From the NCBI RefSeq assembly GCF_041270065.1, contig NZ_CP065958.1, positions 6,200,001 to 6,264,000 of the forward strand: a stretch of 64,000 bases of DNA. Direction: 5' to 3'. Made by a program: the position numbers and the translations under genes. This document shows positions 1 to 64,000 of this stretch, in pieces. Below the pieces are notes generated by a model. The model saw only the letters and a list, made by a program, of their open reading frames with translations. It was not told where the DNA came from and did not search any database. Origin of the DNA: Streptomyces fradiae (GTDB lineage Bacteria > Actinomycetota > Actinomycetes > Streptomycetales > Streptomycetaceae). How positions within the stretch are numbered: the stretch's first letter is position 1; every line of letters begins with the position of its first letter.

Positions 1-522
1 CCGGACCACCCGGACGGCGTGGAGCTCTACCGGGACCGCCCCAACGTCTGCGTCCTGCGCACCTTCTCGAAGGCGCACGGCCTCGCGGGGGTACGGGTCG
101 GGTACGCGGTCGCGCACGAGCCGGTGGCCGCGGCCCTGCGCAAGGCCGCGGTCCCCTTCGGCGTGAGCCAGTTCGCCCAGGACGCGGCGGTCGCCTCACT
201 GCGCGCCGAGTCCGCGATGCGCGAACGCGTCGCCGCGCTGACGGCCGAGCGCACCCGGGTCGTCGCGGAGCTGACGGCCCGGGGCTTGACCGTCGCCGAG
301 ACGCGGGCGAACTTCGTGTGGCTCCGGCTCGGCGCCCGTACCGAGGAGTTCGCCGACGCCTGCGCCGCGGCGGGCGTGTCCGTCATGGCGTTCCCGGGCG
401 AGGGCGTACGGGTCACCATCGGGGAGGCCGCCGCCAACGACGCGTTCCTGGGCTGTGCGTCGCGCTTCCGCACCGGGCACGCGGCGGCCGGGCACACCGG
501 TGAGCAGGGGAGCACCGCATGA
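1..522 (+). CDS. PLP-dependent aminotransferase, HisC-like, C-terminal part (5' end outside window)
   Basis: The reading frame is open from base 1, so the gene starts upstream of the window. The visible 174 residues carry the fold-type I PLP motif [15 protein letters not shown], whose Lys would form the Schiff base. The end resembles histidinol-phosphate aminotransferase, with a late Arg in GEGVRVTIG that would bind the substrate carboxylate. Family knowledge: transfer of an amino group between an amino acid and a 2-oxo acid in the cytoplasm. Its stop overlaps the flavin reductase start as ATGA, so it is the first visible gene of a three-gene coupled operon. That setting suggests a specialised pathway rather than histidine synthesis, but the true substrate cannot be read from the sequence. 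Confidence 0.85.
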
Positions 523-1040
523 CCGCCACCGTGGCGGAGACCCGGTTCAAGGACGTCATGGCCGGCGTGAGCGGCCCGGTGACCGTCGTGACCGCCTTCG
601 ACCAGGGCGTGCCGCACGGCACCACGGTCACCGCGTTCGCCTCCCTCTCCCTCGACCCCCCGATGGTCACCGTCGCGCTGAGCGAGACCTCCACCCTGCT
701 GCCCAGGATCATCCGGTCCGGACGGTTCGGGGTGAACGTGCTCGCCGCCTCCCAGGAGGAGCTGGCCGGCCGCTTCGCCCGGCGTGACGTGGACCGCTTC
801 GCCGGCGCGGACTGGCACGCCGACAACGGGCTGCCGCGGCTCGCCGGCTGCCTCGGCTGGGTCACCTGCGACATCGCGGGGACGGTCCGGGGCGGCGACC
901 ACGTCCTGCTGCTCGGTGCGGTGACGGGCGCCCGGCGGAGCTTCCGGGAAGCGCCTCTGATCTACGTCGATCGTGCCTTCGGTACGCTCGGACCCGGCTC
1001 CAAGATCATGCCCGCTGTCACGTCAAGGACTATTTCATGA
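519..1040 (+). CDS. Flavin reductase family protein
   Basis: This 173-residue protein has the length and pattern of FMN-binding flavin reductases, with [21 protein letters not shown] near the N-terminus and [11 protein letters not shown] next. [18 protein letters not shown] follows, which is typical of the split-barrel NAD(P)H:flavin oxidoreductase family. Such enzymes supply reduced FMN/FAD to two-component monooxygenases or act directly on small substrates. The start is fixed by an ATGA overlap with the upstream aminotransferase, and its own stop overlaps the FabV start in the same way. No partner monooxygenase is inside the window; it may lie upstream. Confidence 0.85.
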
Positions 1041-2245
1041 GCGAACGCGTCATCACCCCGCGCAACCGCGGCTTCCTCTTTCTGGACGCGCACCCCGCCG
1101 GTTGCACCCGCCTGGTGAACGACATGTGGCGCTCGGCCGCCGCCCGGCCCGCCGAGGACCTCGGCGAGGACGCGCCCGTGGCCCTGGTCATCGGCTCCTC
1201 CTCCGGCTACGGCCTGGCCGCCGCGGTCGCCGGGCTCGCCCGCGCGGGCATCCGCGGCATCGGCGTCTCCTTCGAGAAGGCGCCGACCGCGCGCCGGACC
1301 GGAACCGCGGGCTGGTACCGCACCGCGGCCACCGCCGAACTGGCCCGGGAGGCCGGGCGCGAGATGTACTTCCTCAACGGCGACGCGTTCTCCGACGACA
1401 TGAAGGACCAGGTCGCCGACCTGATCGAGAAGCGTTTCGGCCGGCTCGACCACCTGATCTACTCGGTGGCGGCCCCGCGCCGCACCGACCCCGAGACGGG
1501 CGTCACCTACGCCTCGGCCCTCAAGCCGATCGGCGGCACGGCCCGTACCAAGACCCTCGTCTTCGACGAGGACGGGCAGCCGGACGTGCGGGAGGTGGCG
1601 ACCGAGCCCGCCGACGAGGACGAGATCGCGCAGACGGTCGCCGTGATGGGCGGCACCGACTGGGAGCGGTGGGTGTCCCACCTGGCCGGCCGGCGGCTGC
1701 TCGCCGACGGTTTCAGCACGGCGGCCCTGTCGTACATCGGCTCTCCGCTGACGGCCGACATCTACCGGCAGGGCACGATCGGCGCCGCCAAGGCCCATCT
1801 GGAGCAGACCGCCCGGACGCTCGACGCGCGGCTGCGCGAGCTCTGCGGGGGGCGCGCGGTGACCTCGGTCAACGGCGCCGCCGTCACGCAGTCGTCGACC
1901 GCCATTCCGGGCATCGCCCTGTACACGGGCCTGCTGCGGGGCGTCCTCGCGGACGGCATGGTGTCCCCGGTCGACCAGCTGGCGGAGCTGTGGGACCAGC
2001 TCACCGGCCGGAGCCCGCTCGTGACGGACGACGAGGGGCGGGTGCGGCTGGACACCTGGGAGCTCACGGGCGACGTGCAGGACGCCGTCGGCGACCGCTG
2101 GCGGTCCGCCGGCAACGAGACCATCGCGGACCTCGCCGACCTGGACTGGTTCCGTGACAGCGTCCGCCGGCTGTACGGCTTCAGCGTGCCCGGCGTCGAC
2201 TACGCCGCCCCGGTCGAGACGGACGTCGCCTGGCCCGCTCTCTGA
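1037..2245 (+). CDS. fabV: trans-2-enoyl-CoA/ACP reductase FabV
   Basis: The 402-residue protein matches FabV along its whole length. It has the N-terminal GFLFLDAHPAGC block, a Rossmann nucleotide loop VALVIGSSSGYGLA, and the Tyr-x8-Lys catalytic motif in IYRQGTIGAAK. FabV reduces trans-2-enoyl thioesters with NAD(P)H and is the long-chain SDR-type alternative to FabI. The start overlaps the flavin reductase stop (ATGA). Being third in an aminotransferase/flavin reductase operon, it may serve a specialised acyl pathway rather than bulk fatty acid synthesis. A strong hairpin follows the stop. Confidence 0.93.
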   Translation: MSERVITPRNRGFLFLDAHPAGCTRLVNDMWRSAAARPAEDLGEDAPVALVIGSSSGYGLAAAVAGLARAGIRGIGVSFEKAPTARRTGTAGWYRTAATAELAREAGREMYFLNGDAFSDDMKDQVADLIEKRFGRLDHLIYSVAAPRRTDPETGVTYASALKPIGGTARTKTLVFDEDGQPDVREVATEPADEDEIAQTVAVMGGTDWERWVSHLAGRRLLADGFSTAALSYIGSPLTADIYRQGTIGAAKAHLEQTARTLDARLRELCGGRAVTSVNGAAVTQSSTAIPGIALYTGLLRGVLADGMVSPVDQLAELWDQLTGRSPLVTDDEGRVRLDTWELTGDVQDAVGDRWRSAGNETIADLADLDWFRDSVRRLYGFSVPGVDYAAPVETDVAWPAL

Positions 2246-2258
2246 CGACCCGGCCCGG

Positions 2259-2301
2259 CGCCGCCGCCGTGGGACCGCACCCGGTCCCCACGGCGGCGGC
2301 G
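2259..2301. terminator. Bidirectional terminator-like hairpin between fabV and metE
   Basis: An inverted repeat with arms of about 18 bases (CGCCGCCGCCGTGGGACCG and its near-complement) and a short loop lies between the convergent fabV and metE stops. It has one bulged G. The stem is very GC-rich with no long U tract, as is usual in Streptomyces. It could terminate both genes. Confidence 0.75.
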
Positions 2302-2314
2302 TTTCGCGTCGGCG

Positions 2315-4633
2315 TCAGGAGCCGTCGAGCTCCTCCCGTACGGCACGGGCGGCCGCGACCAGGTGCTCCAGGGAGGCGCGGGTCTCCGGCCGGCCGCGGG
2401 TCTTCAGGCCGCAGTCGGGGTTGACCCAGAGGCGGTCGGCGGGAAGGGCCTCAAGTCCTGTGCGCAGCAGGTCCGTCGCCTCCGCGACGGAGGGCACGCG
2501 CGGTGAGTGGATGTCCCAGACGCCGGGTCCTGCCTCGCGCGGGTAGCCGTGGGCGGCGAGCTCCCGGGCGACCTGCATGTGGGAGCGGGCCGCCTCCAGG
2601 CTGATGACATCGGCGTCGAGGTCGTCGATGGCCTGCACGATGTCGCCGAACTCGGCGTAGCACATATGGGTGTGGATCTGGGTATCCGGCCGCACCCCGC
2701 TCGTGGTCAGCCGGAACGCCTCGGTCGCCCAGGCCAGATAGGCGCCCTGGTCGGCGGCGCGCAGCGGCAGCGTCTCGCGCAGCGCGGGCTCGTCGACCTG
2801 GATCACGGCCGTCCCGGCGGCCTCCAGGTCGGTCACCTCGTCGCGCAGGGCGAGGGCGAGCTGCCGGGCGGTGTCGGCGAGCGGCTGGTCGTCGCGGACG
2901 AACGACCAGGCGAGCATGGTGACGGGGCCGGTCAGCATGCCCTTGACCGGCTTGGCGGTGAGGGACTGGGCGTACGTCGTCCAGCGCACGCTCATCGGCG
3001 CGGGCCGCGCGATGTCGCCGGCGAGGATCGGCGGGCGGACGTAACGGGTGCCGTACGACTGGACCCAGCCGTGCCGGGTGGCCAGGTAGCCGTTCAGCTG
3101 CTCGGCGAAGTACTGGACCATGTCGTTGCGTTCGGGCTCTCCGTGCACGAGGACGTCGAGGCCGGTCTTCTCCTGGAGGGCGATCACCTCCTGGATCTCC
3201 GCCCTGATGCGGTCCTCGTAGCCGTCGGCGCCGATCCGTCCGGCGCGCAGATCTGCGCGGGCGGCACGCAGTTCGGCGGTCTGCGGGAAGGAGCCGATGG
3301 TCGTGGTCGGCAGCGGCGGCAGGCCGAGACGGGCCCGCTGGGCGGCGGCCCGCTCCGGGTAGGGCAGGGCCCGGCGGGCGTCGGCGTCGGTCACGGCGGC
3401 GGTACGGGTCCGGACCGCCGGGTCACGGGTGAGGGGGGAGCCGGCCCGGGAGGCGAGGACGGCGCGGTTGGCGGCGAGTTCGCCCGCGATGGCGCCGGTA
3501 CCCTTCGACAATCCCCGGGCGAGGGTGGCGAGTTCGGCCGTCTTCTGCCGGGCGAAGGACAGCCAGCGCGCGATCTGCGGGTCGACGTCCTGCTCGGCGG
3601 ACGCGTCGAGCGGCACATGGAGCAGCGAGCAGGAGGCGGAGACGTCCACCCGGTCGGCGAGGCCGAGCAGGGTGCCGAGGGTGGCGAGGGACTTCTCCAG
3701 GTCGTTGACCCAGATGTTGCGCCCGTCGACCACGCCGGCGACCAGGCGCTTGCCCGGCAGGCCGCCGACACGGGCGAGCGCGTCCAGGTTGGCGGCGGCG
3801 GGTCCGGTGAAGTCGAGCGCGAGGCCGTCGACCGGGGCCTTGGCGAGGACGGGCAGCGCCTCGCCGAGGCGGTCGAAGTAGGAGGCGACGAGCAGCTTGG
3901 GCCGGTCGGCGAGGCCGCCGAGCTCCCGGTAGGCGCGCCGGGCCGCGTCGAGTTCGGCGGGGGTGCGGTCCTGGACGAGCGCCGGTTCGTCGAGCTGGAC
4001 CCACGGGGCGCCCGCCGCCCGGAGATCGGCGAGCACTTCGGCGTACACGGGAAGCAGCCGGTCGAGGAGCGTCAGCGGGTCGAAGCCGGCCGGGGCGCCC
4101 GGTGCGGGCTTGGCGAGCAGCAGATAGGTGACGGGCCCGACGAGGACCGGCCGTGCGGTGAGGCCGAGCGCGAGGGCTTCCTTGAACTCCGCGAGCTGCT
4201 TGCGCGCGTCGGCCGTGAAGACGGTGTCCGGGCCGAGTTCCGGCACCAGATAGTGGTAGTTGGTGTCGAACCACTTGGTCATCTCCAGCGGCGCGACGTC
4301 CTGGGTGCCGCGTGCCATCGCGAAGTACCCGTCGAGGGCGTCGGCTTCGACGGCGGCACGGTGCCGCTCGGGAACGGCGCCGACCATGACGGTGGTGTCG
4401 AGGACATGGTCGTAGAGCGAGAAGTCGCCGGTCGGGACCTCGTGGAGACCGGCTTGGGCGAGCTGCTGCCACACGGTGCGGCGCAGTTCGGCGGCGGTGG
4501 CGTGGAGGGCGCCGGCGGTGACGCGGCCCTTCCAGTACCCCTCGATCGCCTTCTTGAGTTCCCGGCCCTGTCCCTGGCGGGGGTAGCCGTACACGGTGGC
4601 CCGTGCTGCCGCGGCTGCGGACGTGGTGGTCAC
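2315..4633 (-). CDS. metE: Cobalamin-independent methionine synthase MetE
   Basis: The 772-residue protein matches 5-methyltetrahydropteroyltriglutamate-homocysteine methyltransferase over its full length. The N-terminal half has [19 protein letters not shown] and [13 protein letters not shown]. The C-terminal half has [11 protein letters not shown], the [13 protein letters not shown] block, and the zinc-site HTHMCYAEF and NPDCGLKTR motifs. It makes methionine without B12. The start is GTG at 4633 with GAAGGAG about 7 bases upstream. A cobalamin riboswitch precedes it, so it is expected to be shut off when B12 is present and the MetH route can operate. It is monocistronic and ends at the hairpin shared with fabV. 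Confidence 0.98.
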
Positions 4634-4807
4634 GGAGATCTCCTTCGCGAGATGAATCCCTGAGATCCCGGGGACGGGACGAGAGCGCGAAGGGGTGACG
4701 GACCGGGCGGGACGGGAACGCGCCGCAACGGCACGGTCGTTCGCCTGATCTGTATCGCCGACCCGCCCTCGAGGTCACCGGGATGTCCGCGCGCGGAATC
4801 GTCCGCG

Positions 4808-5035
4808 TGCGGGCAACGGGCAGGTCTTCGGACTCGCGGGCACGTCTCGTCGTACGAGACTCCTACTGGCCGTCGCTTCCCAGGCCCTTGCGTCGGGCCC
4901 AGTGCTGTGTGACGGCGGTCGTTCCCGCTCACCGCTGCGGGGCAGTCCCGGATTCCCACCGGGTTCCCTCTTACGACGCCTCCCGCCTGGCGGACGGGGC
5001 GAACCAGCTGCACGCGCCACCTTACGGCAGCGCGG
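4808..5035 (-). promoter_or_regulatory. Cobalamin (B12) riboswitch in the metE leader
   Basis: Read on the minus strand, this leader begins near GGTGGCGCGTGCAGCTGGTT. It contains the B12-box core GGGAACCCGGTGGGAATCCG followed by GGACTGCCCC, and ends with GAGTCCGAAGACCTGCC. These are the hallmark blocks of the cobalamin riboswitch in their usual order. It sits about 170 bases upstream of the metE GTG. Established biology: adenosylcobalamin binding represses B12-independent methionine synthase. Edges are approximate because I placed them by motif and not by folding. Confidence 0.93.
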
Positions 5036-5045
5036 CCGCGTCCGG

Positions 5046-5356
5046 TGGCCGGTCGGGCGTACGCGTTGGGTGACGAGGGGAATTCGCGAGGTAGTAATTA
5101 GGTGAATCCCAGACTGAATTACCGTCAATAAGCGTGACCGGTCTATCTCGATTCGGTAACGAGATTCCCGAAAAGGCCTGGACCTTTCGCCTGCGAGTCC
5201 TCAACTCGCCTTGTTTTCAAGTAAGTTGATTGTTCATCAGATCGAGCGCCGAGGTAACGGTCAGATATCTTGGCGCCCATTCCCCTTTGCCCGAATTCTC
5301 CACCGCACCCGTCTGGCAGGCTTCCGCGCACCCACTCCTCCGACCAAGGATTTGAG
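5046..5356. other. Intergenic region between the divergent metE leader and protease gene
   Basis: This is about 310 bases without a gene. Roughly 5090-5270 is clearly AT-richer than the surroundings and should hold the two divergent promoters. A TTGACG (minus strand, 5123-5128) could be a -35 for metE, but I see no -10 at proper spacing. On the plus side there are AT-rich stretches near 5206-5235 and 5255-5270, including the small palindrome CTTG-TTTT-CAAG. I cannot assign a promoter with confidence and see no second riboswitch. Confidence 0.5.
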
Positions 5357-5362
5357 GTGCGC

Positions 5363-7408
5363 ATGACTAGACATCGCAGGAAGCGTGAACACAGACGCAA
5401 GAGCAGGGGGCTGATGCTCGCCACCGTCGCCGTGGCGTCGGCGGCGGTGATCGCGGGCGGGGTCGCCTACGCCGGTATCGGGGGCGACACCGGCGCCGGG
5501 GTGCCCGCACAGGCGCGGATACCCGCGGCGGCCCCCCTCGCGCCCGCCGCCGTGCCGGCCAGGGACGAGGAGCCGGAGCCCATCGTCGGCAAGCCCGCCA
5601 ACGACACCCGGCGCGGCATGATCTACGACGGGCTCAAGGCGGCCGCCAAGGGCGACCGTTGCACCGGCGTCTACCGCACCGACGCCGGACTGTGCACCCA
5701 CGGGCCCGACGCCCCGCCCAAGGGCGTGGACATCAAGGCGAACGTGCCGCCCGCCGTCACCACCAAGACGCCCGCGGCCGCCGCGCGCCCGCAGGACGCG
5801 CCCGCCGCCGACGCCGACCGGGCCACGTCCGGTGCCGCCGCGGCCACGAAGCCGGCCGCCGCCCCCTCCGGCGGCCAGACCGTCGCCGCCGGGCCCGCCG
5901 GCCAGACCGTCCAGTGCGACGGCGACGGCAGCACCGGCAACCGCGTGCAGGTCGTGTACGTGCACGGCTCCGGCCGGGACCGGTACGGCGAGTACCTCGC
6001 CTCGTTCCGCAAGTGGGCGGCCGACGCCGACCTCATCTACTCCACGAGCGCCCGGGAGACCGGCGGCGTACGGCACATCCGCTATGTGACCGCGGCCGAC
6101 TGCACGCCGACCGTGCTCGACGTCGAGCTTCCGGCGTCCGCGCTCTCGGAGTTCAGCGCGACGAACAACGCGCTCGCCGCCAAGGGCCTGAACCGGCGCG
6201 ACCGCAAGTACATGATCTTCGCGGACACCAACGTCTACTGCGGCATCGGCACCTTCGCCGGTGACGAACGCCCGAGCCAGAACAACCAGAGCAACTTCGG
6301 CCCCTCCTACGGGCGCACCGACTCCGGCTGCTGGGGCGGTCACACCGCGGCGCACGAACTCGGGCACAACCTCGGGGCCGTCAACAACAGCGCGCCCAAC
6401 ACCAGCCGCGGCGCCCACTGCACGGACGAGTACGACGTCATGTGCTACTCGGACACCCCGTACTACCCGCAGATGCGGTACGTGTGCACCAACCAGGCCG
6501 CCGAGAACATCCTGGACTGCAACCACGACGACTACTTCCACACCAACCCCAAGGCCGGCAGCTATCTGGCCACGCACTGGAACATCGCCGACAACCAGTT
6601 CCTGATGCGCTCCGACGGCGGCGGCACCACCCCCGACCCGAACCCCACCCCGACGCCCACCCGCACCCCGACGCCCACCCCGACCCCCACCCCGACCAGG
6701 CCGCCCACCGGCGGGCCGACGGCGACGGTCAGTCAGATCCAGTCCACGGCCGCCGTCGTGAGCTGGCCCCGGGTCGACGGCGCCGCCTGGTACCAGGTCC
6801 TGCTCAACGGCAGGCACCTGACCTGGGTCCAGTCGCAGGCGCAGTCGCTGCGCATCTACAACCTCAGGCCCGGCACCGAGTACCAGGTCGCCGTCTCGGT
6901 CCGCGACCGCAACGACCGGGACAGCGGGGCCGGACGGACCACCTCCTTCCGTACGGCCGGCGCGGGCGGCGGCACGACCACCCCCGGCACCCGCTACACC
7001 CTCGGCAACGAGGGCACCGGCATGGCCGCCGAGGTCTGGGGCGGACGCTCCGCCGACGGCACGGTGCTCGTCGGAGCGCGGGCCAACGGCTACGCCCAGC
7101 AGCAGTGGCTGTTCGACGACGCCGGCGGCGGACTCGTCCGGATCCGCTCCGCCGTCTCCGGCAAGTGCCTGCAGTCGGGCGGAGCCCCGGCCGCGGGCAT
7201 GTGGATCGCCCAGCAGGCGTGCGGCAGCGGCGTCACGCAGAAGTGGAAGCTGTCCGCCGGCCGCGACGGCGCGCTCACCGTGACCGACCCCAGCGGCGGC
7301 TACGCCCTGACGGTGAGCAACCGCCCGTACTACGGCAGCTGGCTGCTCGACCTGCAGCGCACCAACGGCGGTGCGACCCAGGCGTGGACGGCCCAGAAGG
7401 TCTCCTGA
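5363..7408 (+). CDS. Secreted metzincin-like protease with FnIII and ricin-type lectin domains
   Basis: The 681-residue protein starts with an Arg/Lys-rich segment and a hydrophobic run (LMLATVAVASAAVIAGGVAYA), a Sec signal peptide. The domains run in this order: a protease region to about residue 420 with HELGH at 331-335 and a Met-turn-like DVMCYSD; a Pro-Thr linker; a fibronectin type III domain; and a C-terminal ricin B-type lectin domain with QQQW, TQKW and TQAW repeats. It is probably an extracellular zinc protease that binds carbohydrate. The classical third metzincin ligand after HExxHxxG is Asn (HELGHNLGAVN), so another residue, perhaps in GAHC, must serve if it is active. The start is ATG 5363; in-frame GTG 5357, with AAGGA six bases upstream, is an equal alternative. 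Confidence 0.85.
   Translation: MTRHRRKREHRRKSRGLMLATVAVASAAVIAGGVAYAGIGGDTGAGVPAQARIPAAAPLAPAAVPARDEEPEPIVGKPANDTRRGMIYDGLKAAAKGDRCTGVYRTDAGLCTHGPDAPPKGVDIKANVPPAVTTKTPAAAARPQDAPAADADRATSGAAAATKPAAAPSGGQTVAAGPAGQTVQCDGDGSTGNRVQVVYVHGSGRDRYGEYLASFRKWAADADLIYSTSARETGGVRHIRYVTAADCTPTVLDVELPASALSEFSATNNALAAKGLNRRDRKYMIFADTNVYCGIGTFAGDERPSQNNQSNFGPSYGRTDSGCWGGHTAAHELGHNLGAVNNSAPNTSRGAHCTDEYDVMCYSDTPYYPQMRYVCTNQAAENILDCNHDDYFHTNPKAGSYLATHWNIADNQFLMRSDGGGTTPDPNPTPTPTRTPTPTPTPTPTRPPTGGPTATVSQIQSTAAVVSWPRVDGAAWYQVLLNGRHLTWVQSQAQSLRIYNLRPGTEYQVAVSVRDRNDRDSGAGRTTSFRTAGAGGGTTTPGTRYTLGNEGTGMAAEVWGGRSADGTVLVGARANGYAQQQWLFDDAGGGLVRIRSAVSGKCLQSGGAPAAGMWIAQQACGSGVTQKWKLSAGRDGALTVTDPSGGYALTVSNRPYYGSWLLDLQRTNGGATQAWTAQKVS
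6634..6706 (+). repeat. Pro-Thr linker repeat inside the protease gene
   Basis: An irregular run of CCCACCCCGACG-like units encodes alternating Pro-Thr residues between the catalytic part and the FnIII domain. It is a flexible linker, common in secreted multidomain hydrolases of Streptomyces, and prone to length change by slippage. Confidence 0.8.
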
Positions 7409-7427
7409 CCCAGGCCGTTCCACCCGC

Positions 7428-7468
7428 GGCGCCGGTGGACGGGCCCCCCATGGCCGTCCACCGGCGCC
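7428..7468 (+). terminator. Strong hairpin terminator after the protease gene
   Basis: Perfect 15-bp arms, GGCGCCGGTGGACGG and CCGTCCACCGGCGCC, enclose an 11-base loop. The hairpin starts 19 bases after the protease stop. This is a clear intrinsic-type terminator without a U tract, and it separates the protease from the next rightward gene. Confidence 0.85.
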
Positions 7469-7516
7469 CTCGCCCCGCATCTCACGATGTACCCACGCAC
7501 CAGGAGCACCGCAACG

Positions 7517-8155
7517 ATGCGTACACCCCACGCCTTCCGGCCCGGCCCGGGCCTCGGCCTCCTGACCGGAATCCTCGCCCTGGTCCTGGCCCTCGCCGTA
7601 CCGACCACCGCCCGGGCCCACGGCGACACCGTCAAGGTGGTGGTGACCGGCCAGCGAGACGGTCATGTCACGACCGAGATCACCTGGGAGAACGACGGCG
7701 ACGCCGTCGACGAGACCGTCGCCGCCACGGTGAACGCCACCAGCCCCGACGGATCCCGCTCCCTGGGCCCGTGGCCGCTGGTCCGCGACCCCGGCACGCG
7801 CACCGGCTGGAGCACCGCCGAAGTCCTCGCCCCCGGCACCTGGAAGGTCACCGTCGACGTGGGCTTCCCGTCCCTCGGCCACGCGGAGGCGCAGATCTCG
7901 GTCCCGGTGATCGACCCCTCGCCCCCCGCCCCCCGTCCGACCCCGACCCCCACCACGCCCGCGCCGCCCTCCACGACCCCGTCCGCCCCGGCGCCGCCCG
8001 CCCCGGCTCCGTCCTCCGCCTCGCCCTCCCCGAGCCCGGCGGGCCACGGAGCCGCCCACGCGGTCGGCTGGACCCTGGCCGGCCTGGCCGCGATCGTGCT
8101 CGCCGGCGCCGCGGCCGGCATGCTGATCCGCCGCGCCCGCGTCCGCAGGCGCTGA
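7517..8155 (+). CDS. Secreted, membrane-anchored protein with Pro/Ser-rich stalk
   Basis: This 212-residue protein has an N-terminal hydrophobic signal (LTGILALVLALAVPTTARA) and a small all-beta-looking domain of about 100 residues starting AHGDTVKVVVTG. A long Pro/Ala/Ser/Thr stalk follows, then one C-terminal membrane helix (VGWTLAGLAAIVLAGAAAGML) and an RRARVRRR stop-transfer tail. The AHG start after signal cleavage recalls CopC-like copper proteins, but no metal motif is clear, so no function is assigned. The ATG at 7517 was chosen because AGGAG lies 10 bases upstream. Confidence 0.75.
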   Translation: MRTPHAFRPGPGLGLLTGILALVLALAVPTTARAHGDTVKVVVTGQRDGHVTTEITWENDGDAVDETVAATVNATSPDGSRSLGPWPLVRDPGTRTGWSTAEVLAPGTWKVTVDVGFPSLGHAEAQISVPVIDPSPPAPRPTPTPTTPAPPSTTPSAPAPPAPAPSSASPSPSPAGHGAAHAVGWTLAGLAAIVLAGAAAGMLIRRARVRRR

Positions 8156-8186
8156 GGACGGGGGTGTCCACCGAAAGCTAGGGTTT

Positions 8187-8201
8187 GTTGACGGCGTCAA
8201 C
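8187..8201. promoter_or_regulatory. Palindromic operator candidate, perfect copy (GTTGAC-N3-GTCAAC)
   Basis: GTTGACGGCGTCAAC is a perfect 6+3+6 palindrome, 46 bases upstream of the methyltransferase ATG. An identical-arm palindrome occurs at 46654 and a two-mismatch form at 19846, all in promoter regions of island genes. The arm contains TTGAC, so a bound protein could block a -35 element. The binding protein is unknown. Confidence 0.55.
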
Positions 8202-8247
8202 GATATGCCCCTTGGAGAGGGTGGGGGCATCTGTGTACGGTGGGGGT

Positions 8248-9927
8248 ATGTCAGACACGCCCGCACCCCAGGTCGGATCGCTGGTCACCGGCTCAGAGAT
8301 CGCCCGACTCGCGGGCGTCACTCGTGCCGCGGTCTCCAACTGGAGACGGCGGTACGACGACTTCCCGGCGCCCGTCGGAGGCGGAGCAGGCAGCCCGCTC
8401 TTCTCCCTGGCTGATGTACAGGCATGGCTGGGCAAACAGCGTAAAGGGCAGGACCTCTCAGAGGAGGTCCAGCTGTGGCAGGCACTGCGTGGAGCCTATG
8501 GCGACGACATGCTTGCCGCGCTCGCCGACGCGGCTCGACTGCTGGCGGCTCCCACGTCGGACGCGGGAGGCGCCTTGCCGCCAGAGGCCGTCAGGCTGCT
8601 CCGCGCTGCGGCGGAAGGAGGGGGAGAAGGCGAGACGGTCACGGCTCTTGCCGATCGCTTCACCGATTCCGTCCGTCGCGCGGGATCGGATCTGGTGACC
8701 CCGCCGCGCGTTGTCCGTGCCGTGCGGCACTTCGCTGCGGATGTCACGGCCGATGCGACCGTCTTCGATCCGGCGTGCGGCATCGGTACCTTGCTGATGG
8801 CCGTCGGGCCCGCACAGGGACCACGCCGCTGCGGACAGGAGTCCGACGCGCGTAGCGCTCGCTTCGCTCAGTCGCGGGCCGCCCTCGCCGGACTCACCCG
8901 AGTCGACATCGCCGAGGGAGACTCCCTCCGTGACGATCAGTGGCCGGATCTCAAGGCGGACCTGGTGGTCTGCGATCCGCCGGTCGCAGACAGCGACTGG
9001 GGACGCGAAGAACTGCTTCTCGACTCCCGCTGGGAATTTGGCACGCCGTCCCGCGCGGAAGGTGAACTCGCGTGGTTGCAGCACGCTTACGCGCACACCG
9101 CACCGGGCGGCCGCGTTCTCATGGTCATCTCGGCGTCGGTCGCCTATCGCAAGGCGGGCCGCCGTATCCGGGCCGAGCTCGTAAGGCGCGGCGTGCTCAC
9201 TCAGGTCGTCGCCCTGCCGCCGGGCAGTGCGGCGTCGCACGCGCTACCCGTGCATCTGTGGGAACTGCGCCGGCCGCAGTCGCCCGGTGACGAAGCGCCC
9301 GGCGTCCGCATGGTGGACCTGACCCAGAACGAGCCGGACGGCTCACTGGATCCGAGGCCCGAGCAGGCGGTGGACGTACCTCTGATCGAACTGCTCGACG
9401 ATGCCGTGGACCTCACCCCGGGCCGCCATGTCAGAGAGTCCCATCAGGACTACGCCGCCGCATACGACGACCTGCGGCGGGAGCTGACGCAACAGGTCAG
9501 CCGACTGGCTGAGCTGCTGCCCCTCTTGACCGGGGGAGAGGGTGTCGGCGCCCTGGACGGCCCGTCCGTCAGTGTCGCCGACCTCGCGCGCGCCGGACTC
9601 GTGGAATTCGGCGATGCCGAGCCGGTCTCCGCCAGCGATCAACTCGACACGGACTTCCTCCGGGGCTTCCTGCGCGGCACCGCGAACACGCGCCGCTCCA
9701 CCAGCTCCAGCGGCACCTTCCGGTTCGACACGAAAGGCGCCCGCATCCCTCAGATGGACATCGCCGAGCAGCGCCGCTACGGCGCCGCGTTCCGGGCGTT
9801 GCAGGAGTTCGAGGAGCGGGCGCGGAGGGTGTCCGAACTGAGCAGGGAAGCTGCCGCGCTGGCGCGTGACGGACTGGGCAGCGGCGCCCTCACCCCCCGG
9901 CCCGAGGACGCGCACCCGCACGACTGA
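8248..9927 (+). CDS. N6-adenine DNA methyltransferase with N-terminal HTH domain
   Basis: The 559-residue protein opens with a MerR/excisionase-like helix-turn-helix (SEIARLAGVTRAAVSNWRRR, about residues 15-60). A type I HsdM-like methyltransferase core follows, with SAM motif I DPACGIGTLL at 174-183 and catalytic motif IV in the form DPPV instead of the usual NPPY/F. A helical tail follows. It should methylate adenine in DNA using SAM. No HsdS or HsdR is adjacent, so it is an orphan or partners with the neighbouring mcrBC/helicase genes, which converge on it with only 17 bases between stops. The HTH could let it control its own promoter. ATG 8248 is preceded by GGTGGGGG; earlier in-frame starts lie inside the operator region. 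Confidence 0.85.
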   Translation: MSDTPAPQVGSLVTGSEIARLAGVTRAAVSNWRRRYDDFPAPVGGGAGSPLFSLADVQAWLGKQRKGQDLSEEVQLWQALRGAYGDDMLAALADAARLLAAPTSDAGGALPPEAVRLLRAAAEGGGEGETVTALADRFTDSVRRAGSDLVTPPRVVRAVRHFAADVTADATVFDPACGIGTLLMAVGPAQGPRRCGQESDARSARFAQSRAALAGLTRVDIAEGDSLRDDQWPDLKADLVVCDPPVADSDWGREELLLDSRWEFGTPSRAEGELAWLQHAYAHTAPGGRVLMVISASVAYRKAGRRIRAELVRRGVLTQVVALPPGSAASHALPVHLWELRRPQSPGDEAPGVRMVDLTQNEPDGSLDPRPEQAVDVPLIELLDDAVDLTPGRHVRESHQDYAAAYDDLRRELTQQVSRLAELLPLLTGGEGVGALDGPSVSVADLARAGLVEFGDAEPVSASDQLDTDFLRGFLRGTANTRRSTSSSGTFRFDTKGARIPQMDIAEQRRYGAAFRALQEFEERARRVSELSREAAALARDGLGSGALTPRPEDAHPHD

Positions 9928-9944
9928 TTCGGTCGGTCCACACC

Positions 9945-12074
9945 TCACCGCGGGACGAAGGGGGTGGGCTCCCCAGCCCATGACACTGCCAGCGCCTCTC
10001 GCGCCCGGGTGCACGCGACGAACAGCAGGCAGCGCTCCCGCAGCAGATCCGACTCGTGCTGCAGGACATCCACCGCGGCCGGCGTGACCTCACGAGCGAA
10101 GGGCAGCGCGCCCGCCGTCACACCCAGGACGGCGACACACCGGAACTCCAGTCCCTTCATGCTGTGCATGGTGGCCAGGCGGACGCCCTCCACCTGTGGC
10201 CCGGGGTTGTCCTTGACCCGGGCGACCGGGATGCCGGCCGCGGACAGCTTGTCGTACGCCTTGTCCAGCAGCACGTTGAAACGGGCGCATACACCGATCT
10301 CCGAGGGACGGATGCCCTGGGCGATCCAGCCCCTCACACGTTCGACCAGCGCGGCGACCTCGGCATGTTCCGACCCGTGCCCCTCGACGTGCGGTCTGCG
10401 TCCGTGCAGGAGCGAGCGATAGCCCGCCAGGGAGTCGCTGCCCTCGCCTGCCAGGTCCTCGACGGCGACCTCGCTCATGACCCCTGTCGACCAGGACAGG
10501 ATCTCCTCGGTGCTGCGGTAGTTGACACGCAGACGGTGCGCGCGGCCGGTCACCGAGATCCCCAGGGAGCCGAGCGACACCTTCGAGTCGTAGATCCGCT
10601 GGTGAGGGTCGCCGGTGAGGAACAGGTCGTCGCTGCCCGGTGCCACGGCGCCGCGCAGTACCCGCCACTGCGCCGGGTGCAGGTCCTGAGCCTCGTCCAC
10701 GACCACGTGATCGTGCGTGGGGGAGGAGGCGGCGAGCAGTTCGGCGGCACGCGCGCAGATTCCGAGGTGCGTGGTGGCCTTCTGGTCACGCAGCATCGAC
10801 TCGAACAACTCGACGGCGGGCCACAGTTGTTCCCTCCGTGCGGACGACAGCGCGGTGCCGCGCCCACGGCGTGAGGCCACCCGGTAGGCGTCCCAACCGC
10901 GCAGGTTCTGGGCGAGGATCACGTGCCGGTATTCCTGCGCCAGGAACTGCTCGGTCCACGGCAGGCCGAGCCTCTTGACCACGCGCTGCCACACCTGTCG
11001 CTCCTCCCGGTCCCCGAGCAGGGAGGGCACCCTGCCGTCGAGGCGGCTCACGATGCCGTGCGCATAGGCGTTGACCGTGGTCACATCGACGCGGGCGAGC
11101 AGAGAGGCGTCGCCGTCCAGGAGGACGGACAGGTTCTCCCGCAGGGACGCCGCCAGGGCACCCGTGAAGGTGGTGAGCAGCACGCGGGAATCGGGCGAGC
11201 GGGTGAGCAGGTGCTTCACCCGGTGCAGTGCCGCCACCGTCTTGCCGGTCCCCGGACCGCCGGTGACCTGGACCGGACCGCTGTACGACACTCGGTAGGC
11301 CACACGGCGCTGCGAGGGGTGCAGGAACACCCGCCACGCCGCGAAGGGCTTCTCCAGGATGTCGGCGAGTTCCTCCGGGCCGGTGACCAGCGTGATGCGG
11401 CTCGCCGTGTTGGCGATGGCGATGGCGAGGCTCGCGTCGGGGTCCGGACCGGCGTCGACGGGCTGACGCACCGTGACGACGTCCCGGTACACCTCCTCCG
11501 GGCTGAATCCCTCGGCCAGATACTGGAGCACCTCGCACTGGTCCTCCGGCAGCAAGGTCTCGAAGGCCCGCAGCTGCGCTTTGTCCACGATGGTCCGTAC
11601 GGCCCTGAGCACTTGCTCGTCGATGCCGAGCTCGCGCAGCACGGTGTCGGAGTACCTGGCGAAGAGCAGGGAGTCCGCTGCCGCCGCGGCCTTCTCCAGG
11701 GCGGGGGTCAGTTCTTCCAGCGCGACCACGTTGCGGACTTCCAGCGCCCGTGTGGCGGAGTTCGTCGTGTACAGGCGCTTCGCGGCCCAGGAGTAGGCAT
11801 CGTCGTGCGGGACGACGTTGACGAGCAGGAAGACGTCGCTGCCGTCGTCCGGAGCGAGGACCACACCGCGCCAGAAGTCGTTGATACGGATGGTCCGCAT
11901 ACGCGGGTCGCGCGCGTTCTCCACGGACTCCAAGTGCAGTCCCTTGTCCGCGTGCAGCTCGGGGACGGTGAGCTGCTGGAACTTCTGCATGGCCTTGCGT
12001 ACGCCGGCCCGCACGGGCTTCTCCAGGACGTCGTAGCTCTCCCAGAAGCTGTTGGCGAACGCGAGCTGCGGCAC
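9945..12074 (-). CDS. RelE-like domain fused to SF1 (UvrD/REP-type) DNA helicase
   Basis: Residues 1-115 resemble the RelE/ParE/HigB toxin fold, with a helical start, then LHLESV..ARDPRMRTIRINDFWRGVVL and a late HDDAYSWAAKR strand-helix. A superfamily 1 helicase follows, with Walker A GGPGTGKT at 272-279, Walker B DEAQDLHP, the motif GDPHQRIYD, and RVNYRST and late MHSMKGLEF motifs. It is likely an ATP-dependent DNA translocase in defence. It is the last gene of the mcrB-mcrC-helicase operon, 40 bases after mcrC. GTG 12074 is chosen because GGGGAG lies 8 bases upstream. The frame stays open further back, but there it only shadows mcrC and lacks protein-like sequence. Confidence 0.85.
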   Translation of the reverse strand: MPQLAFANSFWESYDVLEKPVRAGVRKAMQKFQQLTVPELHADKGLHLESVENARDPRMRTIRINDFWRGVVLAPDDGSDVFLLVNVVPHDDAYSWAAKRLYTTNSATRALEVRNVVALEELTPALEKAAAAADSLLFARYSDTVLRELGIDEQVLRAVRTIVDKAQLRAFETLLPEDQCEVLQYLAEGFSPEEVYRDVVTVRQPVDAGPDPDASLAIAIANTASRITLVTGPEELADILEKPFAAWRVFLHPSQRRVAYRVSYSGPVQVTGGPGTGKTVAALHRVKHLLTRSPDSRVLLTTFTGALAASLRENLSVLLDGDASLLARVDVTTVNAYAHGIVSRLDGRVPSLLGDREERQVWQRVVKRLGLPWTEQFLAQEYRHVILAQNLRGWDAYRVASRRGRGTALSSARREQLWPAVELFESMLRDQKATTHLGICARAAELLAASSPTHDHVVVDEAQDLHPAQWRVLRGAVAPGSDDLFLTGDPHQRIYDSKVSLGSLGISVTGRAHRLRVNYRSTEEILSWSTGVMSEVAVEDLAGEGSDSLAGYRSLLHGRRPHVEGHGSEHAEVAALVERVRGWIAQGIRPSEIGVCARFNVLLDKAYDKLSAAGIPVARVKDNPGPQVEGVRLATMHSMKGLEFRCVAVLGVTAGALPFAREVTPAAVDVLQHESDLLRERCLLFVACTRAREALAVSWAGEPTPFVPR

Positions 12075-12114
12075 GAGGTGAACTCCCCACCCTGGACGGA
12101 CACTCCGCAGTCGA

Positions 12115-13326
12115 TCATACGCGCGGCGTGCCGACCAGCAGGTCGGCCACCTCCTGGAGATCCGCGAGCAGCCCCGGGGGATCCTGGTCGAGGTCGAGGG
12201 CGTGCTGGTGGATGACGATGCCGGCGTGCCGCACGGTGTGGGCCGCGTGCGCCGCGTTGCCCTTGGCGTACACGAGATGCCCTTCCGGCAGGCCCAGAGC
12301 GGTGCAGTACGCGAGCATCTGATACAGGTCGGCGTCGGGAAACCCGTCCCGCTTCTCGGCCTTGTACTTGGCGTCCACCACGGCACGGACCGCTCCACCC
12401 GGCTCGTACAGCACGAGGTCGGGCTTCATCCGGATCGCGGCGGCCTCGTCGAGGTGATGCGGATCCTGGAGCCGGGCCACATGACCGCGGGCGCGGCAGG
12501 CCTCCCGCAGTGCGACGGTCACGAAGTCTTCGAAGAGCTTGTTCATGTCGAACAGGAACCCGTCCACGCGCAGTCCGCCCACGGCATGTTCGACCGAGGT
12601 GCCGTCCAGGACGGCCCTGGCAAGATGAAGGGCTTGGTGGTACCGGGCGTTGAGGCGGGTGGGCCGCCACGCCGGCAGCGGCTGCCCCCGCACCAGTGCG
12701 TCCGCGTCGGCAAGTCGGGCACGCTGGTGGAGGAGCCTGCGCCGGACGCCGCCCGGCACACCGGGCAGCCGGAGCAGGCGTTCCACGGCCGCGCGCAGGA
12801 TGCGGTTCTCCGCGATGTCGGTGGTGAAATCGTCGAAGGCGACCTCGATGGGCAGTGTGGCGCCGAACCTCCTGCGTATCTGTTCGGACTCCCGGATGCG
12901 CCCGCGCACGACGAGGGCGGATTCCTCCGCCGCTCGGTATCCCTGAAGCAGCCCCTGCCGCAGAGCACGCTCGATCTGCCGTTCCACAGCATGAGCGAGG
13001 GCGGGCAACAGATCGCTCTGTTCGGCGAGACCCACGTCCCCGTCCCGCCAGATGCCCTCCGGGTTCTGGGCATATCCGAGGAGGAAGAACAGCCGGGCGA
13101 CGGGAACCTTGGACGTGACGCGCACGGTGACCGGGGTGCCGGTGTCCGGTGCCGTGAAGGTCATCGCGCCGACCTTGCTGCCGGCTCGCAGCGACCAGCG
13201 CCCGGAGACGTACGGATCCGGGGTCGCTTCCACCATGCCCCCTGCTGCCAGGGTGCGCCCGATGACGTCCGGCAGGGGGACGGAGACCGCGGGGGCGTGT
13301 TCGACGAGTTCGATGACCCGGGTCAC
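12115..13326 (-). CDS. mcrC: McrC family nuclease subunit
   Basis: The 403-residue protein has the McrC family layout: an N-terminal beta-rich region, the conserved ENRILRAAVERLLRL and FDMNKLFEDFV blocks, and a PD-(D/E)XK core (MKPDLVLY, then VVDAKYK). In the family it is the nuclease partner of the McrB GTPase ring and cuts DNA carrying modified cytosine. Its GTG start overlaps the mcrB stop by four bases (GTGA), which indicates coupled translation. Confidence 0.93.
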   Translation of the reverse strand: MTRVIELVEHAPAVSVPLPDVIGRTLAAGGMVEATPDPYVSGRWSLRAGSKVGAMTFTAPDTGTPVTVRVTSKVPVARLFFLLGYAQNPEGIWRDGDVGLAEQSDLLPALAHAVERQIERALRQGLLQGYRAAEESALVVRGRIRESEQIRRRFGATLPIEVAFDDFTTDIAENRILRAAVERLLRLPGVPGGVRRRLLHQRARLADADALVRGQPLPAWRPTRLNARYHQALHLARAVLDGTSVEHAVGGLRVDGFLFDMNKLFEDFVTVALREACRARGHVARLQDPHHLDEAAAIRMKPDLVLYEPGGAVRAVVDAKYKAEKRDGFPDADLYQMLAYCTALGLPEGHLVYAKGNAAHAAHTVRHAGIVIHQHALDLDQDPPGLLADLQEVADLLVGTPRV

Positions 13327-15137
13327 CCGAGCGACTCCCGTAGCGCCGCAAGGCCGTACCGCTTCTCGACGTCCACGCCCTCGCCGTAGTGGTGTTCCTC
13401 AAGGAGCGGGAGGATCTTGGTCCGCCAGGTCCGCTCAAGACCGCCCTCGCGGTAGACGCCCTTCTTCATCAGATACGAGGGCCCGATGCGGAAGTCGGCG
13501 TCATCGATACGGGAGTTGAGCGCATCGAGCAGTTCGGCCGGCTCGCTGTCGCGGCCCGCCTGCGCCAGCCAGCGGCGCAGCAGTCCGCTCGTCGGCTCGG
13601 TGCCGGGGGAGAGCTCGACGAACGCGAAGCGCCGCCGCATGGCGGCGTCGACGAGGGCGATCGAGCGGTCGGCGGTGTTCATGGTGCCGATCACGAACAA
13701 ATTGGGCGGCAGGGCGAAGTCGTCACCGGAGTAGGTGAGTCGGACGGACTTGTTCCGGTACTCCAGGAGGAAGTACAGCTCGCCGAAGACCTTCGCCAGG
13801 TTGGCGCGGTTGATCTCGTCGATGATCAGAAAGTGCGGGACGTGACGGTTGCCCTCGCGGGAGGCCAGATCGGCGAGCTCGCGCAGCGGGCCGGCGGTGA
13901 GCCGGAAGGCGACCTCGCGGGTCTGGGGATCCTCCTGGGGCCGGAAGCCCTCGAAGAAGTCCTCGTACGCGTAGGAGGGGTGGAACTGGACGAGCTTGAC
14001 CCGCTCCGGGCCGCCGCCGAGGAACTCGGCCAGCTTCAGCGCCAGATAGGTCTTGCCTGTTCCCGGCGGGCCGTACAGCACCAACTGCCGTTCGTCCCAG
14101 AGCAGATCGCGCACCTCACGCAGCCACGCGGTGTCATGCACCAGGAGCTCGGCGGCCAGGTCGTCCGTCGGGTCGGGCAGTTCCAGCTCCCGTCGGGCGG
14201 CCAGCGCGGGCACTTCCGTGCTCGGGTCACGCTCTATCGCCTCCGCCTCCTCCGCCAGCTCCTGGTCGGTGAGGCCGAGTCCCTCGATGTGGGCCTGGAC
14301 GGAGGTGAGGTCGACGACGTCGTGCTGGATGGACAGCTTCTGCTGCAGTTCCTCCGGAAGATCGTCGTACGGGAATCCTGCGGGCTGCCACTCGACCGGC
14401 CGCCGCAGGTTGGACCGCCGGTCCTCGGACTCCGACTGCTCGGCCTCGCCCGTGACCTCACCGACGTACAGCCGACCGCCGGAGATCGTGCACACGCTGT
14501 CGCCCGGCTTCATACGGGACAGGAAGGCGTGCAGGTCCTCGACGAGCTGCTGCTTCTGGCTGTAGGTCGCGGTCGACTCGTAGCCCTCCTGGACCAGGGT
14601 GCGCAGCTCGTCCTTGCTGACACCCTGCTTGACGCCCTGCCTCAGCCTGGAGGCGGGCAGGCTGACGCGTCCTTCGGACAGCCACAGGCGCTGGACCAGG
14701 TCGAGCCCCGTGACATTGGAACCACGCACGAGCCAAGGTCGGTTAGGCCCGGCCCACACCCCGGACATGTAGTCCGACAGGGGTCGGTCGTCCTCCGTCC
14801 GCCACTCCTCCCACCCGTTGCGCGGAGCCCCGACCAGCACCACGGCGGCGAAGGAAGGCGAGCCGAACTCGACGTCCTCGGTCAGCTCCAGCCAACCCGG
14901 CCAGCGCGTCGACGCCACCAGCACACCCTGCGCCTTCAGCTCCTCCCGCCGCTTGCTCGGCGCCTTGAAGTGCCTGCCGAGCGACGGCATGACATGGTCA
15001 CGGGCCGGCGACCCCGCCCGCACGAGGAACTTCCGGCTCCCGTTCGTCCCCGTCTCGTCCAGCAGCACTCCGCGCGCTCGCTCGACGCCGTCACTGTTGG
15101 GCAGGCGCAGCCGGAACTCCGGGTACTCGTGGGCCAC
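13323..15137 (-). CDS. mcrB: McrB family AAA+ GTPase with DUF4357 and PUA-like reader region
   Basis: The 604-residue protein has a C-terminal McrB-type AAA+ module. Walker A LYGPPGTGKT lies at about 354-363; HPSYAYEDFFEGFRP, Walker B FLIIDEINRANLAKVFGE, sensor GTMNTADRS and RRRF follow. The N-terminus carries a DUF4357-like segment (about 18-75). A region at about 205-285 (LYVGEVTGEAEQ..LRRPVEWQ..DLPEEL) looks like a PUA/EVE-type modified-base reader. It would recognise modified DNA and drive McrC cleavage by GTP-powered translocation. It starts at GTG 15137 with AGAGGTG upstream and heads the mcrB-mcrC-helicase operon. Confidence 0.92.
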   Translation of the reverse strand: MAHEYPEFRLRLPNSDGVERARGVLLDETGTNGSRKFLVRAGSPARDHVMPSLGRHFKAPSKRREELKAQGVLVASTRWPGWLELTEDVEFGSPSFAAVVLVGAPRNGWEEWRTEDDRPLSDYMSGVWAGPNRPWLVRGSNVTGLDLVQRLWLSEGRVSLPASRLRQGVKQGVSKDELRTLVQEGYESTATYSQKQQLVEDLHAFLSRMKPGDSVCTISGGRLYVGEVTGEAEQSESEDRRSNLRRPVEWQPAGFPYDDLPEELQQKLSIQHDVVDLTSVQAHIEGLGLTDQELAEEAEAIERDPSTEVPALAARRELELPDPTDDLAAELLVHDTAWLREVRDLLWDERQLVLYGPPGTGKTYLALKLAEFLGGGPERVKLVQFHPSYAYEDFFEGFRPQEDPQTREVAFRLTAGPLRELADLASREGNRHVPHFLIIDEINRANLAKVFGELYFLLEYRNKSVRLTYSGDDFALPPNLFVIGTMNTADRSIALVDAAMRRRFAFVELSPGTEPTSGLLRRWLAQAGRDSEPAELLDALNSRIDDADFRIGPSYLMKKGVYREGGLERTWRTKILPLLEEHHYGEGVDVEKRYGLAALRESLG

Positions 15138-15165
15138 GGATCACCTCTCTCAATGGACCGACCTC

Positions 15166-15187
15166 GCCCCGCAGCGTACTGCGGGGC
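15166..15187. promoter_or_regulatory. Perfect inverted repeat between divergent mcrB and GmrSD-type genes
   Basis: Nine-base arms GCCCCGCAG and CTGCGGGGC flank CGTA. The repeat begins 28 bases upstream of the mcrB GTG and lies in the 151-base divergent region. It could be an operator, or a hairpin in the mcrB leader that tunes expression. It does not resemble the GTTGAC palindrome. Confidence 0.45.
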
Positions 15188-15288
15188 ACCGACAGCGACC
15201 GGGTGGCCGGGGGCGACGCCGTCGTTCGGCCGGCCCGGAGTGAGACGAGGAGCCCACGCGTGTCAGTGGAGGCCGCCATGATGGCCGC

Positions 15289-16965
15289 ATGCAGAAGCTC
15301 GAAGCACATGAGATGCCTCTTCACAAGGTCTTCAGCAGTGACTACGACTTCCGGATTCCGGACTATCAGCGCCCGTACGCCTGGGAGGAGGAGCAGGCCG
15401 TCCAGCTGCTCACCGACCTCGCGGAGGCGCTGGACCGGGGCACCGAGGAGCCGTACTTCCTCGGCTCGCTGGTCCTCGTCAAGGAGAGCGGGCAGCCGAG
15501 ATCAGACGTCATCGACGGCCAGCAGCGTCTGACCACCCTCACCATCCTGCTGTCGGTCCTGCGTGACCTGACGGCCCAGGCTGAGCTCCGTGACGCCCTG
15601 CACAAGCTGATCAACCAGCCCGGTGACCCGATTCTCGGCAGGAAACCTCAGCCGCGGCTGAAGCACCGTCAGCGCGACGCGGACTTCTTCCACAAGTACG
15701 TCCAGACCGGCGGCGCCATCGACACGCTGCTCGCCCTGGACAGGACCACGCTGGCGACGGACGCGCAGAAGGCCGTCAAAGACAACACGGCGGCCCTCCA
15801 CAGTGAGCTGGAGGGCTGGTCCGAGGAGCGCCGCCTCGGCCTGGTCAGGATGCTCGGCGAGCGGACCTTCCTCGTTGTGGTCGCCACCCCCGACCTGGAG
15901 AGCGCTCACCGGATCTTCAGCGTGATGAACTCCCGCGGTCTGGATCTTTCCCCCACCGACATCTTCAAATCGCAGATCATCGGAGCTCTGGAGGACGCGG
16001 GGGAGTCGGCGAGCTGCGCTCGCAAGTGGGAGGACGCCGAAGAGACTCTGGGCAGGGACGACTTCGCCGACCTCTTCCTCCACCTGCGGATGATCTACGA
16101 GAAGAAGCGGGCCGAGGGGAAACTGCTCAAGGAGTTCCCCGAGCAGGTGCTCGGCCGCTACCTCCCAGACAGGGCGGATGTCTTCGTCAACGACGTCGTC
16201 GTCCCGTATGCCGAGGCGTACGCCCAGATTCGCGACGTGCGCTACGAGGCTTCGTCCGGCGCGGAACAGGTCAACGCCTGGTTCAAGCGGCTCCAACAGA
16301 CCGACAACAACGACTGGCGGCCGGCCGCGCTGTGGGCGCTGCGCAACTACGAGCACGACCCGGCGTGGCTCGACCGCTTCCTGCGCGCGCTGGAACGCCT
16401 GTCCGCCAGCATGTTCATCCGCCGCGTGTACACCACCCCGCGCGTGATGCGCTACGCGGAACTGCTCCGCCAGCTCGACCAGGGCCAGGGCCTGGACTCG
16501 CCCGCGTTCGAACTCACGGAGGCCGAGAAGGCCGAGACCCGCGCCCGGCTCGAAGGCGAGCTGTACCTCGTGGGCAAGATCCGCAAGTACGTGCTGCTCC
16601 GTGTCGACGAGGTGCTCTCCGAGGCCCACGGTGTGAAGTACGACCTGCCGCTCATCACCGTCGAGCATGTGCTGCCGCAGCACCCGCCGGCCGGTTCGCG
16701 GTGGACGGAGCTGTTCGACGAGGACCAGCGCGCGCACTGGACCCATCGGCTCGGCAACCTGGTCCTGCTGAACCGGGCGAAGAACTCCGCCGCGCAGAAC
16801 TACGACTTCACCGCGAAGAAGGCCAAGTACTTCACCGGCCGCAGCGGTGCGGTTCCCTTCGCCCTGACCAGCCAGGTGCTCCAGTACGAGGACTGGACGC
16901 CGGACGTGCTGGAGGCCCAGCAGAAGACGCTGGTCGACCTCCTGGTCAAGGAGTGGGCCCTGTGA
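15289..16965 (+). CDS. GmrSD-type (DUF262 + DUF1524) modification-dependent nuclease
   Basis: The 558-residue protein has the DUF262 signature at the N-terminus (IPDYQRPYAWEEEQ, then DVIDGQQRLTTL at about 74-85). A helical middle is followed by a C-terminal DUF1524 HNH-like nuclease region (TVEHVLPQHPP, then HRLGNLVLLNRAKNSAAQN). This is the single-chain form of the GmrS/GmrD type IV restriction family, which uses NTP hydrolysis to cut phage DNA with modified, often glucosylated, bases. The gene stands alone rightward, divergent from mcrB. Its last 20 bases overlap the end of the convergent small gene. Confidence 0.9.
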   Translation: MQKLEAHEMPLHKVFSSDYDFRIPDYQRPYAWEEEQAVQLLTDLAEALDRGTEEPYFLGSLVLVKESGQPRSDVIDGQQRLTTLTILLSVLRDLTAQAELRDALHKLINQPGDPILGRKPQPRLKHRQRDADFFHKYVQTGGAIDTLLALDRTTLATDAQKAVKDNTAALHSELEGWSEERRLGLVRMLGERTFLVVVATPDLESAHRIFSVMNSRGLDLSPTDIFKSQIIGALEDAGESASCARKWEDAEETLGRDDFADLFLHLRMIYEKKRAEGKLLKEFPEQVLGRYLPDRADVFVNDVVVPYAEAYAQIRDVRYEASSGAEQVNAWFKRLQQTDNNDWRPAALWALRNYEHDPAWLDRFLRALERLSASMFIRRVYTTPRVMRYAELLRQLDQGQGLDSPAFELTEAEKAETRARLEGELYLVGKIRKYVLLRVDEVLSEAHGVKYDLPLITVEHVLPQHPPAGSRWTELFDEDQRAHWTHRLGNLVLLNRAKNSAAQNYDFTAKKAKYFTGRSGAVPFALTSQVLQYEDWTPDVLEAQQKTLVDLLVKEWAL

Positions 16966-17344
16966 CCGCCGGGCCGTCGGTGCCCAGCGCCGCCAGAAGC
17001 CCGGACACCTCCCGCAGGCGGACGCGGATCTCCGTCGGGGCCGGGGGCAGTTCGCAGGTCCGGTAGTGGCACGCCGCGCTGAGCGCCGACCAGGTGGTGC
17101 GGCAGCGGCGGGCGGTGTCCTGGCCCGCGTACCACTCCAGGCACAGCATCCGGTGCTTGCCGACCCGGGTCATGGAGGGGGTGACCCGGGTCCAGTAGGC
17201 GTCCATTGCCTGGTCGAGTGCCATCCGGAGCAGTACGGCCGCGGCGCGGGCGCGCACGCCCGGGGCCAGGGCGAGCGCGCGCCCGGGCCCGGGGAGCAGG
17301 AGGTGGCCGGCGGCGGTCACCAGGGTCTCGGGGGACGCGCTCAT
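16946..17344 (-). CDS. Small helical protein coupled to the Rad50-like ATPase
   Basis: This 132-residue protein is predicted largely alpha-helical. It has LLRMALDQAMDAYWTRV followed by a Trp/His/Tyr block TTWSALSAACHYRTCELPP. The pattern recalls small HEPN-like or helical-bundle partners found beside SMC-type ATPases in actinobacteria, but a proper HEPN catalytic RxxxxxH is not evident, so I do not assign nuclease activity. Its ATG overlaps the ATPase stop (ATGA), so the two are translated together and probably act as one system. Its end overlaps the GmrSD-type gene on the other strand. Confidence 0.75.
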   Translation of the reverse strand: MSASPETLVTAAGHLLLPGPGRALALAPGVRARAAAVLLRMALDQAMDAYWTRVTPSMTRVGKHRMLCLEWYAGQDTARRCRTTWSALSAACHYRTCELPPAPTEIRVRLREVSGLLAALGTDGPAVTGPTP

Positions 17345-19758
17345 CGGACACCTCCGGAACCCTGCGTTCCCGCGGCGCTCCGGATGGCCTTGGCGAGCGC
17401 CGTGGTGCGACGCACCAGACTCTTGCGGTCGTCGACCGTCGGAAGGGGCGCGTGCGAGCCGGAGTTGAAGGCCTCGATCAGCGCCCAGCCGCCGGGGTGG
17501 ATCCGCTCAAGGGCCTCGCGGGCGGGCTGCCGCGCGTCACCCACCAGGGCAAGGGACACGTACGTCTTGGTGCGCTCCAGGGAGCCGACCCGCTCCTCCA
17601 CGGCCCGCAGGCTCAACCCCTGCTCGTCGCGCAGCCTGCGGCGCGCGGTCTCCAGACAGGCGGCCTCGACCGCCACCCGGCACATCGCGGGGAGGACATG
17701 GTCGGCCACTTCCTGCGGCAGACCCGGGTCGAGGGAGACGGCCCGCGCTTCCGCGAGGGCCTGGTCCACCGGGTCGGTGAGGGTCTCCACGCCCACCACC
17801 GAATTGGTCTGACGGGTGACGCGCAGGACGGTCGCCTCGATGCCGAGGTGGGCGATGGCCTGCTGGAGCCGGGTGTCGTGGGTGAACACGATCACTTGCC
17901 GGTCGCGGGCGCAGGCGTCCAGGACCCGGGCCAGGCCTTCCACCTTCTCGGGGTCCATGGACTGCACCGGGTCGTCGATCACGAGGAAGCCGAAGGGGCT
18001 GGCCGCGTGGGTGGCGCGGGGCAGGAACAGGGAGAGCGCGAGGGAGTGCAGCTCGCCCTGGCTCATCACGCTGTAGGCGGGGGCCGACATCTCGTCCACG
18101 GAGACGTCCAGTTCGACCCTGCCACGCCCGGGGGTACCGGCGAGCGTGACGGAGCCGAGCGTGACACTGCTGTGCTCGCACAGCTGCCGCCACACCTCCT
18201 GGGAGCGCTGGGCGAAGGGCCCCAGCCGCTCGTCGCGCAGCTCGTCGATGATCGGCCGCAGCCAGGTGCGGGCCGTGCGCGCGTGCTTGCGCCGCTCGCG
18301 GGCGCTCTCGGCAGCCTCCTCCGCGCCCAGCCACTCCGCGAGCCGCACGGCCGTCGGCTGCCAGACACCGTCGTGCTCGGCGAGCCGGCGGGCGGCATCC
18401 TCCCGCATCTGCCGGCAGGCCTCGTCGAGGGCGGTCGCGGCGCGCTCGATGCGGTCCGCCAGCTCCCGGGGATGGGCCACGTCCCTGCACTGCGCCCACT
18501 CCTGCCACACCGACGCGAACGGGGACGACTCTCCTCTCAGCCACACCGGAACCGGCTGGACGAGGCCATGGGCGGCCCGCACCGCGTCCGCCACCTTCTG
18601 CCGGGCCGCCGCGGCGTCCTCGGCCTCCGCCCGGAGCCGCTCCACCTCGGCGCGGGTCCGTTCGGCCCACGCCCGGTCGAGCCGCTGCTCCGCGCCGCAG
18701 ACCGGGCAGTCCGTGGTCCGCGAGCGCCGCTGCTGCTCCAGCGCCGCCTCAAGGAGGCCGGCCAGGCGACGGGCCTCCTCGGCCCGGCCGTACCGGGCGT
18801 CCTCGGCGTGCGCGGCGGCGTCCCGCAGCCGCTCGACGACCGCGCCGACCTCCCGCAGGTCCAGTTCGTCGAGACCGGCGTACTGCCGCAGCCGGGCCAG
18901 CCCGGAGTCGGTCGCCGGGTCGCGGCCCTCAAGGAGGGCCCGCACCCGGTCGGGGGCGCGCGTGCTTCCCGACAGGGCCTGCACGGCCTCGCGGGCCCGG
19001 GGGTCGTCGAGCGCGGCCAGCTCGGTGAGGAGCTCTGCGGTGAGTGCGTCGGCCCGCTTGATCACCTGGTCGCACTCGCTCGCCGCGTCCTTGACCCGGC
19101 CGTCGAACTCCGCGAGCAGTTCGAGCCCGAGGAGCTTGAAGAAGGCGTCGTGCAGCCCACCGAGGGTGCCGTTGATCATCGAGCCGAGTTCGCTGTACGG
19201 CAGGAAGGGCCGGGCCAGGTCGAGCGCCTCCGGGTCGATGACCTCGGCCGGCTTCCGCTCGGAGCCGTCGGCCCCCTCGACCCTGGTCCGGGCTTCGGTG
19301 ACCTTGGTCCCGAACCAGGTCCGCCGCACGGTGACGGCCTCACCGTGCTCGCCGACGGTGAGCTCGACGGCGACCTCGGGCGTGACGTCGGGGCTGTGCA
19401 GGTTGCGCCAGCCCTTCTGCCAGTCGCCGGCCCGCCGCCCGTCCCACCGGGAGTTGAGTCCCGTGATCGCGGTCTCGGCGGCCTCGGCGAAGCTCGACTT
19501 GCCCGAGCCGTTGGGCCCCGCGACGACGACCAGGCCGGGCCCCGGCGGCAGTTCGAGCGTGGTCCGCGGCCCGATGCCGCGCCAGCCGCCCGCGGTGATG
19601 GACCGCAGCTGTACGGGATCGGCGCGTCCACTGCCGCCACCGGCCCGCTCGTCGGGGAGCAGCTCGCGCAGCAGCTCCCGCACCTTCGGCGCAAGGCCGG
19701 ATTCGTCCAGGCGGGTGAGGAGAAGGGCGCGCAGAGAGGCGGAGGGCTGATCGGTCAT
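17341..19758 (-). CDS. Rad50/SMC-like ATPase with zinc-hook motif
   Basis: The 805-residue protein has an ABC-type split ATPase. Walker A GPNGSGKSSF lies at 81-90, the signature SQGELHSLALSLFLPRA near 566-582 and Walker B FGFLVIDDPVQSMDP near 590-604. A switch His follows in VIVFTHDTR. Between the halves is a Glu/Arg/Ala-rich coiled-coil-like region with a CPVC hook at 351-354, where a dimer could share zinc as in Rad50. A C-terminal extension of about 150 residues after the ATPase is unlike Rad50. It probably senses DNA ends or invading DNA, with the coupled 132-residue protein as partner. ATG 19758 is chosen from AAGGGAA upstream; the open frame before it has no protein-like sequence. Confidence 0.85.
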   Translation of the reverse strand: MTDQPSASLRALLLTRLDESGLAPKVRELLRELLPDERAGGGSGRADPVQLRSITAGGWRGIGPRTTLELPPGPGLVVVAGPNGSGKSSFAEAAETAITGLNSRWDGRRAGDWQKGWRNLHSPDVTPEVAVELTVGEHGEAVTVRRTWFGTKVTEARTRVEGADGSERKPAEVIDPEALDLARPFLPYSELGSMINGTLGGLHDAFFKLLGLELLAEFDGRVKDAASECDQVIKRADALTAELLTELAALDDPRAREAVQALSGSTRAPDRVRALLEGRDPATDSGLARLRQYAGLDELDLREVGAVVERLRDAAAHAEDARYGRAEEARRLAGLLEAALEQQRRSRTTDCPVCGAEQRLDRAWAERTRAEVERLRAEAEDAAAARQKVADAVRAAHGLVQPVPVWLRGESSPFASVWQEWAQCRDVAHPRELADRIERAATALDEACRQMREDAARRLAEHDGVWQPTAVRLAEWLGAEEAAESARERRKHARTARTWLRPIIDELRDERLGPFAQRSQEVWRQLCEHSSVTLGSVTLAGTPGRGRVELDVSVDEMSAPAYSVMSQGELHSLALSLFLPRATHAASPFGFLVIDDPVQSMDPEKVEGLARVLDACARDRQVIVFTHDTRLQQAIAHLGIEATVLRVTRQTNSVVGVETLTDPVDQALAEARAVSLDPGLPQEVADHVLPAMCRVAVEAACLETARRRLRDEQGLSLRAVEERVGSLERTKTYVSLALVGDARQPAREALERIHPGGWALIEAFNSGSHAPLPTVDDRKSLVRRTTALAKAIRSAAGTQGSGGVR

Positions 19759-19845
19759 GGTCGGTTCCCTTTGGCTGGGCGTGACGGAGGGGGCCGCGCG
19801 GGCTGATGATGCACCTTGTTGGCATCTTGAGCATGACGAAATCTT

Positions 19846-19860
19846 GTTAGCGTTGTCAAC
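19846..19860. promoter_or_regulatory. Palindromic operator candidate, imperfect copy
   Basis: GTTAGCGTTGTCAAC matches the 15-base GTTGAC-N3-GTCAAC palindrome seen at 8187 and 46654, except for two bases in the left arm. It lies in the 192-base divergent region between the Rad50-like ATPase (-) and the DUF2786 gene (+). On the minus strand it contains TTGACA, a good -35 for the ATPase gene. Confidence 0.4.
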
Positions 19861-19880
19861 GGAGTTCACGTTTTCATCAA

Positions 19881-19910
19881 TTCGAAACTGTGTACACGTG
19901 GCGCTAGGAT
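19881..19910 (+). promoter_or_regulatory. Probable promoter for the DUF2786 gene
   Basis: TTCGAA (19881-19886) and TAGGAT (19905-19910) are 18 bases apart. TAGGAT matches the common Streptomyces vegetative -10 consensus TAGRRT. It is 40 bases upstream of the ATG, which has a strong GGAGG site. Confidence 0.5.
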
Positions 19911-19950
19911 GATCTCTCTTGTACGGGTGGGGATGTGAGGAGGGGGACAC

Positions 19951-22305
19951 ATGACGTACAACCGCGAGGACGGACCCTCGGCGGTCGAGTTCCGGCAGGC
20001 GCGTGAGGAGTGGATCGAAGGCAGGATCCAGGACCTTGCCGACCTGCTGGAGGCCGCCGGTCCGGACCTGTACGAGCTGCTGCCGGCGGATCTGGGAGAA
20101 CCTCGCCTGGCCGCGGCGGTCACCGTGGCCAGGGTGGCCGCGGACGAGGCGCGTACCCAGCCCGTGGCGGAGACCGCCCGTTGGCTCGAGCGCCTGATTC
20201 CCGGCGGGCACCGCCACGACCTGGCGGGAGCGGCCCGGGCACTCCGTTCGCGGCTGGCGACCTGGGGTGAGCCGGCCGTCTGGTCGTGGAGCGCCACGGC
20301 ATGGGAGGAGATGGCCCTGTGGTGGTGGCGACGGCATCAGCCGCGCACCGGTGATCCCGCACGGGACTTCGCCGAGTGGCGCTCGCGCTGGTCGGCGGAG
20401 ATTCCCTGGAACGGGGACATCGACGAGCCCGAGCAGGCACCGCGACGGCATGGCCGTGCCCTCCTCACGCCCACCGAATTCTTCGCAGCAGAACCCGAAC
20501 CGCTGCGACTCCTGGCCCACGCGGTGCTCAGGTCACCCCGAACGGTCGCCGCCGTCGAGGATGCCGTCCTGCTGCGCGAGGAACATCTCCAGAGCGCGGG
20601 GCACCTGAGGTGGCTGGCCGAACAGCAGGCCTGCGTCGACCAGCTCGAAGCGTGGCGCAGAGCTCAGCAGGAAACCGGGACCGAGGCCACACGGGGCTTC
20701 CTGGCGGAACTGTCCGAAGCCGCCAAGCGCTACGCCACGCTGGTCCTTCAACCCGTCGTCGAGGCCCTTTTCGCCGGCGAGCGCGCCCTCCTGGACGGCA
20801 GTCGGCCGGGCGCGCACCGCAATGCCGCCGACTACCTGGACGTGTTCCTCGACTGGCAGGTGCAGTCTGACGAGGACGCGTGGAGGGACGACGTACCGAG
20901 TGCGGACGTGGCGTGGCAGGCCCGGGACCATCGCGAGCGGGGAGAGACGACCTGGCAGGGCATACGGGGCTCCGTACCCGTCTGGTACCACATCGTCACC
21001 TCCCCGCAGGAGAAGGCGGCCGCCCTCGCCTACTCGGGCCGGCCGTCGGCCTCCGTCGTCCGCGTCCGGACCGGCGACGATGATGTGACGGTCCAAGGAC
21101 TCTCTCTGTTCGAGGGATTGTTCGACGAGGCCGACGAGTCGGCGGACTGGTATCCCGATCCCGGTATCGACGTTCCGTACGACCCGGACAGCGCCTTCGA
21201 CCTGTGCGCGCTGCTCGCCCTTGCGCACCTCGGCCATGCGAGGCTGGAGTTCCTGACGGTCCACTCGGACGGAGCGGTGCGCACCCTGCGATCGGTCCGC
21301 GCGCTCATACGCGAGGACGATGTCAAGGCCTACCGGCGCTGGGCCCTGGCCGCGTTGACGGACCTGGCTCCCGACCCGGAGGACCTCGTCGACCTCATCG
21401 CGCGGGACGAGCGGGTGAGCGAAGACGAATGGAGCGAGGACGAATGGGGCGAGACCGACGGGCTGGGTGGCGCTGACCCTGGAGCCGGTCCCGACGGTGC
21501 TCCCTCTCCCGAGCAGGAAGCCCCTTCCTCCGTTCGCCGCACCGCGGGTGGCAGCCTTCCGCCTGAACTGCTCGGCAAGGTGAAGGCCCTGCTCCGCAAG
21601 GCGGAGGACCAGGCGGCCACGGAGGAGGAGGCGCGCGCCTTCCTCGCCAAGGCCACGGAGCTCATGGCGAAGTACGGCATCGAGCAGGCCATGCTCGACG
21701 ACCTGGACGCACCCGCCGGTCCATTGGACAAGGTGGTCGAGGTCCACCCGCCCTATGCCAAGGAGATGCGGCGGCTGCTCAGCTGGATCGCCGAGGTCAT
21801 GCGCTGCCGCTCGGTGTACCCCGGAGGCAAGGCGAACCGCCTGCGGGTCCACCTCTTCGGCTTCGAGTCCGACATTCAGGCCAGCGAGGTTCTGTTCGCC
21901 AGCCTGCGGCTTCAGATGCTGGACGGAGCGGACCGCGCCGACCGCCTGTACCGGCCGGCGGGGGAGGACGCGCGGGCCTACAAGCGTTCGTGGATGCTCG
22001 GGTTCATCCGTGAGGTGACCGACCGGGTCAAGGCCGCGCAGGAGGCGGCACGGGCGGCCGCGGAGCAGGAGCAGGAGACGGCCGAGGGCGCGGGACGCGC
22101 GGCGCGCAGTGTGGCCCTGGTCCTCGCGGACCGGTCGACCGTGGTGGACGCACGCCTGAACGACCGCTACCCCAAGCTGGGCAAGACTCGGCCCACGAAG
22201 TTCAAGGGGACCGGCTACCGGCAGGGGCGCGTCGACGGCCGGCGAGCCGACATCAGCGGGCAGACCATCGTTCCCGACACGCGTACCGAGCAGCTCGTCG
22301 GCTGA
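19951..22305 (+). CDS. DUF2786 domain protein with large uncharacterised N-terminal region
   Basis: This 784-residue protein has a recognisable DUF2786 segment near residues 540-585 (GKVKALLRKAEDQAATEEEARAFL..KATELMAKYGIE), followed by a conserved C-terminal region. That region resembles the domain usually attached to DUF2786 and contains a Lys/Arg-rich GKTRPTKFKGTGYRQGR segment. The first 500 residues are acidic, Trp-rich and helical, and I do not recognise them. DUF2786 proteins are often found in phages and mobile or defence loci, and no activity is established. The ATG has GAGGAGGGG upstream. It is divergent from the Rad50-like ATPase and shares its control region. Confidence 0.8.
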   Translation: MTYNREDGPSAVEFRQAREEWIEGRIQDLADLLEAAGPDLYELLPADLGEPRLAAAVTVARVAADEARTQPVAETARWLERLIPGGHRHDLAGAARALRSRLATWGEPAVWSWSATAWEEMALWWWRRHQPRTGDPARDFAEWRSRWSAEIPWNGDIDEPEQAPRRHGRALLTPTEFFAAEPEPLRLLAHAVLRSPRTVAAVEDAVLLREEHLQSAGHLRWLAEQQACVDQLEAWRRAQQETGTEATRGFLAELSEAAKRYATLVLQPVVEALFAGERALLDGSRPGAHRNAADYLDVFLDWQVQSDEDAWRDDVPSADVAWQARDHRERGETTWQGIRGSVPVWYHIVTSPQEKAAALAYSGRPSASVVRVRTGDDDVTVQGLSLFEGLFDEADESADWYPDPGIDVPYDPDSAFDLCALLALAHLGHARLEFLTVHSDGAVRTLRSVRALIREDDVKAYRRWALAALTDLAPDPEDLVDLIARDERVSEDEWSEDEWGETDGLGGADPGAGPDGAPSPEQEAPSSVRRTAGGSLPPELLGKVKALLRKAEDQAATEEEARAFLAKATELMAKYGIEQAMLDDLDAPAGPLDKVVEVHPPYAKEMRRLLSWIAEVMRCRSVYPGGKANRLRVHLFGFESDIQASEVLFASLRLQMLDGADRADRLYRPAGEDARAYKRSWMLGFIREVTDRVKAAQEAARAAAEQEQETAEGAGRAARSVALVLADRSTVVDARLNDRYPKLGKTRPTKFKGTGYRQGRVDGRRADISGQTIVPDTRTEQLVG

Positions 22306-22324
22306 TCGCGCCAGGGGCGACCGA

Positions 22325-22663
22325 TCACGGTGAGGTGGTGGGACGGTCGTCGAGTTCCGCCCAGACGGTCTTGCCGCCGGGTGGGTAGGGCTCGGTGCCC
22401 CAGCGGTCGGCGAGCGCGGCGACAAGGAGGAGGCCGCGGCCTGACTCGGCCTCCTCCGGCAGGGCCTCCGGCGTGGGTACGGGCACGGGTACGGGGGCGC
22501 GGTCGCCCCGGGCGTCGATGACCGCGATACGGAGGACACCGGACGCGGTGTCGAGGGCGAGGGTGACACGGAAGTCACGGCCCGGCACCCAGCCGTGCCG
22601 GGTCGCGTTGGCGGCGAGTTCGGCGACGATCTGTTCGGCGCGCTCCGTGACGATGGGTGACAC
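22325..22663 (-). CDS. ATP-binding (HATPase_c, RsbW-like) regulator, 5' end disrupted
   Basis: These 112 residues carry the GHKL ATPase boxes: ELAANATRHG (N box), VIDARGD, and ESGRGLLLVAALADRWG. The family includes anti-sigma-factor kinases and the ATP-binding members of WhiJ/AbaA-type clusters, which sit beside an XRE/DUF397 pair exactly as here. The conserved N-terminal helix (STRRGARLARLLATGQLRAW) is encoded upstream of this GTG in the same frame, but no normal start lies before it. Further up, an ATG at 22786 opens the frame and is cut after nine codons by TAA (22757-22759). The protein is therefore truncated, starts at a non-canonical codon, or is a recent pseudogene. Confidence 0.65.
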   Translation of the reverse strand: MSPIVTERAEQIVAELAANATRHGWVPGRDFRVTLALDTASGVLRIAVIDARGDRAPVPVPVPTPEALPEEAESGRGLLLVAALADRWGTEPYPPGGKTVWAELDDRPTTSP

Positions 22664-22958
22664 CTCCCACGCGCGGAGCTGCCCGGTGGCGAGCAGCCGG
22701 GCAAGGCGTGCGCCACGGCGGGTGGAGGACAGGAGCTGGGCGAACGTACGTACTGTTTACGCAGGTTGGGGCGAGGTCGGCGTCATGGGATCACGGTGGC
22801 GGGTGGTGCGGGCCGCGATCCAGGGCAGAGGCCCGTACGGTGAGTCAGCGTACGGGCACATTGGGTGGACGGTACGGGGCTTTGCCGTCACTCTGGGTGC
22901 TGTCGATCGCGTGGACTGCACGACGCACAAGCACGTACGCACCTGGAGGTGGCCGCGG

Positions 22959-23828
22959 ATGACGGCGCACGGCGACGCGAGCGAGAACGACGACCTTGCG
23001 GTCTGCGAGGCGGAACGGGAACCCGACCCCTCGGACAGTCTGCGGACCTTCGGTGCCGTCGTCCAGGCCCTGCGCGAGCACGCGGGGCTCAGCAGGGTCC
23101 AGTTCGGAGAACTGGTCCGGTTCTCCAAGCACACCGTGGAGTCGGTGGAGTTGGGGCGGCGGATGCCGGACGAGTCGTTCGTGGACCGGGCGGAGGAGGC
23201 GACGGGGAACACAGGGGCGTTGAAGAAGGCGGCGCCGCATCTGAGCCGCGGGGAGGCGGGGCTTGCGGCCTGGTTCCGGCAGTGGGCGCGGCTGGAGAAG
23301 GTGGCGGTGAGCCTGTGTACGTACGAGTGCCGGCTGGTGCCGGGCCTTCTGCAGTCGGAGGCGTATGCGAGGGCGGTGTTCGAGGGCACCGTGCCCGTGG
23401 CGCCGGACGACCAGCTGGCGGACTACATGGCCAAGCGCATGGAGCGACAGAGGATGCTGTTCGAGCGCCCGACCACGCCGTTCAGCTTCATCGTCGAGGA
23501 GCACGTCTTCCGGCGGCGGTTCGGGGACGAGCAGCAGATGCGGGAGCTGTACGACCATGTGTTGGCGCTCAGTGCGCCTCGGAACGTGACGCTGCAGATC
23601 GTGCCGTTCGAGGCGGGGTTGCATGCCTGTCTGGACGGGCCTCTTCAGCTCCTGGAGACCCCGAAGGGACAGCGACTCGCTTACTCCGAAGGTCAGCAGA
23701 ACGGGCGTCTGATCTCCGATCCGAAAGAGGTGAGTCTGCTCCACCAGCGCTATGACACACTGCGCTCGCAGGCCCTGAACGCCAAGGACTCGCGGGGTCT
23801 GCTGGAGCGACTCCGAGGAGAACTATGA
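22959..23828 (+). CDS. XRE-family regulator with DUF5753 (WhiJ-like)
   Basis: The 289-residue protein has an XRE helix-turn-helix at about residues 30-90 (FGAVVQALREHAGLSRVQFGEL, KHTVESVELGRRMPDE). A DUF5753 ligand or interaction domain follows (ECRLVPGLLQSEAYARAVFE; PFSFIVEEHVFRRRFG). It belongs to the large WhiJ-like family of Streptomyces, whose members pair with small DUF397 proteins and control development or antibiotic production. ATG 22959 has GGAGG 10 bases upstream. Its stop overlaps the DUF397 gene as ATGA. It is also a candidate regulator of the surrounding island, though that is only an inference. Confidence 0.93.
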   Translation: MTAHGDASENDDLAVCEAEREPDPSDSLRTFGAVVQALREHAGLSRVQFGELVRFSKHTVESVELGRRMPDESFVDRAEEATGNTGALKKAAPHLSRGEAGLAAWFRQWARLEKVAVSLCTYECRLVPGLLQSEAYARAVFEGTVPVAPDDQLADYMAKRMERQRMLFERPTTPFSFIVEEHVFRRRFGDEQQMRELYDHVLALSAPRNVTLQIVPFEAGLHACLDGPLQLLETPKGQRLAYSEGQQNGRLISDPKEVSLLHQRYDTLRSQALNAKDSRGLLERLRGEL

Positions 23829-24010
23829 GCACGACGGAACTGGCCTGGTTCAAGTCCAGCTACAGCGGCAGCCAGGGTGACAGCTGCGTCGAGGTCGCTG
23901 TCACCGAGCAGACCGTCCACGTACGCGACTCCAAGGACGTCACCCGCCCCGACTTCGCGGTCGGACGCGAGGGCTGGGCGCGGTTCGTGGGGTTCGCGGC
24001 GGAGGCCTGA
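23825..24010 (+). CDS. DUF397 domain protein
   Basis: This 61-residue protein shows the DUF397 pattern from end to end: WFKSSYSGSQGDSCVEVA, then VHVRDSKDVTRPDFAVGREGWARFV. DUF397 proteins (BldB/AbaA-ORFD relatives) are obligate neighbours of DUF5753-type XRE regulators and are thought to antagonise or modulate them. The ATGA overlap with the XRE gene shows co-translation. A hairpin terminator follows. Confidence 0.95.
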   Translation: MSTTELAWFKSSYSGSQGDSCVEVAVTEQTVHVRDSKDVTRPDFAVGREGWARFVGFAAEA

Positions 24011-24016
24011 GCAGTG

Positions 24017-24054
24017 GTCCCGGCGGCGGTCGCGTGGGCGCTCACCGCCGGGAC
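24017..24054. terminator. Hairpin terminator between DUF397 gene and the GTPase operon
   Basis: Ten-base arms GTCCCGGCGG and CCGCCGGGAC enclose an 18-base loop. It sits between the convergent DUF397 gene and the last gene of the long leftward operon, so it can serve both directions. Confidence 0.75.
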
Positions 24055-24068
24055 GCCGGCCCGCCGCC

Positions 24069-25769
24069 TCAGCCCGTGGTCGGCCCGACAAGCTTCTCGG
24101 CCTCGTCGCGGAGGCTCTTGATTCCCTCCAACGCTGTCTCACGCGCGGCGCTGATTTCCGCACCCGGGTGCGTGAGACCGCTGAGCGACTGTTCCACGTC
24201 CGCGATCCACTCGCTGAGGTGCTGCTCACCGGCGTCGGTGAGATCGTTCCGCTGGCTGAGCGCCACCTCGGTGAAATGATGCCGGAGCGCCTGGCGACGC
24301 TTGTTGATCGCCATCCACTTGCTCTGGTCCTGCGCGATGCTCTTCACGTCCATCAGCGGGCCCATGACCGCCATCGCCCACTGCACCTTTCCGGCCGCGC
24401 CGGCGACCTTCTCCCCCGCCTTGATCTTGCCCCAGGGCTTGAACTTGCCGACGCCGTTGGTGATCTTCCCGCCGGCGTCGAGCACTTTCTGGCCCGCTCG
24501 GGTCTTGTTGAGCCAGTTCGCGACGTTGGCTGCCGCTTCGCCCGGCTCGCCGGCGACCTTCTTGATCCACTCGTGCAGCCTCTTGGCGCCCACCTTCGCG
24601 GCCTTCTCCGCGGCTTCCCTGATGGCCCGTTCGTACGGTGACTCCGTTGGCGCGGCGAGTATCGCCTCGGGGGCGTCGACGTCATTCACCCAGGCCTCGG
24701 GCTCGGGCACGCCATCCCCGTGCTCGGCGACCAGCGCATCGAACGCCGCCCTCACCGATGAGGAGAACTTGACGTCGAAGTCGGTGCGGGCATCGATCAG
24801 TTCCCCGGCGACGGCAGTGGCGATGTCGACGGGGACGACGCCGTTCTTCTCGGAGACGCCGTCGGCGGCTCTGCCTCCCGCCGTTCTGATCCTGGAGGCG
24901 GCGATCTCGCTCTCCCGCTCCAGGGCGTCCAGCACCCCCTCCTTCGCCCGGGAGATCGACCCCTCGGCGTTCTTCGCGGTCTGCGCGGCGTCGAGTTCCT
25001 CGCCGTCCAGTTCCCACCTCTGTTCGGCGTCCTCCAGAACCCGGATGAGTTCGCATACCTGCGCCTTGGGCCGGACACCCTCCACACCAGGTGCCGTGAT
25101 TCTCCGCAATTCGGCGGTGAGGGCGTCGATGCCGCTCTCCGCGACGAGCAACTCGCGGTGCTCATCCGTGAGTTCGGGGTCGTTGGCCGCGTCGACGTAG
25201 TCGCGCGCGTCGGTCGGGATGACCGGGACACGGTCGGCGAAGGGGCCGAGCCGTTTGCGGATCTCGTCGAGGATGACCTCGCGGTCACTGTTCTCGGCGC
25301 TCATCTTGTTGACGACGACGACGCTGCGGTCAGCGAACCCGTCGGCATCGAGCGCCCGCAGAATCGCCTCGGTCTCCGCCTCGCCCGGCAGCTCGCTCGT
25401 TGTCACGATCATCAGCGCGTCCGCGCCGCGCACGCCATGCCGGGCCGCGGCGGAGTGCTCGTCGTTGCCGGACAGCGTTCCGGGCAGGTCGACCAGCGTC
25501 ACGCCGTTCCACGGATACGGCGTCGCCTCCTGCGTCTTGGGTGCCGCGTCAACGAGCCTTTCGACCTCGGCCGCCGGGAGCCGACGCAGTGCCGCGATGA
25601 GCATCGACTTCCCGGCGCTGTACGGACCCAGAAGTGCGATCCGCAGCGGGCTCGTGTCCGCACGGGGCAGGCTCGCTGTCAGGCCCCGCGTGCGAGGGTG
25701 AGCGTTCAGGACCTCCTCGGCCCGTGCACTCAGCGCGAGTACGCGAGCGTCCGGTCCTCCGTCAGTCAT
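24069..25769 (-). CDS. Dynamin-like GTPase (second of a tandem pair)
   Basis: The 566-residue protein has an N-terminal GTPase domain with G1 GPYSAGKS (48-55), G3 DLPG (94-97) and G4 NKMS in place of NKxD. A long helical stalk-like region follows, with Ala/Gly/Lys-rich segments and a weakly hydrophobic stretch near KVQWAMAVMGPLMDV. The layout fits bacterial dynamin-like proteins, which often act in pairs on membranes; membrane action here is inferred. ATG 25769 overlaps the upstream GTPase gene by 8 bases and has AAGGAG upstream. It is the last gene of the eight-gene operon and is followed by a hairpin. No typical transmembrane helix is obvious. Confidence 0.8.
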   Translation of the reverse strand: MTDGGPDARVLALSARAEEVLNAHPRTRGLTASLPRADTSPLRIALLGPYSAGKSMLIAALRRLPAAEVERLVDAAPKTQEATPYPWNGVTLVDLPGTLSGNDEHSAAARHGVRGADALMIVTTSELPGEAETEAILRALDADGFADRSVVVVNKMSAENSDREVILDEIRKRLGPFADRVPVIPTDARDYVDAANDPELTDEHRELLVAESGIDALTAELRRITAPGVEGVRPKAQVCELIRVLEDAEQRWELDGEELDAAQTAKNAEGSISRAKEGVLDALERESEIAASRIRTAGGRAADGVSEKNGVVPVDIATAVAGELIDARTDFDVKFSSSVRAAFDALVAEHGDGVPEPEAWVNDVDAPEAILAAPTESPYERAIREAAEKAAKVGAKRLHEWIKKVAGEPGEAAANVANWLNKTRAGQKVLDAGGKITNGVGKFKPWGKIKAGEKVAGAAGKVQWAMAVMGPLMDVKSIAQDQSKWMAINKRRQALRHHFTEVALSQRNDLTDAGEQHLSEWIADVEQSLSGLTHPGAEISAARETALEGIKSLRDEAEKLVGPTTG

Positions 25770-28722
25770 GTGCGGTCCCATCTCCTTCTCCGCTGATGGA
25801 ATCCGAGCAGATCTCGATCCGCTCGGTGAGGACATCCACGAGGTGTTCCTGCAGGCACGCCCGCACTTCCGCGACATGGGACGCGTCGGTCCAGACGCGG
25901 AGCTCGACCCCCGGCGTCCGGCGTGCCAGACGGATGGCCGCCGGGTCACCGCCCGCAAGAGCCAGGAGCCGACGCATCAGCACGAGGTCGATCGCGTCGA
26001 GGGCGGACCGCACGGCCGACCGCATCCGACCGAGCTGCTCGAACCGCTCCCGGGTGCTGCTGATGTCCGAGGCCTGCGCTGCGGACTGGGCGTCGACCTG
26101 AGCCGAAGCGTCATCGACGATCCGCGCCAACCGTGCTCCGACGAAGTCGTACAGCTCATCGAGGCCGGCCTCGGCCACGGCTCTTGTGGCGCTGGTCCAC
26201 CTGTCCTTCTCCTGCCGTACGCGGTCGACCTCACCGCTCACCGCTTTCGCCGCTCCGGCCAGAGTCTCCGCCACGTAGACCGCCGTCACCGCGGGAGGCG
26301 GCACCGCGAGCTTCTTGGGGACCCCCTTGGCGGTGAGGGAGCCCAGGAGGGTCGTGGCTGCCCCCTTGGCTGCCGCCGCGCCCATGCTGACTGCCTTCAC
26401 GGCAGGACGCGGCCGTACCCGTGGATGCTCGTCGTCCTGCCGTTCCGGGGTGCTCGCCTGCGCGCGCAGCACCCTCTCCCGGTTCCGTGTCTCCTGTTCG
26501 AGCTCGCTCTCGAGAGTCGAGACCAGCTCCTCCAACTCCAGACCGGTGACGAAGTCGCTCCACCGCTGTGCGTGATCCGTTCCGCCCAACGTCCGGACAA
26601 CATCCGGCAGTTGCTCCTTGGCGCGCTGACGTCCGGCTTCGAGTCGGTCGCGGGTGCTGTGGCCCGCGATCCGGAAAGCGTCGAGCAGCGCGGCCTGTTC
26701 ACTCGGTGCCGAGCGTTCGAGGTCGCCCAGCGCGCGGTCGATCTCCGGGAGTTCTTCGCCCAGCCGGTCATGGATCGCGGCGAGCGGCGCCCGTACGCCC
26801 TCGGCCAGCCGAACGGCACGAAGCGGTATCGCGCGCTCGGCGAGGAGCCGGGCGAGGGACTGCTCCAGCTCGGGCAGCCTGCTCGCCCGCAGGGCCCTGT
26901 CTCCCAGCTCCCGGTCCTCCGTGGACAACCCCTCGTGCGCGGCACCGGAGTGGACCGCGAGGATGACGGGCGGGGCGACTCCGAGCGCTGTGGCGACCTG
27001 TTCGATCCGAACGGCGTGCCCCGGCGCCGACTTGAACTCTCTGTCCGGATGATCGGCGAACAGCCGAAGGCGGACCGGTGTGTTGACCAGCCCCTTCACA
27101 TTGACGACAGCCAGCAGGGGTTTCCCCGAGAGGAGAAGCCGCCGGAGTTCCGCGGACTCCTCGTCGCGAAGCGTGTCGGCGTAGTTCCAGATGACCGCGT
27201 CGGCGCTGTCGCATGCCGCCCGCGCGCGCTGCGCGTCGAAGTCGTCGTCCTTCGCGGCGAAGCCGGGCGTGTCCAGGTAGGTCACGGAGCCGACATCGAA
27301 CGCGGAGGTCTTCCGCGTGGTGCGGTGCGCCCCTCGTCCGATCCCGGATCGGTCCGCGTCACGCGTCAGGGCTTTGCGGAGCGTGGTCTTCCCGGACTTG
27401 GTCCTTCCGGCGATGGCCACGAGCAGCCTGCCTCTGACGGCGGGCAGGGGCCGCAAGGCAGCGCGCAGTTCGCGTTCGAGCGTTCCGACGCGGCCGATGA
27501 CCCCGACGAGGTCCTCGCTCTCCATCGCGTGCTCGGAGTACGGCTTTCGCTTCAGGCCGGCCTCGACTTCGGCCCGAAGCGCGGACTGGATATCGCGGTA
27601 GTCCGAGCGGCTCGCGTCCACCGCCCCGGACGGCAGCGCGAGTTCGCCGACCAGAGGATCGAGGGCCTCACGGAGTTCGGGTTCGATACCCCGTACGTCC
27701 ATGGCCGCTGCCACGCGGTCGAACAACGCGGCGTACTTCGTGTACCAGGACTCCAGAGCGCGCAGCTGGTCGACGCCGTGCCGGGGGGCGACCGCCAGGA
27801 GCCCTGTCACGAGCCGTGCGGCCGAACTCGTGGCAGGTGGCGCGGACAGGGAACCGGTCGTGGTCACGGAGGCCGTCGCCGGCGCGTGTTCGATCAGGGC
27901 CCGCGTGTCGTCCGCCGCGAGCAGCTCCAGAGTGCTTCCCGACACGGCGCCGGTGTCGCGGGCCTCGATCGCCCACATCAGGGCGTCACGCCGGTCGGAC
28001 CTGAACCCGGACCGCGCGTCCGGCCCGAGCCAGCGCCACCACCCCGGTCGTACGGAGAGGAACGCCTCGTACGCCTTCTCCGCCGCGATGACGTCCCGCA
28101 CCCTCTCAAGTCGCGTCACCAGGTCCCGGTTCCGCAGATCCTGCGCTGCCGAGATGCTGTGCTGGAGGACGAGCTCCCGCGCGGCTGCCGCACGCCGGGT
28201 GATGCGGGGACGGCTCAGGTCGGCCAGCGTGCTGTCCACGTCGATCTCGCGGATTGACTGCCAGATCTCCTCGGGCCAGGCCTGGTCCGCGCGACGGCAT
28301 GGTTCAAGGGCACCGGGCAGCAGCCGTTCCGCGACCGCCACTGCCGCGAGGTCTGCCCGAAGCGCGTCCACCGGCACTCCTTCAAGCGTCTGAAGGCGAG
28401 GCCGTACTCCTTCAAGCCGCGTCAACTCCCGCAGGACTCTGGCCTCTCCCAGCGTCAGAGTCCCGCCCCGGGCCATGGCCACACGGACCAGTTCGTGTTC
28501 CTCGACGCACGCCGCCACGGCCTCGGAGACCCACGGAAGAGTGCTCCCGGACGGAGGCAGACCGGCACACCCGCACGCCTCGGCCACCGTGTCCACATTC
28601 TCGGCGAGCCGCCGGAGTGCGGCCTGCCCGGCCATGGCGTCGACACCCAAGGGTTCGAGCAGGAGGGCCAGCATCTCGGTTCTGAGGCTCGTCGTTCTGT
28701 CGTTCACTGCCGTGTCACTCAC
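25762..28722 (-). CDS. Large dynamin-like GTPase (first of a tandem pair)
   Basis: In this 986-residue protein a helical N-terminal region of about 430 residues precedes a GTPase domain. G1 is GRTKSGKTT (about 439-447), G3 is DTPGFAA (484-490), and NVKG stands where NKxD is expected. A long helical region follows, with a small Ala/Gly/Leu-rich patch (AAKGAATTLLGSL) that might touch membrane. Domain order and size suggest a dynamin-superfamily protein with an unusual N-terminal extension. It starts at GTG 28722, two bases after the Hsp70-NYN stop, with GAGGAG upstream, and overlaps the next GTPase by 8 bases. The G4 degeneracy leaves nucleotide specificity open. Confidence 0.8.
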   Translation of the reverse strand: MSDTAVNDRTTSLRTEMLALLLEPLGVDAMAGQAALRRLAENVDTVAEACGCAGLPPSGSTLPWVSEAVAACVEEHELVRVAMARGGTLTLGEARVLRELTRLEGVRPRLQTLEGVPVDALRADLAAVAVAERLLPGALEPCRRADQAWPEEIWQSIREIDVDSTLADLSRPRITRRAAAARELVLQHSISAAQDLRNRDLVTRLERVRDVIAAEKAYEAFLSVRPGWWRWLGPDARSGFRSDRRDALMWAIEARDTGAVSGSTLELLAADDTRALIEHAPATASVTTTGSLSAPPATSSAARLVTGLLAVAPRHGVDQLRALESWYTKYAALFDRVAAAMDVRGIEPELREALDPLVGELALPSGAVDASRSDYRDIQSALRAEVEAGLKRKPYSEHAMESEDLVGVIGRVGTLERELRAALRPLPAVRGRLLVAIAGRTKSGKTTLRKALTRDADRSGIGRGAHRTTRKTSAFDVGSVTYLDTPGFAAKDDDFDAQRARAACDSADAVIWNYADTLRDEESAELRRLLLSGKPLLAVVNVKGLVNTPVRLRLFADHPDREFKSAPGHAVRIEQVATALGVAPPVILAVHSGAAHEGLSTEDRELGDRALRASRLPELEQSLARLLAERAIPLRAVRLAEGVRAPLAAIHDRLGEELPEIDRALGDLERSAPSEQAALLDAFRIAGHSTRDRLEAGRQRAKEQLPDVVRTLGGTDHAQRWSDFVTGLELEELVSTLESELEQETRNRERVLRAQASTPERQDDEHPRVRPRPAVKAVSMGAAAAKGAATTLLGSLTAKGVPKKLAVPPPAVTAVYVAETLAGAAKAVSGEVDRVRQEKDRWTSATRAVAEAGLDELYDFVGARLARIVDDASAQVDAQSAAQASDISSTRERFEQLGRMRSAVRSALDAIDLVLMRRLLALAGGDPAAIRLARRTPGVELRVWTDASHVAEVRACLQEHLVDVLTERIEICSDSISGEGDGTAHD

Positions 28723-28724
28723 CG

Positions 28725-30821
28725 CTACTCCTCATGAGGGCGGTGGTATCGGAACGTGGGGAGCGGGCCGGGGCTCGGGGGAATCAGGGCCTGAGGCTGC
28801 CGAGGCACCGTCGCCTGTGCGATCCGGTGGCGAGGCGGAACGCAGGTGCGCGGCGTGAAGACCCACATGCCTTGTGACAAGGTCGCCCCGAGTACCCGCT
28901 CCTTGTCCCGCAACCAGGGATATCTGCTCTGCAACTCGACGTAGTTGTCATTGGTGACGACAGTTCCGTGCGTGTCATCCGCGATCGCCGTGACCAGCGC
29001 GTCACCCTTGCCCTCGGTTCCGGCCGGGGGCTGGCTGAGTTCACCCTTGGCGAGCGCAGAGTCCACGGCCGCGCGTTCCTCCTCCGCGACCTTGTGCCTG
29101 AAGGTGGCGTCGACGACCACGTGAACCACGGCGTCGGGATACCGCGAGGCCAGGGCGTCGCGGGCGGAAAGGAGTTGCGCGAAGGACGGCCGGTCGTCGC
29201 TGCCGTACACCCCGGGCTGCCGCGGCGACCTGCCGATCCACGCCAGGTTGGAGCCGTCCAGCACGAGCACCGCAGGCGCTGAGCCCGTGTTCCGCTTCCG
29301 GGGCTGCGGCGGCAGCGGCCTGGTGGTGGTGTTGCCCGTGAGCAGGTCCTCGAGTTCCCTGCTCACCGCCGGCGTGGGACCACCGGAGCTGAAACTCTTG
29401 ATCTCCTCGTTCAACACCTCCTCGCCGGTGCGTTCAAGTGTCGCCTTGACGTGGAGAAGCCCGTTCGTGTCGTACGTGTACTCCAGCAGGAACCGGGAGT
29501 CCTCACGGGCCCGGGGTTCCCGATATGTGAGCCGGAGGTCCGTCAGCTGCACGTTGTCGGGGTGATCCAGAGGCCGTTCCGGGTCGCCCTCCCAGATCTC
29601 CACGGCGAGGCTGCGGGCGTTGTCCCGGCGCGGCGTGTAGTTCTTGCGTTCCTTCCACGGCAGCGGGGAGTTGCGCGGAATGATCTGACTGAACTTCCGC
29701 TGTCCGGTGTCGTCCGTGACGACCGTACCCAGGGCATGGCTCGTCGCCACCTGGACCACGCCGTCCACCTCCCCCGACAGCACAGCCGCCGCGATGGAGG
29801 CGCCGCGGGCGACCGCCGTCATGGGATTGCAGACGTCGACCTCGACGGGCTGCTGCTGCATGACCTCGGCGACCGCCGCCCGGACGCTCGGGATCTGGCT
29901 GGTGCCGCCGATCATCAGCACCGCGTCAACATCCAGCGGCGCCATGTGCAGGTCGATGAGACACTGCTGGACCGGTGCGAGAGCGCGGTCCACGAGGTCG
30001 GTGATGGCGTCCTCCAGCTCCTCCTGCCACACCTTGACCTCGTCACCGTCCGGAGTCGTGACCCTGACGAAGTCCTCGGAGGACAGACGGATCTTGCTGC
30101 GTTCCACGTCCAGCCCGAACTGCCGCTCCTGCGCGGGCGTCCACGCCGATCGCGCCGGAGCCCGTTCGAGGACCAGGTCACGCAGACGGCGGTCGATCTC
30201 CAGACCACCCAGTTCCGTCACACCCCGTGACGCGAGCTCCTCGAAGAACCCGTCCTGGTAGTCGAGCACGGTGACGTCGATGGTGCCGCCGCCCCAGTCG
30301 AAGACCAGGATCGTGCGGGCCTCCTGCAGCTCGTGCACGTACGAGATCGCCGCCGCCGTCGGCTCGTTGAGCAGCGCCAGGACCTCGATGCCCGCGAACT
30401 GCGCGGCGGCGCGCGTGCGATAGCGCGCGGCACCCGTGGCGTTCGCCGGCACGGTGATCACGGCCTGGTCGATGGCGGTGAGGTTGTCCTCCGCGCCCTT
30501 GCGCATGGCCCGGAAGACGCCGGCGGCCACCGTCGTGGCCGCGTACCTGCGGCCTTGGATCGTGACGTACTCGTCGTTCTTCAGAAGTCGCTTGCAGGCC
30601 TCGGCCGCCTCCTCGGAGCGCAGCTTGGCCTCCCAGCCGAACAACGCTCCCCGGCGCAGCGAACTCATGCCCACCACCGACGGGAAGAGGTACTCGAAGC
30701 CGGGATGACGCCAGTCGGCGTCGATGTGCTGGGCGTCGAGCAACAGCACGTCGGCGTCGTCGCCCAGCCACTGGGCCACCACGGAGTTCGTGGTGCCGAA
30801 ATCGATCCCGGTCGCGGTCAC
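28725..30821 (-). CDS. Hsp70 (DnaK-like) chaperone fused to a C-terminal NYN/PIN-type RNase domain
   Basis: Residues 1-360 of 698 form an Hsp70 nucleotide-binding domain: GIDFGTTNSVVA (phosphate 1), VPANATGAAR, LLNEPTAAAISY, FDWGGGTIDVT and MIGGTSQIPSVR. Residues 360-480 resemble the beta substrate-binding domain. Instead of the helical lid, residues 517-660 look like a NYN/PIN RNase (Zc3h12a-like): LVLDGSNLAW, VVVDATFR, KGDALVTAIA and VVTNDNYVEL supply the expected acidic residues. I infer a chaperone whose substrate binding is tied to RNA cleavage. It starts at GTG 30821 with GGGGAGG upstream and overlaps the upstream gene by GTGA. It sits between the GrpE-like and GTPase genes. Confidence 0.88.
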   Translation of the reverse strand: MTATGIDFGTTNSVVAQWLGDDADVLLLDAQHIDADWRHPGFEYLFPSVVGMSSLRRGALFGWEAKLRSEEAAEACKRLLKNDEYVTIQGRRYAATTVAAGVFRAMRKGAEDNLTAIDQAVITVPANATGAARYRTRAAAQFAGIEVLALLNEPTAAAISYVHELQEARTILVFDWGGGTIDVTVLDYQDGFFEELASRGVTELGGLEIDRRLRDLVLERAPARSAWTPAQERQFGLDVERSKIRLSSEDFVRVTTPDGDEVKVWQEELEDAITDLVDRALAPVQQCLIDLHMAPLDVDAVLMIGGTSQIPSVRAAVAEVMQQQPVEVDVCNPMTAVARGASIAAAVLSGEVDGVVQVATSHALGTVVTDDTGQRKFSQIIPRNSPLPWKERKNYTPRRDNARSLAVEIWEGDPERPLDHPDNVQLTDLRLTYREPRAREDSRFLLEYTYDTNGLLHVKATLERTGEEVLNEEIKSFSSGGPTPAVSRELEDLLTGNTTTRPLPPQPRKRNTGSAPAVLVLDGSNLAWIGRSPRQPGVYGSDDRPSFAQLLSARDALASRYPDAVVHVVVDATFRHKVAEEERAAVDSALAKGELSQPPAGTEGKGDALVTAIADDTHGTVVTNDNYVELQSRYPWLRDKERVLGATLSQGMWVFTPRTCVPPRHRIAQATVPRQPQALIPPSPGPLPTFRYHRPHEE

Positions 30822-31432
30822 ATGCCCTCCCCGTCCGTCGCCTCGTCGTCCCCGGCAGCGTGGTCCCCTCCGTCTGCCCCGGGCAGACGGCGCAGTTGCC
30901 CGGAGAGCACCAGCTTGCCGGTCGCCTGGTCCACGTAGGCCGGACGCAGCACCTCGAACGCCTCGCCGTCTCCTTCCACCACCACGAAGAGCTCGTGCTC
31001 GCCGTCGGGCGCGTCCACGCACCGCACTCCCTGGTCGAGCAGAGCGGCACGGATGCCCTTGCGGAGCGAACCGGCGCTCTGGTGGGGCGCGCCGGCGAGT
31101 AGATCGACCTCGACCATCCGGGCCACGTACTCCTCCCGCGAGCGGAACGCCTCCAGAACGGCCTGGCGCAGGGCCGCCGTCACAGCGGCCTGCGTGGGGC
31201 GCTCCTCCTCCGGGAGGGCGGCCAGGAGGTCCGTCGCCCGCTCGGCGAAACGGGAGAGCAGCAGGGGAGGGCTGAGCAGCTCCTCGGGACGGTAGGTGCG
31301 CGGGGAGTCCTTCGGGGCATCGGCCGCAGCCCGCCGCTTCTCCCGACGATGCTTGAGGCCGTTGTTCCCCTTGGGGGTAACCCGCTTGGGGGCCGCTGTC
31401 GTGTTCCGTCGGCTGCGGGGCACCTTTTTCAC
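30818..31432 (-). CDS. Possible GrpE-like partner of the Hsp70-NYN protein
   Basis: The 204-residue protein starts with a Lys/Arg-rich segment, followed by helices (LLSRFAERATDLLAAL; AALRQAVLEAFRSREEYV). A C-terminal beta-looking part follows, with CVDAPDGEHELFVVVEGDGEAFEVLRPAYVD. The helix-then-beta order and the late LRPAYV resemble GrpE, whose C-terminal domain ends in RxIRPAxV. That, and its position directly before an Hsp70 gene, suggest a nucleotide exchange factor. Similarity is weak, so the call is tentative. It starts at GTG 31432 in a GTGA overlap with the J-like gene and ends in a GTGA overlap with the Hsp70 gene. Confidence 0.7.
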   Translation of the reverse strand: MKKVPRSRRNTTAAPKRVTPKGNNGLKHRREKRRAAADAPKDSPRTYRPEELLSPPLLLSRFAERATDLLAALPEEERPTQAAVTAALRQAVLEAFRSREEYVARMVEVDLLAGAPHQSAGSLRKGIRAALLDQGVRCVDAPDGEHELFVVVEGDGEAFEVLRPAYVDQATGKLVLSGQLRRLPGADGGDHAAGDDEATDGEGM

Positions 31433-33078
31433 TGTGTGTGCATCCTTGAGTTGCGGTCGGGGCGCCGGGGCGCGTTGAGCAGGTGGGGCAGCAGATCCGC
31501 CACCGCCCGCTGCCGCACGAGCCCGAGGCTTTCTGGGGAGTGGGGAGCCGTTCGCCTGGTCAGCGGGGCCAGGGGCGGGACCAGGGTGACCGGCACCGCG
31601 TCCGGAAGCTCGAACACGTCCGGGTCGAGCGGCAGGACGAAGAAGCCGGACCAGTCCTCGTCGCGCTCGGCGTCTCTGATGCGTTTCATCGCGCTGTTGA
31701 GCCGCGCGCTCATGTCCACGTCCTGCACATGCTCCCGGCGGAGGTCGCGGTAGCGGGTCTCCCAGCTCGGAGCGCCGTGCGGCAGCCCGAGGTCGAGATA
31801 AGGGTTGGACGCTGTCGCTCTGTCGTTACGGGCAACCGCCCGACGCTGCTGGATCATGCGGAGGTTGGACCTGGCCGGCTCGTGCGATCCGCTGATCTCC
31901 TCCAGGATGACGGCCGCCGCGTCCAGTTCCTCCCGGAGCAGCAGTGTGTACGCGTGGAAGTTGAGGACCTCGTCCCGGTAGGCCGGGGCAGCCGTCTCGA
32001 ACGACACCAGCTTGTCGATCTGGGACGTCGCACGGCTGAGTTCATTCATACACAGCAGGTCGTAGGCCTGGCGCAGGGCCATGAGCGCGTGCAGCGGCGA
32101 CCGAGAGGGGTTGACGGCCGCCTTGGGCTCCCACAGAGAGAAGATGAGCCGCCACAACCCCCTGTCTTCCCATATGTCCCGGTCCCAGTTGCCGACATCC
32201 ACCCCGTCCAGGAGCCGGCGCAGCCGGAGCACCAGATCGCGGGGCAGCTCCCTCTCCAGCTCCTTCACCACCGAGGCGTCGCCGTCGGCGACGCGCTCCA
32301 GGAGGTCGTACACGTCGCCGGCCGGGGGCAGCGGTTCACCCCCGGCGAGGAACGCGTTCCGTCGCTGCCAGGCCGTCCACTCCAGTGCGGTCGCCTGCTC
32401 GGCGGGCACCTGGTCGGGAACCAGCCGGGCCTTGAGGTACGTGTGCTCCGCCTCCTCGGCCCGGTACTGCCACGGCTGGTGTTCGGGGCCGACCGCCCCG
32501 GCGTCTATGAGGTCGTCGAGAACGCTCAGCGGTATCCACGGAAGCACGCGCGGCAGCATCCGAGGCGGGAAGGTGGGTGTCCCCTCCGTCGCGAACGCCC
32601 CGAGGAGGGCGACGGCCCCGTAGGGGTCCTCGCCCCCGGCGGCGGCGAGGGCGTCGCCGCCCGCTGCCAGGTCGGCGAGCCGCTGCTCCCCGACCTCGGA
32701 CAGCCACAGGAAGCCGCCCGCGTGGACAGCGGTGAGCGCCGCGGCGACCGTGGCCGGGGCGGCCCGTTCGAGGACGGACCGCACAGCGGGCAGCAGTCGG
32801 TCGTCGGGTTCGTCGCGCAGGGCGGCGGCCAGGGCGTCGACCAGGTTGTCGTGCGTCGCGTCCTGGGCGAGGGGAAGGAGCTGCCCGAGCAGAGCGTGCG
32901 CCTGCAGTACCGCCTGCGCTCCGAACACCCCCACCTTCCGCCACCTACGTACGGTGAACCCGTCGACCCCCGCGCCCGCGCTCTGGGCGTCCCGGCGCTC
33001 CCTGAGCGCCCTCAGCCGCTCCCGCTCCCGCGCGACCGCCTCGGCCCGCGCCCCGCCGACCGGCGGCGGGTTCGTCAC
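31429..33078 (-). CDS. Protein with a degenerate J-like domain (Hsp70 co-chaperone candidate)
   Basis: The first 410 of its 549 residues are helical, repeat-like and unrecognised. Residues 425-475 read NPYLDLGLPHGAPSWETRYR, then DLRREHVQDVD and RLNSAMKRIRDAE. This matches J-domain spacing (xPYxxLGLPxGAxxxxxxxxYRxLxxxHxxDxD...RxxxxxxAxxxL), but the catalytic HPD tripeptide is missing. It could recruit the neighbouring Hsp70-NYN without normal ATPase stimulation. It starts at GTG 33078, overlapping the methyltransferase stop by GTGA, with AAGGAG 8 bases upstream. It links the DNA-acting and chaperone halves of the operon. Confidence 0.75.
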   Translation of the reverse strand: MTNPPPVGGARAEAVARERERLRALRERRDAQSAGAGVDGFTVRRWRKVGVFGAQAVLQAHALLGQLLPLAQDATHDNLVDALAAALRDEPDDRLLPAVRSVLERAAPATVAAALTAVHAGGFLWLSEVGEQRLADLAAGGDALAAAGGEDPYGAVALLGAFATEGTPTFPPRMLPRVLPWIPLSVLDDLIDAGAVGPEHQPWQYRAEEAEHTYLKARLVPDQVPAEQATALEWTAWQRRNAFLAGGEPLPPAGDVYDLLERVADGDASVVKELERELPRDLVLRLRRLLDGVDVGNWDRDIWEDRGLWRLIFSLWEPKAAVNPSRSPLHALMALRQAYDLLCMNELSRATSQIDKLVSFETAAPAYRDEVLNFHAYTLLLREELDAAAVILEEISGSHEPARSNLRMIQQRRAVARNDRATASNPYLDLGLPHGAPSWETRYRDLRREHVQDVDMSARLNSAMKRIRDAERDEDWSGFFVLPLDPDVFELPDAVPVTLVPPLAPLTRRTAPHSPESLGLVRQRAVADLLPHLLNAPRRPDRNSRMHTQ

Positions 33079-36000
33079 CGTCCGGCTCCTTCGTGACGGG
33101 AGCCGTGGCCGGGGGGCGGCGTGAGGGACGAGGTGTAGGTCTCGCCGTCCGCGAGGGGCTTCTCCAGGCTCAGGCCGGCCGTCGCCATGCGGTCGTACTC
33201 GGCGAGCACGAGCCGCTTGGTGCGGTATTCGCCGAACTTGCCGATCTCGTTGTTCTTGAGGCCGCCTGACTCCGACTGGAAGGTCTCCAGGATGTAGTCG
33301 GTGTCCTCGGCCGAGATGCCGTAGAGGTGGAAGAAGTACGCGTCCAACTCAGCGCGGAGTTGCGCGCGTCGGACCTCGTCCCAGCGGAACGGCTCGCCCT
33401 CGTCGCCCAGATCGCGGGCGAGGGGGGTCATGTCGTAGGCGGTGTAGACGAGTTCGAGGACGCGGGGGAGGAGGAAGGGGAGGTGAGGTTCGAGGGTGGT
33501 GGGGGTGGGGACGGGGAGTTGCTTCCAGAATCGCCTACCCATGTGTGCGCCGCTGATCTTTTGGCGCGCCACATAGTCGAACACAAGTGAAGATTGGCCA
33601 GCGACCAGCAGAGCTAGCATCTGCGGTGTCACGCGGGCCAACATGACCGGAAAGGTCTCGACGGCCGCCGAGTACGGGATGAACGCAGGGATGGCGGTAC
33701 GCTCGTCTGTGGTTCGAGCGATGTCCCTCCAACCGCAGAGCCACTTGTAAGGCCAGGATTCCATTTCAAGGCGCGCGGCTACGCCAGGCACCTTGACTGT
33801 TCTCCCCTTGCGGATGGCTTCGATAGCCCCGGCTTCCCGAATCCAGCGGCGTGGCTGAGTAGCGGCCGCAGGGTCCGTCTTCATGCTGCTTGATACGGCT
33901 TCGTAGTCGTTGTCGCCGATGTCGAAGTAGCGATTCCAACGATGGTCGAAGAGGTGGGCCATCTTGCCCTCGTACAGCGGAAGCATGCGCTCGTCGCCCA
34001 GCACGAAGTTGTTGTCCTCTGCGTGCCAACCGTCCGCTTCCAGCTGATCGCGTGTGCGGAAGATGTCGGAGTCGTCGGTGCTATTGAAGAGGTTCTTGAA
34101 AGTGAACCCCCACGGATTTCCGCCGCGCCGCCCCTCGTCCCACATCACAGGCATTCGGCGATAGATCCCCGCCGTCAACTCGGCATCCCGTCGGGTCCGG
34201 AAAACAGGAAGCGTGCCCGTGTTGGGGTTGATCAGGGCGAGGTCCTCAGGGCTCAGCGCAAACACGCGCTCGGGATTGTCGAGGTCGGTGATCTCGGAGA
34301 GGAAGAACCCAAAGCGCGCGGCGGGCTCCCGCACGGCTCGACCAGTGAGTGAGATCAGGCAGAACTTGTAGCTGGAGTGCACGCTCTCGAACCACTTGCC
34401 GCCCTTGGGTAGGGCCGGGCTCTTGGGCCGCTTGTTCTCGAAGTCGTACAGAGAGACCAGCGCCCCCTTCCGCGTGAAGTCCGAGAATAGGTGCTGTGAT
34501 CCTGCCCCCGTCGCGATGGCCGTGGGCAGGACCACGCCGAACCGCCCTTCTGGTGCCACCACCTTCGACATGCGCTCGGCGAACAGAGGGTCTGTCTGAA
34601 GCGAGTTGACTCCCTTGACCGTCAACCCCTCGGCGCACAAGGGAAATACCCCGGAGTCCCCCGCGAAATGGAACGTCCCCTTAACCGTCCGGCGCGCCTC
34701 CTGGTACCGCTTCCCCTCCGTCGGGTGCTCCCGCTCCCACTCCGCGATTCGCGTCCGACGAGCCACCCCCGAGATCGCCGCGATCTCGGGGTCGACGACG
34801 CTGAAGTACTTCTTGTCCTCGAAGTCGACCTTGTCCCACGGCGGGTTCCCCACCACGCACGAGAAGCCACCCTCCCAACCCGTACCCGGGTCGACCCGAT
34901 CCCCGCCCGCGCCCTCCTCCGGTACCCGGAACACCTCCGGGAACTCCAGGTGCCAGTGGAAGAACGCGTACTGCTCCCGCAGCCGCACGATCTCGTCGTG
35001 CGTGGACTGTGGGGCCGCGTCGCCCTCCGGGTCCTCAAGGGCCCGGAACACCCCATGGGTAATGGCCGGCGGCGCGTCCTCCCGCTTGACCCACACGAAC
35101 GCGGCGCACCAGGCGTCGGCGAGGTGCAGCGCCTGCAGGTACTCCGAGGACGTCGCCCACGCCGCGTACGCCTCTTCCTTCCGGCGCACGTCCGCCAGCG
35201 TCCGCGCCGGGGCGAACGTAATCCGACGAAGGCCTGTCCCGAACGACGTGTTGGCGACCGGGGCCTCCGACGGGAGGTCGAACAGGGTGACCTGGTCGGC
35301 CCGCTCGTGGTGGTTGCGGGAGAGGAGCTGCTTCGCCCAGCCCTCGTCGTCACCTTCCGTCTTCTTGAAGGCCCGGTCGGGGATGCCGTCCTTCATCAGC
35401 GCGGGCGTGGCGCCGATGAGGCCGTTGCCGTGCTTGATGTGGGCGTCCAGGAAGCCCAGCGGGCGGCCCGGTTCCATGGCCTCCAGCCACAGGGACACCT
35501 TGGCCAGCTCCACGGCCATGGGGTTGAGGTCGACGCCGTAGACGCACCGCGCCACGACCTCGTGCAGGGCGTGCCGCACCGCCTCGACGGTCGGCTCGGG
35601 GTTGCGCTCCCGTACCGACGCGACCCGCTTGGCGATGCGGCGGGCGGCGCCGACGAGGAAGTGGCCGGAGCCGCAGGCGGGGTCGCAGACCGTGAGGCTC
35701 AGCAGCTCCTCGACGATCGTGTCGGCAGGCTCGCCGTGGCCCTCAGAAAGGGCCCGCTCCTGGCCCCGCGCCACGGCCGCGTCTATCACCGGGTTCAGCG
35801 TCGAGTCGAGCAGGGTCTCAGTCAGCGCCGACGGGGTGTAGTAACTGCCCGTCTTCTTACGGTCGTTGCCCGCCCGGTCGACCAGCTCGAACGTGCGGTT
35901 CGTCGCGCTGTGCTTCGGCACCAGCTCAAGGAGCGCCTCGTACACCGAGCCCAGTTCCTCGGCGCCCATGTGCCGGTAGTCGGCCGGGCGCCAGCGCGCG

Positions 36001-37232
36001 GAGTCGGTGTCCCGGACGCGGGCGAGGTGGCGTACCGCCTCCAGGAAGTACCGGTTGGAGAGCTTGGCCCCCTTCAGCGGCGTATCCGCGTCCGTCGTGT
36101 TGAACAGGCCGCCGAGGCCCGGCAGGCCCAGTTCCGGTCGGCCCTGCTCGTCGCCGAGTGCGGCGAGGACCAGCTGGACGGCGGCGTACTGGTCGCTGTG
36201 CGCGGTGCCCTGCCGGCGCTGCGAGCGCTCGCGCAGGCGGGCAGTGGAGAAGTACCTGCGGTAGCGGTCGCGGGCCTGCTCGTCGGCGTCGGGGGTGAGG
36301 AGGGCCTCGCGGTCCTCGGCGACGAAGAGAAAGATCAGCCGGTAGACCAGGCGCAGCAGCGCGGACTGGAGGGCGGACGGGTCGAGGTCCTGGCGCAGGG
36401 CCGTGTTGTCGGGGTGCCGCAGGAAGCCCGTGCCGAGCGCGGCCAGGGCCTGCTGGACTCCGTCGCGGTAGTGCTCCAGGGCGCGCGTGCCCGACTCGAT
36501 GGCCGCCGTACGCCAGGCTTCCAGCCAGCACGTGGACGGCGGCGCGTCCTCCGCCACCTCGAATCGCGAGACGTGCAGCAGCCGGTACAGGAGCACAAAC
36601 TCGCTGAACAGCTCGCCGTCGAAGATGGCTTCGAGGTCGAACTCGACGTACGAGGCCGTGGCCAGCGCGCTGGAGTCGCGCAGCAGACGCACCTGGCGCC
36701 CGTTCGTGAGGACGCCCCAGAGGTGGGCCTCCGTGCGGTTCAGGCACTCCTGGAGCATGGACTGCGGCGGTACCGTGCCCGCGCCGCCCGCCCGCTTGTC
36801 GAGGTCGGCGTTCCAGGGGGTCTGGTGGATCAGCGCGTGCTGCCAGCGGTGGGAGACCGGGAACTTCTTCTCCGTGTCGGAGTCGGATGCGATGCCCGCC
36901 GGGCCGACGGCCGTGAGCCGGCCGAAGCCCAGTTCGCGCCACAGGGGGGTGAGCCAGTCGCTGTCGGCGATCCCCGTCGGGTCGGCCGCGGGGACGCCGG
37001 TCTCCCGGTTCTCGGGCAGGCGTGTGCGCAGCTCACGCCAGAGCGGCTTGAGGTACTCCCAGCCGCGCTCCGCCTCGTCCCGTACCGAACGCGAGGACGG
37101 CAGGCCGTAGTCGGCGGACTTGGAGCCCGGGACGTCCTTGCCCTCCGAGATCCGGATCAGCATGTCGGCCGGCAGCAGTCCGCCGACCGTGTGGACGGCG
37201 GTGAACACCTGGTTGCGGGTGGTGGCGGACAT
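33075..37232 (-). CDS. Giant Eco57I-type N6-adenine DNA methyltransferase (DrmMI/PglX-like)
   Basis: The 1385-residue protein has SAM motif [18 protein letters not shown] (about 517-533) and catalytic motif [14 protein letters not shown] (about 792-803). A large N-terminal helical region and a C-terminal target-recognition region surround them. This is the size and layout of the methyltransferases of DISARM class 1 (DrmMI) and BREX (PglX). It should mark host DNA at adenine. The part encoded by about 33535-34650, after NPPW, is visibly lower in GC than the rest of the operon, as if the recognition region was exchanged. The ATG at 37232 shares one base with the SNF2 gene's TGA stop. Confidence 0.88.
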
Positions 37233-40168
37233 CAGGCGGTCACTCCAGCGGGAACGGAAGCAGCGGCGGGCAGGTAGACGTAGGCGCCGAGGATGTCGGC
37301 CGGCTTCTGGGCCGTGACCGACAGACCGCGGACGATCTCGCCGGAGGCGGTGCGCACCCGGCGGTGGGCGGCGTCGAGCTCGGCGGCCAGTTCGTCGCCG
37401 TACGTCTCCAGGTAGCCGTTCACTTCCGGCAGTTGGTCGAGAATGCGGGTCATCGTCCGCTGGCCGAAGTGCGGGTCGGTGTTGTCCGACGCCACCGCGT
37501 CGAGCAGTTCGGCCGCCCGCTCGTGCGGCAGCCACACCGCGTTCCGTGGCGCGCCCTCGAAGGCGAGCAGCCGTGCGTCCTCCGCCACCAGCTGGCGTTC
37601 GCCGTTCCTCGATGGCAACGTGAGGTGGAAGCGGTAGCGGACGAGCAGCAGGGTGGTCCTCGTACTCACCGCGTCCGTGGTGATCACGCCGCAGCGGCGG
37701 GCCGGGCGGGCGCCCTCGGCCAGGGTGTCCAGGGCGGCGTTCAGGACATGGGACGCGAGCGCGCCCACGACCGGGTCCGTGCGGACCAGGGCCGCCTCGC
37801 CGCGCGCCACGGCGGGATCGGTCCGGAACGGGATCTCGCGGTCCTTCTCGATCACCTCCGCGCCCACGGTCGACGCGAGGGCGTCGCGCAGTCCGGCCGG
37901 GGTGCCGCCGACCTGGGCGGTGAAGTCCTCGCCGCTGCCGCGCAGCACGGCGTTGAGAGCGCCCAGGGACTCCCGTACGAACGTCCGGATCTCACCCGCG
38001 CCACCCAGCGCCTGGCGGACCGAGGCGACCTCCCGGGCCACCTCCTCCGGGTGCACCGAGCGCTGCGCGAAGCGGGACCGGGACGCGCGCTCGCGCTCCG
38101 CGGCCGAGTTCCAGTCGCTCTCCAGCTTCTCCTTGTTCACCCTGAACGCGTCCGCGCTGAACAGGGCGTCCTGGTCCTCGCGGCCGCGCATCAGCAGCCA
38201 CTCCACGATCGCGTCCGTCACGCCCGTCGACAGCTCGTCCGGGACGGATACGGAGATGCCCAGGTCCTTCTTGATCTGGCGGTGCTTCTTGATCAGCACC
38301 TCCAGGACCTTGCCGTCGATGCCGTTGTCGTCGCCGTACAGGGTGATGACGCGGACCTCGTCGCGGCGCTGGCCGTAACGGTCGACGCGGCCCTCGCGCT
38401 GGTCGTGGCGGGTGGGGTTCCAGGCGAGGTCGTAGTGGAGGACCGCGTCGAAGTGGTGCTGGAGGTTGACGCCCTCGGAGAGGCAGTCGGTGGCGATCAG
38501 GACCCGGCGGGCCGCGGCGTCCTGGCCGGCCTCGGCCGCCAGCGCCTCGATGCGCTCGATGCGCTGCTGCGGGGAGAGCTCTCCTGTGACCGCCTTGACG
38601 ACCGTCTTCGCGCCCAGCGGGCCGCGCTTCTTCTTCTCCGGGTCGTTCTCCAGCTGGTCGGCCAGGTACTTGGCCGTCGGGATGTAACGGCAGAAGACGA
38701 TCGGGTTGTAACCGTCGGCCAGCAGCGCCTTGAGGTGCTTGATCAGCGCCTTCAGCTTGAGATCCTTCTCCGGGCCTTCCAGCTGCTCGGCCCGCTCGGC
38801 GAGTTCCGCGAGCCGCGACCGCGTGGGCGCCTCGTCCGTCTCCGCGCCCGGCGCCACGTCCATGCCTTCCATGGCGTCGCTGTCGGCCGCGTCGCTGTTC
38901 AGCGGGGCACCCAGCTTGTCGGCCTCCTCCGCCGACGCGGCGATCGCCGTCGCCGACCGGGTCGTCAGGGTCTGCGCCGCCGCCCGCGGCGAGGACACCA
39001 GCGAGCGCAGCAGCGCGATCGCCGACCACCAGGCGATCCGCGCCTCGCGGTTGCCCTTGCTGCCCGCCTCCTCGACGCGCTCGCCGGCGTACGCGATGGC
39101 GTCGTCGAGCAGGGCCCGGTAGTCGGGGGAGAGCTTGTAGGTCTCGTCCTTGAAGTAGCGGTCCGACGGGAACGCCGTACGCTCGGCGAGGGAGTCGTCG
39201 GCCAGGCCGTCCTCCTTCGTGAGGTACTGCCGGACGTCCGCGCGCTTGCGCGCCACGAAGTGCTGGGCGAGCAGCTTCCGGCCCGCCTCCGACTCCAGGT
39301 TCACCTCCGCCAGTTCCGGCTTCACCAGGCCGAGCAGGTTGCGGAACGCGGACTCCTTGCCGCTGTGCGGGGTCGCCGTCACAAGGATCAGGTGCCGCTC
39401 CGCGTCCTCCGCGACGCGTCGCAGCAGCTCGTACCGCAGCTGGTTCTGCGCGCTCGTCGAGGTGTCGTCGGCGGCCACGCACGTGTGCGCCTCGTCGACG
39501 ATCACCAGGTCGGGGCAGTGGCGCACGAAGTCGTCGCGGTGGCGCGGGGACTTGATGAAGTCCGTCGACACGATCACGTTCGGGTACCGGTCGAACAGGG
39601 ACTGGCCGAGGTCAAGTCCTCGCTCCAGGCGGGACACCGTCGAGGACAGCACCAGCTCCGCGTCGATGCCGAACTTGCTGCGCAGCTCCTGCTGCCACTG
39701 CTCGGCCAGCGCGGGCGAGCACAGCACCGCGAGGCCCGTCGCCTCGCCCTGCGCGAGCAGCTCGCTCGCGATCAGGCCGGCCTCGACCGTCTTGCCGATG
39801 CCGACGTCGTCCGAGACCAGCATCCGTACGGTCTTCTGGCGCAGCGCCATGAGCAGCGGTACGAGCTGGTAGGCGCGCGGTTCCACCGCGATGCCGGCCA
39901 GCGAGCGGAACGGGCCGGCGCCCGAGCGGAAGCCCACACGCAGCGCGGTGCGCAGCAGGCCCGCCGCCCGCTGGTCGCCGAGGTCGGACGGCTCGGGCGG
40001 CGCGAAGCGGGCCTCCTCGACCTCCTCGAACGGGAACACCGCGGCGATGTCGTCGTCCGAGCCGCCCAGCGGGCGCAGGACGAGCAGGTCGGGCTCGCTC
40101 TCGGGGAGCACCACCCACTCACGGCCGCGGGCCTTCACCAGGGATCCGGCGGAGAACGTGAATGCCAT
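37232..40168 (-). CDS. SNF2-family helicase, DISARM DrmD-like
   Basis: The 978-residue protein starts with a small beta-rich domain (AGSLVKARGREWVVLPES). A SNF2 ATPase follows: motif I DDVGIGKTVEAGL (about 115-127), DEAH box VIVDEAHTC, motif III VTATPHSGKE, and motif VI REGRVDRYGQRRDEV near 590. It matches the DrmD helicase of class 1 DISARM and similar BREX-associated helicases. It would translocate on DNA and work with the neighbouring methyltransferase. ATG 40168 follows the kinase-helicase stop by 56 bases. An in-frame TTG at 40180 is an alternative; the AGAGGA nearby fits neither perfectly. Confidence 0.88.
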   Translation of the reverse strand: MAFTFSAGSLVKARGREWVVLPESEPDLLVLRPLGGSDDDIAAVFPFEEVEEARFAPPEPSDLGDQRAAGLLRTALRVGFRSGAGPFRSLAGIAVEPRAYQLVPLLMALRQKTVRMLVSDDVGIGKTVEAGLIASELLAQGEATGLAVLCSPALAEQWQQELRSKFGIDAELVLSSTVSRLERGLDLGQSLFDRYPNVIVSTDFIKSPRHRDDFVRHCPDLVIVDEAHTCVAADDTSTSAQNQLRYELLRRVAEDAERHLILVTATPHSGKESAFRNLLGLVKPELAEVNLESEAGRKLLAQHFVARKRADVRQYLTKEDGLADDSLAERTAFPSDRYFKDETYKLSPDYRALLDDAIAYAGERVEEAGSKGNREARIAWWSAIALLRSLVSSPRAAAQTLTTRSATAIAASAEEADKLGAPLNSDAADSDAMEGMDVAPGAETDEAPTRSRLAELAERAEQLEGPEKDLKLKALIKHLKALLADGYNPIVFCRYIPTAKYLADQLENDPEKKKRGPLGAKTVVKAVTGELSPQQRIERIEALAAEAGQDAAARRVLIATDCLSEGVNLQHHFDAVLHYDLAWNPTRHDQREGRVDRYGQRRDEVRVITLYGDDNGIDGKVLEVLIKKHRQIKKDLGISVSVPDELSTGVTDAIVEWLLMRGREDQDALFSADAFRVNKEKLESDWNSAAERERASRSRFAQRSVHPEEVAREVASVRQALGGAGEIRTFVRESLGALNAVLRGSGEDFTAQVGGTPAGLRDALASTVGAEVIEKDREIPFRTDPAVARGEAALVRTDPVVGALASHVLNAALDTLAEGARPARRCGVITTDAVSTRTTLLLVRYRFHLTLPSRNGERQLVAEDARLLAFEGAPRNAVWLPHERAAELLDAVASDNTDPHFGQRTMTRILDQLPEVNGYLETYGDELAAELDAAHRRVRTASGEIVRGLSVTAQKPADILGAYVYLPAAASVPAGVTA

Positions 40169-40224
40169 AGTGATCGTCAAATCCTCTGGGTGATGGGTGA
40201 GCGGTCAGTCAGTGGGGCGTTCGG

Positions 40225-43200
40225 TCAGTCGGTGGCGGCAGGGGAGCCGAACCAGCGGGGGTGGGCGGCGGCGATGGCGTCCCAGTCGTCGCCGTGCTGG
40301 AAGCGGACGACATCCCACGTGGCGTCGAAGAGCCGCTCCTCTGCGTCGGCGTCACGCAGCGCGCTCGGCTCGGTGCCGGGGCCGTCGACGAACACGGCGA
40401 CGTTGACGCCGGGCAGCCGGTACACGAAGTCCGGTGCCGCGTTCGCCTCCGTCAGGAAGACGTCCTTCTCGTCCGGGAGGCGCAGCGCACGCGCCTTGGC
40501 CCAGCCCAGGAAGTCGCCCTGCGCGGCGAGTTCGGCAGCCGACACCTCGACAGGTGTGGGATCGGCGGGGGAGTCGGCGAGCAGCCGCCGGTACTGCTCC
40601 GAGCGGGATTCGCCGCGCGCCTCGCGGCGCGCCGTCGCGGACGCCAGACGCACCAACAGGTCCGCCACCGTGTGCCGGTTGATCCGGGAGTGGTCGAGCT
40701 GGTTGCCGTACGTGAGCAGGCAGTCGTAGCAGCCGAGCGCGCAGGCGCGTCCCGGGCGGTGCTCCTCGCCGCCCTCGTCCTTGCCGTCCGGCGAGAAGTG
40801 GCAGATCTCCAGGGCGCGACGAGCCGCCTTCGCGAGGGCGTCGTCCTCCGCCTGGAGGCGGCGGAGCACGCCCGCGCCGCCCTCCGCGGCCTCCATGAGC
40901 AGCAGACGGCGCCGCGGCCCGTCGTCCGGCGGCAGCAGCTCGCTGGACAGCTCGGCGTCCTCCAGCTCGAACTCGGCCTCGATGCCCCGCTCCAGCGCGT
41001 ACATCAGGGTGAGCGCGATCGGCTCGGGAAGTGCTTCGTCGAGGGTGACGACCAGGATGTTGCGGCGGTCCTCCACGAACGGGATGACCCGCTTCGTGCG
41101 GCGCCGCTCGTTGCCGTCCGCGTCGACCAGCGGCAGCTCGCTGGAGTCGCCGGACGCCTCGGCCGCGTCCTTGTCGTTCATCCAGCGGCCGTCGGCCAGG
41201 TCGAGCCAGTAGCCCGGGGGCTCGTCCGTCCGGGCGCGGACCCGGCCGGTGTTGGTGATACGGACGGTCGCGGAGTCGCCGTACGTGATCTCCGCGAGCT
41301 GCCCGCCCGCGGCCTCGGCGATCTTCGCGCTGAGCCGGCCCTTGCGGACGCCGTGGTCATGGAAGCGGTACGAGGTCTCCAGTCGGTAGCCGGCCCGGCG
41401 CCGCTCCTCCTCGTCCGAGGAGATCCGCTCACGGCGGGAGGTGTAGACGGTGTGCAGGTGCAGCAGGCCGTACGTCGCGGACCCCAGCGTCTCCTTGCAG
41501 AAGCCGCAGCGGTCCTCGCGCTCCTTGGGCTCGTGGTGGTAGCCGCAGTTCGCGCAGCGGCGGGCCTCGCCGGTGGTCAGTTCACCAGAGGAGTCCGGCG
41601 GGAGCTGGATACGGGTCACCTGGTAGCGGGCACCCTCGTGGTAGATCAGCGCGCCGGGGCCGAACTCGCGGATGGCGAGGAAGCGGGGACGCTGGAGGTA
41701 GTCGCCGTCGCCGCGACGCCGGCCGATCGTCGGGATGTACGCGGCGAGCGGCAGACGGGGGAAGCTGTAGCCGGGCAGGAAGCCCTCGGAGGCCAGATAG
41801 CGGTACGGGTTGAAGTCGGAGAGGACCGACTTGCTGTCGACGCTCTCGTTCATCAGCAGGTTCAGCTGGGTCTCCGCCTCGCGGCGGCGGGCGTTGGCCC
41901 GGATCCGGTCGCCCTCGGTGAGGCTGTAGTCCAGGCGGCGCTTGTTCTGGACGTACTGGTCGTCGAGTGCGGCACGGAACAGGCTGCGCCAGCGGTCGAA
42001 GGCGCGGTCGAAGCGCTGGGCGACGGTCCTGACCTTGTCGCCGATCCAGTCGTCGTGCCACCAGGTCGTTTCGGTGAAGTCCCGCTCGATCAGCGGGCCG
42101 AGGACGCGCAGCGCAGCGTCCACCGTGCGCCGCTGGGCGCCGTCGTCGTGCGCCGCGGCCTCGATGTCGGGCAGCAGATGCAGGGCGGGTGCCGGACGCT
42201 CACCCGTGTCCGGGTACGAGACGTCGAGGACCTCGGGGAGGGAGCGGCCCAGGCGCAGGCCCGCCTCGGCGATCCAGATGCCCTGGAGGTGGGAGAGGAC
42301 CAGGTCCTCGTTGGCGAGGTCCAGGCGGGGCGGGGCGACCGCGCCCGCCACCATGCGCTCGGAGCGGCGGAAGTAGTACTGGTCGTGGCTGTTGCCGGTC
42401 GCGCAGTACGTCGTCACCAGGGCCGGCTGGCCGCTGCGGCCCGCGCGGCCCGAACGCTGGGCGTAATTGGCGGGCGTGGGCGGTACGTTGCGCATCATCA
42501 CCGCGTTGAGCGAGGAGATGTCGACGCCCAGCTCCATGGTGGGGGAGCAGTACAGCAGCTTCAGCTCCGCCTTGCGGAAGGCCTCTTCGCGCGCCTCCCG
42601 GTCCTCCGGGGACACCTGCGCGGTGTGCTCACGGGCGTACAGGCCGGAGAGGGCGTCGGCCGTCTCGCGATACAGCTTGAGGAAGAACGTGTTGATGCGC
42701 GGGCCGTCGCCGCTCTGGTACGTGCGGGTCAGCGGGTCGTGCGCGCCCGACTCGCCCTTGCCGGCGCGCCACACCAGGGACTGGGCGGCCACCCGGTAGC
42801 CGGTCGCGACGGCGGACGAGGCCCGTCGGTATCGGCCGGCCCGCTGCGGCGTGGCCTCCACCTCCTTCACCAGACCCGCCTTGGTCAGCACCTTCAGCAG
42901 CTCCGTGATGATCAGCTGGAGGTCGTCCTGGTCGAGGTCCCGGAACGTGCGGTCGGCGCGCCGCAGGTACTTGCCGTACTTGCCGCGTGCGGACAGGAAC
43001 AGGCTGGAGCGGTCCATGCCCGGCCGGGAGGGGTGCGGGTAGGCGGTGCCCACGCTGGGCTTGTCGGCGGTGGACAGGATCCACGGGTCCACGAGCCGTT
43101 CCTCGGTCGCCCGCTGGAGGGATTCGAACGCGTCGTCACGGAAGTACGACACGTCGATGGCCAGCGAGCGCCGCATCTCGTTCAGCAGCGTCCGCATGAT

Positions 43201-46200
43201 CTCGGCCCGCAGCGCAGGGTCGGCGTCCCGCAGCCTCTCGTGCGTGCCCTCCCAGCGGTCCTGCTTGGCGGCGACCCAGTCCAGGTCCTCGTAGTCGATC
43301 TCCAGTAGGCCGGTCTGCTCCAGGTTGGGCATGGTGATGCGCCAGCCACGCTCCAGGTCGAGGTAGAGCCGGAAGGCGACCGCGTCCCGCAGGGTGCGGG
43401 CGGCGTTGCGGGCCAGCGATGGAGGAAGATCGGCCTCACCGGTGTAGTCCGCCGGTGAGATGGCGAGCGCGTTGGTCACGGCGGAGGCCAGCTCCTCGTG
43501 GTGCAGACCGTCCTCGCCCGCGTCCAGAGCCGCCCGGTACAGCGCGCCGCGCAGCTGGGTGATCTGCACGAAGTCGTTGAAGTGGCCGGCCTGGAGGGAG
43601 GCGTCCTGGCGGTTGTCGACGAAGGTGAGGAGCTTGCGCGCCTCCTTGTCCAGGGCCTCCTCCGGCACCGACTTCAGCGAGCGCACGATCGACGCGGAGA
43701 CGAGGGAGGTCGCCGACGAACGGCCCTCCTGGTCCAGCGTGGCCAGCTTGGCGAAGTCCCGGCCGCGCGTCTGCTCGTAGGCGACCCCGCAGTGCAGGCA
43801 GAAGAGGAACGGCGACGGGATGAACGCGGCCTTCAGCTCTCCCTCGCCCTCGTGGCCGAACGGGTCGACGGTGACGGCCTTCGGGACGCGGTCGCGGTAC
43901 GTGCGCTTGAGCACCTCCTGGCCCTTGTCGTCCAGCTCCAGCCAGGACTCCGGCAGGCGCCGGTCGTCGACCGCGTACTGCGTGTTGGACGGCCACTCGC
44001 GCTCGTGGTCCACGTACAGATAGCCGTCGCCCTGCCGGCCACCGGTCGCCGAGGTGTCGCGGCGCGCCTCGTAGCGCACCTCGCCGTCCTTCTCCGTGCG
44101 CCACACGGTCAGGTACTCCTGCCCGCACTCCCGGCAGAAGGCGAGCGGCATCAGCAGCTTGCCGCCGCTGCCCGGCTGTTCGAGCTGGTAGGAGCGGGTG
44201 AGGTGGCGGGAGGACTTGTTCTCCAGGGTGACGTAGACCGTGTCGCCCTTGGAGAGGAACTGGTGCAGGCGGAAGGCAAACAGCGGCCGCTCGTTGCGCG
44301 GGTTGAGCGCCTGGGAGCCGGCCTCCAGGGTGGCGCGGATCGCCTTCGCGCACAGCTCCTCGTCGACGCCGGAGGCCTCGTGCAACGCGCGCGCCGCGGC
44401 CTCGATCTGCGCCGGCGGCCGCCGTACGAGACCGCCCGTGGCGGCGTCCTCGACCAGGCCGAAGCGGTCCTCGATCCAGCGGGCCAGCGGGTCGCGCACC
44501 AGGTCGTCGTAGGCGCGCGGGGCGGGGGCGGTGAGGCGCTCGGCCGGCACGGTGGCGGGGGCCTCGCCGGTCGCGCGGACCAGGGTCTCGCCGATGACGT
44601 GCTCGGGCCGGACCTGCGTGCCGAACAGCGTGCTCGCCACACCGGCGACCACCCGCCGCTGGTCCGCCAGGGTGCCCTCGGTCGACATGGTGGCCGACGT
44701 GCCGATGCACTGGAGGTCCTCCGCCTGGCAGGCCTCCCGGACGCGGCGGATCAGCAGGGCCACGTCGGCGCCCTGGCGGCCGCGATAGGTGTGCAGTTCG
44801 TCGAAGACGAGGAACTCCAGGCCCCGCGCCATCCTGATCAGGCTCGCCCGGTCGGCCGGGCGGGTCAGCATCAGCTCCAGCATCACGTAGTTGGTGAGCA
44901 GGATGTCCGGCGGGTTGTCGCGGATCTCCTTGCGCCTCGCGTCGTCCTCCTGGCCCGTGTAGCGGGCGAAGGTGACGGGCTCACGGCCCGCGCCATAGCC
45001 GTCGCGCAGGTACTTCTCCAGCTCGCGCAGCTGGCTGTTGGCGAGCGCGTTCATCGGATACACGATGATCGCCCGTACTCGCTTCGGGGCGTTCGGACCC
45101 TCCGCGTCGCGCTCGTGGAGCACCTTGTCGACGATCGGGACGATGTAGGAGAGCGACTTGCCGGAGCCGGTGCCCGTCGTCAGGACGTACGAAGCTCCCG
45201 ACGCGGCGGCGTCGATGGCGTCGCGCTGGTGCTGGTGCAGGAGGAGCGGCCGGCCGTCGCAGACGGTGCCACCCTCCGTCTTCCTCGCCTGGAAGATGCG
45301 GGCGCACTCGGGGTGCAGCACCTTCTGCTGGGCGAGTTCCACCACCGTGCCGCCGCCCTGGAAGAACGGGTTGAGCGACACCCAGGGGTTCGGCCACTGG
45401 GACTTGTCGTCGAGGTCCTTCTCGACGTACGCCTTGACGCGCTCGTCGCGGATGACGGTGCCGCCCTCCGTGAAGGAGCGGTAGTCGCGGATCAGCGCCT
45501 GATGGACGCCGAAGACGTCCATGGCGGTGCCGGAGGCGGTCACCGGGGCGGGGGCCTGCTCCGGGGCGGTGGCCGGGGCAGGGGCGGACCCACGCAGGGG
45601 GAGCGTGGGATCGAGGTCACGCCAGGAGGGGATCAGGGAATCGCCGTCCGACGGCACGGCGAGCGGGAGCAGGGCGTCCCGTACGGCCACGGCGTCGGCC
45701 GGGCGGTCGGCCGGCTGCTTGGCGAGGAGCCGGTCCACGAGACGGGCCAGCTCGGCGGGAATCTCCGTGCGGATCGCGCGGACGGGGCTCGGCTCCTGGT
45801 GGACGTGCCGTTCGGCGAGTTCGTACGCGGACTCGCTGGTGAACGGAGGGACGCCGACCAGCATCTCGTACAGCACGCAGCCGAGCGCGTACAGGTCGGC
45901 GGCCTGCGTCACCTGCTTGGCCTGGCACTGCTCCGGAGCCATGTACCGGGCGGTGCCCACACTGACGCCCGTGCTGGTCAGACGGGTCTGGTCCGGGTCG
46001 TCGACGATGCTGCCCATGCCGAAGTCGAGCACCTTGACCGTGCCGCCCCGGGTGAGCATGACATTGGCGGGCTTCAGGTCCCGGTGGACCACGCCCCGCG
46101 CGTGCGCGGCGGCGAGGCCGGCGGCGACCTGGGCACCGATGGCGGCGACCCAGGAGACGGGGAGCTGCGGCTCCTCCTCGATGAGGTCGCGCAGCGAGGC

Positions 46201-46524
46201 GCCGTCCAGGAACTCCATCGCCAGGTAGGGCAGACCGTCACGGTCCGCGGCGATGCCGCCCTCGATGATCCGGGTGAGGTTGGGGTGGTGATCAAGGTGC
46301 CGCATGATGCCCACTTCGCGGGCGAAGCGCTCCACGGCCTTGGTGCCACCGCTGGTGTCGATCCGGCCTCCGGTGCGGCGGCGGAGGATCGTCTTCACGG
46401 CGACCTTGCGCTCGGGTGAGCCCTCGGGGGCACGCAGGTCCTCGGCCTGATGGACCTCCCCCATGTTGCCCCTGCCGATGACACGCACGATGCGGAATCT
46501 GCCGTCGACGAGCTCGTGGCTCAC
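40225..46524 (-). CDS. Ser/Thr protein kinase fused to DUF1998-type helicase with nuclease-like tail
   Basis: In this 2099-residue protein, residues 10-285 are a Hanks-type kinase with GRGNMGEV, VAVK, HRDLKPAN (D149), DFG (D167) and APE. A Pro/Ala linker (about 305-335) leads to an SF2 helicase: TGTGSGKS near 450, DELHTYRG near 576, GTSATMST, and QRSGRAGRSGQP near 1358. Zinc-type cysteines follow (CANCGYHH, CGFC; then CALGCYDCLLTYGNQLDH near 1933, the DUF1998/MrfA signature). The end (APDFVYRLP, VAVFVDGPG, RDADAEERLFD) resembles a PD-(D/E)XK fold without the Lys. It recalls DruE of Druantia or DISARM helicases, plus a kinase. It starts at GTG 46524 with GAGGAG upstream and leads the operon. 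Confidence 0.9.
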   Translation of the reverse strand: MSHELVDGRFRIVRVIGRGNMGEVHQAEDLRAPEGSPERKVAVKTILRRRTGGRIDTSGGTKAVERFAREVGIMRHLDHHPNLTRIIEGGIAADRDGLPYLAMEFLDGASLRDLIEEEPQLPVSWVAAIGAQVAAGLAAAHARGVVHRDLKPANVMLTRGGTVKVLDFGMGSIVDDPDQTRLTSTGVSVGTARYMAPEQCQAKQVTQAADLYALGCVLYEMLVGVPPFTSESAYELAERHVHQEPSPVRAIRTEIPAELARLVDRLLAKQPADRPADAVAVRDALLPLAVPSDGDSLIPSWRDLDPTLPLRGSAPAPATAPEQAPAPVTASGTAMDVFGVHQALIRDYRSFTEGGTVIRDERVKAYVEKDLDDKSQWPNPWVSLNPFFQGGGTVVELAQQKVLHPECARIFQARKTEGGTVCDGRPLLLHQHQRDAIDAAASGASYVLTTGTGSGKSLSYIVPIVDKVLHERDAEGPNAPKRVRAIIVYPMNALANSQLRELEKYLRDGYGAGREPVTFARYTGQEDDARRKEIRDNPPDILLTNYVMLELMLTRPADRASLIRMARGLEFLVFDELHTYRGRQGADVALLIRRVREACQAEDLQCIGTSATMSTEGTLADQRRVVAGVASTLFGTQVRPEHVIGETLVRATGEAPATVPAERLTAPAPRAYDDLVRDPLARWIEDRFGLVEDAATGGLVRRPPAQIEAAARALHEASGVDEELCAKAIRATLEAGSQALNPRNERPLFAFRLHQFLSKGDTVYVTLENKSSRHLTRSYQLEQPGSGGKLLMPLAFCRECGQEYLTVWRTEKDGEVRYEARRDTSATGGRQGDGYLYVDHEREWPSNTQYAVDDRRLPESWLELDDKGQEVLKRTYRDRVPKAVTVDPFGHEGEGELKAAFIPSPFLFCLHCGVAYEQTRGRDFAKLATLDQEGRSSATSLVSASIVRSLKSVPEEALDKEARKLLTFVDNRQDASLQAGHFNDFVQITQLRGALYRAALDAGEDGLHHEELASAVTNALAISPADYTGEADLPPSLARNAARTLRDAVAFRLYLDLERGWRITMPNLEQTGLLEIDYEDLDWVAAKQDRWEGTHERLRDADPALRAEIMRTLLNEMRRSLAIDVSYFRDDAFESLQRATEERLVDPWILSTADKPSVGTAYPHPSRPGMDRSSLFLSARGKYGKYLRRADRTFRDLDQDDLQLIITELLKVLTKAGLVKEVEATPQRAGRYRRASSAVATGYRVAAQSLVWRAGKGESGAHDPLTRTYQSGDGPRINTFFLKLYRETADALSGLYAREHTAQVSPEDREAREEAFRKAELKLLYCSPTMELGVDISSLNAVMMRNVPPTPANYAQRSGRAGRSGQPALVTTYCATGNSHDQYYFRRSERMVAGAVAPPRLDLANEDLVLSHLQGIWIAEAGLRLGRSLPEVLDVSYPDTGERPAPALHLLPDIEAAAHDDGAQRRTVDAALRVLGPLIERDFTETTWWHDDWIGDKVRTVAQRFDRAFDRWRSLFRAALDDQYVQNKRRLDYSLTEGDRIRANARRREAETQLNLLMNESVDSKSVLSDFNPYRYLASEGFLPGYSFPRLPLAAYIPTIGRRRGDGDYLQRPRFLAIREFGPGALIYHEGARYQVTRIQLPPDSSGELTTGEARRCANCGYHHEPKEREDRCGFCKETLGSATYGLLHLHTVYTSRRERISSDEEERRRAGYRLETSYRFHDHGVRKGRLSAKIAEAAGGQLAEITYGDSATVRITNTGRVRARTDEPPGYWLDLADGRWMNDKDAAEASGDSSELPLVDADGNERRRTKRVIPFVEDRRNILVVTLDEALPEPIALTLMYALERGIEAEFELEDAELSSELLPPDDGPRRRLLLMEAAEGGAGVLRRLQAEDDALAKAARRALEICHFSPDGKDEGGEEHRPGRACALGCYDCLLTYGNQLDHSRINRHTVADLLVRLASATARREARGESRSEQYRRLLADSPADPTPVEVSAAELAAQGDFLGWAKARALRLPDEKDVFLTEANAAPDFVYRLPGVNVAVFVDGPGTEPSALRDADAEERLFDATWDVVRFQHGDDWDAIAAAHPRWFGSPAATD

Positions 46525-46653
46525 TGCCGCTCCTCTGCCCTCTGCCCGCGTTCACCTGCTGATCTGCCTGCCGCCCGCCCATCGTGCCAGAGCGGGCGGT
46601 GAGGCGGCCGTCACTGTACACGAAGCAAGGAGGAGATGACGAGTGTTCTGTCT

Positions 46654-46668
46654 GTTGACATCGTCAAC
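46654..46668. promoter_or_regulatory. Palindromic operator candidate, perfect copy (GTTGAC-N3-GTCAAC)
   Basis: GTTGACATCGTCAAC has the same six-base arms as the site at 8187. It lies between the divergent kinase-helicase operon (-) and the broken helicase gene (+), 130 bases from the operon's GTG start. It overlaps the -35 of a rightward promoter, so binding there should repress. Confidence 0.6.
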
Positions 46669-46684
46669 TCATCGCTTCTAGTCT
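46655..46684 (+). promoter_or_regulatory. Probable promoter overlapping the operator
   Basis: TTGACA (46655-46660) and TAGTCT (46679-46684) are separated by 18 bases. This is a good vegetative promoter pointing to the gene remnant at 46712. The -35 is part of the palindrome. The leftward operon promoter must lie in the same 187-base region, but I cannot place it firmly. Confidence 0.5.
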
Positions 46685-46711
46685 CCCCGTGGAGCGAATG
46701 GGGTGGGTGGC

Positions 46712-47531
46712 ATGAAGGCTGCGGTGGCGGAGCTGTTGACTCGACTCCGGCGTGCCTCGGTGAACGGTGTCGTGCCCGAGCAGGCCTTCGTGGCGGACGT
46801 GCGCGGTCTGGGGCTCGGGCAGGCCGAGCAGAACCGGCTGCGGAGTGAGCTGGCCCGACTCGGCCTGCCCGTCCAGGACGTACGCGTACATGTAGACGCG
46901 GACTCTCCAGATGTGGAAAAGGTTGCGCCATTCCGTGAAGAAAATGTGTCACCTCGGGCCGGGCGGGCGCGGGTGCTCCTGGCGCGCTACGAGGACGCCG
47001 ACGGGTTTGTGGACTCCCGCGCCCTGGACGGAGTGATCCGGCTGGCCGGGCTGACCACTCGCGAGGCGGGCGAGCTGAGGGCGGTGGCCCGGGTGTGGGG
47101 TGCGGCCGATGCGGGGGCCGGGACGGAGGAGCCCGAAACGGCCGCGCCGGAGGGCCAGGGAGTGCGGGAGGGCCAGGGAGTGCGGGAGGTATACGGAGCA
47201 GCCGCGCCGGAGGGCCCGCAGGATGCCGGGGACCTTGCCGGCGCCGTGGCGGCGGCCCTGGCGCCATGGAGGCCGCTACCGCAGACTGGACCTGGACCGA
47301 CCGGGAATTGTGCTCGTCCACCGCAGGAGCGCCAAGGGTCTCGGCTTCGACACCGTCGTCGTCCCTGACGCGCACACAGACGCCGCCACCGATCCCACCT
47401 CGGCCGCGCTGCGTATGGAGTACTACGTGATGGCCACGCGGGCCAGGCGCGAGGTGCACTTCGCCTATGAAGGGGTAGCCGAACCACCGCTACTGGCACA
47501 AGTGGCGGCGAGGGAGCTGCTGCGCGGCTGA
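46712..47531 (+). pseudogene. Frameshifted, internally deleted helicase-like gene remnant
   Basis: From ATG 46712 one frame encodes a helical segment (MKAAVAELLTRLRRASVNGV..RARVLLARYEDADGFVDSRALDGVIRLAGLTTREAGELRAV) that looks like the N-terminus of a larger actinobacterial protein. This frame runs on as low-complexity sequence to 47368. From about 47290 another frame encodes LVHRRSAKGLGFDTVVVPDAH and ALRMEYYVMATRARREVHFAYEG. These are the last motifs (V and VI) of a UvrD-like SF1 helicase, ending at 47531. The ATPase core that should lie between is missing. I infer a deletion plus frameshift of a helicase gene. A short tandem repeat lies near the junction. Confidence 0.65.
47150..47185 (+). 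repeat. Two tandem 18-bp repeats in the helicase remnant
   Basis: GAGGGCCAGGGAGTGCGG occurs twice in a row, encoding EGQGVR twice in the first frame. It lies about 100 bases before the point where the helicase reading frame changes. It may be a footprint of slippage in a decaying gene. Confidence 0.75.
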
Positions 47532-47582
47532 CCCGCTGCGGGCGCTGCCGATGAAGCGGAGCAGCAGACGTCATGGGGAGAT

Positions 47583-48320
47583 TCACGGAGAGTCGATCTT
47601 CGCGTACTCCACGAGGAGAGGGCTCGCTACCACGCAGCGAGAGCCGGCACGGGTACCCGGAAGCAGTCCGGTGACACGCGCATACCCGGTCATCATCGCG
47701 GACATGTCGATGCCGTCGCCATCGTCGTCCAGCGCGTCCAGGAGCTCCTGCACGCCTCGCCCGTGCAGGCGTACCCCTGCCGGTGACGGGTCCTGCTCCA
47801 CCGACAGCGGGTCGCGGTGCCGTGTGAGGGCCTCCACGACGTGCCCGGCCCTGGTGACGAACGCCGTTCCGAGACTGGAGGCCGAGTCCTCCACCTCCAG
47901 TGCCGGACCGTTCACCGACATCGGGGTCCAGCCTCTGAGATGACGGACCGACCCATGCATCAGCAGACGGCAGTCCTCTCCCGCCTCACGGTCCGTTTCT
48001 CCTTGGCCCGCAGCGTCCACGAACAGGACGAGATCCTTGTGAGCGGCGCCGAGTGTCACGCAGCGAAGCGGCGCTTCGAACTGCACCCATTGCCCAGGAC
48101 GCACGCCGGGCTCCGCGTACCAGCCCGCGTGGAGTTCCACGTGCCTGGACACGTCACGGAGGTGCCGCAACTGCCCTTGCTCCAGGTCCGTCGCTGGCGC
48201 GTCCATGTCGAAGCCGCCCAGCGGCGTGGTCACGCGGAGAGCACCTGTACGCGGGACACGTCGCGGCTCCGGTACGAACTGCCGCAGCTTGCTCTCCGAC
48301 AAATAGACGATCTCGCGCAT
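47583..48320 (-). CDS. Conserved Streptomyces protein of unknown function
   Basis: This 245-residue protein starts MREIVYLSESKLRQFVPE, a pattern I associate with conserved streptomycete proteins of unknown role. The middle has VQFEAPLRCVTLGAAHKDLVLFVDAAG and the end LLPGTRAGSRCVVASPLLVEYAK. It looks alpha/beta, cytoplasmic and without signal peptide or membrane helix. ATG 48320 was chosen for the GGGGAA upstream and the conserved start; the frame is open to a start at 48377. It lies alone and leftward between the helicase remnant and the membrane/kinase pair, with no obvious operon partner. I assign no function. Confidence 0.7.
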   Translation of the reverse strand: MREIVYLSESKLRQFVPEPRRVPRTGALRVTTPLGGFDMDAPATDLEQGQLRHLRDVSRHVELHAGWYAEPGVRPGQWVQFEAPLRCVTLGAAHKDLVLFVDAAGQGETDREAGEDCRLLMHGSVRHLRGWTPMSVNGPALEVEDSASSLGTAFVTRAGHVVEALTRHRDPLSVEQDPSPAGVRLHGRGVQELLDALDDDGDGIDMSAMMTGYARVTGLLPGTRAGSRCVVASPLLVEYAKIDSP

Positions 48321-48498
48321 GGTGCGTTCCCCGTTCGGCCGGCCGGTCACGTCACATGCCATGGTGTCATCTCGCACTGACAGTGGCTGGAACGGTCCGA
48401 TTTCGCATCAGATCAAGCCAGTTGCGGAGCAGCCAACCCGAGGGCCGCGACAATGAGCGGGCACGCACCACAGACGGGTGATGACCTCGGGGGATGTC

Positions 48499-50301
48499 AT
48501 GGAAGACGGGCTTGAACAGGACGCGGCACTTCACAGACTTGGCGAACGGATCGAGGGCGTAGAGAAGGGGCAGCAGCGGCACGAGGGAAAACTGGATGGC
48601 TTCGGCGAGGGGCTGCGGGACCTCCGAGCGGACGTCGAGAGGCTGAGCGGCGAACTCGTCCATGCGCGCCGGGAGCTCGCGGAGTTGGGGGGCGCGGTCA
48701 CCGGCATACGCGAGTCGCTCGACAGGTTCATCGAGCAGTACGGACGCGATCGGGAGGTGTCCAAGGCCCGGGCCGAACTGGCCCTCTTGAGGACCGATTG
48801 GCACGCGAACTTCGCACAGCGCAAGCAGACCCGTGCTCTGGCCCGAGGCCTGGTGCATACCCTCACCGCGCAGGCCGTGCACAGAAGGGTGGTGAACACG
48901 GCCACCGTGCGGGCCTGCTCCGAGGAGCGGCTGCTCCTCGAACCCACGTACTGGCTCGCACCCGCGACCATGGCGGTCGCTGCCAAGTTCCGGAACCAGA
49001 AGGAGCAGGGCGACCGCGCCCGGGCGCACGCCTGTGCCCTGGACGCCGCCAAGGCCAACCTCTTCTTCTCGTTGACATGTTCTCGCCTCGGAGACGAGAC
49101 CGAGGCCGCCGCATGGATGGACCTCTACCTTCAGTCGCTCGACCCGGATGAACTGGGACAGGACTTCCTGGTCGTCCTGGACGCGATCGCCGGCAAGGAA
49201 CTGGGCGAGCGCGCGCTCGGGTACACCCAGCAGGCCATGGCGCGCTGGCACCGTGGTGGTTCGACTCTCTCGGCGGGCATGTACGCATCGCCCGACCCAC
49301 AGGGTGGCACCCATCTGGAGTCCCGGCTGATGGACCTGCGCAGGCGTATGGACGAGAAGCGGTACGCGGCCCTCCGTCAGACATGCGGGGAGCAGTGGGA
49401 ACTGCTCCGGGGCGGTTGGGAAATCTCGACCGTGCCGGGCAGGACCTTGACTCATCTCGAGCGCACGTTCCCGGACGGATTCGGCGGAGGCGACAGGGTC
49501 GACGCGCCGGCCGCCGCCGGCGGCCATGTGGAGAGTGCCCTCGAGCGCCTCATCGACCAACTTGAGCCGGACGAAGCGGACATGCGTGAGAGGATGCGGA
49601 GAGCCGAACGTGTCATTGAGCACGGGGGAGACCTTGAGGTGGCCGACAAAGCGCACGAGTCGTCCCTCGCCCTCGATGCCGCCCGGGTGGACTTCATGAC
49701 GCTCCTCGATCAGGCCGTCTTCGAGCCGAACGAAGTGCGGCTCGGCTCGCCGGCTCGCCAGATGGCTCTGCGGGCCATCTGGCCGGGGTTGGAGAAGACT
49801 GCGCAGCGCCTCGTCACGGCTTCCCGCGATCGCCTTCCGGAGCAGATCACGTTGAGCGTCGCGGGATGGGACTGCTCCGTCCCGACGGACCTGCGGCTGA
49901 TGGTGGCGCCAGGCCGGTTCGTCGATGAACTTGCCACGCACATCGAGCGACAGACCCAGGCCAGGTCGGACGCCGTGGTGCGCCGATGGCCCCGGGTGAT
50001 CGCCGCCCTCGTCATCGGTTTCGTCACCCTGGCATTGGTGGTGCCGTTCGCCGACGGCGCGGCGCGGTCGATCTTCGCCCTGCTCACGATCAGCCTGTTC
50101 ACTTGGGCGGGGTGGGAGTTCTGGAGCGTTCCGCTGCGCAAGAGGCGCGTGCGCGACCAGGGAGACCGATTGCGGCACGAGTCCGTAGCGACGCTGGACA
50201 AGGCGCTCCGTCAGTACGAGAGGCTTTTCGCGGACTGTCACGATGCGGAAGAGCAGCTCGCTCTCCTCACTCGCTGGGGAGGAGCCCCTGAACGGGACTG
50301 A
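48499..50301 (+). CDS. Coiled-coil protein with two C-terminal membrane helices
   Basis: In this protein of about 600 residues, an N-terminal coiled coil (LGERIEGVEKGQQRHEGKLDG and so on, about 100 residues) precedes a helical middle with TPR-like stretches (ANLFFSLTCSRLGDETEAAAWMDLYLQSL). Two adjacent membrane helices near residues 500-550 follow (VIAALVIGFVTLALVVPFA; SIFALLTISLFTWAGWEFW), then a cytoplasmic coiled tail. The family is unknown to me. ATG 48499 has GGGGGA just upstream; GTG 48478 and ATG 48481 in frame are alternatives. A Ser/Thr kinase follows after 45 bases, so this may be its membrane partner or substrate. Confidence 0.75.
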   Translation: MEDGLEQDAALHRLGERIEGVEKGQQRHEGKLDGFGEGLRDLRADVERLSGELVHARRELAELGGAVTGIRESLDRFIEQYGRDREVSKARAELALLRTDWHANFAQRKQTRALARGLVHTLTAQAVHRRVVNTATVRACSEERLLLEPTYWLAPATMAVAAKFRNQKEQGDRARAHACALDAAKANLFFSLTCSRLGDETEAAAWMDLYLQSLDPDELGQDFLVVLDAIAGKELGERALGYTQQAMARWHRGGSTLSAGMYASPDPQGGTHLESRLMDLRRRMDEKRYAALRQTCGEQWELLRGGWEISTVPGRTLTHLERTFPDGFGGGDRVDAPAAAGGHVESALERLIDQLEPDEADMRERMRRAERVIEHGGDLEVADKAHESSLALDAARVDFMTLLDQAVFEPNEVRLGSPARQMALRAIWPGLEKTAQRLVTASRDRLPEQITLSVAGWDCSVPTDLRLMVAPGRFVDELATHIERQTQARSDAVVRRWPRVIAALVIGFVTLALVVPFADGAARSIFALLTISLFTWAGWEFWSVPLRKRRVRDQGDRLRHESVATLDKALRQYERLFADCHDAEEQLALLTRWGGAPERD

Positions 50302-50346
50302 TCTCCGGACGAAGGGATCCGGCCCGCGAACGAAATAGGGAACCAG

Positions 50347-51543
50347 ATGGACACCACCAGACTGATCGGCGGCCGCTTCAGGGTGAAGGACCGCCCGGTC
50401 AGCGGTGCCATGGGCGACGTGTGGCCGGCCGAGGACACGAAGCTCGGCCGCACCGTGGCTCTGAAGTTCCTCGCGCGACGACGCCTCCGCCAGCAGGGAG
50501 CCCCCACGGAGTTCACGGATTGGACAGTGAAGAGGTTCGGGCGGGAGGGCGTGGCCATGGCGAGGGTCAGTCATGCTCATGTTGCGCAGATCTACGACAC
50601 GGGCGAACACGAGGGCGAGCTCTACATCGTCATGGAGTACATCCAGGGCAGATCGCTCGCCGGGCATCTGAAGGAGGGACCCACCCTCACGCTCGAGCGA
50701 ACCGTGCGATGGACACGGGAGATCTGCGAGGGCCTTGACGCCGCGCACCAACGAGACGTGCTCCACCACGACATCAAGCCCGACAACATCATGATCACGA
50801 ATGAGGGTGACGTGAAGATCGTGGACTTCGGGCTGGCGTCCCTCGCCGATGTGACCCAGTCCCACACGGGCGTGGGCACCGCGTTGTACAAGGCGCCGGA
50901 GAGGTGGAGCGGCAGCCTGGGCAGCGTGCGCAGTGACCTGTACTCCGTGGGATGTGTCCTGTACGAGATGCTGACGGGGCGCCCGCCCTTCGGCGGCCCG
51001 CAGGACGACCCCATGACCGTGGGCAGAATGCACCAGGACGACACGCCGGCACCCCCAAGCGCCCACCGTCCTGGCGTGCCCGACCAACTCGACGTGATCG
51101 TTCGGATCCTCCTGGAGAAAGATCCGGGAGATCGCCCGCGAAGCGCAGAAGCGGTCGCGTTGGTGATGAGCGACATCCAGCATGTTCTGGGGGCCGAGGA
51201 CAAGGTCGTCGAGAGCGGGCGGGGACACTTGCCTGAGGCTCTGAACGGCAGTACTCGACATTCGGAGCGCATCGAGGTCCTTGATCGCCGTATCTTTGAA
51301 CTGCAGCTCCGGTTCGGGCCTTATGACCAAAAAGTGATCGAGGCGCGCATGGAGCACGCCGATCTCACTGGTCGGTCGGGCGATGCACGAGGGGCTGCAG
51401 CCCTGTTCAACCGCCTCGGCCGTGACTGTCAGGACTTCTTCGGGCCGTACGACACGCAGGCACTCAATGCCTTTGAAGAAGTGGCTCGGTGGATCGCGCG
51501 ATCGGAGGGGGGCAACCGGAGTGGAACCGGCACGCTGTCCTGA
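50347..51543 (+). CDS. Soluble Ser/Thr protein kinase with TPR-like C-terminus
   Basis: The 398-residue protein has a Hanks-type kinase domain (about 8-280): VALKFLA (ATP Lys), HHDIKPDN (HRD with Arg replaced by His), DFGLA, APER and DLYSVGCVLYEMLTG. The C-terminal 100 residues contain two copies of an FGPYD-headed helical repeat (ELQLRFGPYDQKVIEARMEHADL; CQDFFGPYDTQALNAFEEVA), like kinesin-light-chain TPRs. No membrane helix or PASTA domain is present, unlike PknB. It is co-directional with the membrane coiled-coil gene 45 bases upstream. ATG 50347 has AGGGAA upstream. The glycine loop (VSGAMGDVW) is imperfect, but the catalytic Asp residues are intact. Confidence 0.9.
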   Translation: MDTTRLIGGRFRVKDRPVSGAMGDVWPAEDTKLGRTVALKFLARRRLRQQGAPTEFTDWTVKRFGREGVAMARVSHAHVAQIYDTGEHEGELYIVMEYIQGRSLAGHLKEGPTLTLERTVRWTREICEGLDAAHQRDVLHHDIKPDNIMITNEGDVKIVDFGLASLADVTQSHTGVGTALYKAPERWSGSLGSVRSDLYSVGCVLYEMLTGRPPFGGPQDDPMTVGRMHQDDTPAPPSAHRPGVPDQLDVIVRILLEKDPGDRPRSAEAVALVMSDIQHVLGAEDKVVESGRGHLPEALNGSTRHSERIEVLDRRIFELQLRFGPYDQKVIEARMEHADLTGRSGDARGAAALFNRLGRDCQDFFGPYDTQALNAFEEVARWIARSEGGNRSGTGTLS

Positions 51544-51556
51544 GGGCCGGCCTGAT

Positions 51557-51589
51557 GGGGCCGGCAGCCCTGGGGCCGCCGGCCACCCC
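51557..51589. terminator. Hairpin between kinase gene and acyl-CoA carboxylase gene
   Basis: GGGGCCGGC and GCCGGCC-A-CCCC pair with one bulged A across a 12-base loop. It lies in the 47-base gap between the convergent kinase gene and accB-type gene and probably terminates both. It marks the right edge of the defence island. Confidence 0.6.
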
Positions 51590-51590
51590 C

Positions 51591-53216
51591 TCACATCGGC
51601 GGATTGCCGTGCTTGCGTTCCGGGAGCGCTGCGTGCTTCTGGCGGAGCATCGCCAGGGCGCGGGTCAGGGTGCGCCGGGTGTCGGCCGGGGCGATGACGT
51701 CGTCGACCAGGCCGCGCTCGGCGGCGTAGTAGGGGTGCATCAGCTCGGACTTGTACTCCTTGATGAGGCGGGCGCGGGTCGCGTCCGGGTCCGGGGAGGC
51801 GGCGATCTCGCGGCGGAAGACGACGTTCGCCGCGCCCTCCGCGCCCATCACCGCGATCTCGTTGGTCGGCCAGGCGAAGGAGAGGTCGGCGCCGATGGAG
51901 CGGGAGTCCATGACGATGTAGGCGCCGCCGTAGGCCTTGCGGAGGACCAGGGAGATGCGCGGGACCGTCGCGTTGCAGTAGGCGTAGAGGAGTTTGGCGC
52001 CGTGCCGGATGATGCCGTTGTGCTCCTGGTCGACGCCCGGCAGGAAGCCCGGCACGTCGACCAGGGTGACCAGCGGGATGTTGAAGGCGTCGCAGAACTG
52101 CACGAAGCGGGCGGCCTTCTCCGAGCCGTGGATGTCGAGGACGCCGGCGAGGGCGGTGGGCTGGTTCGCCACGATGCCCACCACGTGCCCGTCCAGGCGG
52201 GCGAGCGCGCACACCACGTTCTGCGCCCAGCCCTCGTGGACCTCGAAGTAGTCCCCGTCGTCGACGATCTCCTCGATCACCGCGCGCATGTCGTACGCCT
52301 GCTGGGGGCCGGCCGGCACCAGTGAGGTCAGCGCGTCCGTGGGCCGGTCCGGCGGGTCGTCGGTGCGGACCACCGGGGGGAGTTCGCGGTTGTTCTGCGG
52401 GAGCAGGGACAGCAGATGGCGGACGTCCGCCAGGCACTCCGCCTCGTCGTCGTAGACGAAGCCCGACACCCCCGACACCCCGGCGTGCACGTCGGCGCCG
52501 CCGAGCCCGTCATGGCTGATCTGCTCGCCCGTCACCGCCTGCACCACGTCCGGACCCGTGATGAACATCTGCGAGGTGCCCCGCACCATGAACACGAAGT
52601 CGGTCAGCGCGGGGGAGTAGGCCGCGCCGCCCGCGCACGGGCCCAGGATCACGCTGATCTGCGGGATCACCCCGGAGGCCCGGGTGTTGCGGCGGAAGAT
52701 GCCGCCGTACCCGGCGAGCGCCGTCACGCCCTCCTGGATCCGCGCGCCCGCGCCGTCGCTCAGGCCCACGACCGGCGCGCCCGCCGCCTCCGCCAGGTCC
52801 ATCACCTTGTGGATCTTCTCCGCGTGGGCCTCGCCCAGGGCGCCGCCGAAGACCCGGAAGTCATGGGCGTACGCGAAGACCGTGCGCCCGTGCACCAGGC
52901 CCCAGCCGGTCACCACGCCGTCGCCGTGCGGCTTGCGCGCCTCCAGGCCGAAGCCCGAGGCGCGGTGCCGGCGCAGCGGCTCGATCTCGGTGAACGTGCC
53001 CTCGTCGAAGAGGAGTTCCATGCGTTCGGGTGCGGTGAGCTTGCCCTTGGCGTGCTGGCGCCGGGTGGCCTCGGGGTCGGGGCCGCGGCTCAGCTCCTCC
53101 TTGAGGCGTTGCAACTCGTCGGTGGAGCGCCGCAGATCCGGCTCGGGGGCGGGGGCCGGGGCGGGGGAGGCGAGGGGGGTCGGACTGTCGGCGAGCAGTT
53201 CGTCGAAGGTCGTCAT
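51591..53216 (-). CDS. Acyl-CoA carboxylase beta (carboxyltransferase) subunit
   Basis: The 541-residue protein matches the PccB/AccB carboxyltransferase family. It has ARKPHGDGVVTGWG, the first oxyanion region LSDGAGARIQEGV, GPCAGGAAYSPALTDF, ANQPTALAGVLDI, and VDVPGFLPGVDQE with KAYGGAYIVMDSR. It transfers CO2 from carboxybiotin to acetyl- or propionyl-CoA, making malonyl- or methylmalonyl-CoA in the cytoplasm. The biotin carboxylase/BCCP subunit is not in the window; an epsilon subunit gene lies 9 kb away at 62398. No clear ribosome site precedes ATG 53216. It follows the SARP gene by 87 bases, and the gap holds the palindrome GTCCTC-TG-GAGGAC (53256-53269). Confidence 0.95.
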   Translation of the reverse strand: MTTFDELLADSPTPLASPAPAPAPEPDLRRSTDELQRLKEELSRGPDPEATRRQHAKGKLTAPERMELLFDEGTFTEIEPLRRHRASGFGLEARKPHGDGVVTGWGLVHGRTVFAYAHDFRVFGGALGEAHAEKIHKVMDLAEAAGAPVVGLSDGAGARIQEGVTALAGYGGIFRRNTRASGVIPQISVILGPCAGGAAYSPALTDFVFMVRGTSQMFITGPDVVQAVTGEQISHDGLGGADVHAGVSGVSGFVYDDEAECLADVRHLLSLLPQNNRELPPVVRTDDPPDRPTDALTSLVPAGPQQAYDMRAVIEEIVDDGDYFEVHEGWAQNVVCALARLDGHVVGIVANQPTALAGVLDIHGSEKAARFVQFCDAFNIPLVTLVDVPGFLPGVDQEHNGIIRHGAKLLYAYCNATVPRISLVLRKAYGGAYIVMDSRSIGADLSFAWPTNEIAVMGAEGAANVVFRREIAASPDPDATRARLIKEYKSELMHPYYAAERGLVDDVIAPADTRRTLTRALAMLRQKHAALPERKHGNPPM

Positions 53217-53303
53217 TGCGGCACCGTAGAGCGCCGTACTCGAAGCCTCCGGTACGTCCTCTGGAGGACCGCTCGACAGCTCGACAAGCAGGCCGGAGGG
53301 AAA

Positions 53304-54110
53304 CTACCGCGCCCGCTCCGCCGTCGCCGCCGCCCGCAGCGCGTGGTCCGGGTCCCCGGAGAGCACCGCCCGGTGCAGGTCCTGCAGCGCCGCCGACGGT
53401 TCGAGCCCCAGCTCGCGGACGAGCGAGCCGCGCAGCCGCTGGTAGGCCTCCAGGGCCCGCCAGCTGCCGCCGGTGCGGTGCAGGGCGCGCATCAGCTGGG
53501 CGCAGAAGCCCTCGTGGAGCGGGTGCCGGGCGGCGAGGACGCGCAGTTCGGGGACCACCTCGGCGTGCCGGCCGAGCCGCAGGTCCGACTCGATGCGGCG
53601 TTCCAGCGTGGTGGTGCGCTGCTCGTTGAGCCGCAGCACCTCCAGTTCGAGCACCGATCCGGCCGGTACGTCGACCAGGGCCGGGCCCTGCCACAGGCCG
53701 AGGGCCCGGCGCAGCAGGTCGGAGGCGGCACGGTGGTCGCCGACCTCGAAGGCGGTGGCGCCGGCCGCGGCGAGCCGGTCGAACTCGTGGGCGTCCACCC
53801 GGCCGGGTTCCACCTGGAGCAGATAGCCGCCGAACCGGGTGACCAGGATGTCCTTCGCGTCGCGCCGCGGGTCGCCGTCGAGCGCGGCGGTGAGCCGGCG
53901 GCGCAACTGGAGGATGTACGTCTGGAGCGTGGTGGAGGCGCTGCGCGGGATGCACTCGCCCCAGATCTCCTCCATCAGCGTCGGCACCGACACCACCCGG
54001 TCGGCGTGCAGGGCGAGCAGCGCGAGGAGCTGGCGGGGCTTGGCGGCGCTGGGTACGACCGACACACCGCGTTCCTGCGCGGCGAGCGCCCCCAGGATCT
54101 GGATGTCCAT
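53304..54110 (-). CDS. SARP-family transcriptional activator
   Basis: The 268-residue protein is a minimal SARP: an OmpR-type winged-helix DNA-binding domain (about 1-95; LLALLALHADRVVSVPTLMEEIWGE, TLQTYILQLRRRL). A bacterial transcriptional activation domain follows (EFDRLAAAG..GDHRAASDLLRRALGLWQGPALVDV; ALEAYQRLRGSLVRELGLEPSAALQDLHRAVL). SARPs bind heptamer repeats spaced 11 bp just upstream of -10 regions and switch on antibiotic clusters. Candidate boxes are seen upstream of the FAAL gene and of the gene at 63645. It is divergent from the precursor peptide/YcaO operon. ATG 54110 has GGGGAGAA upstream. Confidence 0.95.
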   Translation of the reverse strand: MDIQILGALAAQERGVSVVPSAAKPRQLLALLALHADRVVSVPTLMEEIWGECIPRSASTTLQTYILQLRRRLTAALDGDPRRDAKDILVTRFGGYLLQVEPGRVDAHEFDRLAAAGATAFEVGDHRAASDLLRRALGLWQGPALVDVPAGSVLELEVLRLNEQRTTTLERRIESDLRLGRHAEVVPELRVLAARHPLHEGFCAQLMRALHRTGGSWRALEAYQRLRGSLVRELGLEPSAALQDLHRAVLSGDPDHALRAAATAERAR

Positions 54111-54417
54111 GCTTTCTCCCCTTTGGGCCACGGCCGTCGGCGTCCCCGTGACGGCCCGTTCGGAGTCCGGCACTTGAGACTCGCACCTGCCCCGCTCGCG
54201 GCCCAGTGAGCGGAGCACGACCCCCGGCATGAAAATGTCATGTCGCGCCGATGAGCGCTGCACTGCCGGAGGTTCCTGTTCCGGAAGCAGACTTCTGGCC
54301 AGACGCCGAGTCCGGATCCGGTTCCTCGGCGCGGACGGTTCCGAGCGGGTGACGTGCTGCGTCTTCGCAACTGGCAGGTCCGCCCGCCCACTTCGGTCAT
54401 TCCTGGGGGCACACGTC
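54111..54417. other. Divergent control region between SARP gene and RiPP operon
   Basis: These 307 bases contain no convincing gene. Visible elements are CATGA-AAATG-TCATG (54228-54242), a small inverted repeat in an AT-richer patch, and several GGTTCC motifs (54271, 54320, 54337) whose spacing does not fit the 11-bp SARP rule. A promoter for the precursor peptide must lie here, but I cannot place it. The peptide has a GGGGG ribosome site at 54405-54409. Confidence 0.5.
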
Positions 54418-54597
54418 ATGAACATCACCGAGGACATCCTTCGTCTTCTTCCGTCGGACGCGCTCACCGCCGAGGCCGGGCCGGCCGGCGGTTCGGCGGC
54501 CGGCATTTCGGTCGAGAGCCTCACCCGTCCCGACACCGCGGGCGCGGCCTGGTGCTTCTGCATCGCCGCCACGTTCGACGCCCGGGTGGGTGCGTGA
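54418..54597 (+). CDS. RiPP precursor peptide candidate (azole/TOMM type)
   Basis: This 59-residue peptide has a leader-like N-terminus (MNITEDILRLLPSDALTAEA). A Gly/Ala stretch, the segment GISVESLTRPDT and a short C-terminal core-like region AGAAWCFCIAATFDARVGA follow. Cys46 and Cys48, with Thr52, are the residues that a YcaO enzyme could turn into thiazol(in)es and an oxazol(in)e. Leaders ending in a VxSLRDDTAL-like block are known from thiopeptide and LAP precursors. The next gene is a fused YcaO cyclodehydratase whose GTG overlaps this stop (GTGA), which is strong context support. The core is unusual in having few Ser/Thr/Cys. Confidence 0.75.
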   Translation: MNITEDILRLLPSDALTAEAGPAGGSAAGISVESLTRPDTAGAAWCFCIAATFDARVGA

Positions 54598-56915
54598 CCG
54601 AGGCGCAGAGCCCGGCCCGCGGCCCGTTCGTGGCGTTCAAGCGCCATGTGCGGGCCGTGTCGGTCCCGGGGGAGGCGGTGTTCGTGTGGTCCGACCAGGA
54701 CATGACGGCCGTGCGCGGGGCCGGTGCGGAGACTCTCCTCGGTCTGCTCGACGGCCGGCACACGCTGTCCGAGGTGCTCGCGGAGGCCGCGACGACGATG
54801 CCGGCCGACGTGGCGGGCGGGGTGATGCGGCAGCTGGCCGAGGCCAATCTGGTGGGCTACCGCCACGGCGGCCCGGGCCCGTCCGTCTCGGCCGAGCGCT
54901 CGGCGGCGGAGGCGTACTGGGACCGGGCCGGTCTCGACGGCGCGGCCGCCGACCGTGCGGTGCGCGGCCGGCTGGTGTCGGTGATCGGCGTCGGCGCGGT
55001 GGACGAGGCGGCCGCCCGGGCGGCCTGCCGGGCCTCCGGCCTCACCCCGGTCGGCGCGGACGCCGACGCCGACTTCGCCCTCGTGCTGTGCGAGGACTAT
55101 CTGATGCCCGGACTGCGGGAGACGGCCGAGCGCTTGCGGGCCGCCCGGCGCCCGTGGCTGCTCGCCAGCCCCTTCGCCGCCGAGCCCTGGACCGGCCCGG
55201 TCTTCGAACCGGACGGCGGTTCCGGCGACGGTTCCGGCGGCGGCTCCGACGGCAGAGGCTCCGACGGCGGCGCGAGCGGCGCCTCCGACGGCGCCTGCTG
55301 GAGCTGTCTCGCGCACCGGCTGCGCGAGCACCACCGCGGCGAGCTCTCCGTACGCCAGGCCCTCGGCCTCGACCGGCCGGGCATGCGGCCGGCCTCCTCG
55401 CTGCCCGCCGTACGGACCGTGGGGCTGCACAGCGCCGTCCTGGAGGCGGCCAAGTGGCTGGCAGGGCTGCGCACCGCCGAGCAGCGCGCGGTGTGCGTCC
55501 TGGACGGCCTCACCCTGCGCACCACCCACCACCCGGTACGGCGCCGCCCGCAGTGTCCGTCCTGCGGGGACCCCTCACTGGTCGCCGACCGGGCCCGGCG
55601 GCCGGTGGCCCCGGTGTCGCGGCCCAAGGCCGAGGGCTCCGGCAGCAACGACCGGGCGCTCTCCGCCGAGCAGCTCCTCGACCGGTACGGGCATCTCATC
55701 GGCCCCGTCACCGGCATCGTCCCGGAGATCCGGCCCATGGCCGGGCTGCCCGAGGGCCTGCACGCCTACGACTCCGGGCACAACCTGGCCCTGCGCGGCC
55801 ACTCCCCGGCGAGCCTGCGGAAGGTGCTGCGGGCGCGCAGCTCGGGCAAGGGCACGACGGCGGCCGAGGCCCGGGCCAGCGCGCTCGGCGAGGCGGTGGA
55901 ACGTTACTGCGGCACCCGGCAGGGCGACGAGGCCACGATCACCGACACGCTGGCCGGGCTCGGCGCGAGCGCCGTCCACCCCCACACGTACCAGCTCTTC
56001 CACGAACGGCAGTACGCCGACCGGGACCGCTGGAACGCCGCGCACACCCCCTTCCACCAGGTCTGCGCGCCCTTCGACCCGCACCGGCCCACCCAGTGGA
56101 CCCCGGTCTGGTCGCTCACCGCCGGCGTCCAGCGCTTCCTCCCCACCTCCACGTTGTACTTCGACTGCACCCCCGGCGGCGCGCCGGACGGGCAGTGGGC
56201 CGACTCCAACGGCAACGCGGCGGGCAGCAGCACCGAGGACGCCCTGGTGCAGGGCTTCCTCGAACTCGCCGAGCGGGACGCGGTGTCGCTGTGGTGGTAC
56301 AACCGGCTGCGCCGGCCGGGCATCGACCTCGACGCCTTCGACGAACCGTGGCTGGCCCGAATGCGCGCGGCGCTCGGCCGGGCGGGCCGGCAGGTCTGGG
56401 CCCTCGACCTCACCTCCGACCTCGGGATCCCGGTCATGGTGGCGGTCTCCCGGCGCGCGGGTGCCGGACTCCCCGGCCTGGTCTACGGGTTCGGGGCCCA
56501 CTTCGATCCCCGGCTCGCCCTGCGCCGGGCGCTCACCGAGATGGTCCAGACGCTGCCGCCCGCCGCCGCCGCGGCCGCCGCGCCACCGTCCCCGGAACGG
56601 CCGTATCTGCTGCCCGATCCGGGCCAGTCGGCCCGTACCCCGGCCGCCTGGCCGGCCCATGCCCGTACGCCCGATCTGCTCGACGACGTCGAGACGGTCC
56701 GCGCCCTCGTCGCCGCGCACGGCCTGGAGTGGCTCGTCCTCGACCAGACCCGGCCGGACGTCGGCATTCCGGTGGTGAAGACACTGGTACCGGGACTCCG
56801 TCACTTCTACGCGCGGTTCGCGCCGGGCCGGCTCTACGACGTGCCGGTTCGGCTCGGCGAACGGGTCCGTCCCACGCCCTACGAGGAGCTCAACTCCGAA
56901 CCGCTGGCCTTGTAG
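54594..56915 (+). CDS. Fused TOMM leader-binding/YcaO cyclodehydratase
   Basis: The first 350 of its 773 residues resemble the E1-like/ocin-ThiF partner that binds the leader peptide, with zinc-type cysteine pairs CWSC and CPSC. An inserted Gly/Ser/Asp-rich loop lies at about 55210-55290. The YcaO domain follows: SSGKGTTAAEARASALGEA with VERYCG (the ATP/Mg loop) and FLELAERDAVSLWWYNR. Family knowledge: it uses ATP to cyclise Cys/Ser/Thr side chains onto the backbone, giving azolines. It starts at GTG 54594 overlapping the precursor stop. No flavin azoline dehydrogenase is found next to it. Confidence 0.92.
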   Translation: MTEAQSPARGPFVAFKRHVRAVSVPGEAVFVWSDQDMTAVRGAGAETLLGLLDGRHTLSEVLAEAATTMPADVAGGVMRQLAEANLVGYRHGGPGPSVSAERSAAEAYWDRAGLDGAAADRAVRGRLVSVIGVGAVDEAAARAACRASGLTPVGADADADFALVLCEDYLMPGLRETAERLRAARRPWLLASPFAAEPWTGPVFEPDGGSGDGSGGGSDGRGSDGGASGASDGACWSCLAHRLREHHRGELSVRQALGLDRPGMRPASSLPAVRTVGLHSAVLEAAKWLAGLRTAEQRAVCVLDGLTLRTTHHPVRRRPQCPSCGDPSLVADRARRPVAPVSRPKAEGSGSNDRALSAEQLLDRYGHLIGPVTGIVPEIRPMAGLPEGLHAYDSGHNLALRGHSPASLRKVLRARSSGKGTTAAEARASALGEAVERYCGTRQGDEATITDTLAGLGASAVHPHTYQLFHERQYADRDRWNAAHTPFHQVCAPFDPHRPTQWTPVWSLTAGVQRFLPTSTLYFDCTPGGAPDGQWADSNGNAAGSSTEDALVQGFLELAERDAVSLWWYNRLRRPGIDLDAFDEPWLARMRAALGRAGRQVWALDLTSDLGIPVMVAVSRRAGAGLPGLVYGFGAHFDPRLALRRALTEMVQTLPPAAAAAAAPPSPERPYLLPDPGQSARTPAAWPAHARTPDLLDDVETVRALVAAHGLEWLVLDQTRPDVGIPVVKTLVPGLRHFYARFAPGRLYDVPVRLGERVRPTPYEELNSEPLAL

Positions 56916-57011
56916 TTCACGGGTGATGGTGGACTGGTCCCGGATCCGCCGGGTGTCGGATTATAGTTCGGTCCGCGCACACTCCCGACATCCATTGCGA
57001 GGAGTCGACAC

Positions 57012-58523
57012 ATGGCGGGCCGTTTCCGGGCCTCGGAACGCGACCTCATCCACATCGAGGAGCACAGGGAGGGGGCGTTACCGGGCACGGGGTCACGGAC
57101 CCCGCCCGCCATGGCCGCCAGGTCCGCCGCCGCGTCCGCCGCACCGGACGACGGCCGGGGCGGGCGGGGCGGCCGGGGCATCCTGGCGCCGCGGTTCGCC
57201 CGGGGCATCAGCACCGTGGTCTTCGCGGGGTACGGCGCCGTCACCCTGCTCAACGTGCAGAACGCGGTGTCGAGCCGGCTCGGGCAGGTGCTGTGCACCC
57301 TCGTCGTGGGCGCGCTGTACACCCTGCAGATCGCGCAGGCGTCGCCGGCCGCCCGCCGGTGGTCCGGCCGGCGCCGGGCGGCCATCCTCGTCACCCAGGC
57401 GGGCCTCACCTTCGGGCCCATGGTGTGGCTGGGCATCGCCTGGGGAAGCATGGCGGGACCGCTGGCCGGATCGATTCTCCTGATGCTTCCCGGCCGCTGG
57501 GCCTGGACCTGCTACGGCGTGGTCACCCTCGCCATCCTCGGCTGGTCGGTGGGCAGCGAGGGGATCTCGACCCTGGAGACGGGCTACTACGCCGTCTCCA
57601 CCGCGCTGACCGGGCTCGTCATCTACGGGTTCACCCGGCTCACCGACCTCGTGCGCGAAGTCCACGACGCCCGCGCCGAGATGGCCCGGATGGCGGTCAC
57701 CCAGGAACGGCTGCGGTTCGCCCGGGACCTGCACGACCTGCTCGGCTACAGCCTCTCCGCCATCACCCTCAAGTGCGAGCTGATCCACCGGCTCACCCCG
57801 GTCAACCCCGAGCGGGCCCGCGAGGAGGTCGCCTCGGTGCTCGGCGTCGCCCGGCAGGCGCTCGCCGACGTGCGGCTCGTGGCCAGCGGCTACCGCGACA
57901 TGTCGCTCTCGGCGGAGGCCGAGTCGGTGGCCGAGGTGATGGCGGCGGCCGACGTCGAGACCGAACTCGACATCGACTGCGGCCGGCTCCACCCGTTGGT
58001 GGACACCGTGCTCGCGACGGCCCTGCGCGAGGGCGTCACCAATATGCTCAGGCACAGCAAGGTGCAGTCGTGCACCGTCACGGTGCGGGTCGAAGGAGAG
58101 TCGGTGCGACTGGACCTGGTCAACGACGGCGTCGTCGCGCAGGACCGCCCCGACGCCCCGGACCGCGGCAGCGGTCTGGGCAACCTGCGCACCCGGCTCG
58201 CCGCGATCGGCGGCGAGATGCGGGCCGGGACCGAGGCCGGGAACCGCTTCCGCCTGACGGCCGTCGCCCCGCTGCGCCCGCCCAAGGGCGAGGACGCGGA
58301 ACCGAGGCTCCCGCGCGGCCGTCTGGAGGCGTGCCTGGCCGCCGCGGAGAGCGCGGACGCGCCGGTACCGGGTGATGCGGGCGGCAGCGGAGACACGGAT
58401 GGTGGTGGAGGTGCGGAGGGTGGTGGAGGAACGGATGGTGCTGGAGGTGCGGATGGTGCTGGAGAGGTGAGCGCACCCGGAACAGCGGGCAGACGCGGAG
58501 ACGCGGGCAGACGAGCAGTCTGA
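57012..58523 (+). CDS. NarL-type sensor histidine kinase
   Basis: After a Gly/Arg-rich N-terminus, this 503-residue protein has several membrane helices between about residues 65 and 210 (VVFAGYGAVTLLNV; VLCTLVVGALYTLQI; MVWLGIAWGSMAGPLAGSILL). A HisKA_3 dimerisation box FARDLHDLLGYSLS then carries the phospho-His, followed by a HATPase_c domain (REGVTNMLRHS; RGSGLGNLRTRL). It should phosphorylate the response regulator encoded 28 bases downstream. A 97-base gap after the YcaO gene holds a possible -10 (TATAGT at 56962). ATG 57012 has GAGGAG 8 bases before. The tail has an 18-bp tandem repeat. Confidence 0.93.
   Translation: MAGRFRASERDLIHIEEHREGALPGTGSRTPPAMAARSAAASAAPDDGRGGRGGRGILAPRFARGISTVVFAGYGAVTLLNVQNAVSSRLGQVLCTLVVGALYTLQIAQASPAARRWSGRRRAAILVTQAGLTFGPMVWLGIAWGSMAGPLAGSILLMLPGRWAWTCYGVVTLAILGWSVGSEGISTLETGYYAVSTALTGLVIYGFTRLTDLVREVHDARAEMARMAVTQERLRFARDLHDLLGYSLSAITLKCELIHRLTPVNPERAREEVASVLGVARQALADVRLVASGYRDMSLSAEAESVAEVMAAADVETELDIDCGRLHPLVDTVLATALREGVTNMLRHSKVQSCTVTVRVEGESVRLDLVNDGVVAQDRPDAPDRGSGLGNLRTRLAAIGGEMRAGTEAGNRFRLTAVAPLRPPKGEDAEPRLPRGRLEACLAAAESADAPVPGDAGGSGDTDGGGGAEGGGGTDGAGGADGAGEVSAPGTAGRRGDAGRRAV
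58397..58468 (+). repeat. Four tandem 18-bp repeats in the histidine kinase tail
   Basis: Four imperfect 18-base units of the form GGATGGTGCTGGAGGTGC follow each other without gap. They encode six-residue Gly-rich blocks (DGGGGA, EGGGGT, DGAGGA, DGAGEV) after the catalytic domain. In-frame copy-number change is likely between strains. Confidence 0.85.
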
Positions 58524-58551
58524 GCGCACACAGGACACATCGGGGGAGCAC

Positions 58552-59166
58552 ATGCTGACGATCAAGATCCTGCTCGCCGAGGACGTGCACATGGTCCGGG
58601 GCGCGCTGGTGGCGCTGCTGGAACTCGAGCCGGACCTCCAGGTCGTCGCGTCGGTCCCCCGGGGGGACCTCATCGTGACGTCCGCCCTGGAGGCCCGCCC
58701 GGACGTCGCCGTCATCGACATCGACCTGCCGGGGGTCGACGGGCTCACCGCGGCGGCGGAGCTGCACGACCGGCTGCCGGACTGCCGCACCCTCATCCTC
58801 ACGAGCCTCGGCAGACCCGGGACCCTGCGGCGGGCGATGGCGGCGCGGGTCTCCGGCTTCCTCCTGAAGGACTCCCCGCCCAACCGGCTCGCCCAGGCGG
58901 TGCGCTCGGTCGCCGCCGGGCAGCGGGTGATCGACCCCGAACTCGCCCTCAGCGCCTGGGAGGCGCCCGACAACCCGCTCTCCCCGCGCGAGACCCAGGT
59001 GCTGCGGCTCGCGGCGCGCGGCGCCGACGCCGCGGAGATCGCCGACCACCTCTTCCTCACCCAGGGCACCGTACGCAACTACCTCACCGCCATCGTCGAC
59101 AAGCTCAACGCGCGTAACCGCATCGACGCCATCCGCATCGCGGAGGAGGCGGGCTGGATCCCGTAA
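58552..59166 (+). CDS. NarL/FixJ-type response regulator
   Basis: The 204-residue protein has a receiver domain with acidic ED near residues 10-11, phospho-acceptor Asp56 in VIDIDLPGVDG, and Lys in GFLLKDSP. A LuxR-type HTH follows (SPRETQVLRLAARGADAAEIADHL, QGTVRNYLTAIVDKLNARNR). It is 28 bases downstream of the histidine kinase in the same direction, and GGGGGAG precedes the ATG. This two-component pair probably controls the natural-product locus together with the SARP. Confidence 0.96.
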   Translation: MLTIKILLAEDVHMVRGALVALLELEPDLQVVASVPRGDLIVTSALEARPDVAVIDIDLPGVDGLTAAAELHDRLPDCRTLILTSLGRPGTLRRAMAARVSGFLLKDSPPNRLAQAVRSVAAGQRVIDPELALSAWEAPDNPLSPRETQVLRLAARGADAAEIADHLFLTQGTVRNYLTAIVDKLNARNRIDAIRIAEEAGWIP

Positions 59167-59211
59167 CCGCCCCTTCCGGACCGACCGGCCCGCCGGACCG
59201 CGCGGCGGAGT

Positions 59212-60444
59212 TCAGCGCTCCGCCAGCGGCCCCGCGTCCAGCTTCGACAGCACGCCCGCCAGATGCACCGCGTCGCTCTCCGGGCCGCGACACGCCGTCA
59301 GACAGACCGGCCCCCGCGCCCCCGCCATCCGGCGCAGGAACGGAGTGAGCACCGCCCGGGGCCCGATCTCCACCACATGGCTGGGGGCCTCCCGGGCGAG
59401 CATCCGGCGGGCCGCGTCGGCGAACCGCACCGGCGTGGTGAGCTGTGCCGTCCAGTACGCCGTCGTCAGCGGCTCGTCGTACTCGCGGCCGTACACCGTG
59501 GAGTAGTACGGCAGTTCCGGCCGCCCGCCCGGCACATGCCGGGCCGCGGCCTCGAAGCGCGGCGCCATCGGCTCCATCAGCGGCGACTGGAAGGCGTGCC
59601 GCACCTGCAGGAAGGTGCTGGCGATGCCGATCTCCGCCAGCCGCTCGCGGACCCGCTCCAGGCCCTCCACCGGACCCGAGAGCACCGTGGCGCGCGCCGC
59701 GTTGACCGCACCGATCGTCACCTGCGGTTCGCCCGCCGCCGCGTCGGCCGCCTCGAAGGGGCTGGCGCAGGTCGCCATCATCCCGCCGCCGGACGGCAGA
59801 TACTGCATGAAGGCGCCGCGGGCGCACACCAGGCGCGTGGCGTCGTCGAGCGACAGCGCCCCGGCCACCACCGCCGCCACGAGCTCACCGGTGCCGTGGC
59901 CGAGCACGGCCACCGGACGCACGCCCTCCTCCATCAGCGTCATCGCCAGCGCATAGCCGACCGCGAAGAGCGCCGGCTGGGTCAGCGCCGTCTGGTGCAC
60001 CCGGTCGTCCCCGCCGAGGACCAGCTCGGCGACCGAGCGGCCCAGATACGGGGCGATGGCCTCGTCCGCCGCGCCGAGATGGCGCCGGTACGCGGTGAGT
60101 TCGCGGTGCATCCCGGAGGTCATCCCGGGATGCTGGGCGCCCTGCCCGGTGAACACGAACGCCGCCCGCACCAGACCCGAGTTCCGCCGCATCCCGTACC
60201 GCATCGCCAGATGGCGGGCGAGATCGCGCACGGTCGGATGGGCCCACAGGTCCGCGAAGTCGAACAGCGGGCCGAACTGCTCCTCGATGTCCCCGCACAG
60301 GCTGAGCACGGACACCGAGTCGATCCCCCAGGCGGACAGGTCCTCGTCGTCGCCGACCTCCCGCCCCGCGTACCGCGCCACCCGCCCGGCGAGCCAGCTC
60401 GCGAACTCCCGCTCGTCGGGCCCGCCCGGTGCCTTGCCGCTCAT
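59212..60444 (-). CDS. Acyl carrier protein fused to acyltransferase-like domain lacking the catalytic dyad
   Basis: Residues 1-80 of 410 are an ACP with the phosphopantetheine Ser43 in WGIDSVSVLS. The rest follows the malonyl/acyl-CoA:ACP transacylase fold (FVFTGQGAQHPGM; RGAFMQ; VVEIGPRAVLTPFLRRM). However, the nucleophile motif GHSxG reads GHGTG (Gly184 for Ser), and the catalytic His motif HAFHS reads HAFQS (Gln286 for His). Normal acyl transfer by this domain is thus unlikely; it may be a docking or gatekeeping domain for the ACP. It follows the FAAL gene by 58 bases on the same strand, so FAAL probably loads its ACP with a fatty acyl group. Confidence 0.88.
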   Translation of the reverse strand: MSGKAPGGPDEREFASWLAGRVARYAGREVGDDEDLSAWGIDSVSVLSLCGDIEEQFGPLFDFADLWAHPTVRDLARHLAMRYGMRRNSGLVRAAFVFTGQGAQHPGMTSGMHRELTAYRRHLGAADEAIAPYLGRSVAELVLGGDDRVHQTALTQPALFAVGYALAMTLMEEGVRPVAVLGHGTGELVAAVVAGALSLDDATRLVCARGAFMQYLPSGGGMMATCASPFEAADAAAGEPQVTIGAVNAARATVLSGPVEGLERVRERLAEIGIASTFLQVRHAFQSPLMEPMAPRFEAAARHVPGGRPELPYYSTVYGREYDEPLTTAYWTAQLTTPVRFADAARRMLAREAPSHVVEIGPRAVLTPFLRRMAGARGPVCLTACRGPESDAVHLAGVLSKLDAGPLAER

Positions 60445-60502
60445 GCCTTCCCCCTCTGTCGTCCCTCCCCGCCGGCGGAAGTACCGACCGGGTCGCCCGC
60501 CG

Positions 60503-62242
60503 CTAGCGGCGCGGGCCCGCCGCTCCGACCAGGTCGTCGGCCAGGTACTGGTGCAGCGGCCGCAGACCGCCGCTCAGGAACAGCCGGCGCATCGCCACCC
60601 GTTCGACCTTTCCGCTGCTGGTGCGGCGGACGGTGCCGGGGCGCACCAGGAGCACGCCCGCCACCGCCACCTGGAACTCCTCGCTGAGACAGCGCCGTAC
60701 GTCCGTCACCAGCTCCTCCAGGTCGAGCGCGTACCGCTGGTGGGTGCGCAACTCCTGGACCACGACCACCCGTTCACGCTCGCCCGGGACGGAGAAGGCC
60801 GATCCCGTGCCGAACAGCGAGCTCACCCGCTGGACCGTGCGCTCCACGTCCTGCGGATAGAGATTGCGGCCCGCGACCATGATCACGTCCTTCAGCCGGC
60901 CGGTGACATAGAGCCGCCCGTCGTCCACCGTGCCGAGGTCACCGGTGCGCAGCAGCCCGCCCGTGCCGTCGGCCGTCACCGCCCCGAAGCGCTCGGCGCT
61001 CGCCTTGCGGTCGCGCCAGTACGCCCCGGAGACGCCCGGACCGCTCACCCATATCTCGCCGATCCGCCCGTCGGGCAGCACCCGGCGGCTCTCCGGGTCC
61101 ACGATCAGGACCTGCCCGGCCGCCTCCGCCACCCGGCCGACGGACACCAGGGAGGTCCGGGCGCGCCGCCCGGGCTGGGCCTCGCGCACCTCGCCCTGCT
61201 CCAGGGCCTCCGTGTCGACCGTGCGCTCGCCGTCCGCGGCCGGGCCGCCGGAGACCAGCAGGGTGGCCTCGGCGAGGCCGTACGCCGCGTGCAGGGTGTC
61301 CGGGCGCAGACCGGCGGCGGCGAACCGCTCGGTGAACGCCCGCCGGGTCTCGGCGCGCACCGGCTCGCCGCCGGAGACCGCGATCCGCCAGCCCGACAGG
61401 TCGAGCCCGGCGAGCTCCTCGTCCGAGACCCGCCGGACGCACAGGTCGTACGCGAAGTCGGGGGCGCCGCTCACCTCGATCCCGTACCGTCCGATCGCCT
61501 CCAGCCAGCGGGCCGGCCGTTTGACGAACGCCTCGGGGGAGAGCGTGACGGAGGTGCCGCCGAGCCAGAGCGGATGGAGCAACTGCCCGACCAGGCCCAT
61601 GTCGTGATGGAACGGCAGCCAGCCGCCGATCCGGGCGTCCGGGCCCGCGCCGAGCAGCCGGGCGAGGGCCTCCTGGTTGGCGAGCAGATTGCGGTGGGTG
61701 ACCACCACGCCGTTCGGACTGCCGGTGGACCCGGACGAGAACTGCAGATACGCCACGGTGTCCGGATCCGCCTCGGGCAGCCGCTCGGTGCCCGTCCCGC
61801 CGACCGCGTCGGCCGCGAGACAGGGCACCGAGCCGTGCCCGTGCCGGGCGAGCAGCCGGGACACGTCCGGCGCGAGCGAGGCGCAGGTGAGCGCGGCCCG
61901 CGGATGGGTCTGCCGGACGATCCCGGCCACCCGCTCCTCGTGGTGGCTGCGCCCGTCGTAGGGCGGCACCGGCACGGCGACCGCCCCGGCGTACAGGCAC
62001 GCCAGGAACGACACCGCGAACTGGGCCCGGGACTCGTGGAGCAGCAGCACCGGCTCGCCGGTGGCCCCGTCGGCGAGCAGCCGGCCGGCGAGCCGGCGGG
62101 CCCGGGCGTCGAGCGCGCGGTACGTGAGCGAGGCGGGGCGACCGCGTTCGTCGCTGTCCGGCAGCAGGAGCAGCGCGGTGCGCTCCGGCGCCCGCCCGAC
62201 TCTGTCGGTCATCAGTTCGGTGAAGGTGCGATGTGCGCTCAA
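60503..62242 (-). CDS. Fatty acyl-AMP ligase (FAAL)
   Basis: The 579-residue adenylate-forming enzyme has LQFSSGSTGSPNGVVVTHRN (A3), WLPFHHDMGLVGQ (a FAAL hallmark), AYGLAEATLLVSG, LRTGDLG and TSSGKVERVAMRR near the end. FAALs activate fatty acids as acyl-AMP and pass them to an ACP rather than to CoA. The ACP-AT protein downstream is the obvious acceptor. The start is TTG 62242 with AGGGGG five bases upstream; a later ATG would cut the conserved N-terminus. A SARP-type box and a TACGGT -10 lie 72-104 bases upstream. Confidence 0.93.
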   Translation of the reverse strand: MSAHRTFTELMTDRVGRAPERTALLLLPDSDERGRPASLTYRALDARARRLAGRLLADGATGEPVLLLHESRAQFAVSFLACLYAGAVAVPVPPYDGRSHHEERVAGIVRQTHPRAALTCASLAPDVSRLLARHGHGSVPCLAADAVGGTGTERLPEADPDTVAYLQFSSGSTGSPNGVVVTHRNLLANQEALARLLGAGPDARIGGWLPFHHDMGLVGQLLHPLWLGGTSVTLSPEAFVKRPARWLEAIGRYGIEVSGAPDFAYDLCVRRVSDEELAGLDLSGWRIAVSGGEPVRAETRRAFTERFAAAGLRPDTLHAAYGLAEATLLVSGGPAADGERTVDTEALEQGEVREAQPGRRARTSLVSVGRVAEAAGQVLIVDPESRRVLPDGRIGEIWVSGPGVSGAYWRDRKASAERFGAVTADGTGGLLRTGDLGTVDDGRLYVTGRLKDVIMVAGRNLYPQDVERTVQRVSSLFGTGSAFSVPGERERVVVVQELRTHQRYALDLEELVTDVRRCLSEEFQVAVAGVLLVRPGTVRRTSSGKVERVAMRRLFLSGGLRPLHQYLADDLVGAAGPRR

Positions 62243-62313
62243 CTCGGCCCCCTGCGTGTCGTACGGGCGCTGACGCCCCCGGCGGTCGGCGCCCGTCTCT
62301 CACCCGCCACCCG

Positions 62314-62346
62314 ACCGTAGGCACGGCGGCTGGACGGGCACTCGAC
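62314..62346 (-). promoter_or_regulatory. SARP box and -10 upstream of the FAAL gene
   Basis: On the minus strand, GTCGAGTgcccGTCCAGC (62346-62329) gives two heptamers with 11-base spacing and 5/7 identity. Nine bases later comes TACGGT (62319-62314), a -10-like hexamer. This is the usual geometry of SARP-activated promoters, where the repeats take the place of a -35. The SARP encoded at 53304-54110 is the likely activator. Confidence 0.5.
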
Positions 62347-62397
62347 CGGCGCTGGGCCGGGCCGGAGCGGATCGGGGACGTGCGGGGGCTTGCGTCC

Positions 62398-62613
62398 TCA
62401 GCGGGGCGCCGTCCAGCCGACCCTCGGGCGCACCCGCCGAGGCGCGCCCCAGGGCGCGCGCGGCGCCCGGGCCGCCGGGTCCTCGGCGTCCTCCGCCGCG
62501 GCCGCCGCACGCACCCTGGCCAGCAGGACGGCCGTCAGCGCGGCGAGTTCCACGGGGTCCGGCCGCCCCCGTACGACGACGAAGGCGGGCTGCGTCTCGG
62601 TGGTCTCGTCCAT
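62398..62613 (-). CDS. Acyl-CoA carboxylase epsilon subunit (AccE-like)
   Basis: This 71-residue protein contains the epsilon-subunit core VVRGRPDPVELAALTAVLLAR, then an Ala/Glu-rich linker and a C-terminal WGAPRRVRP..GW part. Actinobacterial epsilon subunits bind and stimulate the carboxylase alpha/beta complex and are usually encoded right after the beta gene. Here the only beta gene in the window is 9 kb away (51591-53216). It could serve that enzyme or supply malonyl-CoA for the locus. No good ribosome site is seen before ATG 62613. Confidence 0.75.
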   Translation of the reverse strand: MDETTETQPAFVVVRGRPDPVELAALTAVLLARVRAAAAAEDAEDPAARAPRAPWGAPRRVRPRVGWTAPR

Positions 62614-62786
62614 GGGCCCGATGCTGGGTCCGGCGCCTCGAGAAGTCCTCGGGAAGGAGTGGGGGCGGGGGTGGGGGAGAGGCGGTCGAGGGGGGCACGG
62701 GATGGCCCGGAGCGGGCCGGCCGAGGCCCGGGGGAGGCTCGGGGAGGCCCCCGTCGGGTGCTCCCGGCGGCGAGAGCGCCCGGTCG

Positions 62787-62804
62787 CCTGCCGGGCCCGG
62801 CAGG
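62787..62804 (-). terminator. Perfect palindrome downstream of the gene at 62853
   Basis: CCTGCCGGGCCCGGCAGG is an 18-base perfect palindrome, 49 bases after the stop of the leftward gene at 62853, within a 239-base gap. It could form a terminator stem with a tiny loop, or be a protein-binding site. The rest of the gap is a purine-rich, strongly G-biased stretch on the plus strand and holds nothing else I recognise. Confidence 0.4.
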
Positions 62805-62852
62805 GCGGAAGGCCACTCGGCGGACGTGCCGCCCGGCGCCGCCCGGCGGCGC

Positions 62853-63455
62853 TCAGCCGGCGGTCAGCGGGCGGGCCGGGTCCACGGCGACGCGGGCGGT
62901 GCCGGCCAGGCCGTCGAGCCGGGTGCGCCAGGGCGCGCCCGCCCGGACCCGCTCGTCGGCCGCGGGGTCGTGCCACCACAGCAGACCGGTGTACGCGTAC
63001 GGGTCGGCCACCGAGCGCAGCAGCAGGCTGCCGCCGAAGGCCTCCTCGGCCACGCAGGTGCCGACCAGCGAGCCGAAGTCCAGCTCGAAGCGGTCCGGGT
63101 CGGCGGTGGGCGCGACCGCGGCCCGCAGCAGGACCAGGCGGGCGGCGTCGGCGGGCGTGCCGTTCGGGGCCATCCGGCCCACGGTGACGAGGAGTTCGGT
63201 CTCCGCGGGCGCGGGCGGCGCCGCCGGCTCCTCGCGTCCGGCCCGCAGCAGCCGGTCGAGGCCGGTCCACTGCTCGACGTGCACATAGGCGCCGGGGCGC
63301 CCGGTCAGGGCGGCGGTCACCTGGGAGACGAAGCCCCGGCGGGACTCCCGGCGCCGGGCGTGGGCGAGCAGGCCGGGCTCGAACTCCCCGGGCGGCGCGG
63401 TGGTGGTGAAACGTCCGATCACGGTCAGTTCCGGCTCACGCTCGCGTGGATACAC
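62853..63455 (-). CDS. Possible antibiotic-biosynthesis-monooxygenase-like protein
   Basis: The first half of this 200-residue protein (LTVIGRFTTTAPPGEFEPGLLAHARRRESRRGFVSQVTAAL, then AYVHVEQWTGLDRLLRA) resembles the dimeric alpha/beta-barrel ABM fold. The second half (VAEEAFGGSLLLRSVADPYAYTGLLWWHD) may be a second, divergent copy. ABM proteins act as cofactor-free oxygenases or structural helpers in polyketide clusters; the exact role here is unknown. GTG 63455 was chosen because AAGGGGGG lies 8 bases upstream. It is divergent from the small gene at 63645. Confidence 0.6.
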   Translation of the reverse strand: MYPREREPELTVIGRFTTTAPPGEFEPGLLAHARRRESRRGFVSQVTAALTGRPGAYVHVEQWTGLDRLLRAGREEPAAPPAPAETELLVTVGRMAPNGTPADAARLVLLRAAVAPTADPDRFELDFGSLVGTCVAEEAFGGSLLLRSVADPYAYTGLLWWHDPAADERVRAGAPWRTRLDGLAGTARVAVDPARPLTAG

Positions 63456-63517
63456 CGCCCGGCCCCCCTTCTCGTCCCGGTGGTGCGCGTGCAGTCCCGG
63501 ACATCCGACCACAGGCT

Positions 63518-63535
63518 GCTTGAGAACCGCTTGAG
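63518..63535 (+). promoter_or_regulatory. SARP-type direct repeat upstream of gene 63645
   Basis: GCTTGAGaaccGCTTGAG contains two identical heptamers at exactly 11-base spacing, the recognised geometry of SARP operators. It lies in the 189-base divergent region between the genes starting at 63455 (-) and 63645 (+). A clear -10 about 8 bases downstream is not obvious, so direction is inferred from the gene layout. Confidence 0.5.
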
Positions 63536-63644
63536 GAGGCCCGCGTTCCCGGGCAGGGCCCGCGCGCCCGAGAGTTCCTCGAGGATCCACCGAGCCGCCG
63601 CGGGGACCGTGGCCTTCCCGAAGTCTCGGAAGGGAGGGCCCGAC

Positions 63645-63887
63645 GTGCCCGCAACCGGAAACAGCGACGGCGTCGCCACCCGTGTGCTCCTCGGGCGGCT
63701 CGCGCGGTCGGTGTGGACCTCGCTCGTCGCCTACGGCTCCATGTGGGTGCCCGTGGACGAGAACCCGCTCTGGCAGCGCTACCAGCAGGCCATGGCGGAC
63801 GACCCGCGGACCGGAGGTCCGCAGGCCGGAGCCCCGCGGCCCGACGGCGGAACCGATTCTGACCGGAAGACCTCGAGCGCGAATTGA
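63645..63887 (+). CDS. Small protein of unknown function
   Basis: This 80-residue protein has a helical N-terminal half (VATRVLLGRLARSVWTSLVAYGSMWV, PLWQRYQQAM) and a Gly/Pro/Asp-rich disordered tail. There is no signal peptide with a cleavage site and no known domain. GTG 63645 is supported by AGGGAGG 7 bases upstream and by the SARP-type repeat 110 bases upstream. The next gene starts 50 bases later in the same direction, so the two probably form the start of an operon leaving the window. Confidence 0.65.
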   Translation: MPATGNSDGVATRVLLGRLARSVWTSLVAYGSMWVPVDENPLWQRYQQAMADDPRTGGPQAGAPRPDGGTDSDRKTSSAN

Positions 63888-63937
63888 GCGGTGCCCGCCG
63901 ACACCCGGCGGACGGGGCGGAGGAACGGAGGGATGGC

Positions 63938-64000
63938 ATGACGACGGTGGTGGACCCGGTCGACTCCTCGGAGGTCGCCGTCCAGGAACGCATCGCCCGG
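63938..64000 (+). CDS. Partial gene running off the right edge
   Basis: Only 21 codons are visible (MTTVVDPVDSSEVAVQERIAR), too few to assign a family. ATG 63938 has ACGGAGGG upstream; the nearby ATG at 63933 meets a stop two codons later and is rejected. It continues the rightward operon that begins at 63645. Confidence 0.7.
   Translation, partial: MTTVVDPVDSSEVAVQERIAR

What the first reader, a model, noticed from the sequence alone, without database searches (positions are those of the whole stretch)
24069..46524. Eight-gene operon joining a DISARM-like DNA module to an Hsp70-RNase chaperone set and two dynamin-like GTPases
The genes run leftward: kinase-helicase-DUF1998, SNF2 helicase, giant adenine methyltransferase, J-like protein, GrpE-like protein, Hsp70-NYN, and two GTPases. 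Junctions are a 56-nt gap, then overlaps of 1, 4, 4 and 4 bases, a 2-base gap, and an 8-base overlap, so the whole set should be co-expressed. DISARM and Druantia explain only the first three genes. A hypothesis consistent with the order: DNA sensing by the helicase/methyltransferase, signalling by the kinase, and an Hsp70-controlled RNase plus membrane GTPases as a last-resort effector. I do not know a published system with this composition.
Basis: partly seen in the sequence, partly recalled or inferred. Interest (0 to 1): 0.92.

Follow-up and report, generated by a model that had tools for sequence, protein, structure and literature searches.

The report
Stacked defence operon with swappable cargo
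In Streptomyces, a three-gene DNA-targeting core carries behind it an exchangeable set of genes; here that cargo is an Hsp70 chaperone whose lid is replaced by an RNase, its helpers and two dynamin-like GTPases, so one operon appears to stack several separable, probably anti-phage, modules.

Summary
But it is neither DISARM nor one indivisible pathway. It is three modules: (1) A-B-C, kinase plus DruE/MrfA-like helicase, DpdE/DrmD-like SNF2 helicase and a hypervariable N6-adenine methyltransferase, present without the chaperones in 20 of 20 further B loci opened and, apparently without the kinase, on plasmids of other phyla; (2) D-E-F, a TPR protein, a GrpE-fold protein and an Hsp70 whose lid is replaced by a NYN RNase, also found behind Druantia type IV (7 loci) and an SF1 helicase (11 loci); (3) G-H, Leo/Eleos-type dynamin-like GTPases. 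On the B tree the D-H cargo is scattered as if dealt at random; near-identical cores carry different cargos. Six natural deletions (five loci, one protein record) remove most of the core but keep A's 5' end; the five loci keep downstream cargo. Best reading: a co-expressed, layered defence stack with an exchangeable slot behind the methyltransferase. Defence function is inferred; nothing was tested at the bench. "J-like" is not supported; "GrpE-like" is, by fold.

The parts
40225..46524 (-). A: Ser/Thr kinase (residues 11-276, about 45697-46494) fused to a DruE/MrfA-like DEAD helicase with MZB domain (about 40717-45234); 2099 aa, GTG start
37232..40180 (-). B: SNF2-type helicase, DpdE/DrmD-like, 982 aa (TTG 40180, or ATG 40168)
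33075..37232 (-). C: N6-adenine methyltransferase (DrmMI/PglX/type IIG-like), 1385 aa; residues from about 600 on (33078-35432) much more variable among relatives
31429..33078 (-). D: 549-aa all-helical protein, TPR-type repeats about residues 313-419 (31822-32142); the 'J-like' C-terminus lacks HPD and is unproven
30818..31432 (-). E: 204-aa protein with GrpE-like fold
28725..30821 (-). F: Hsp70 NBD + SBD-beta (about 29379-30821) with the lid replaced by a NYN/Zc3h12a RNase domain (about 28797-29267)
25762..28722 (-). G: dynamin-like GTPase, LeoBC-type, 986 aa
24069..25769 (-). H: dynamin-like GTPase, LeoA-type, 566 aa
23825..24010 (+). DUF397 protein, conserved boundary of the cargo slot
22803..23828 (+). 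XRE/DUF5753 regulator, conserved boundary next to DUF397
46715..47224 (+). homology (42% over about 200 aa) to the sigma-70 type gene that is divergent upstream of A in relatives

Best explanation
A layered defence operon built from separable modules. Core A-B-C: methyltransferase C would mark self DNA with a strain-specific specificity, and the helicases A and B would act on unmarked invading DNA, with A's kinase as switch or relay. Downstream of C lies an exchangeable cargo slot. Here the cargo is D-E-F, in which an Hsp70 cycle (GrpE-fold exchange factor E, TPR adaptor D as client or trigger receiver) positions or gates a NYN RNase that replaces the Hsp70 lid, plus G-H, a Leo/Eleos-type dynamin-like pair that would act at the membrane. 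The operon co-expresses DNA-, RNA- and membrane-level layers, but the cargo can persist without the core, so it probably has its own trigger. Shown: gene content, recurrence, alternative partners, cargo exchange, core deletions, conserved NYN acidic residues. Inferred: co-transcription, defence role, activities, order of action.
For: Seven loci with A-H in order (window, L002, L003, L005, L006, L007, L053). 20 of 20 B regions opened because no D lay beside them hold A-B-C with other cargo or none (in L132 and L133 the kinase is not fused to A). In the 19 of 22 regions that reach the XRE/DUF397 boundary, 21 of 23 genes between C and that boundary run with the core; the other two are 63- and 73-aa ORFs beside the XRE gene. 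B tree of 29: the D-H label needs 6 changes, at least 5 forced by starred branches; shuffled mean 6.4, 248 of 500 shuffles as low; L005 (D-H cargo) and L115 (k7 cargo) have almost identical B. D-E-F behind Druantia IV genes in 7 loci (models tested in L076, the other six by clustering with it) and behind a UvrD-type SF1 helicase in 11 (Pfam tested in L012). On the F tree the A-B-C association needs three changes. Six deletions of the core. D-H omega 0.10-0.48 in three intact loci and 0.14-0.40 in two core-deleted ones. Acidic NYN positions invariant in 10 of 10. C far more variable than A and B. GmrSD and an SMC/AAA ATPase lie nearby.
Against: No expression or phage data. The NYN domain is absent from the Druantia-IV-linked Hsp70 (2 of 2 scanned by Pfam; no NYN-like tail by eye in three more) and looks degenerate in L072 and L073, so RNase activity is not the constant part of the chaperone set. 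Defence role rests on neighbours and families only. 19 of 50 D-E-F loci have no operonic partner that I recognised. omega averages over time before and after the deletions, and D and E of core-deleted L004 are somewhat higher (0.40, 0.27) than in two of the three intact loci compared. Most cargo genes start 10-174 nt after C instead of overlapping it.
Confidence: 0.6

Rival explanations
1. One integrated pathway: A-B-C senses foreign DNA, the kinase signals, and D-H are its dedicated effectors.
For: Tight junctions; seven loci with identical order; the association of D-E-F with A-B-C needs three changes on the F tree and comes in three arrangements; a natural kinase-NYN fusion protein exists (P0084).
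Against: Cargo scattered over the core phylogeny; A-B-C mostly without D-H (5 of 63 B-bearing genomes have D within 15 kb, positions); D-H kept where the core is lost (L004, L008, L009); G-H without D-F beside it in four genomes, and in a fifth on a contig too short to tell.
Confidence: 0.15
2. Independent systems piled into one defence hotspot between a sigma factor and an XRE/DUF397 pair, with no functional advantage of the combination.
For: Conserved flanks with variable content; other defence genes nearby; modules found alone; most cargo genes start 10-174 nt after C.
Against: Cargo is almost always co-directional with the core (21 of 23 genes); the D-H cargo overlaps C by 4 nt in five of the seven intact loci (window, L002, L006, L007, L053) and another cargo does so in two of 22 regions; five of the six deletions are in frame at the junction, though the sample is small and some cases were found because they were open.
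Confidence: 0.17
3. D-E-F(-G-H) is a stress or envelope-homeostasis chaperone set and not a defence module.
For: Hsp70 and GrpE fold; the family is nearly confined to Streptomyces and relatives (2 of 396 genomes in a phylum sample, the window's own and one of its genus; named relatives are Streptomyces and one Kitasatospora).
Against: Patchy (32 of 392 genomes, the window's own included); partners are helicase systems such as Druantia IV; the genome has DnaJ and GrpE genes elsewhere.
Confidence: 0.08

Closest known systems
CoCoNuT superoperons (PMC11090510; passages incl. abstract and figure legends seen)
   Same: DNA-restriction modules (STK, YprA/DUF1998, SWI2/SNF2, PglX, Druantia III are named there) in apparent operons with an Hsp70 homologue and RNases; proposed layered defence
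   Different: No McrB/McrC, HEPN or CARF hit here; the RNase is NYN fused to the Hsp70 itself; Leo-type GTPases instead of a McrB GTPase; GrpE-fold partner present
GAP1-N2 DO-GTPase conflict systems with HSP70 + GrpE + DnaJ-FNIII (PMC7159879; passages and the whole of section 29 read)
   Same: GTPases, HSP70 and GrpE in actinobacterial conflict gene neighbourhoods
   Different: GTPases here are Leo/dynamin-like; NYN fusion; helicase-methyltransferase core; no GAP1 seen among the Pfam hits
Druantia (types III and IV)
   Same: A matches DruE3 models (best 336 bits); D-E-F is physically linked to Druantia IV genes in other strains
   Different: No DruF, DruH, DruL or DruA-D among the PADLOC hits shown for the eight genes; kinase fused to A; SNF2 and methyltransferase partners
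DISARM
   Same: DrmD-like SNF2 (B, 281-305 bits) and DrmMI-like methyltransferase (C, 229 bits)
   Different: No PLD (drmC) domain among A-H; the best model for B is a DpdE profile (1792 bits)
Eleos / Leo dynamin-like pair (PMC11811056 passages, call Eleos a dynamins-like defence system; LeoA paper PMC4159319 seen as search listing only; details recalled)
   Same: G matches LeoBC (118 bits), H matches LeoA (164 bits), adjacent genes
   Different: G has about 360 residues before the LeoBC match; placed as cargo behind a DNA core and an Hsp70-RNase

Membership tests
DISARM | drmC, PLD-type gene of the drmA-drmB-drmC core (definition recalled) | tested here: not met
   No PLD domain in the full Pfam lists of A-H
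DISARM | drmB (DUF1998) gene | tested here: inconclusive
   A carries the MZB domain; no DrmB among the best 25 PADLOC hits shown of A's 61
Druantia | DruE helicase | tested here: met
   A matches DruE3 models, 336 bits, in several stretches
Druantia | type-defining partners (DruA-D, DruF/G, DruH or DruF/L; recalled) | tested here: not met
   None among the hits of D-H (full lists) or the best 25 of A-C; found in L076
Dpd (7-deazapurine in DNA) | DpdA-D modification genes beside DpdE (recalled) | tested here: inconclusive
   B fits a DpdE model, no DpdA-D among hits shown for the eight genes; flanking genes not scanned with PADLOC
Eleos (Leo) | adjacent LeoBC- and LeoA-type GTPases | tested here: met
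   G LeoBC 1.8e-34, H LeoA 1.8e-48, frames overlapping by 8 nt
Eleos (Leo) | phage protection | not testable with these tools
   needs plaque assays
CoCoNuT | NxD McrB GTPase with McrC homologue | tested here: not met
   No McrB or McrC domain in the Pfam lists of A-H
DO-GTPase GAP1-N2 systems | DO-GTPase plus GAP1 | tested here: inconclusive
   No such hit up to E 0.01, but I did not check that the library holds models for them
J-domain co-chaperone (D) | HPD motif | tested here: not met
   No HPD at the aligned hairpin in 26 members; 0 of 26 hit DnaJ up to E 5
J-domain co-chaperone (D) | J-domain fold | tested here: inconclusive
   hhalign probability 2% against a poor template; structure matches are dominated by TPR
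GrpE (E) | GrpE fold | tested here: met
Hsp70 (F) | NBD and SBD-beta | tested here: met
   HSP70 1.6e-67; aligned with DnaK to about residue 481
Hsp70 (F) | SBD-alpha lid | tested here: not met
   Profile match ends at 492 of 599; the residues after it include the NYN domain

The most novel reading that the evidence does not exclude
D-E-F is a portable chaperone module that unrelated helicase defence systems (Druantia IV, an SF1 helicase that looks HelD-like to me, the kinase-helicase-SNF2-methyltransferase core) have each recruited. An Hsp70 with its lid replaced by an RNase would turn the chaperone ATP cycle into an RNase switch, and a defence core with an exchangeable effector slot lets effectors be swapped and the core be lost without losing them.
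Probability: 0.35. Interest if true: 0.87.

Novelty: new variant of a known kind. Interest (0 to 1): 0.7.

Why it matters
It gives a defined case of a DNA-defence core with an interchangeable cargo slot, with natural swaps and natural core deletions to compare, and a chaperone-RNase architecture that makes it a testable question whether Hsp70 cycling can gate a toxic nuclease in immunity. The D-E-F set has no model in the defence-gene library used here.

Tried and rejected
Rejected: that the set is a one-genome accident (six other loci); that D is shown to be a J protein; DISARM, Druantia and CoCoNuT membership as tabled. Dead ends: sequence profiles of D and E against solved structures gave no convincing relatives; D's fold match is generic TPR; the sigma-70 and terminator scan was uninformative (0 promoter-like sites; 7 terminator-like sites against 5.1 in shuffles, none at the C-D junction, 28000-47300 only); D was not found in the plasmid collection. 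Literature searches listed no paper whose title or abstract start describes this combination; the library lacks most subscription papers, so this is not proof of absence. Of the papers listed I read passages of PMC11811056, PMC11090510, PMC8195603 and PMC10952713, and for PMC7159879, which I knew from a reference list, passages and section 29. The in-frame count of deletions (five of six at the junction) is small and partly ascertained by open frames. Both trees are quick ones without bootstrap.

In one search one of the three J sequences was an out-of-frame stretch, so that comparison is weak.
Full report
1. Observation. The eight frames and junctions are as described. Pfam gives kinase, DEAD, Helicase_C and MZB in A; helicase domains in B; Eco57I/N6 methylase in C; HSP70 plus NYN RNase in F; GTPase domains in G and H; nothing in D or E. 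PADLOC models: A DruE3 (336 bits) and PD-T4-6-type kinase; B a DpdE profile (1792 bits, with B cut short by me) and DrmD (281); C DrmMI (229); G LeoBC, H LeoA; none for D-F.

2. Recurrence. A scan of one genome per species with the D alignment found 22 loci, 21 titled Streptomyces and one Actinobacteria bacterium. A genus sample found D in 32 of 392 genomes, the window's own included; regions for the other 31 were fetched. The Druantia IV models were tested in L076 only (DruF4, DruL4, DruE4) and the SF1 helicase in L012 only; the rest follow by sequence clustering. In a phylum sample D was found in 2 of 396 genomes, the window's own and one of its genus.

3. The core stands alone. B was found in 63 of 392 genomes at E 1e-60; D lies within 15 kb of it in five (G000, G226, G143, G299, G144; positions). 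I opened 20 further B regions without D beside them: 20 of 20 hold A-B-C; in L132 and L133 the kinase is not fused to A, and in L118 A is broken into two frames. Tblastn found B in 64 plasmid records. In the seven regions that I opened (Nocardioides, D. radiodurans, Rhodococcus, Acidithiobacillus, Nostoc, D. radiophilus, Planktothrix) a large DEAD/DEAH helicase, the SNF2 gene and a DNA methyltransferase lie together, in varying order; I judged the helicase from its product name and length, which leaves no room for a kinase fusion in the complete ones of about 1700 aa. An AAA ATPase-McrC pair follows the core in Nocardioides (4-nt overlap), and McrB-McrC lie some 3 kb downstream in D. radiodurans.

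4. The cargo slot. Downstream of C, relatives carry other genes (k7, k8, k10, k12 without a clear family; PASTA k13; EcsC k14; HEC-07-like k9) or nothing, then an XRE/DUF5753-DUF397 pair on the other strand, which the window also has. In the 19 of 22 regions that reach this boundary, 21 of 23 intervening genes are co-directional with the core; gaps after C are mostly 10-174 nt, with a 4-nt overlap in two. On a quick tree of 29 B proteins (I left out eight rows: duplicates, partial copies or paralogues) the D-H label needs six changes, about what shuffled labels give (mean 6.4; 248 of 500 as low); L005 with D-H and L115 with k7 are nearly identical in B. Synonymous divergence from the window is lower in D-H than in B and C for L002 and L006, and lower than in C for L003. 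This fits exchange of the cargo as a unit.

5. Core deletions. L004, L008 and L009 fuse A codons 1 to about 56, 50 and 63 to the tail of C, with different breakpoints, and keep D-H. L144 fuses A codons 1 to about 94 to the last residues of F, before G-H. L146 has A 1 to about 104 and a C tail in different frames, then other cargo and G-H. Protein P0084 joins A 1-449 to F from about 485; its neighbourhood was not seen. Five of six are in frame at the junction; L008 then has a frameshift, and further frame breaks in D and F. A's first 104 codons were found in 54 of 392 genomes; 51 of these 54 also have B. Of the three without, G136 (L146) and G164 (L009) are deletions and G130's hit lies too near a contig end to hold all of A. 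So core loss is uncommon overall. D-H keep omega 0.14-0.40 in L004 and L009, against 0.10-0.48 in L002, L003 and L006. The retained A 5' end suggests that cargo expression depends on A's promoter (inference).

6. The chaperone set. F is an Hsp70 with NBD and SBD-beta; the lid is replaced by NYN. Acidic NYN positions D522, D571, D607 and D625 are invariant in 10 of 10 aligned members. NYN is missing from the two Druantia-IV-linked Hsp70s scanned, with no such tail by eye in three more, and looks degenerate in L072 and L073 (Pfam still finds it in L072). E's predicted fold matches GrpE. D is helical with TPR repeats. The F tree groups the contexts: Druantia IV is one starred clade, and A-B-C association, deleted cores included, needs three changes (L008 left out).

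7. The methyltransferase. Mean identity to the window in blocks of 100 residues is 34-65% in C beyond residue 600 (67-85% before it, 24 relatives), against 68-96% in A (18 relatives) and 81-94% in B (24), as expected of changing target specificity (inference).

8. Mechanism. Most likely (0.6): a co-expressed stack, DNA layer first, RNA and membrane layers as exchangeable cargo with their own trigger. The integrated pathway is less likely (0.15) because of the swaps and deletions. Published parallels: CoCoNuT superoperons and the HSP70-GrpE theme of GAP1-N2 systems; the parts of those papers that I saw describe no set of this composition.

Noticed in passing
window 15289-16962 (+): GmrSD-type restriction gene (GmrSD_N and GmrSD_C) near the operon: a defence island
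   Followed up: partly
window 16946-19758 (-): SMC/AAA_21 ATPase (805 aa) with a 132-aa partner frame; homologues of the ATPase lie near other loci (L129, L130, L146, L151)
   Followed up: partly
L057, L070, L082: Kinase (30-33% to A), SNF2 helicase (26-28% to B) and a gene of the N6 methylase cluster lie beside D-E-F; may be a MADS-like system, not tested
   Followed up: no
L012, L015, L017, L023, L066, L072, L074, L075: DndB-like gene upstream of the D-E-F set (Pfam for L012; PADLOC for L072; others by clustering), with methylase genes near it
   Followed up: no
P0174: 1064-aa protein with AAA domains and a C-terminal NYN domain 42% identical to F's: another NYN fusion
   Followed up: no
window 54418-62212: A 59-aa frame followed by genes whose sequences look like a peptide natural-product cluster; judged by eye, no search made
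   Followed up: no
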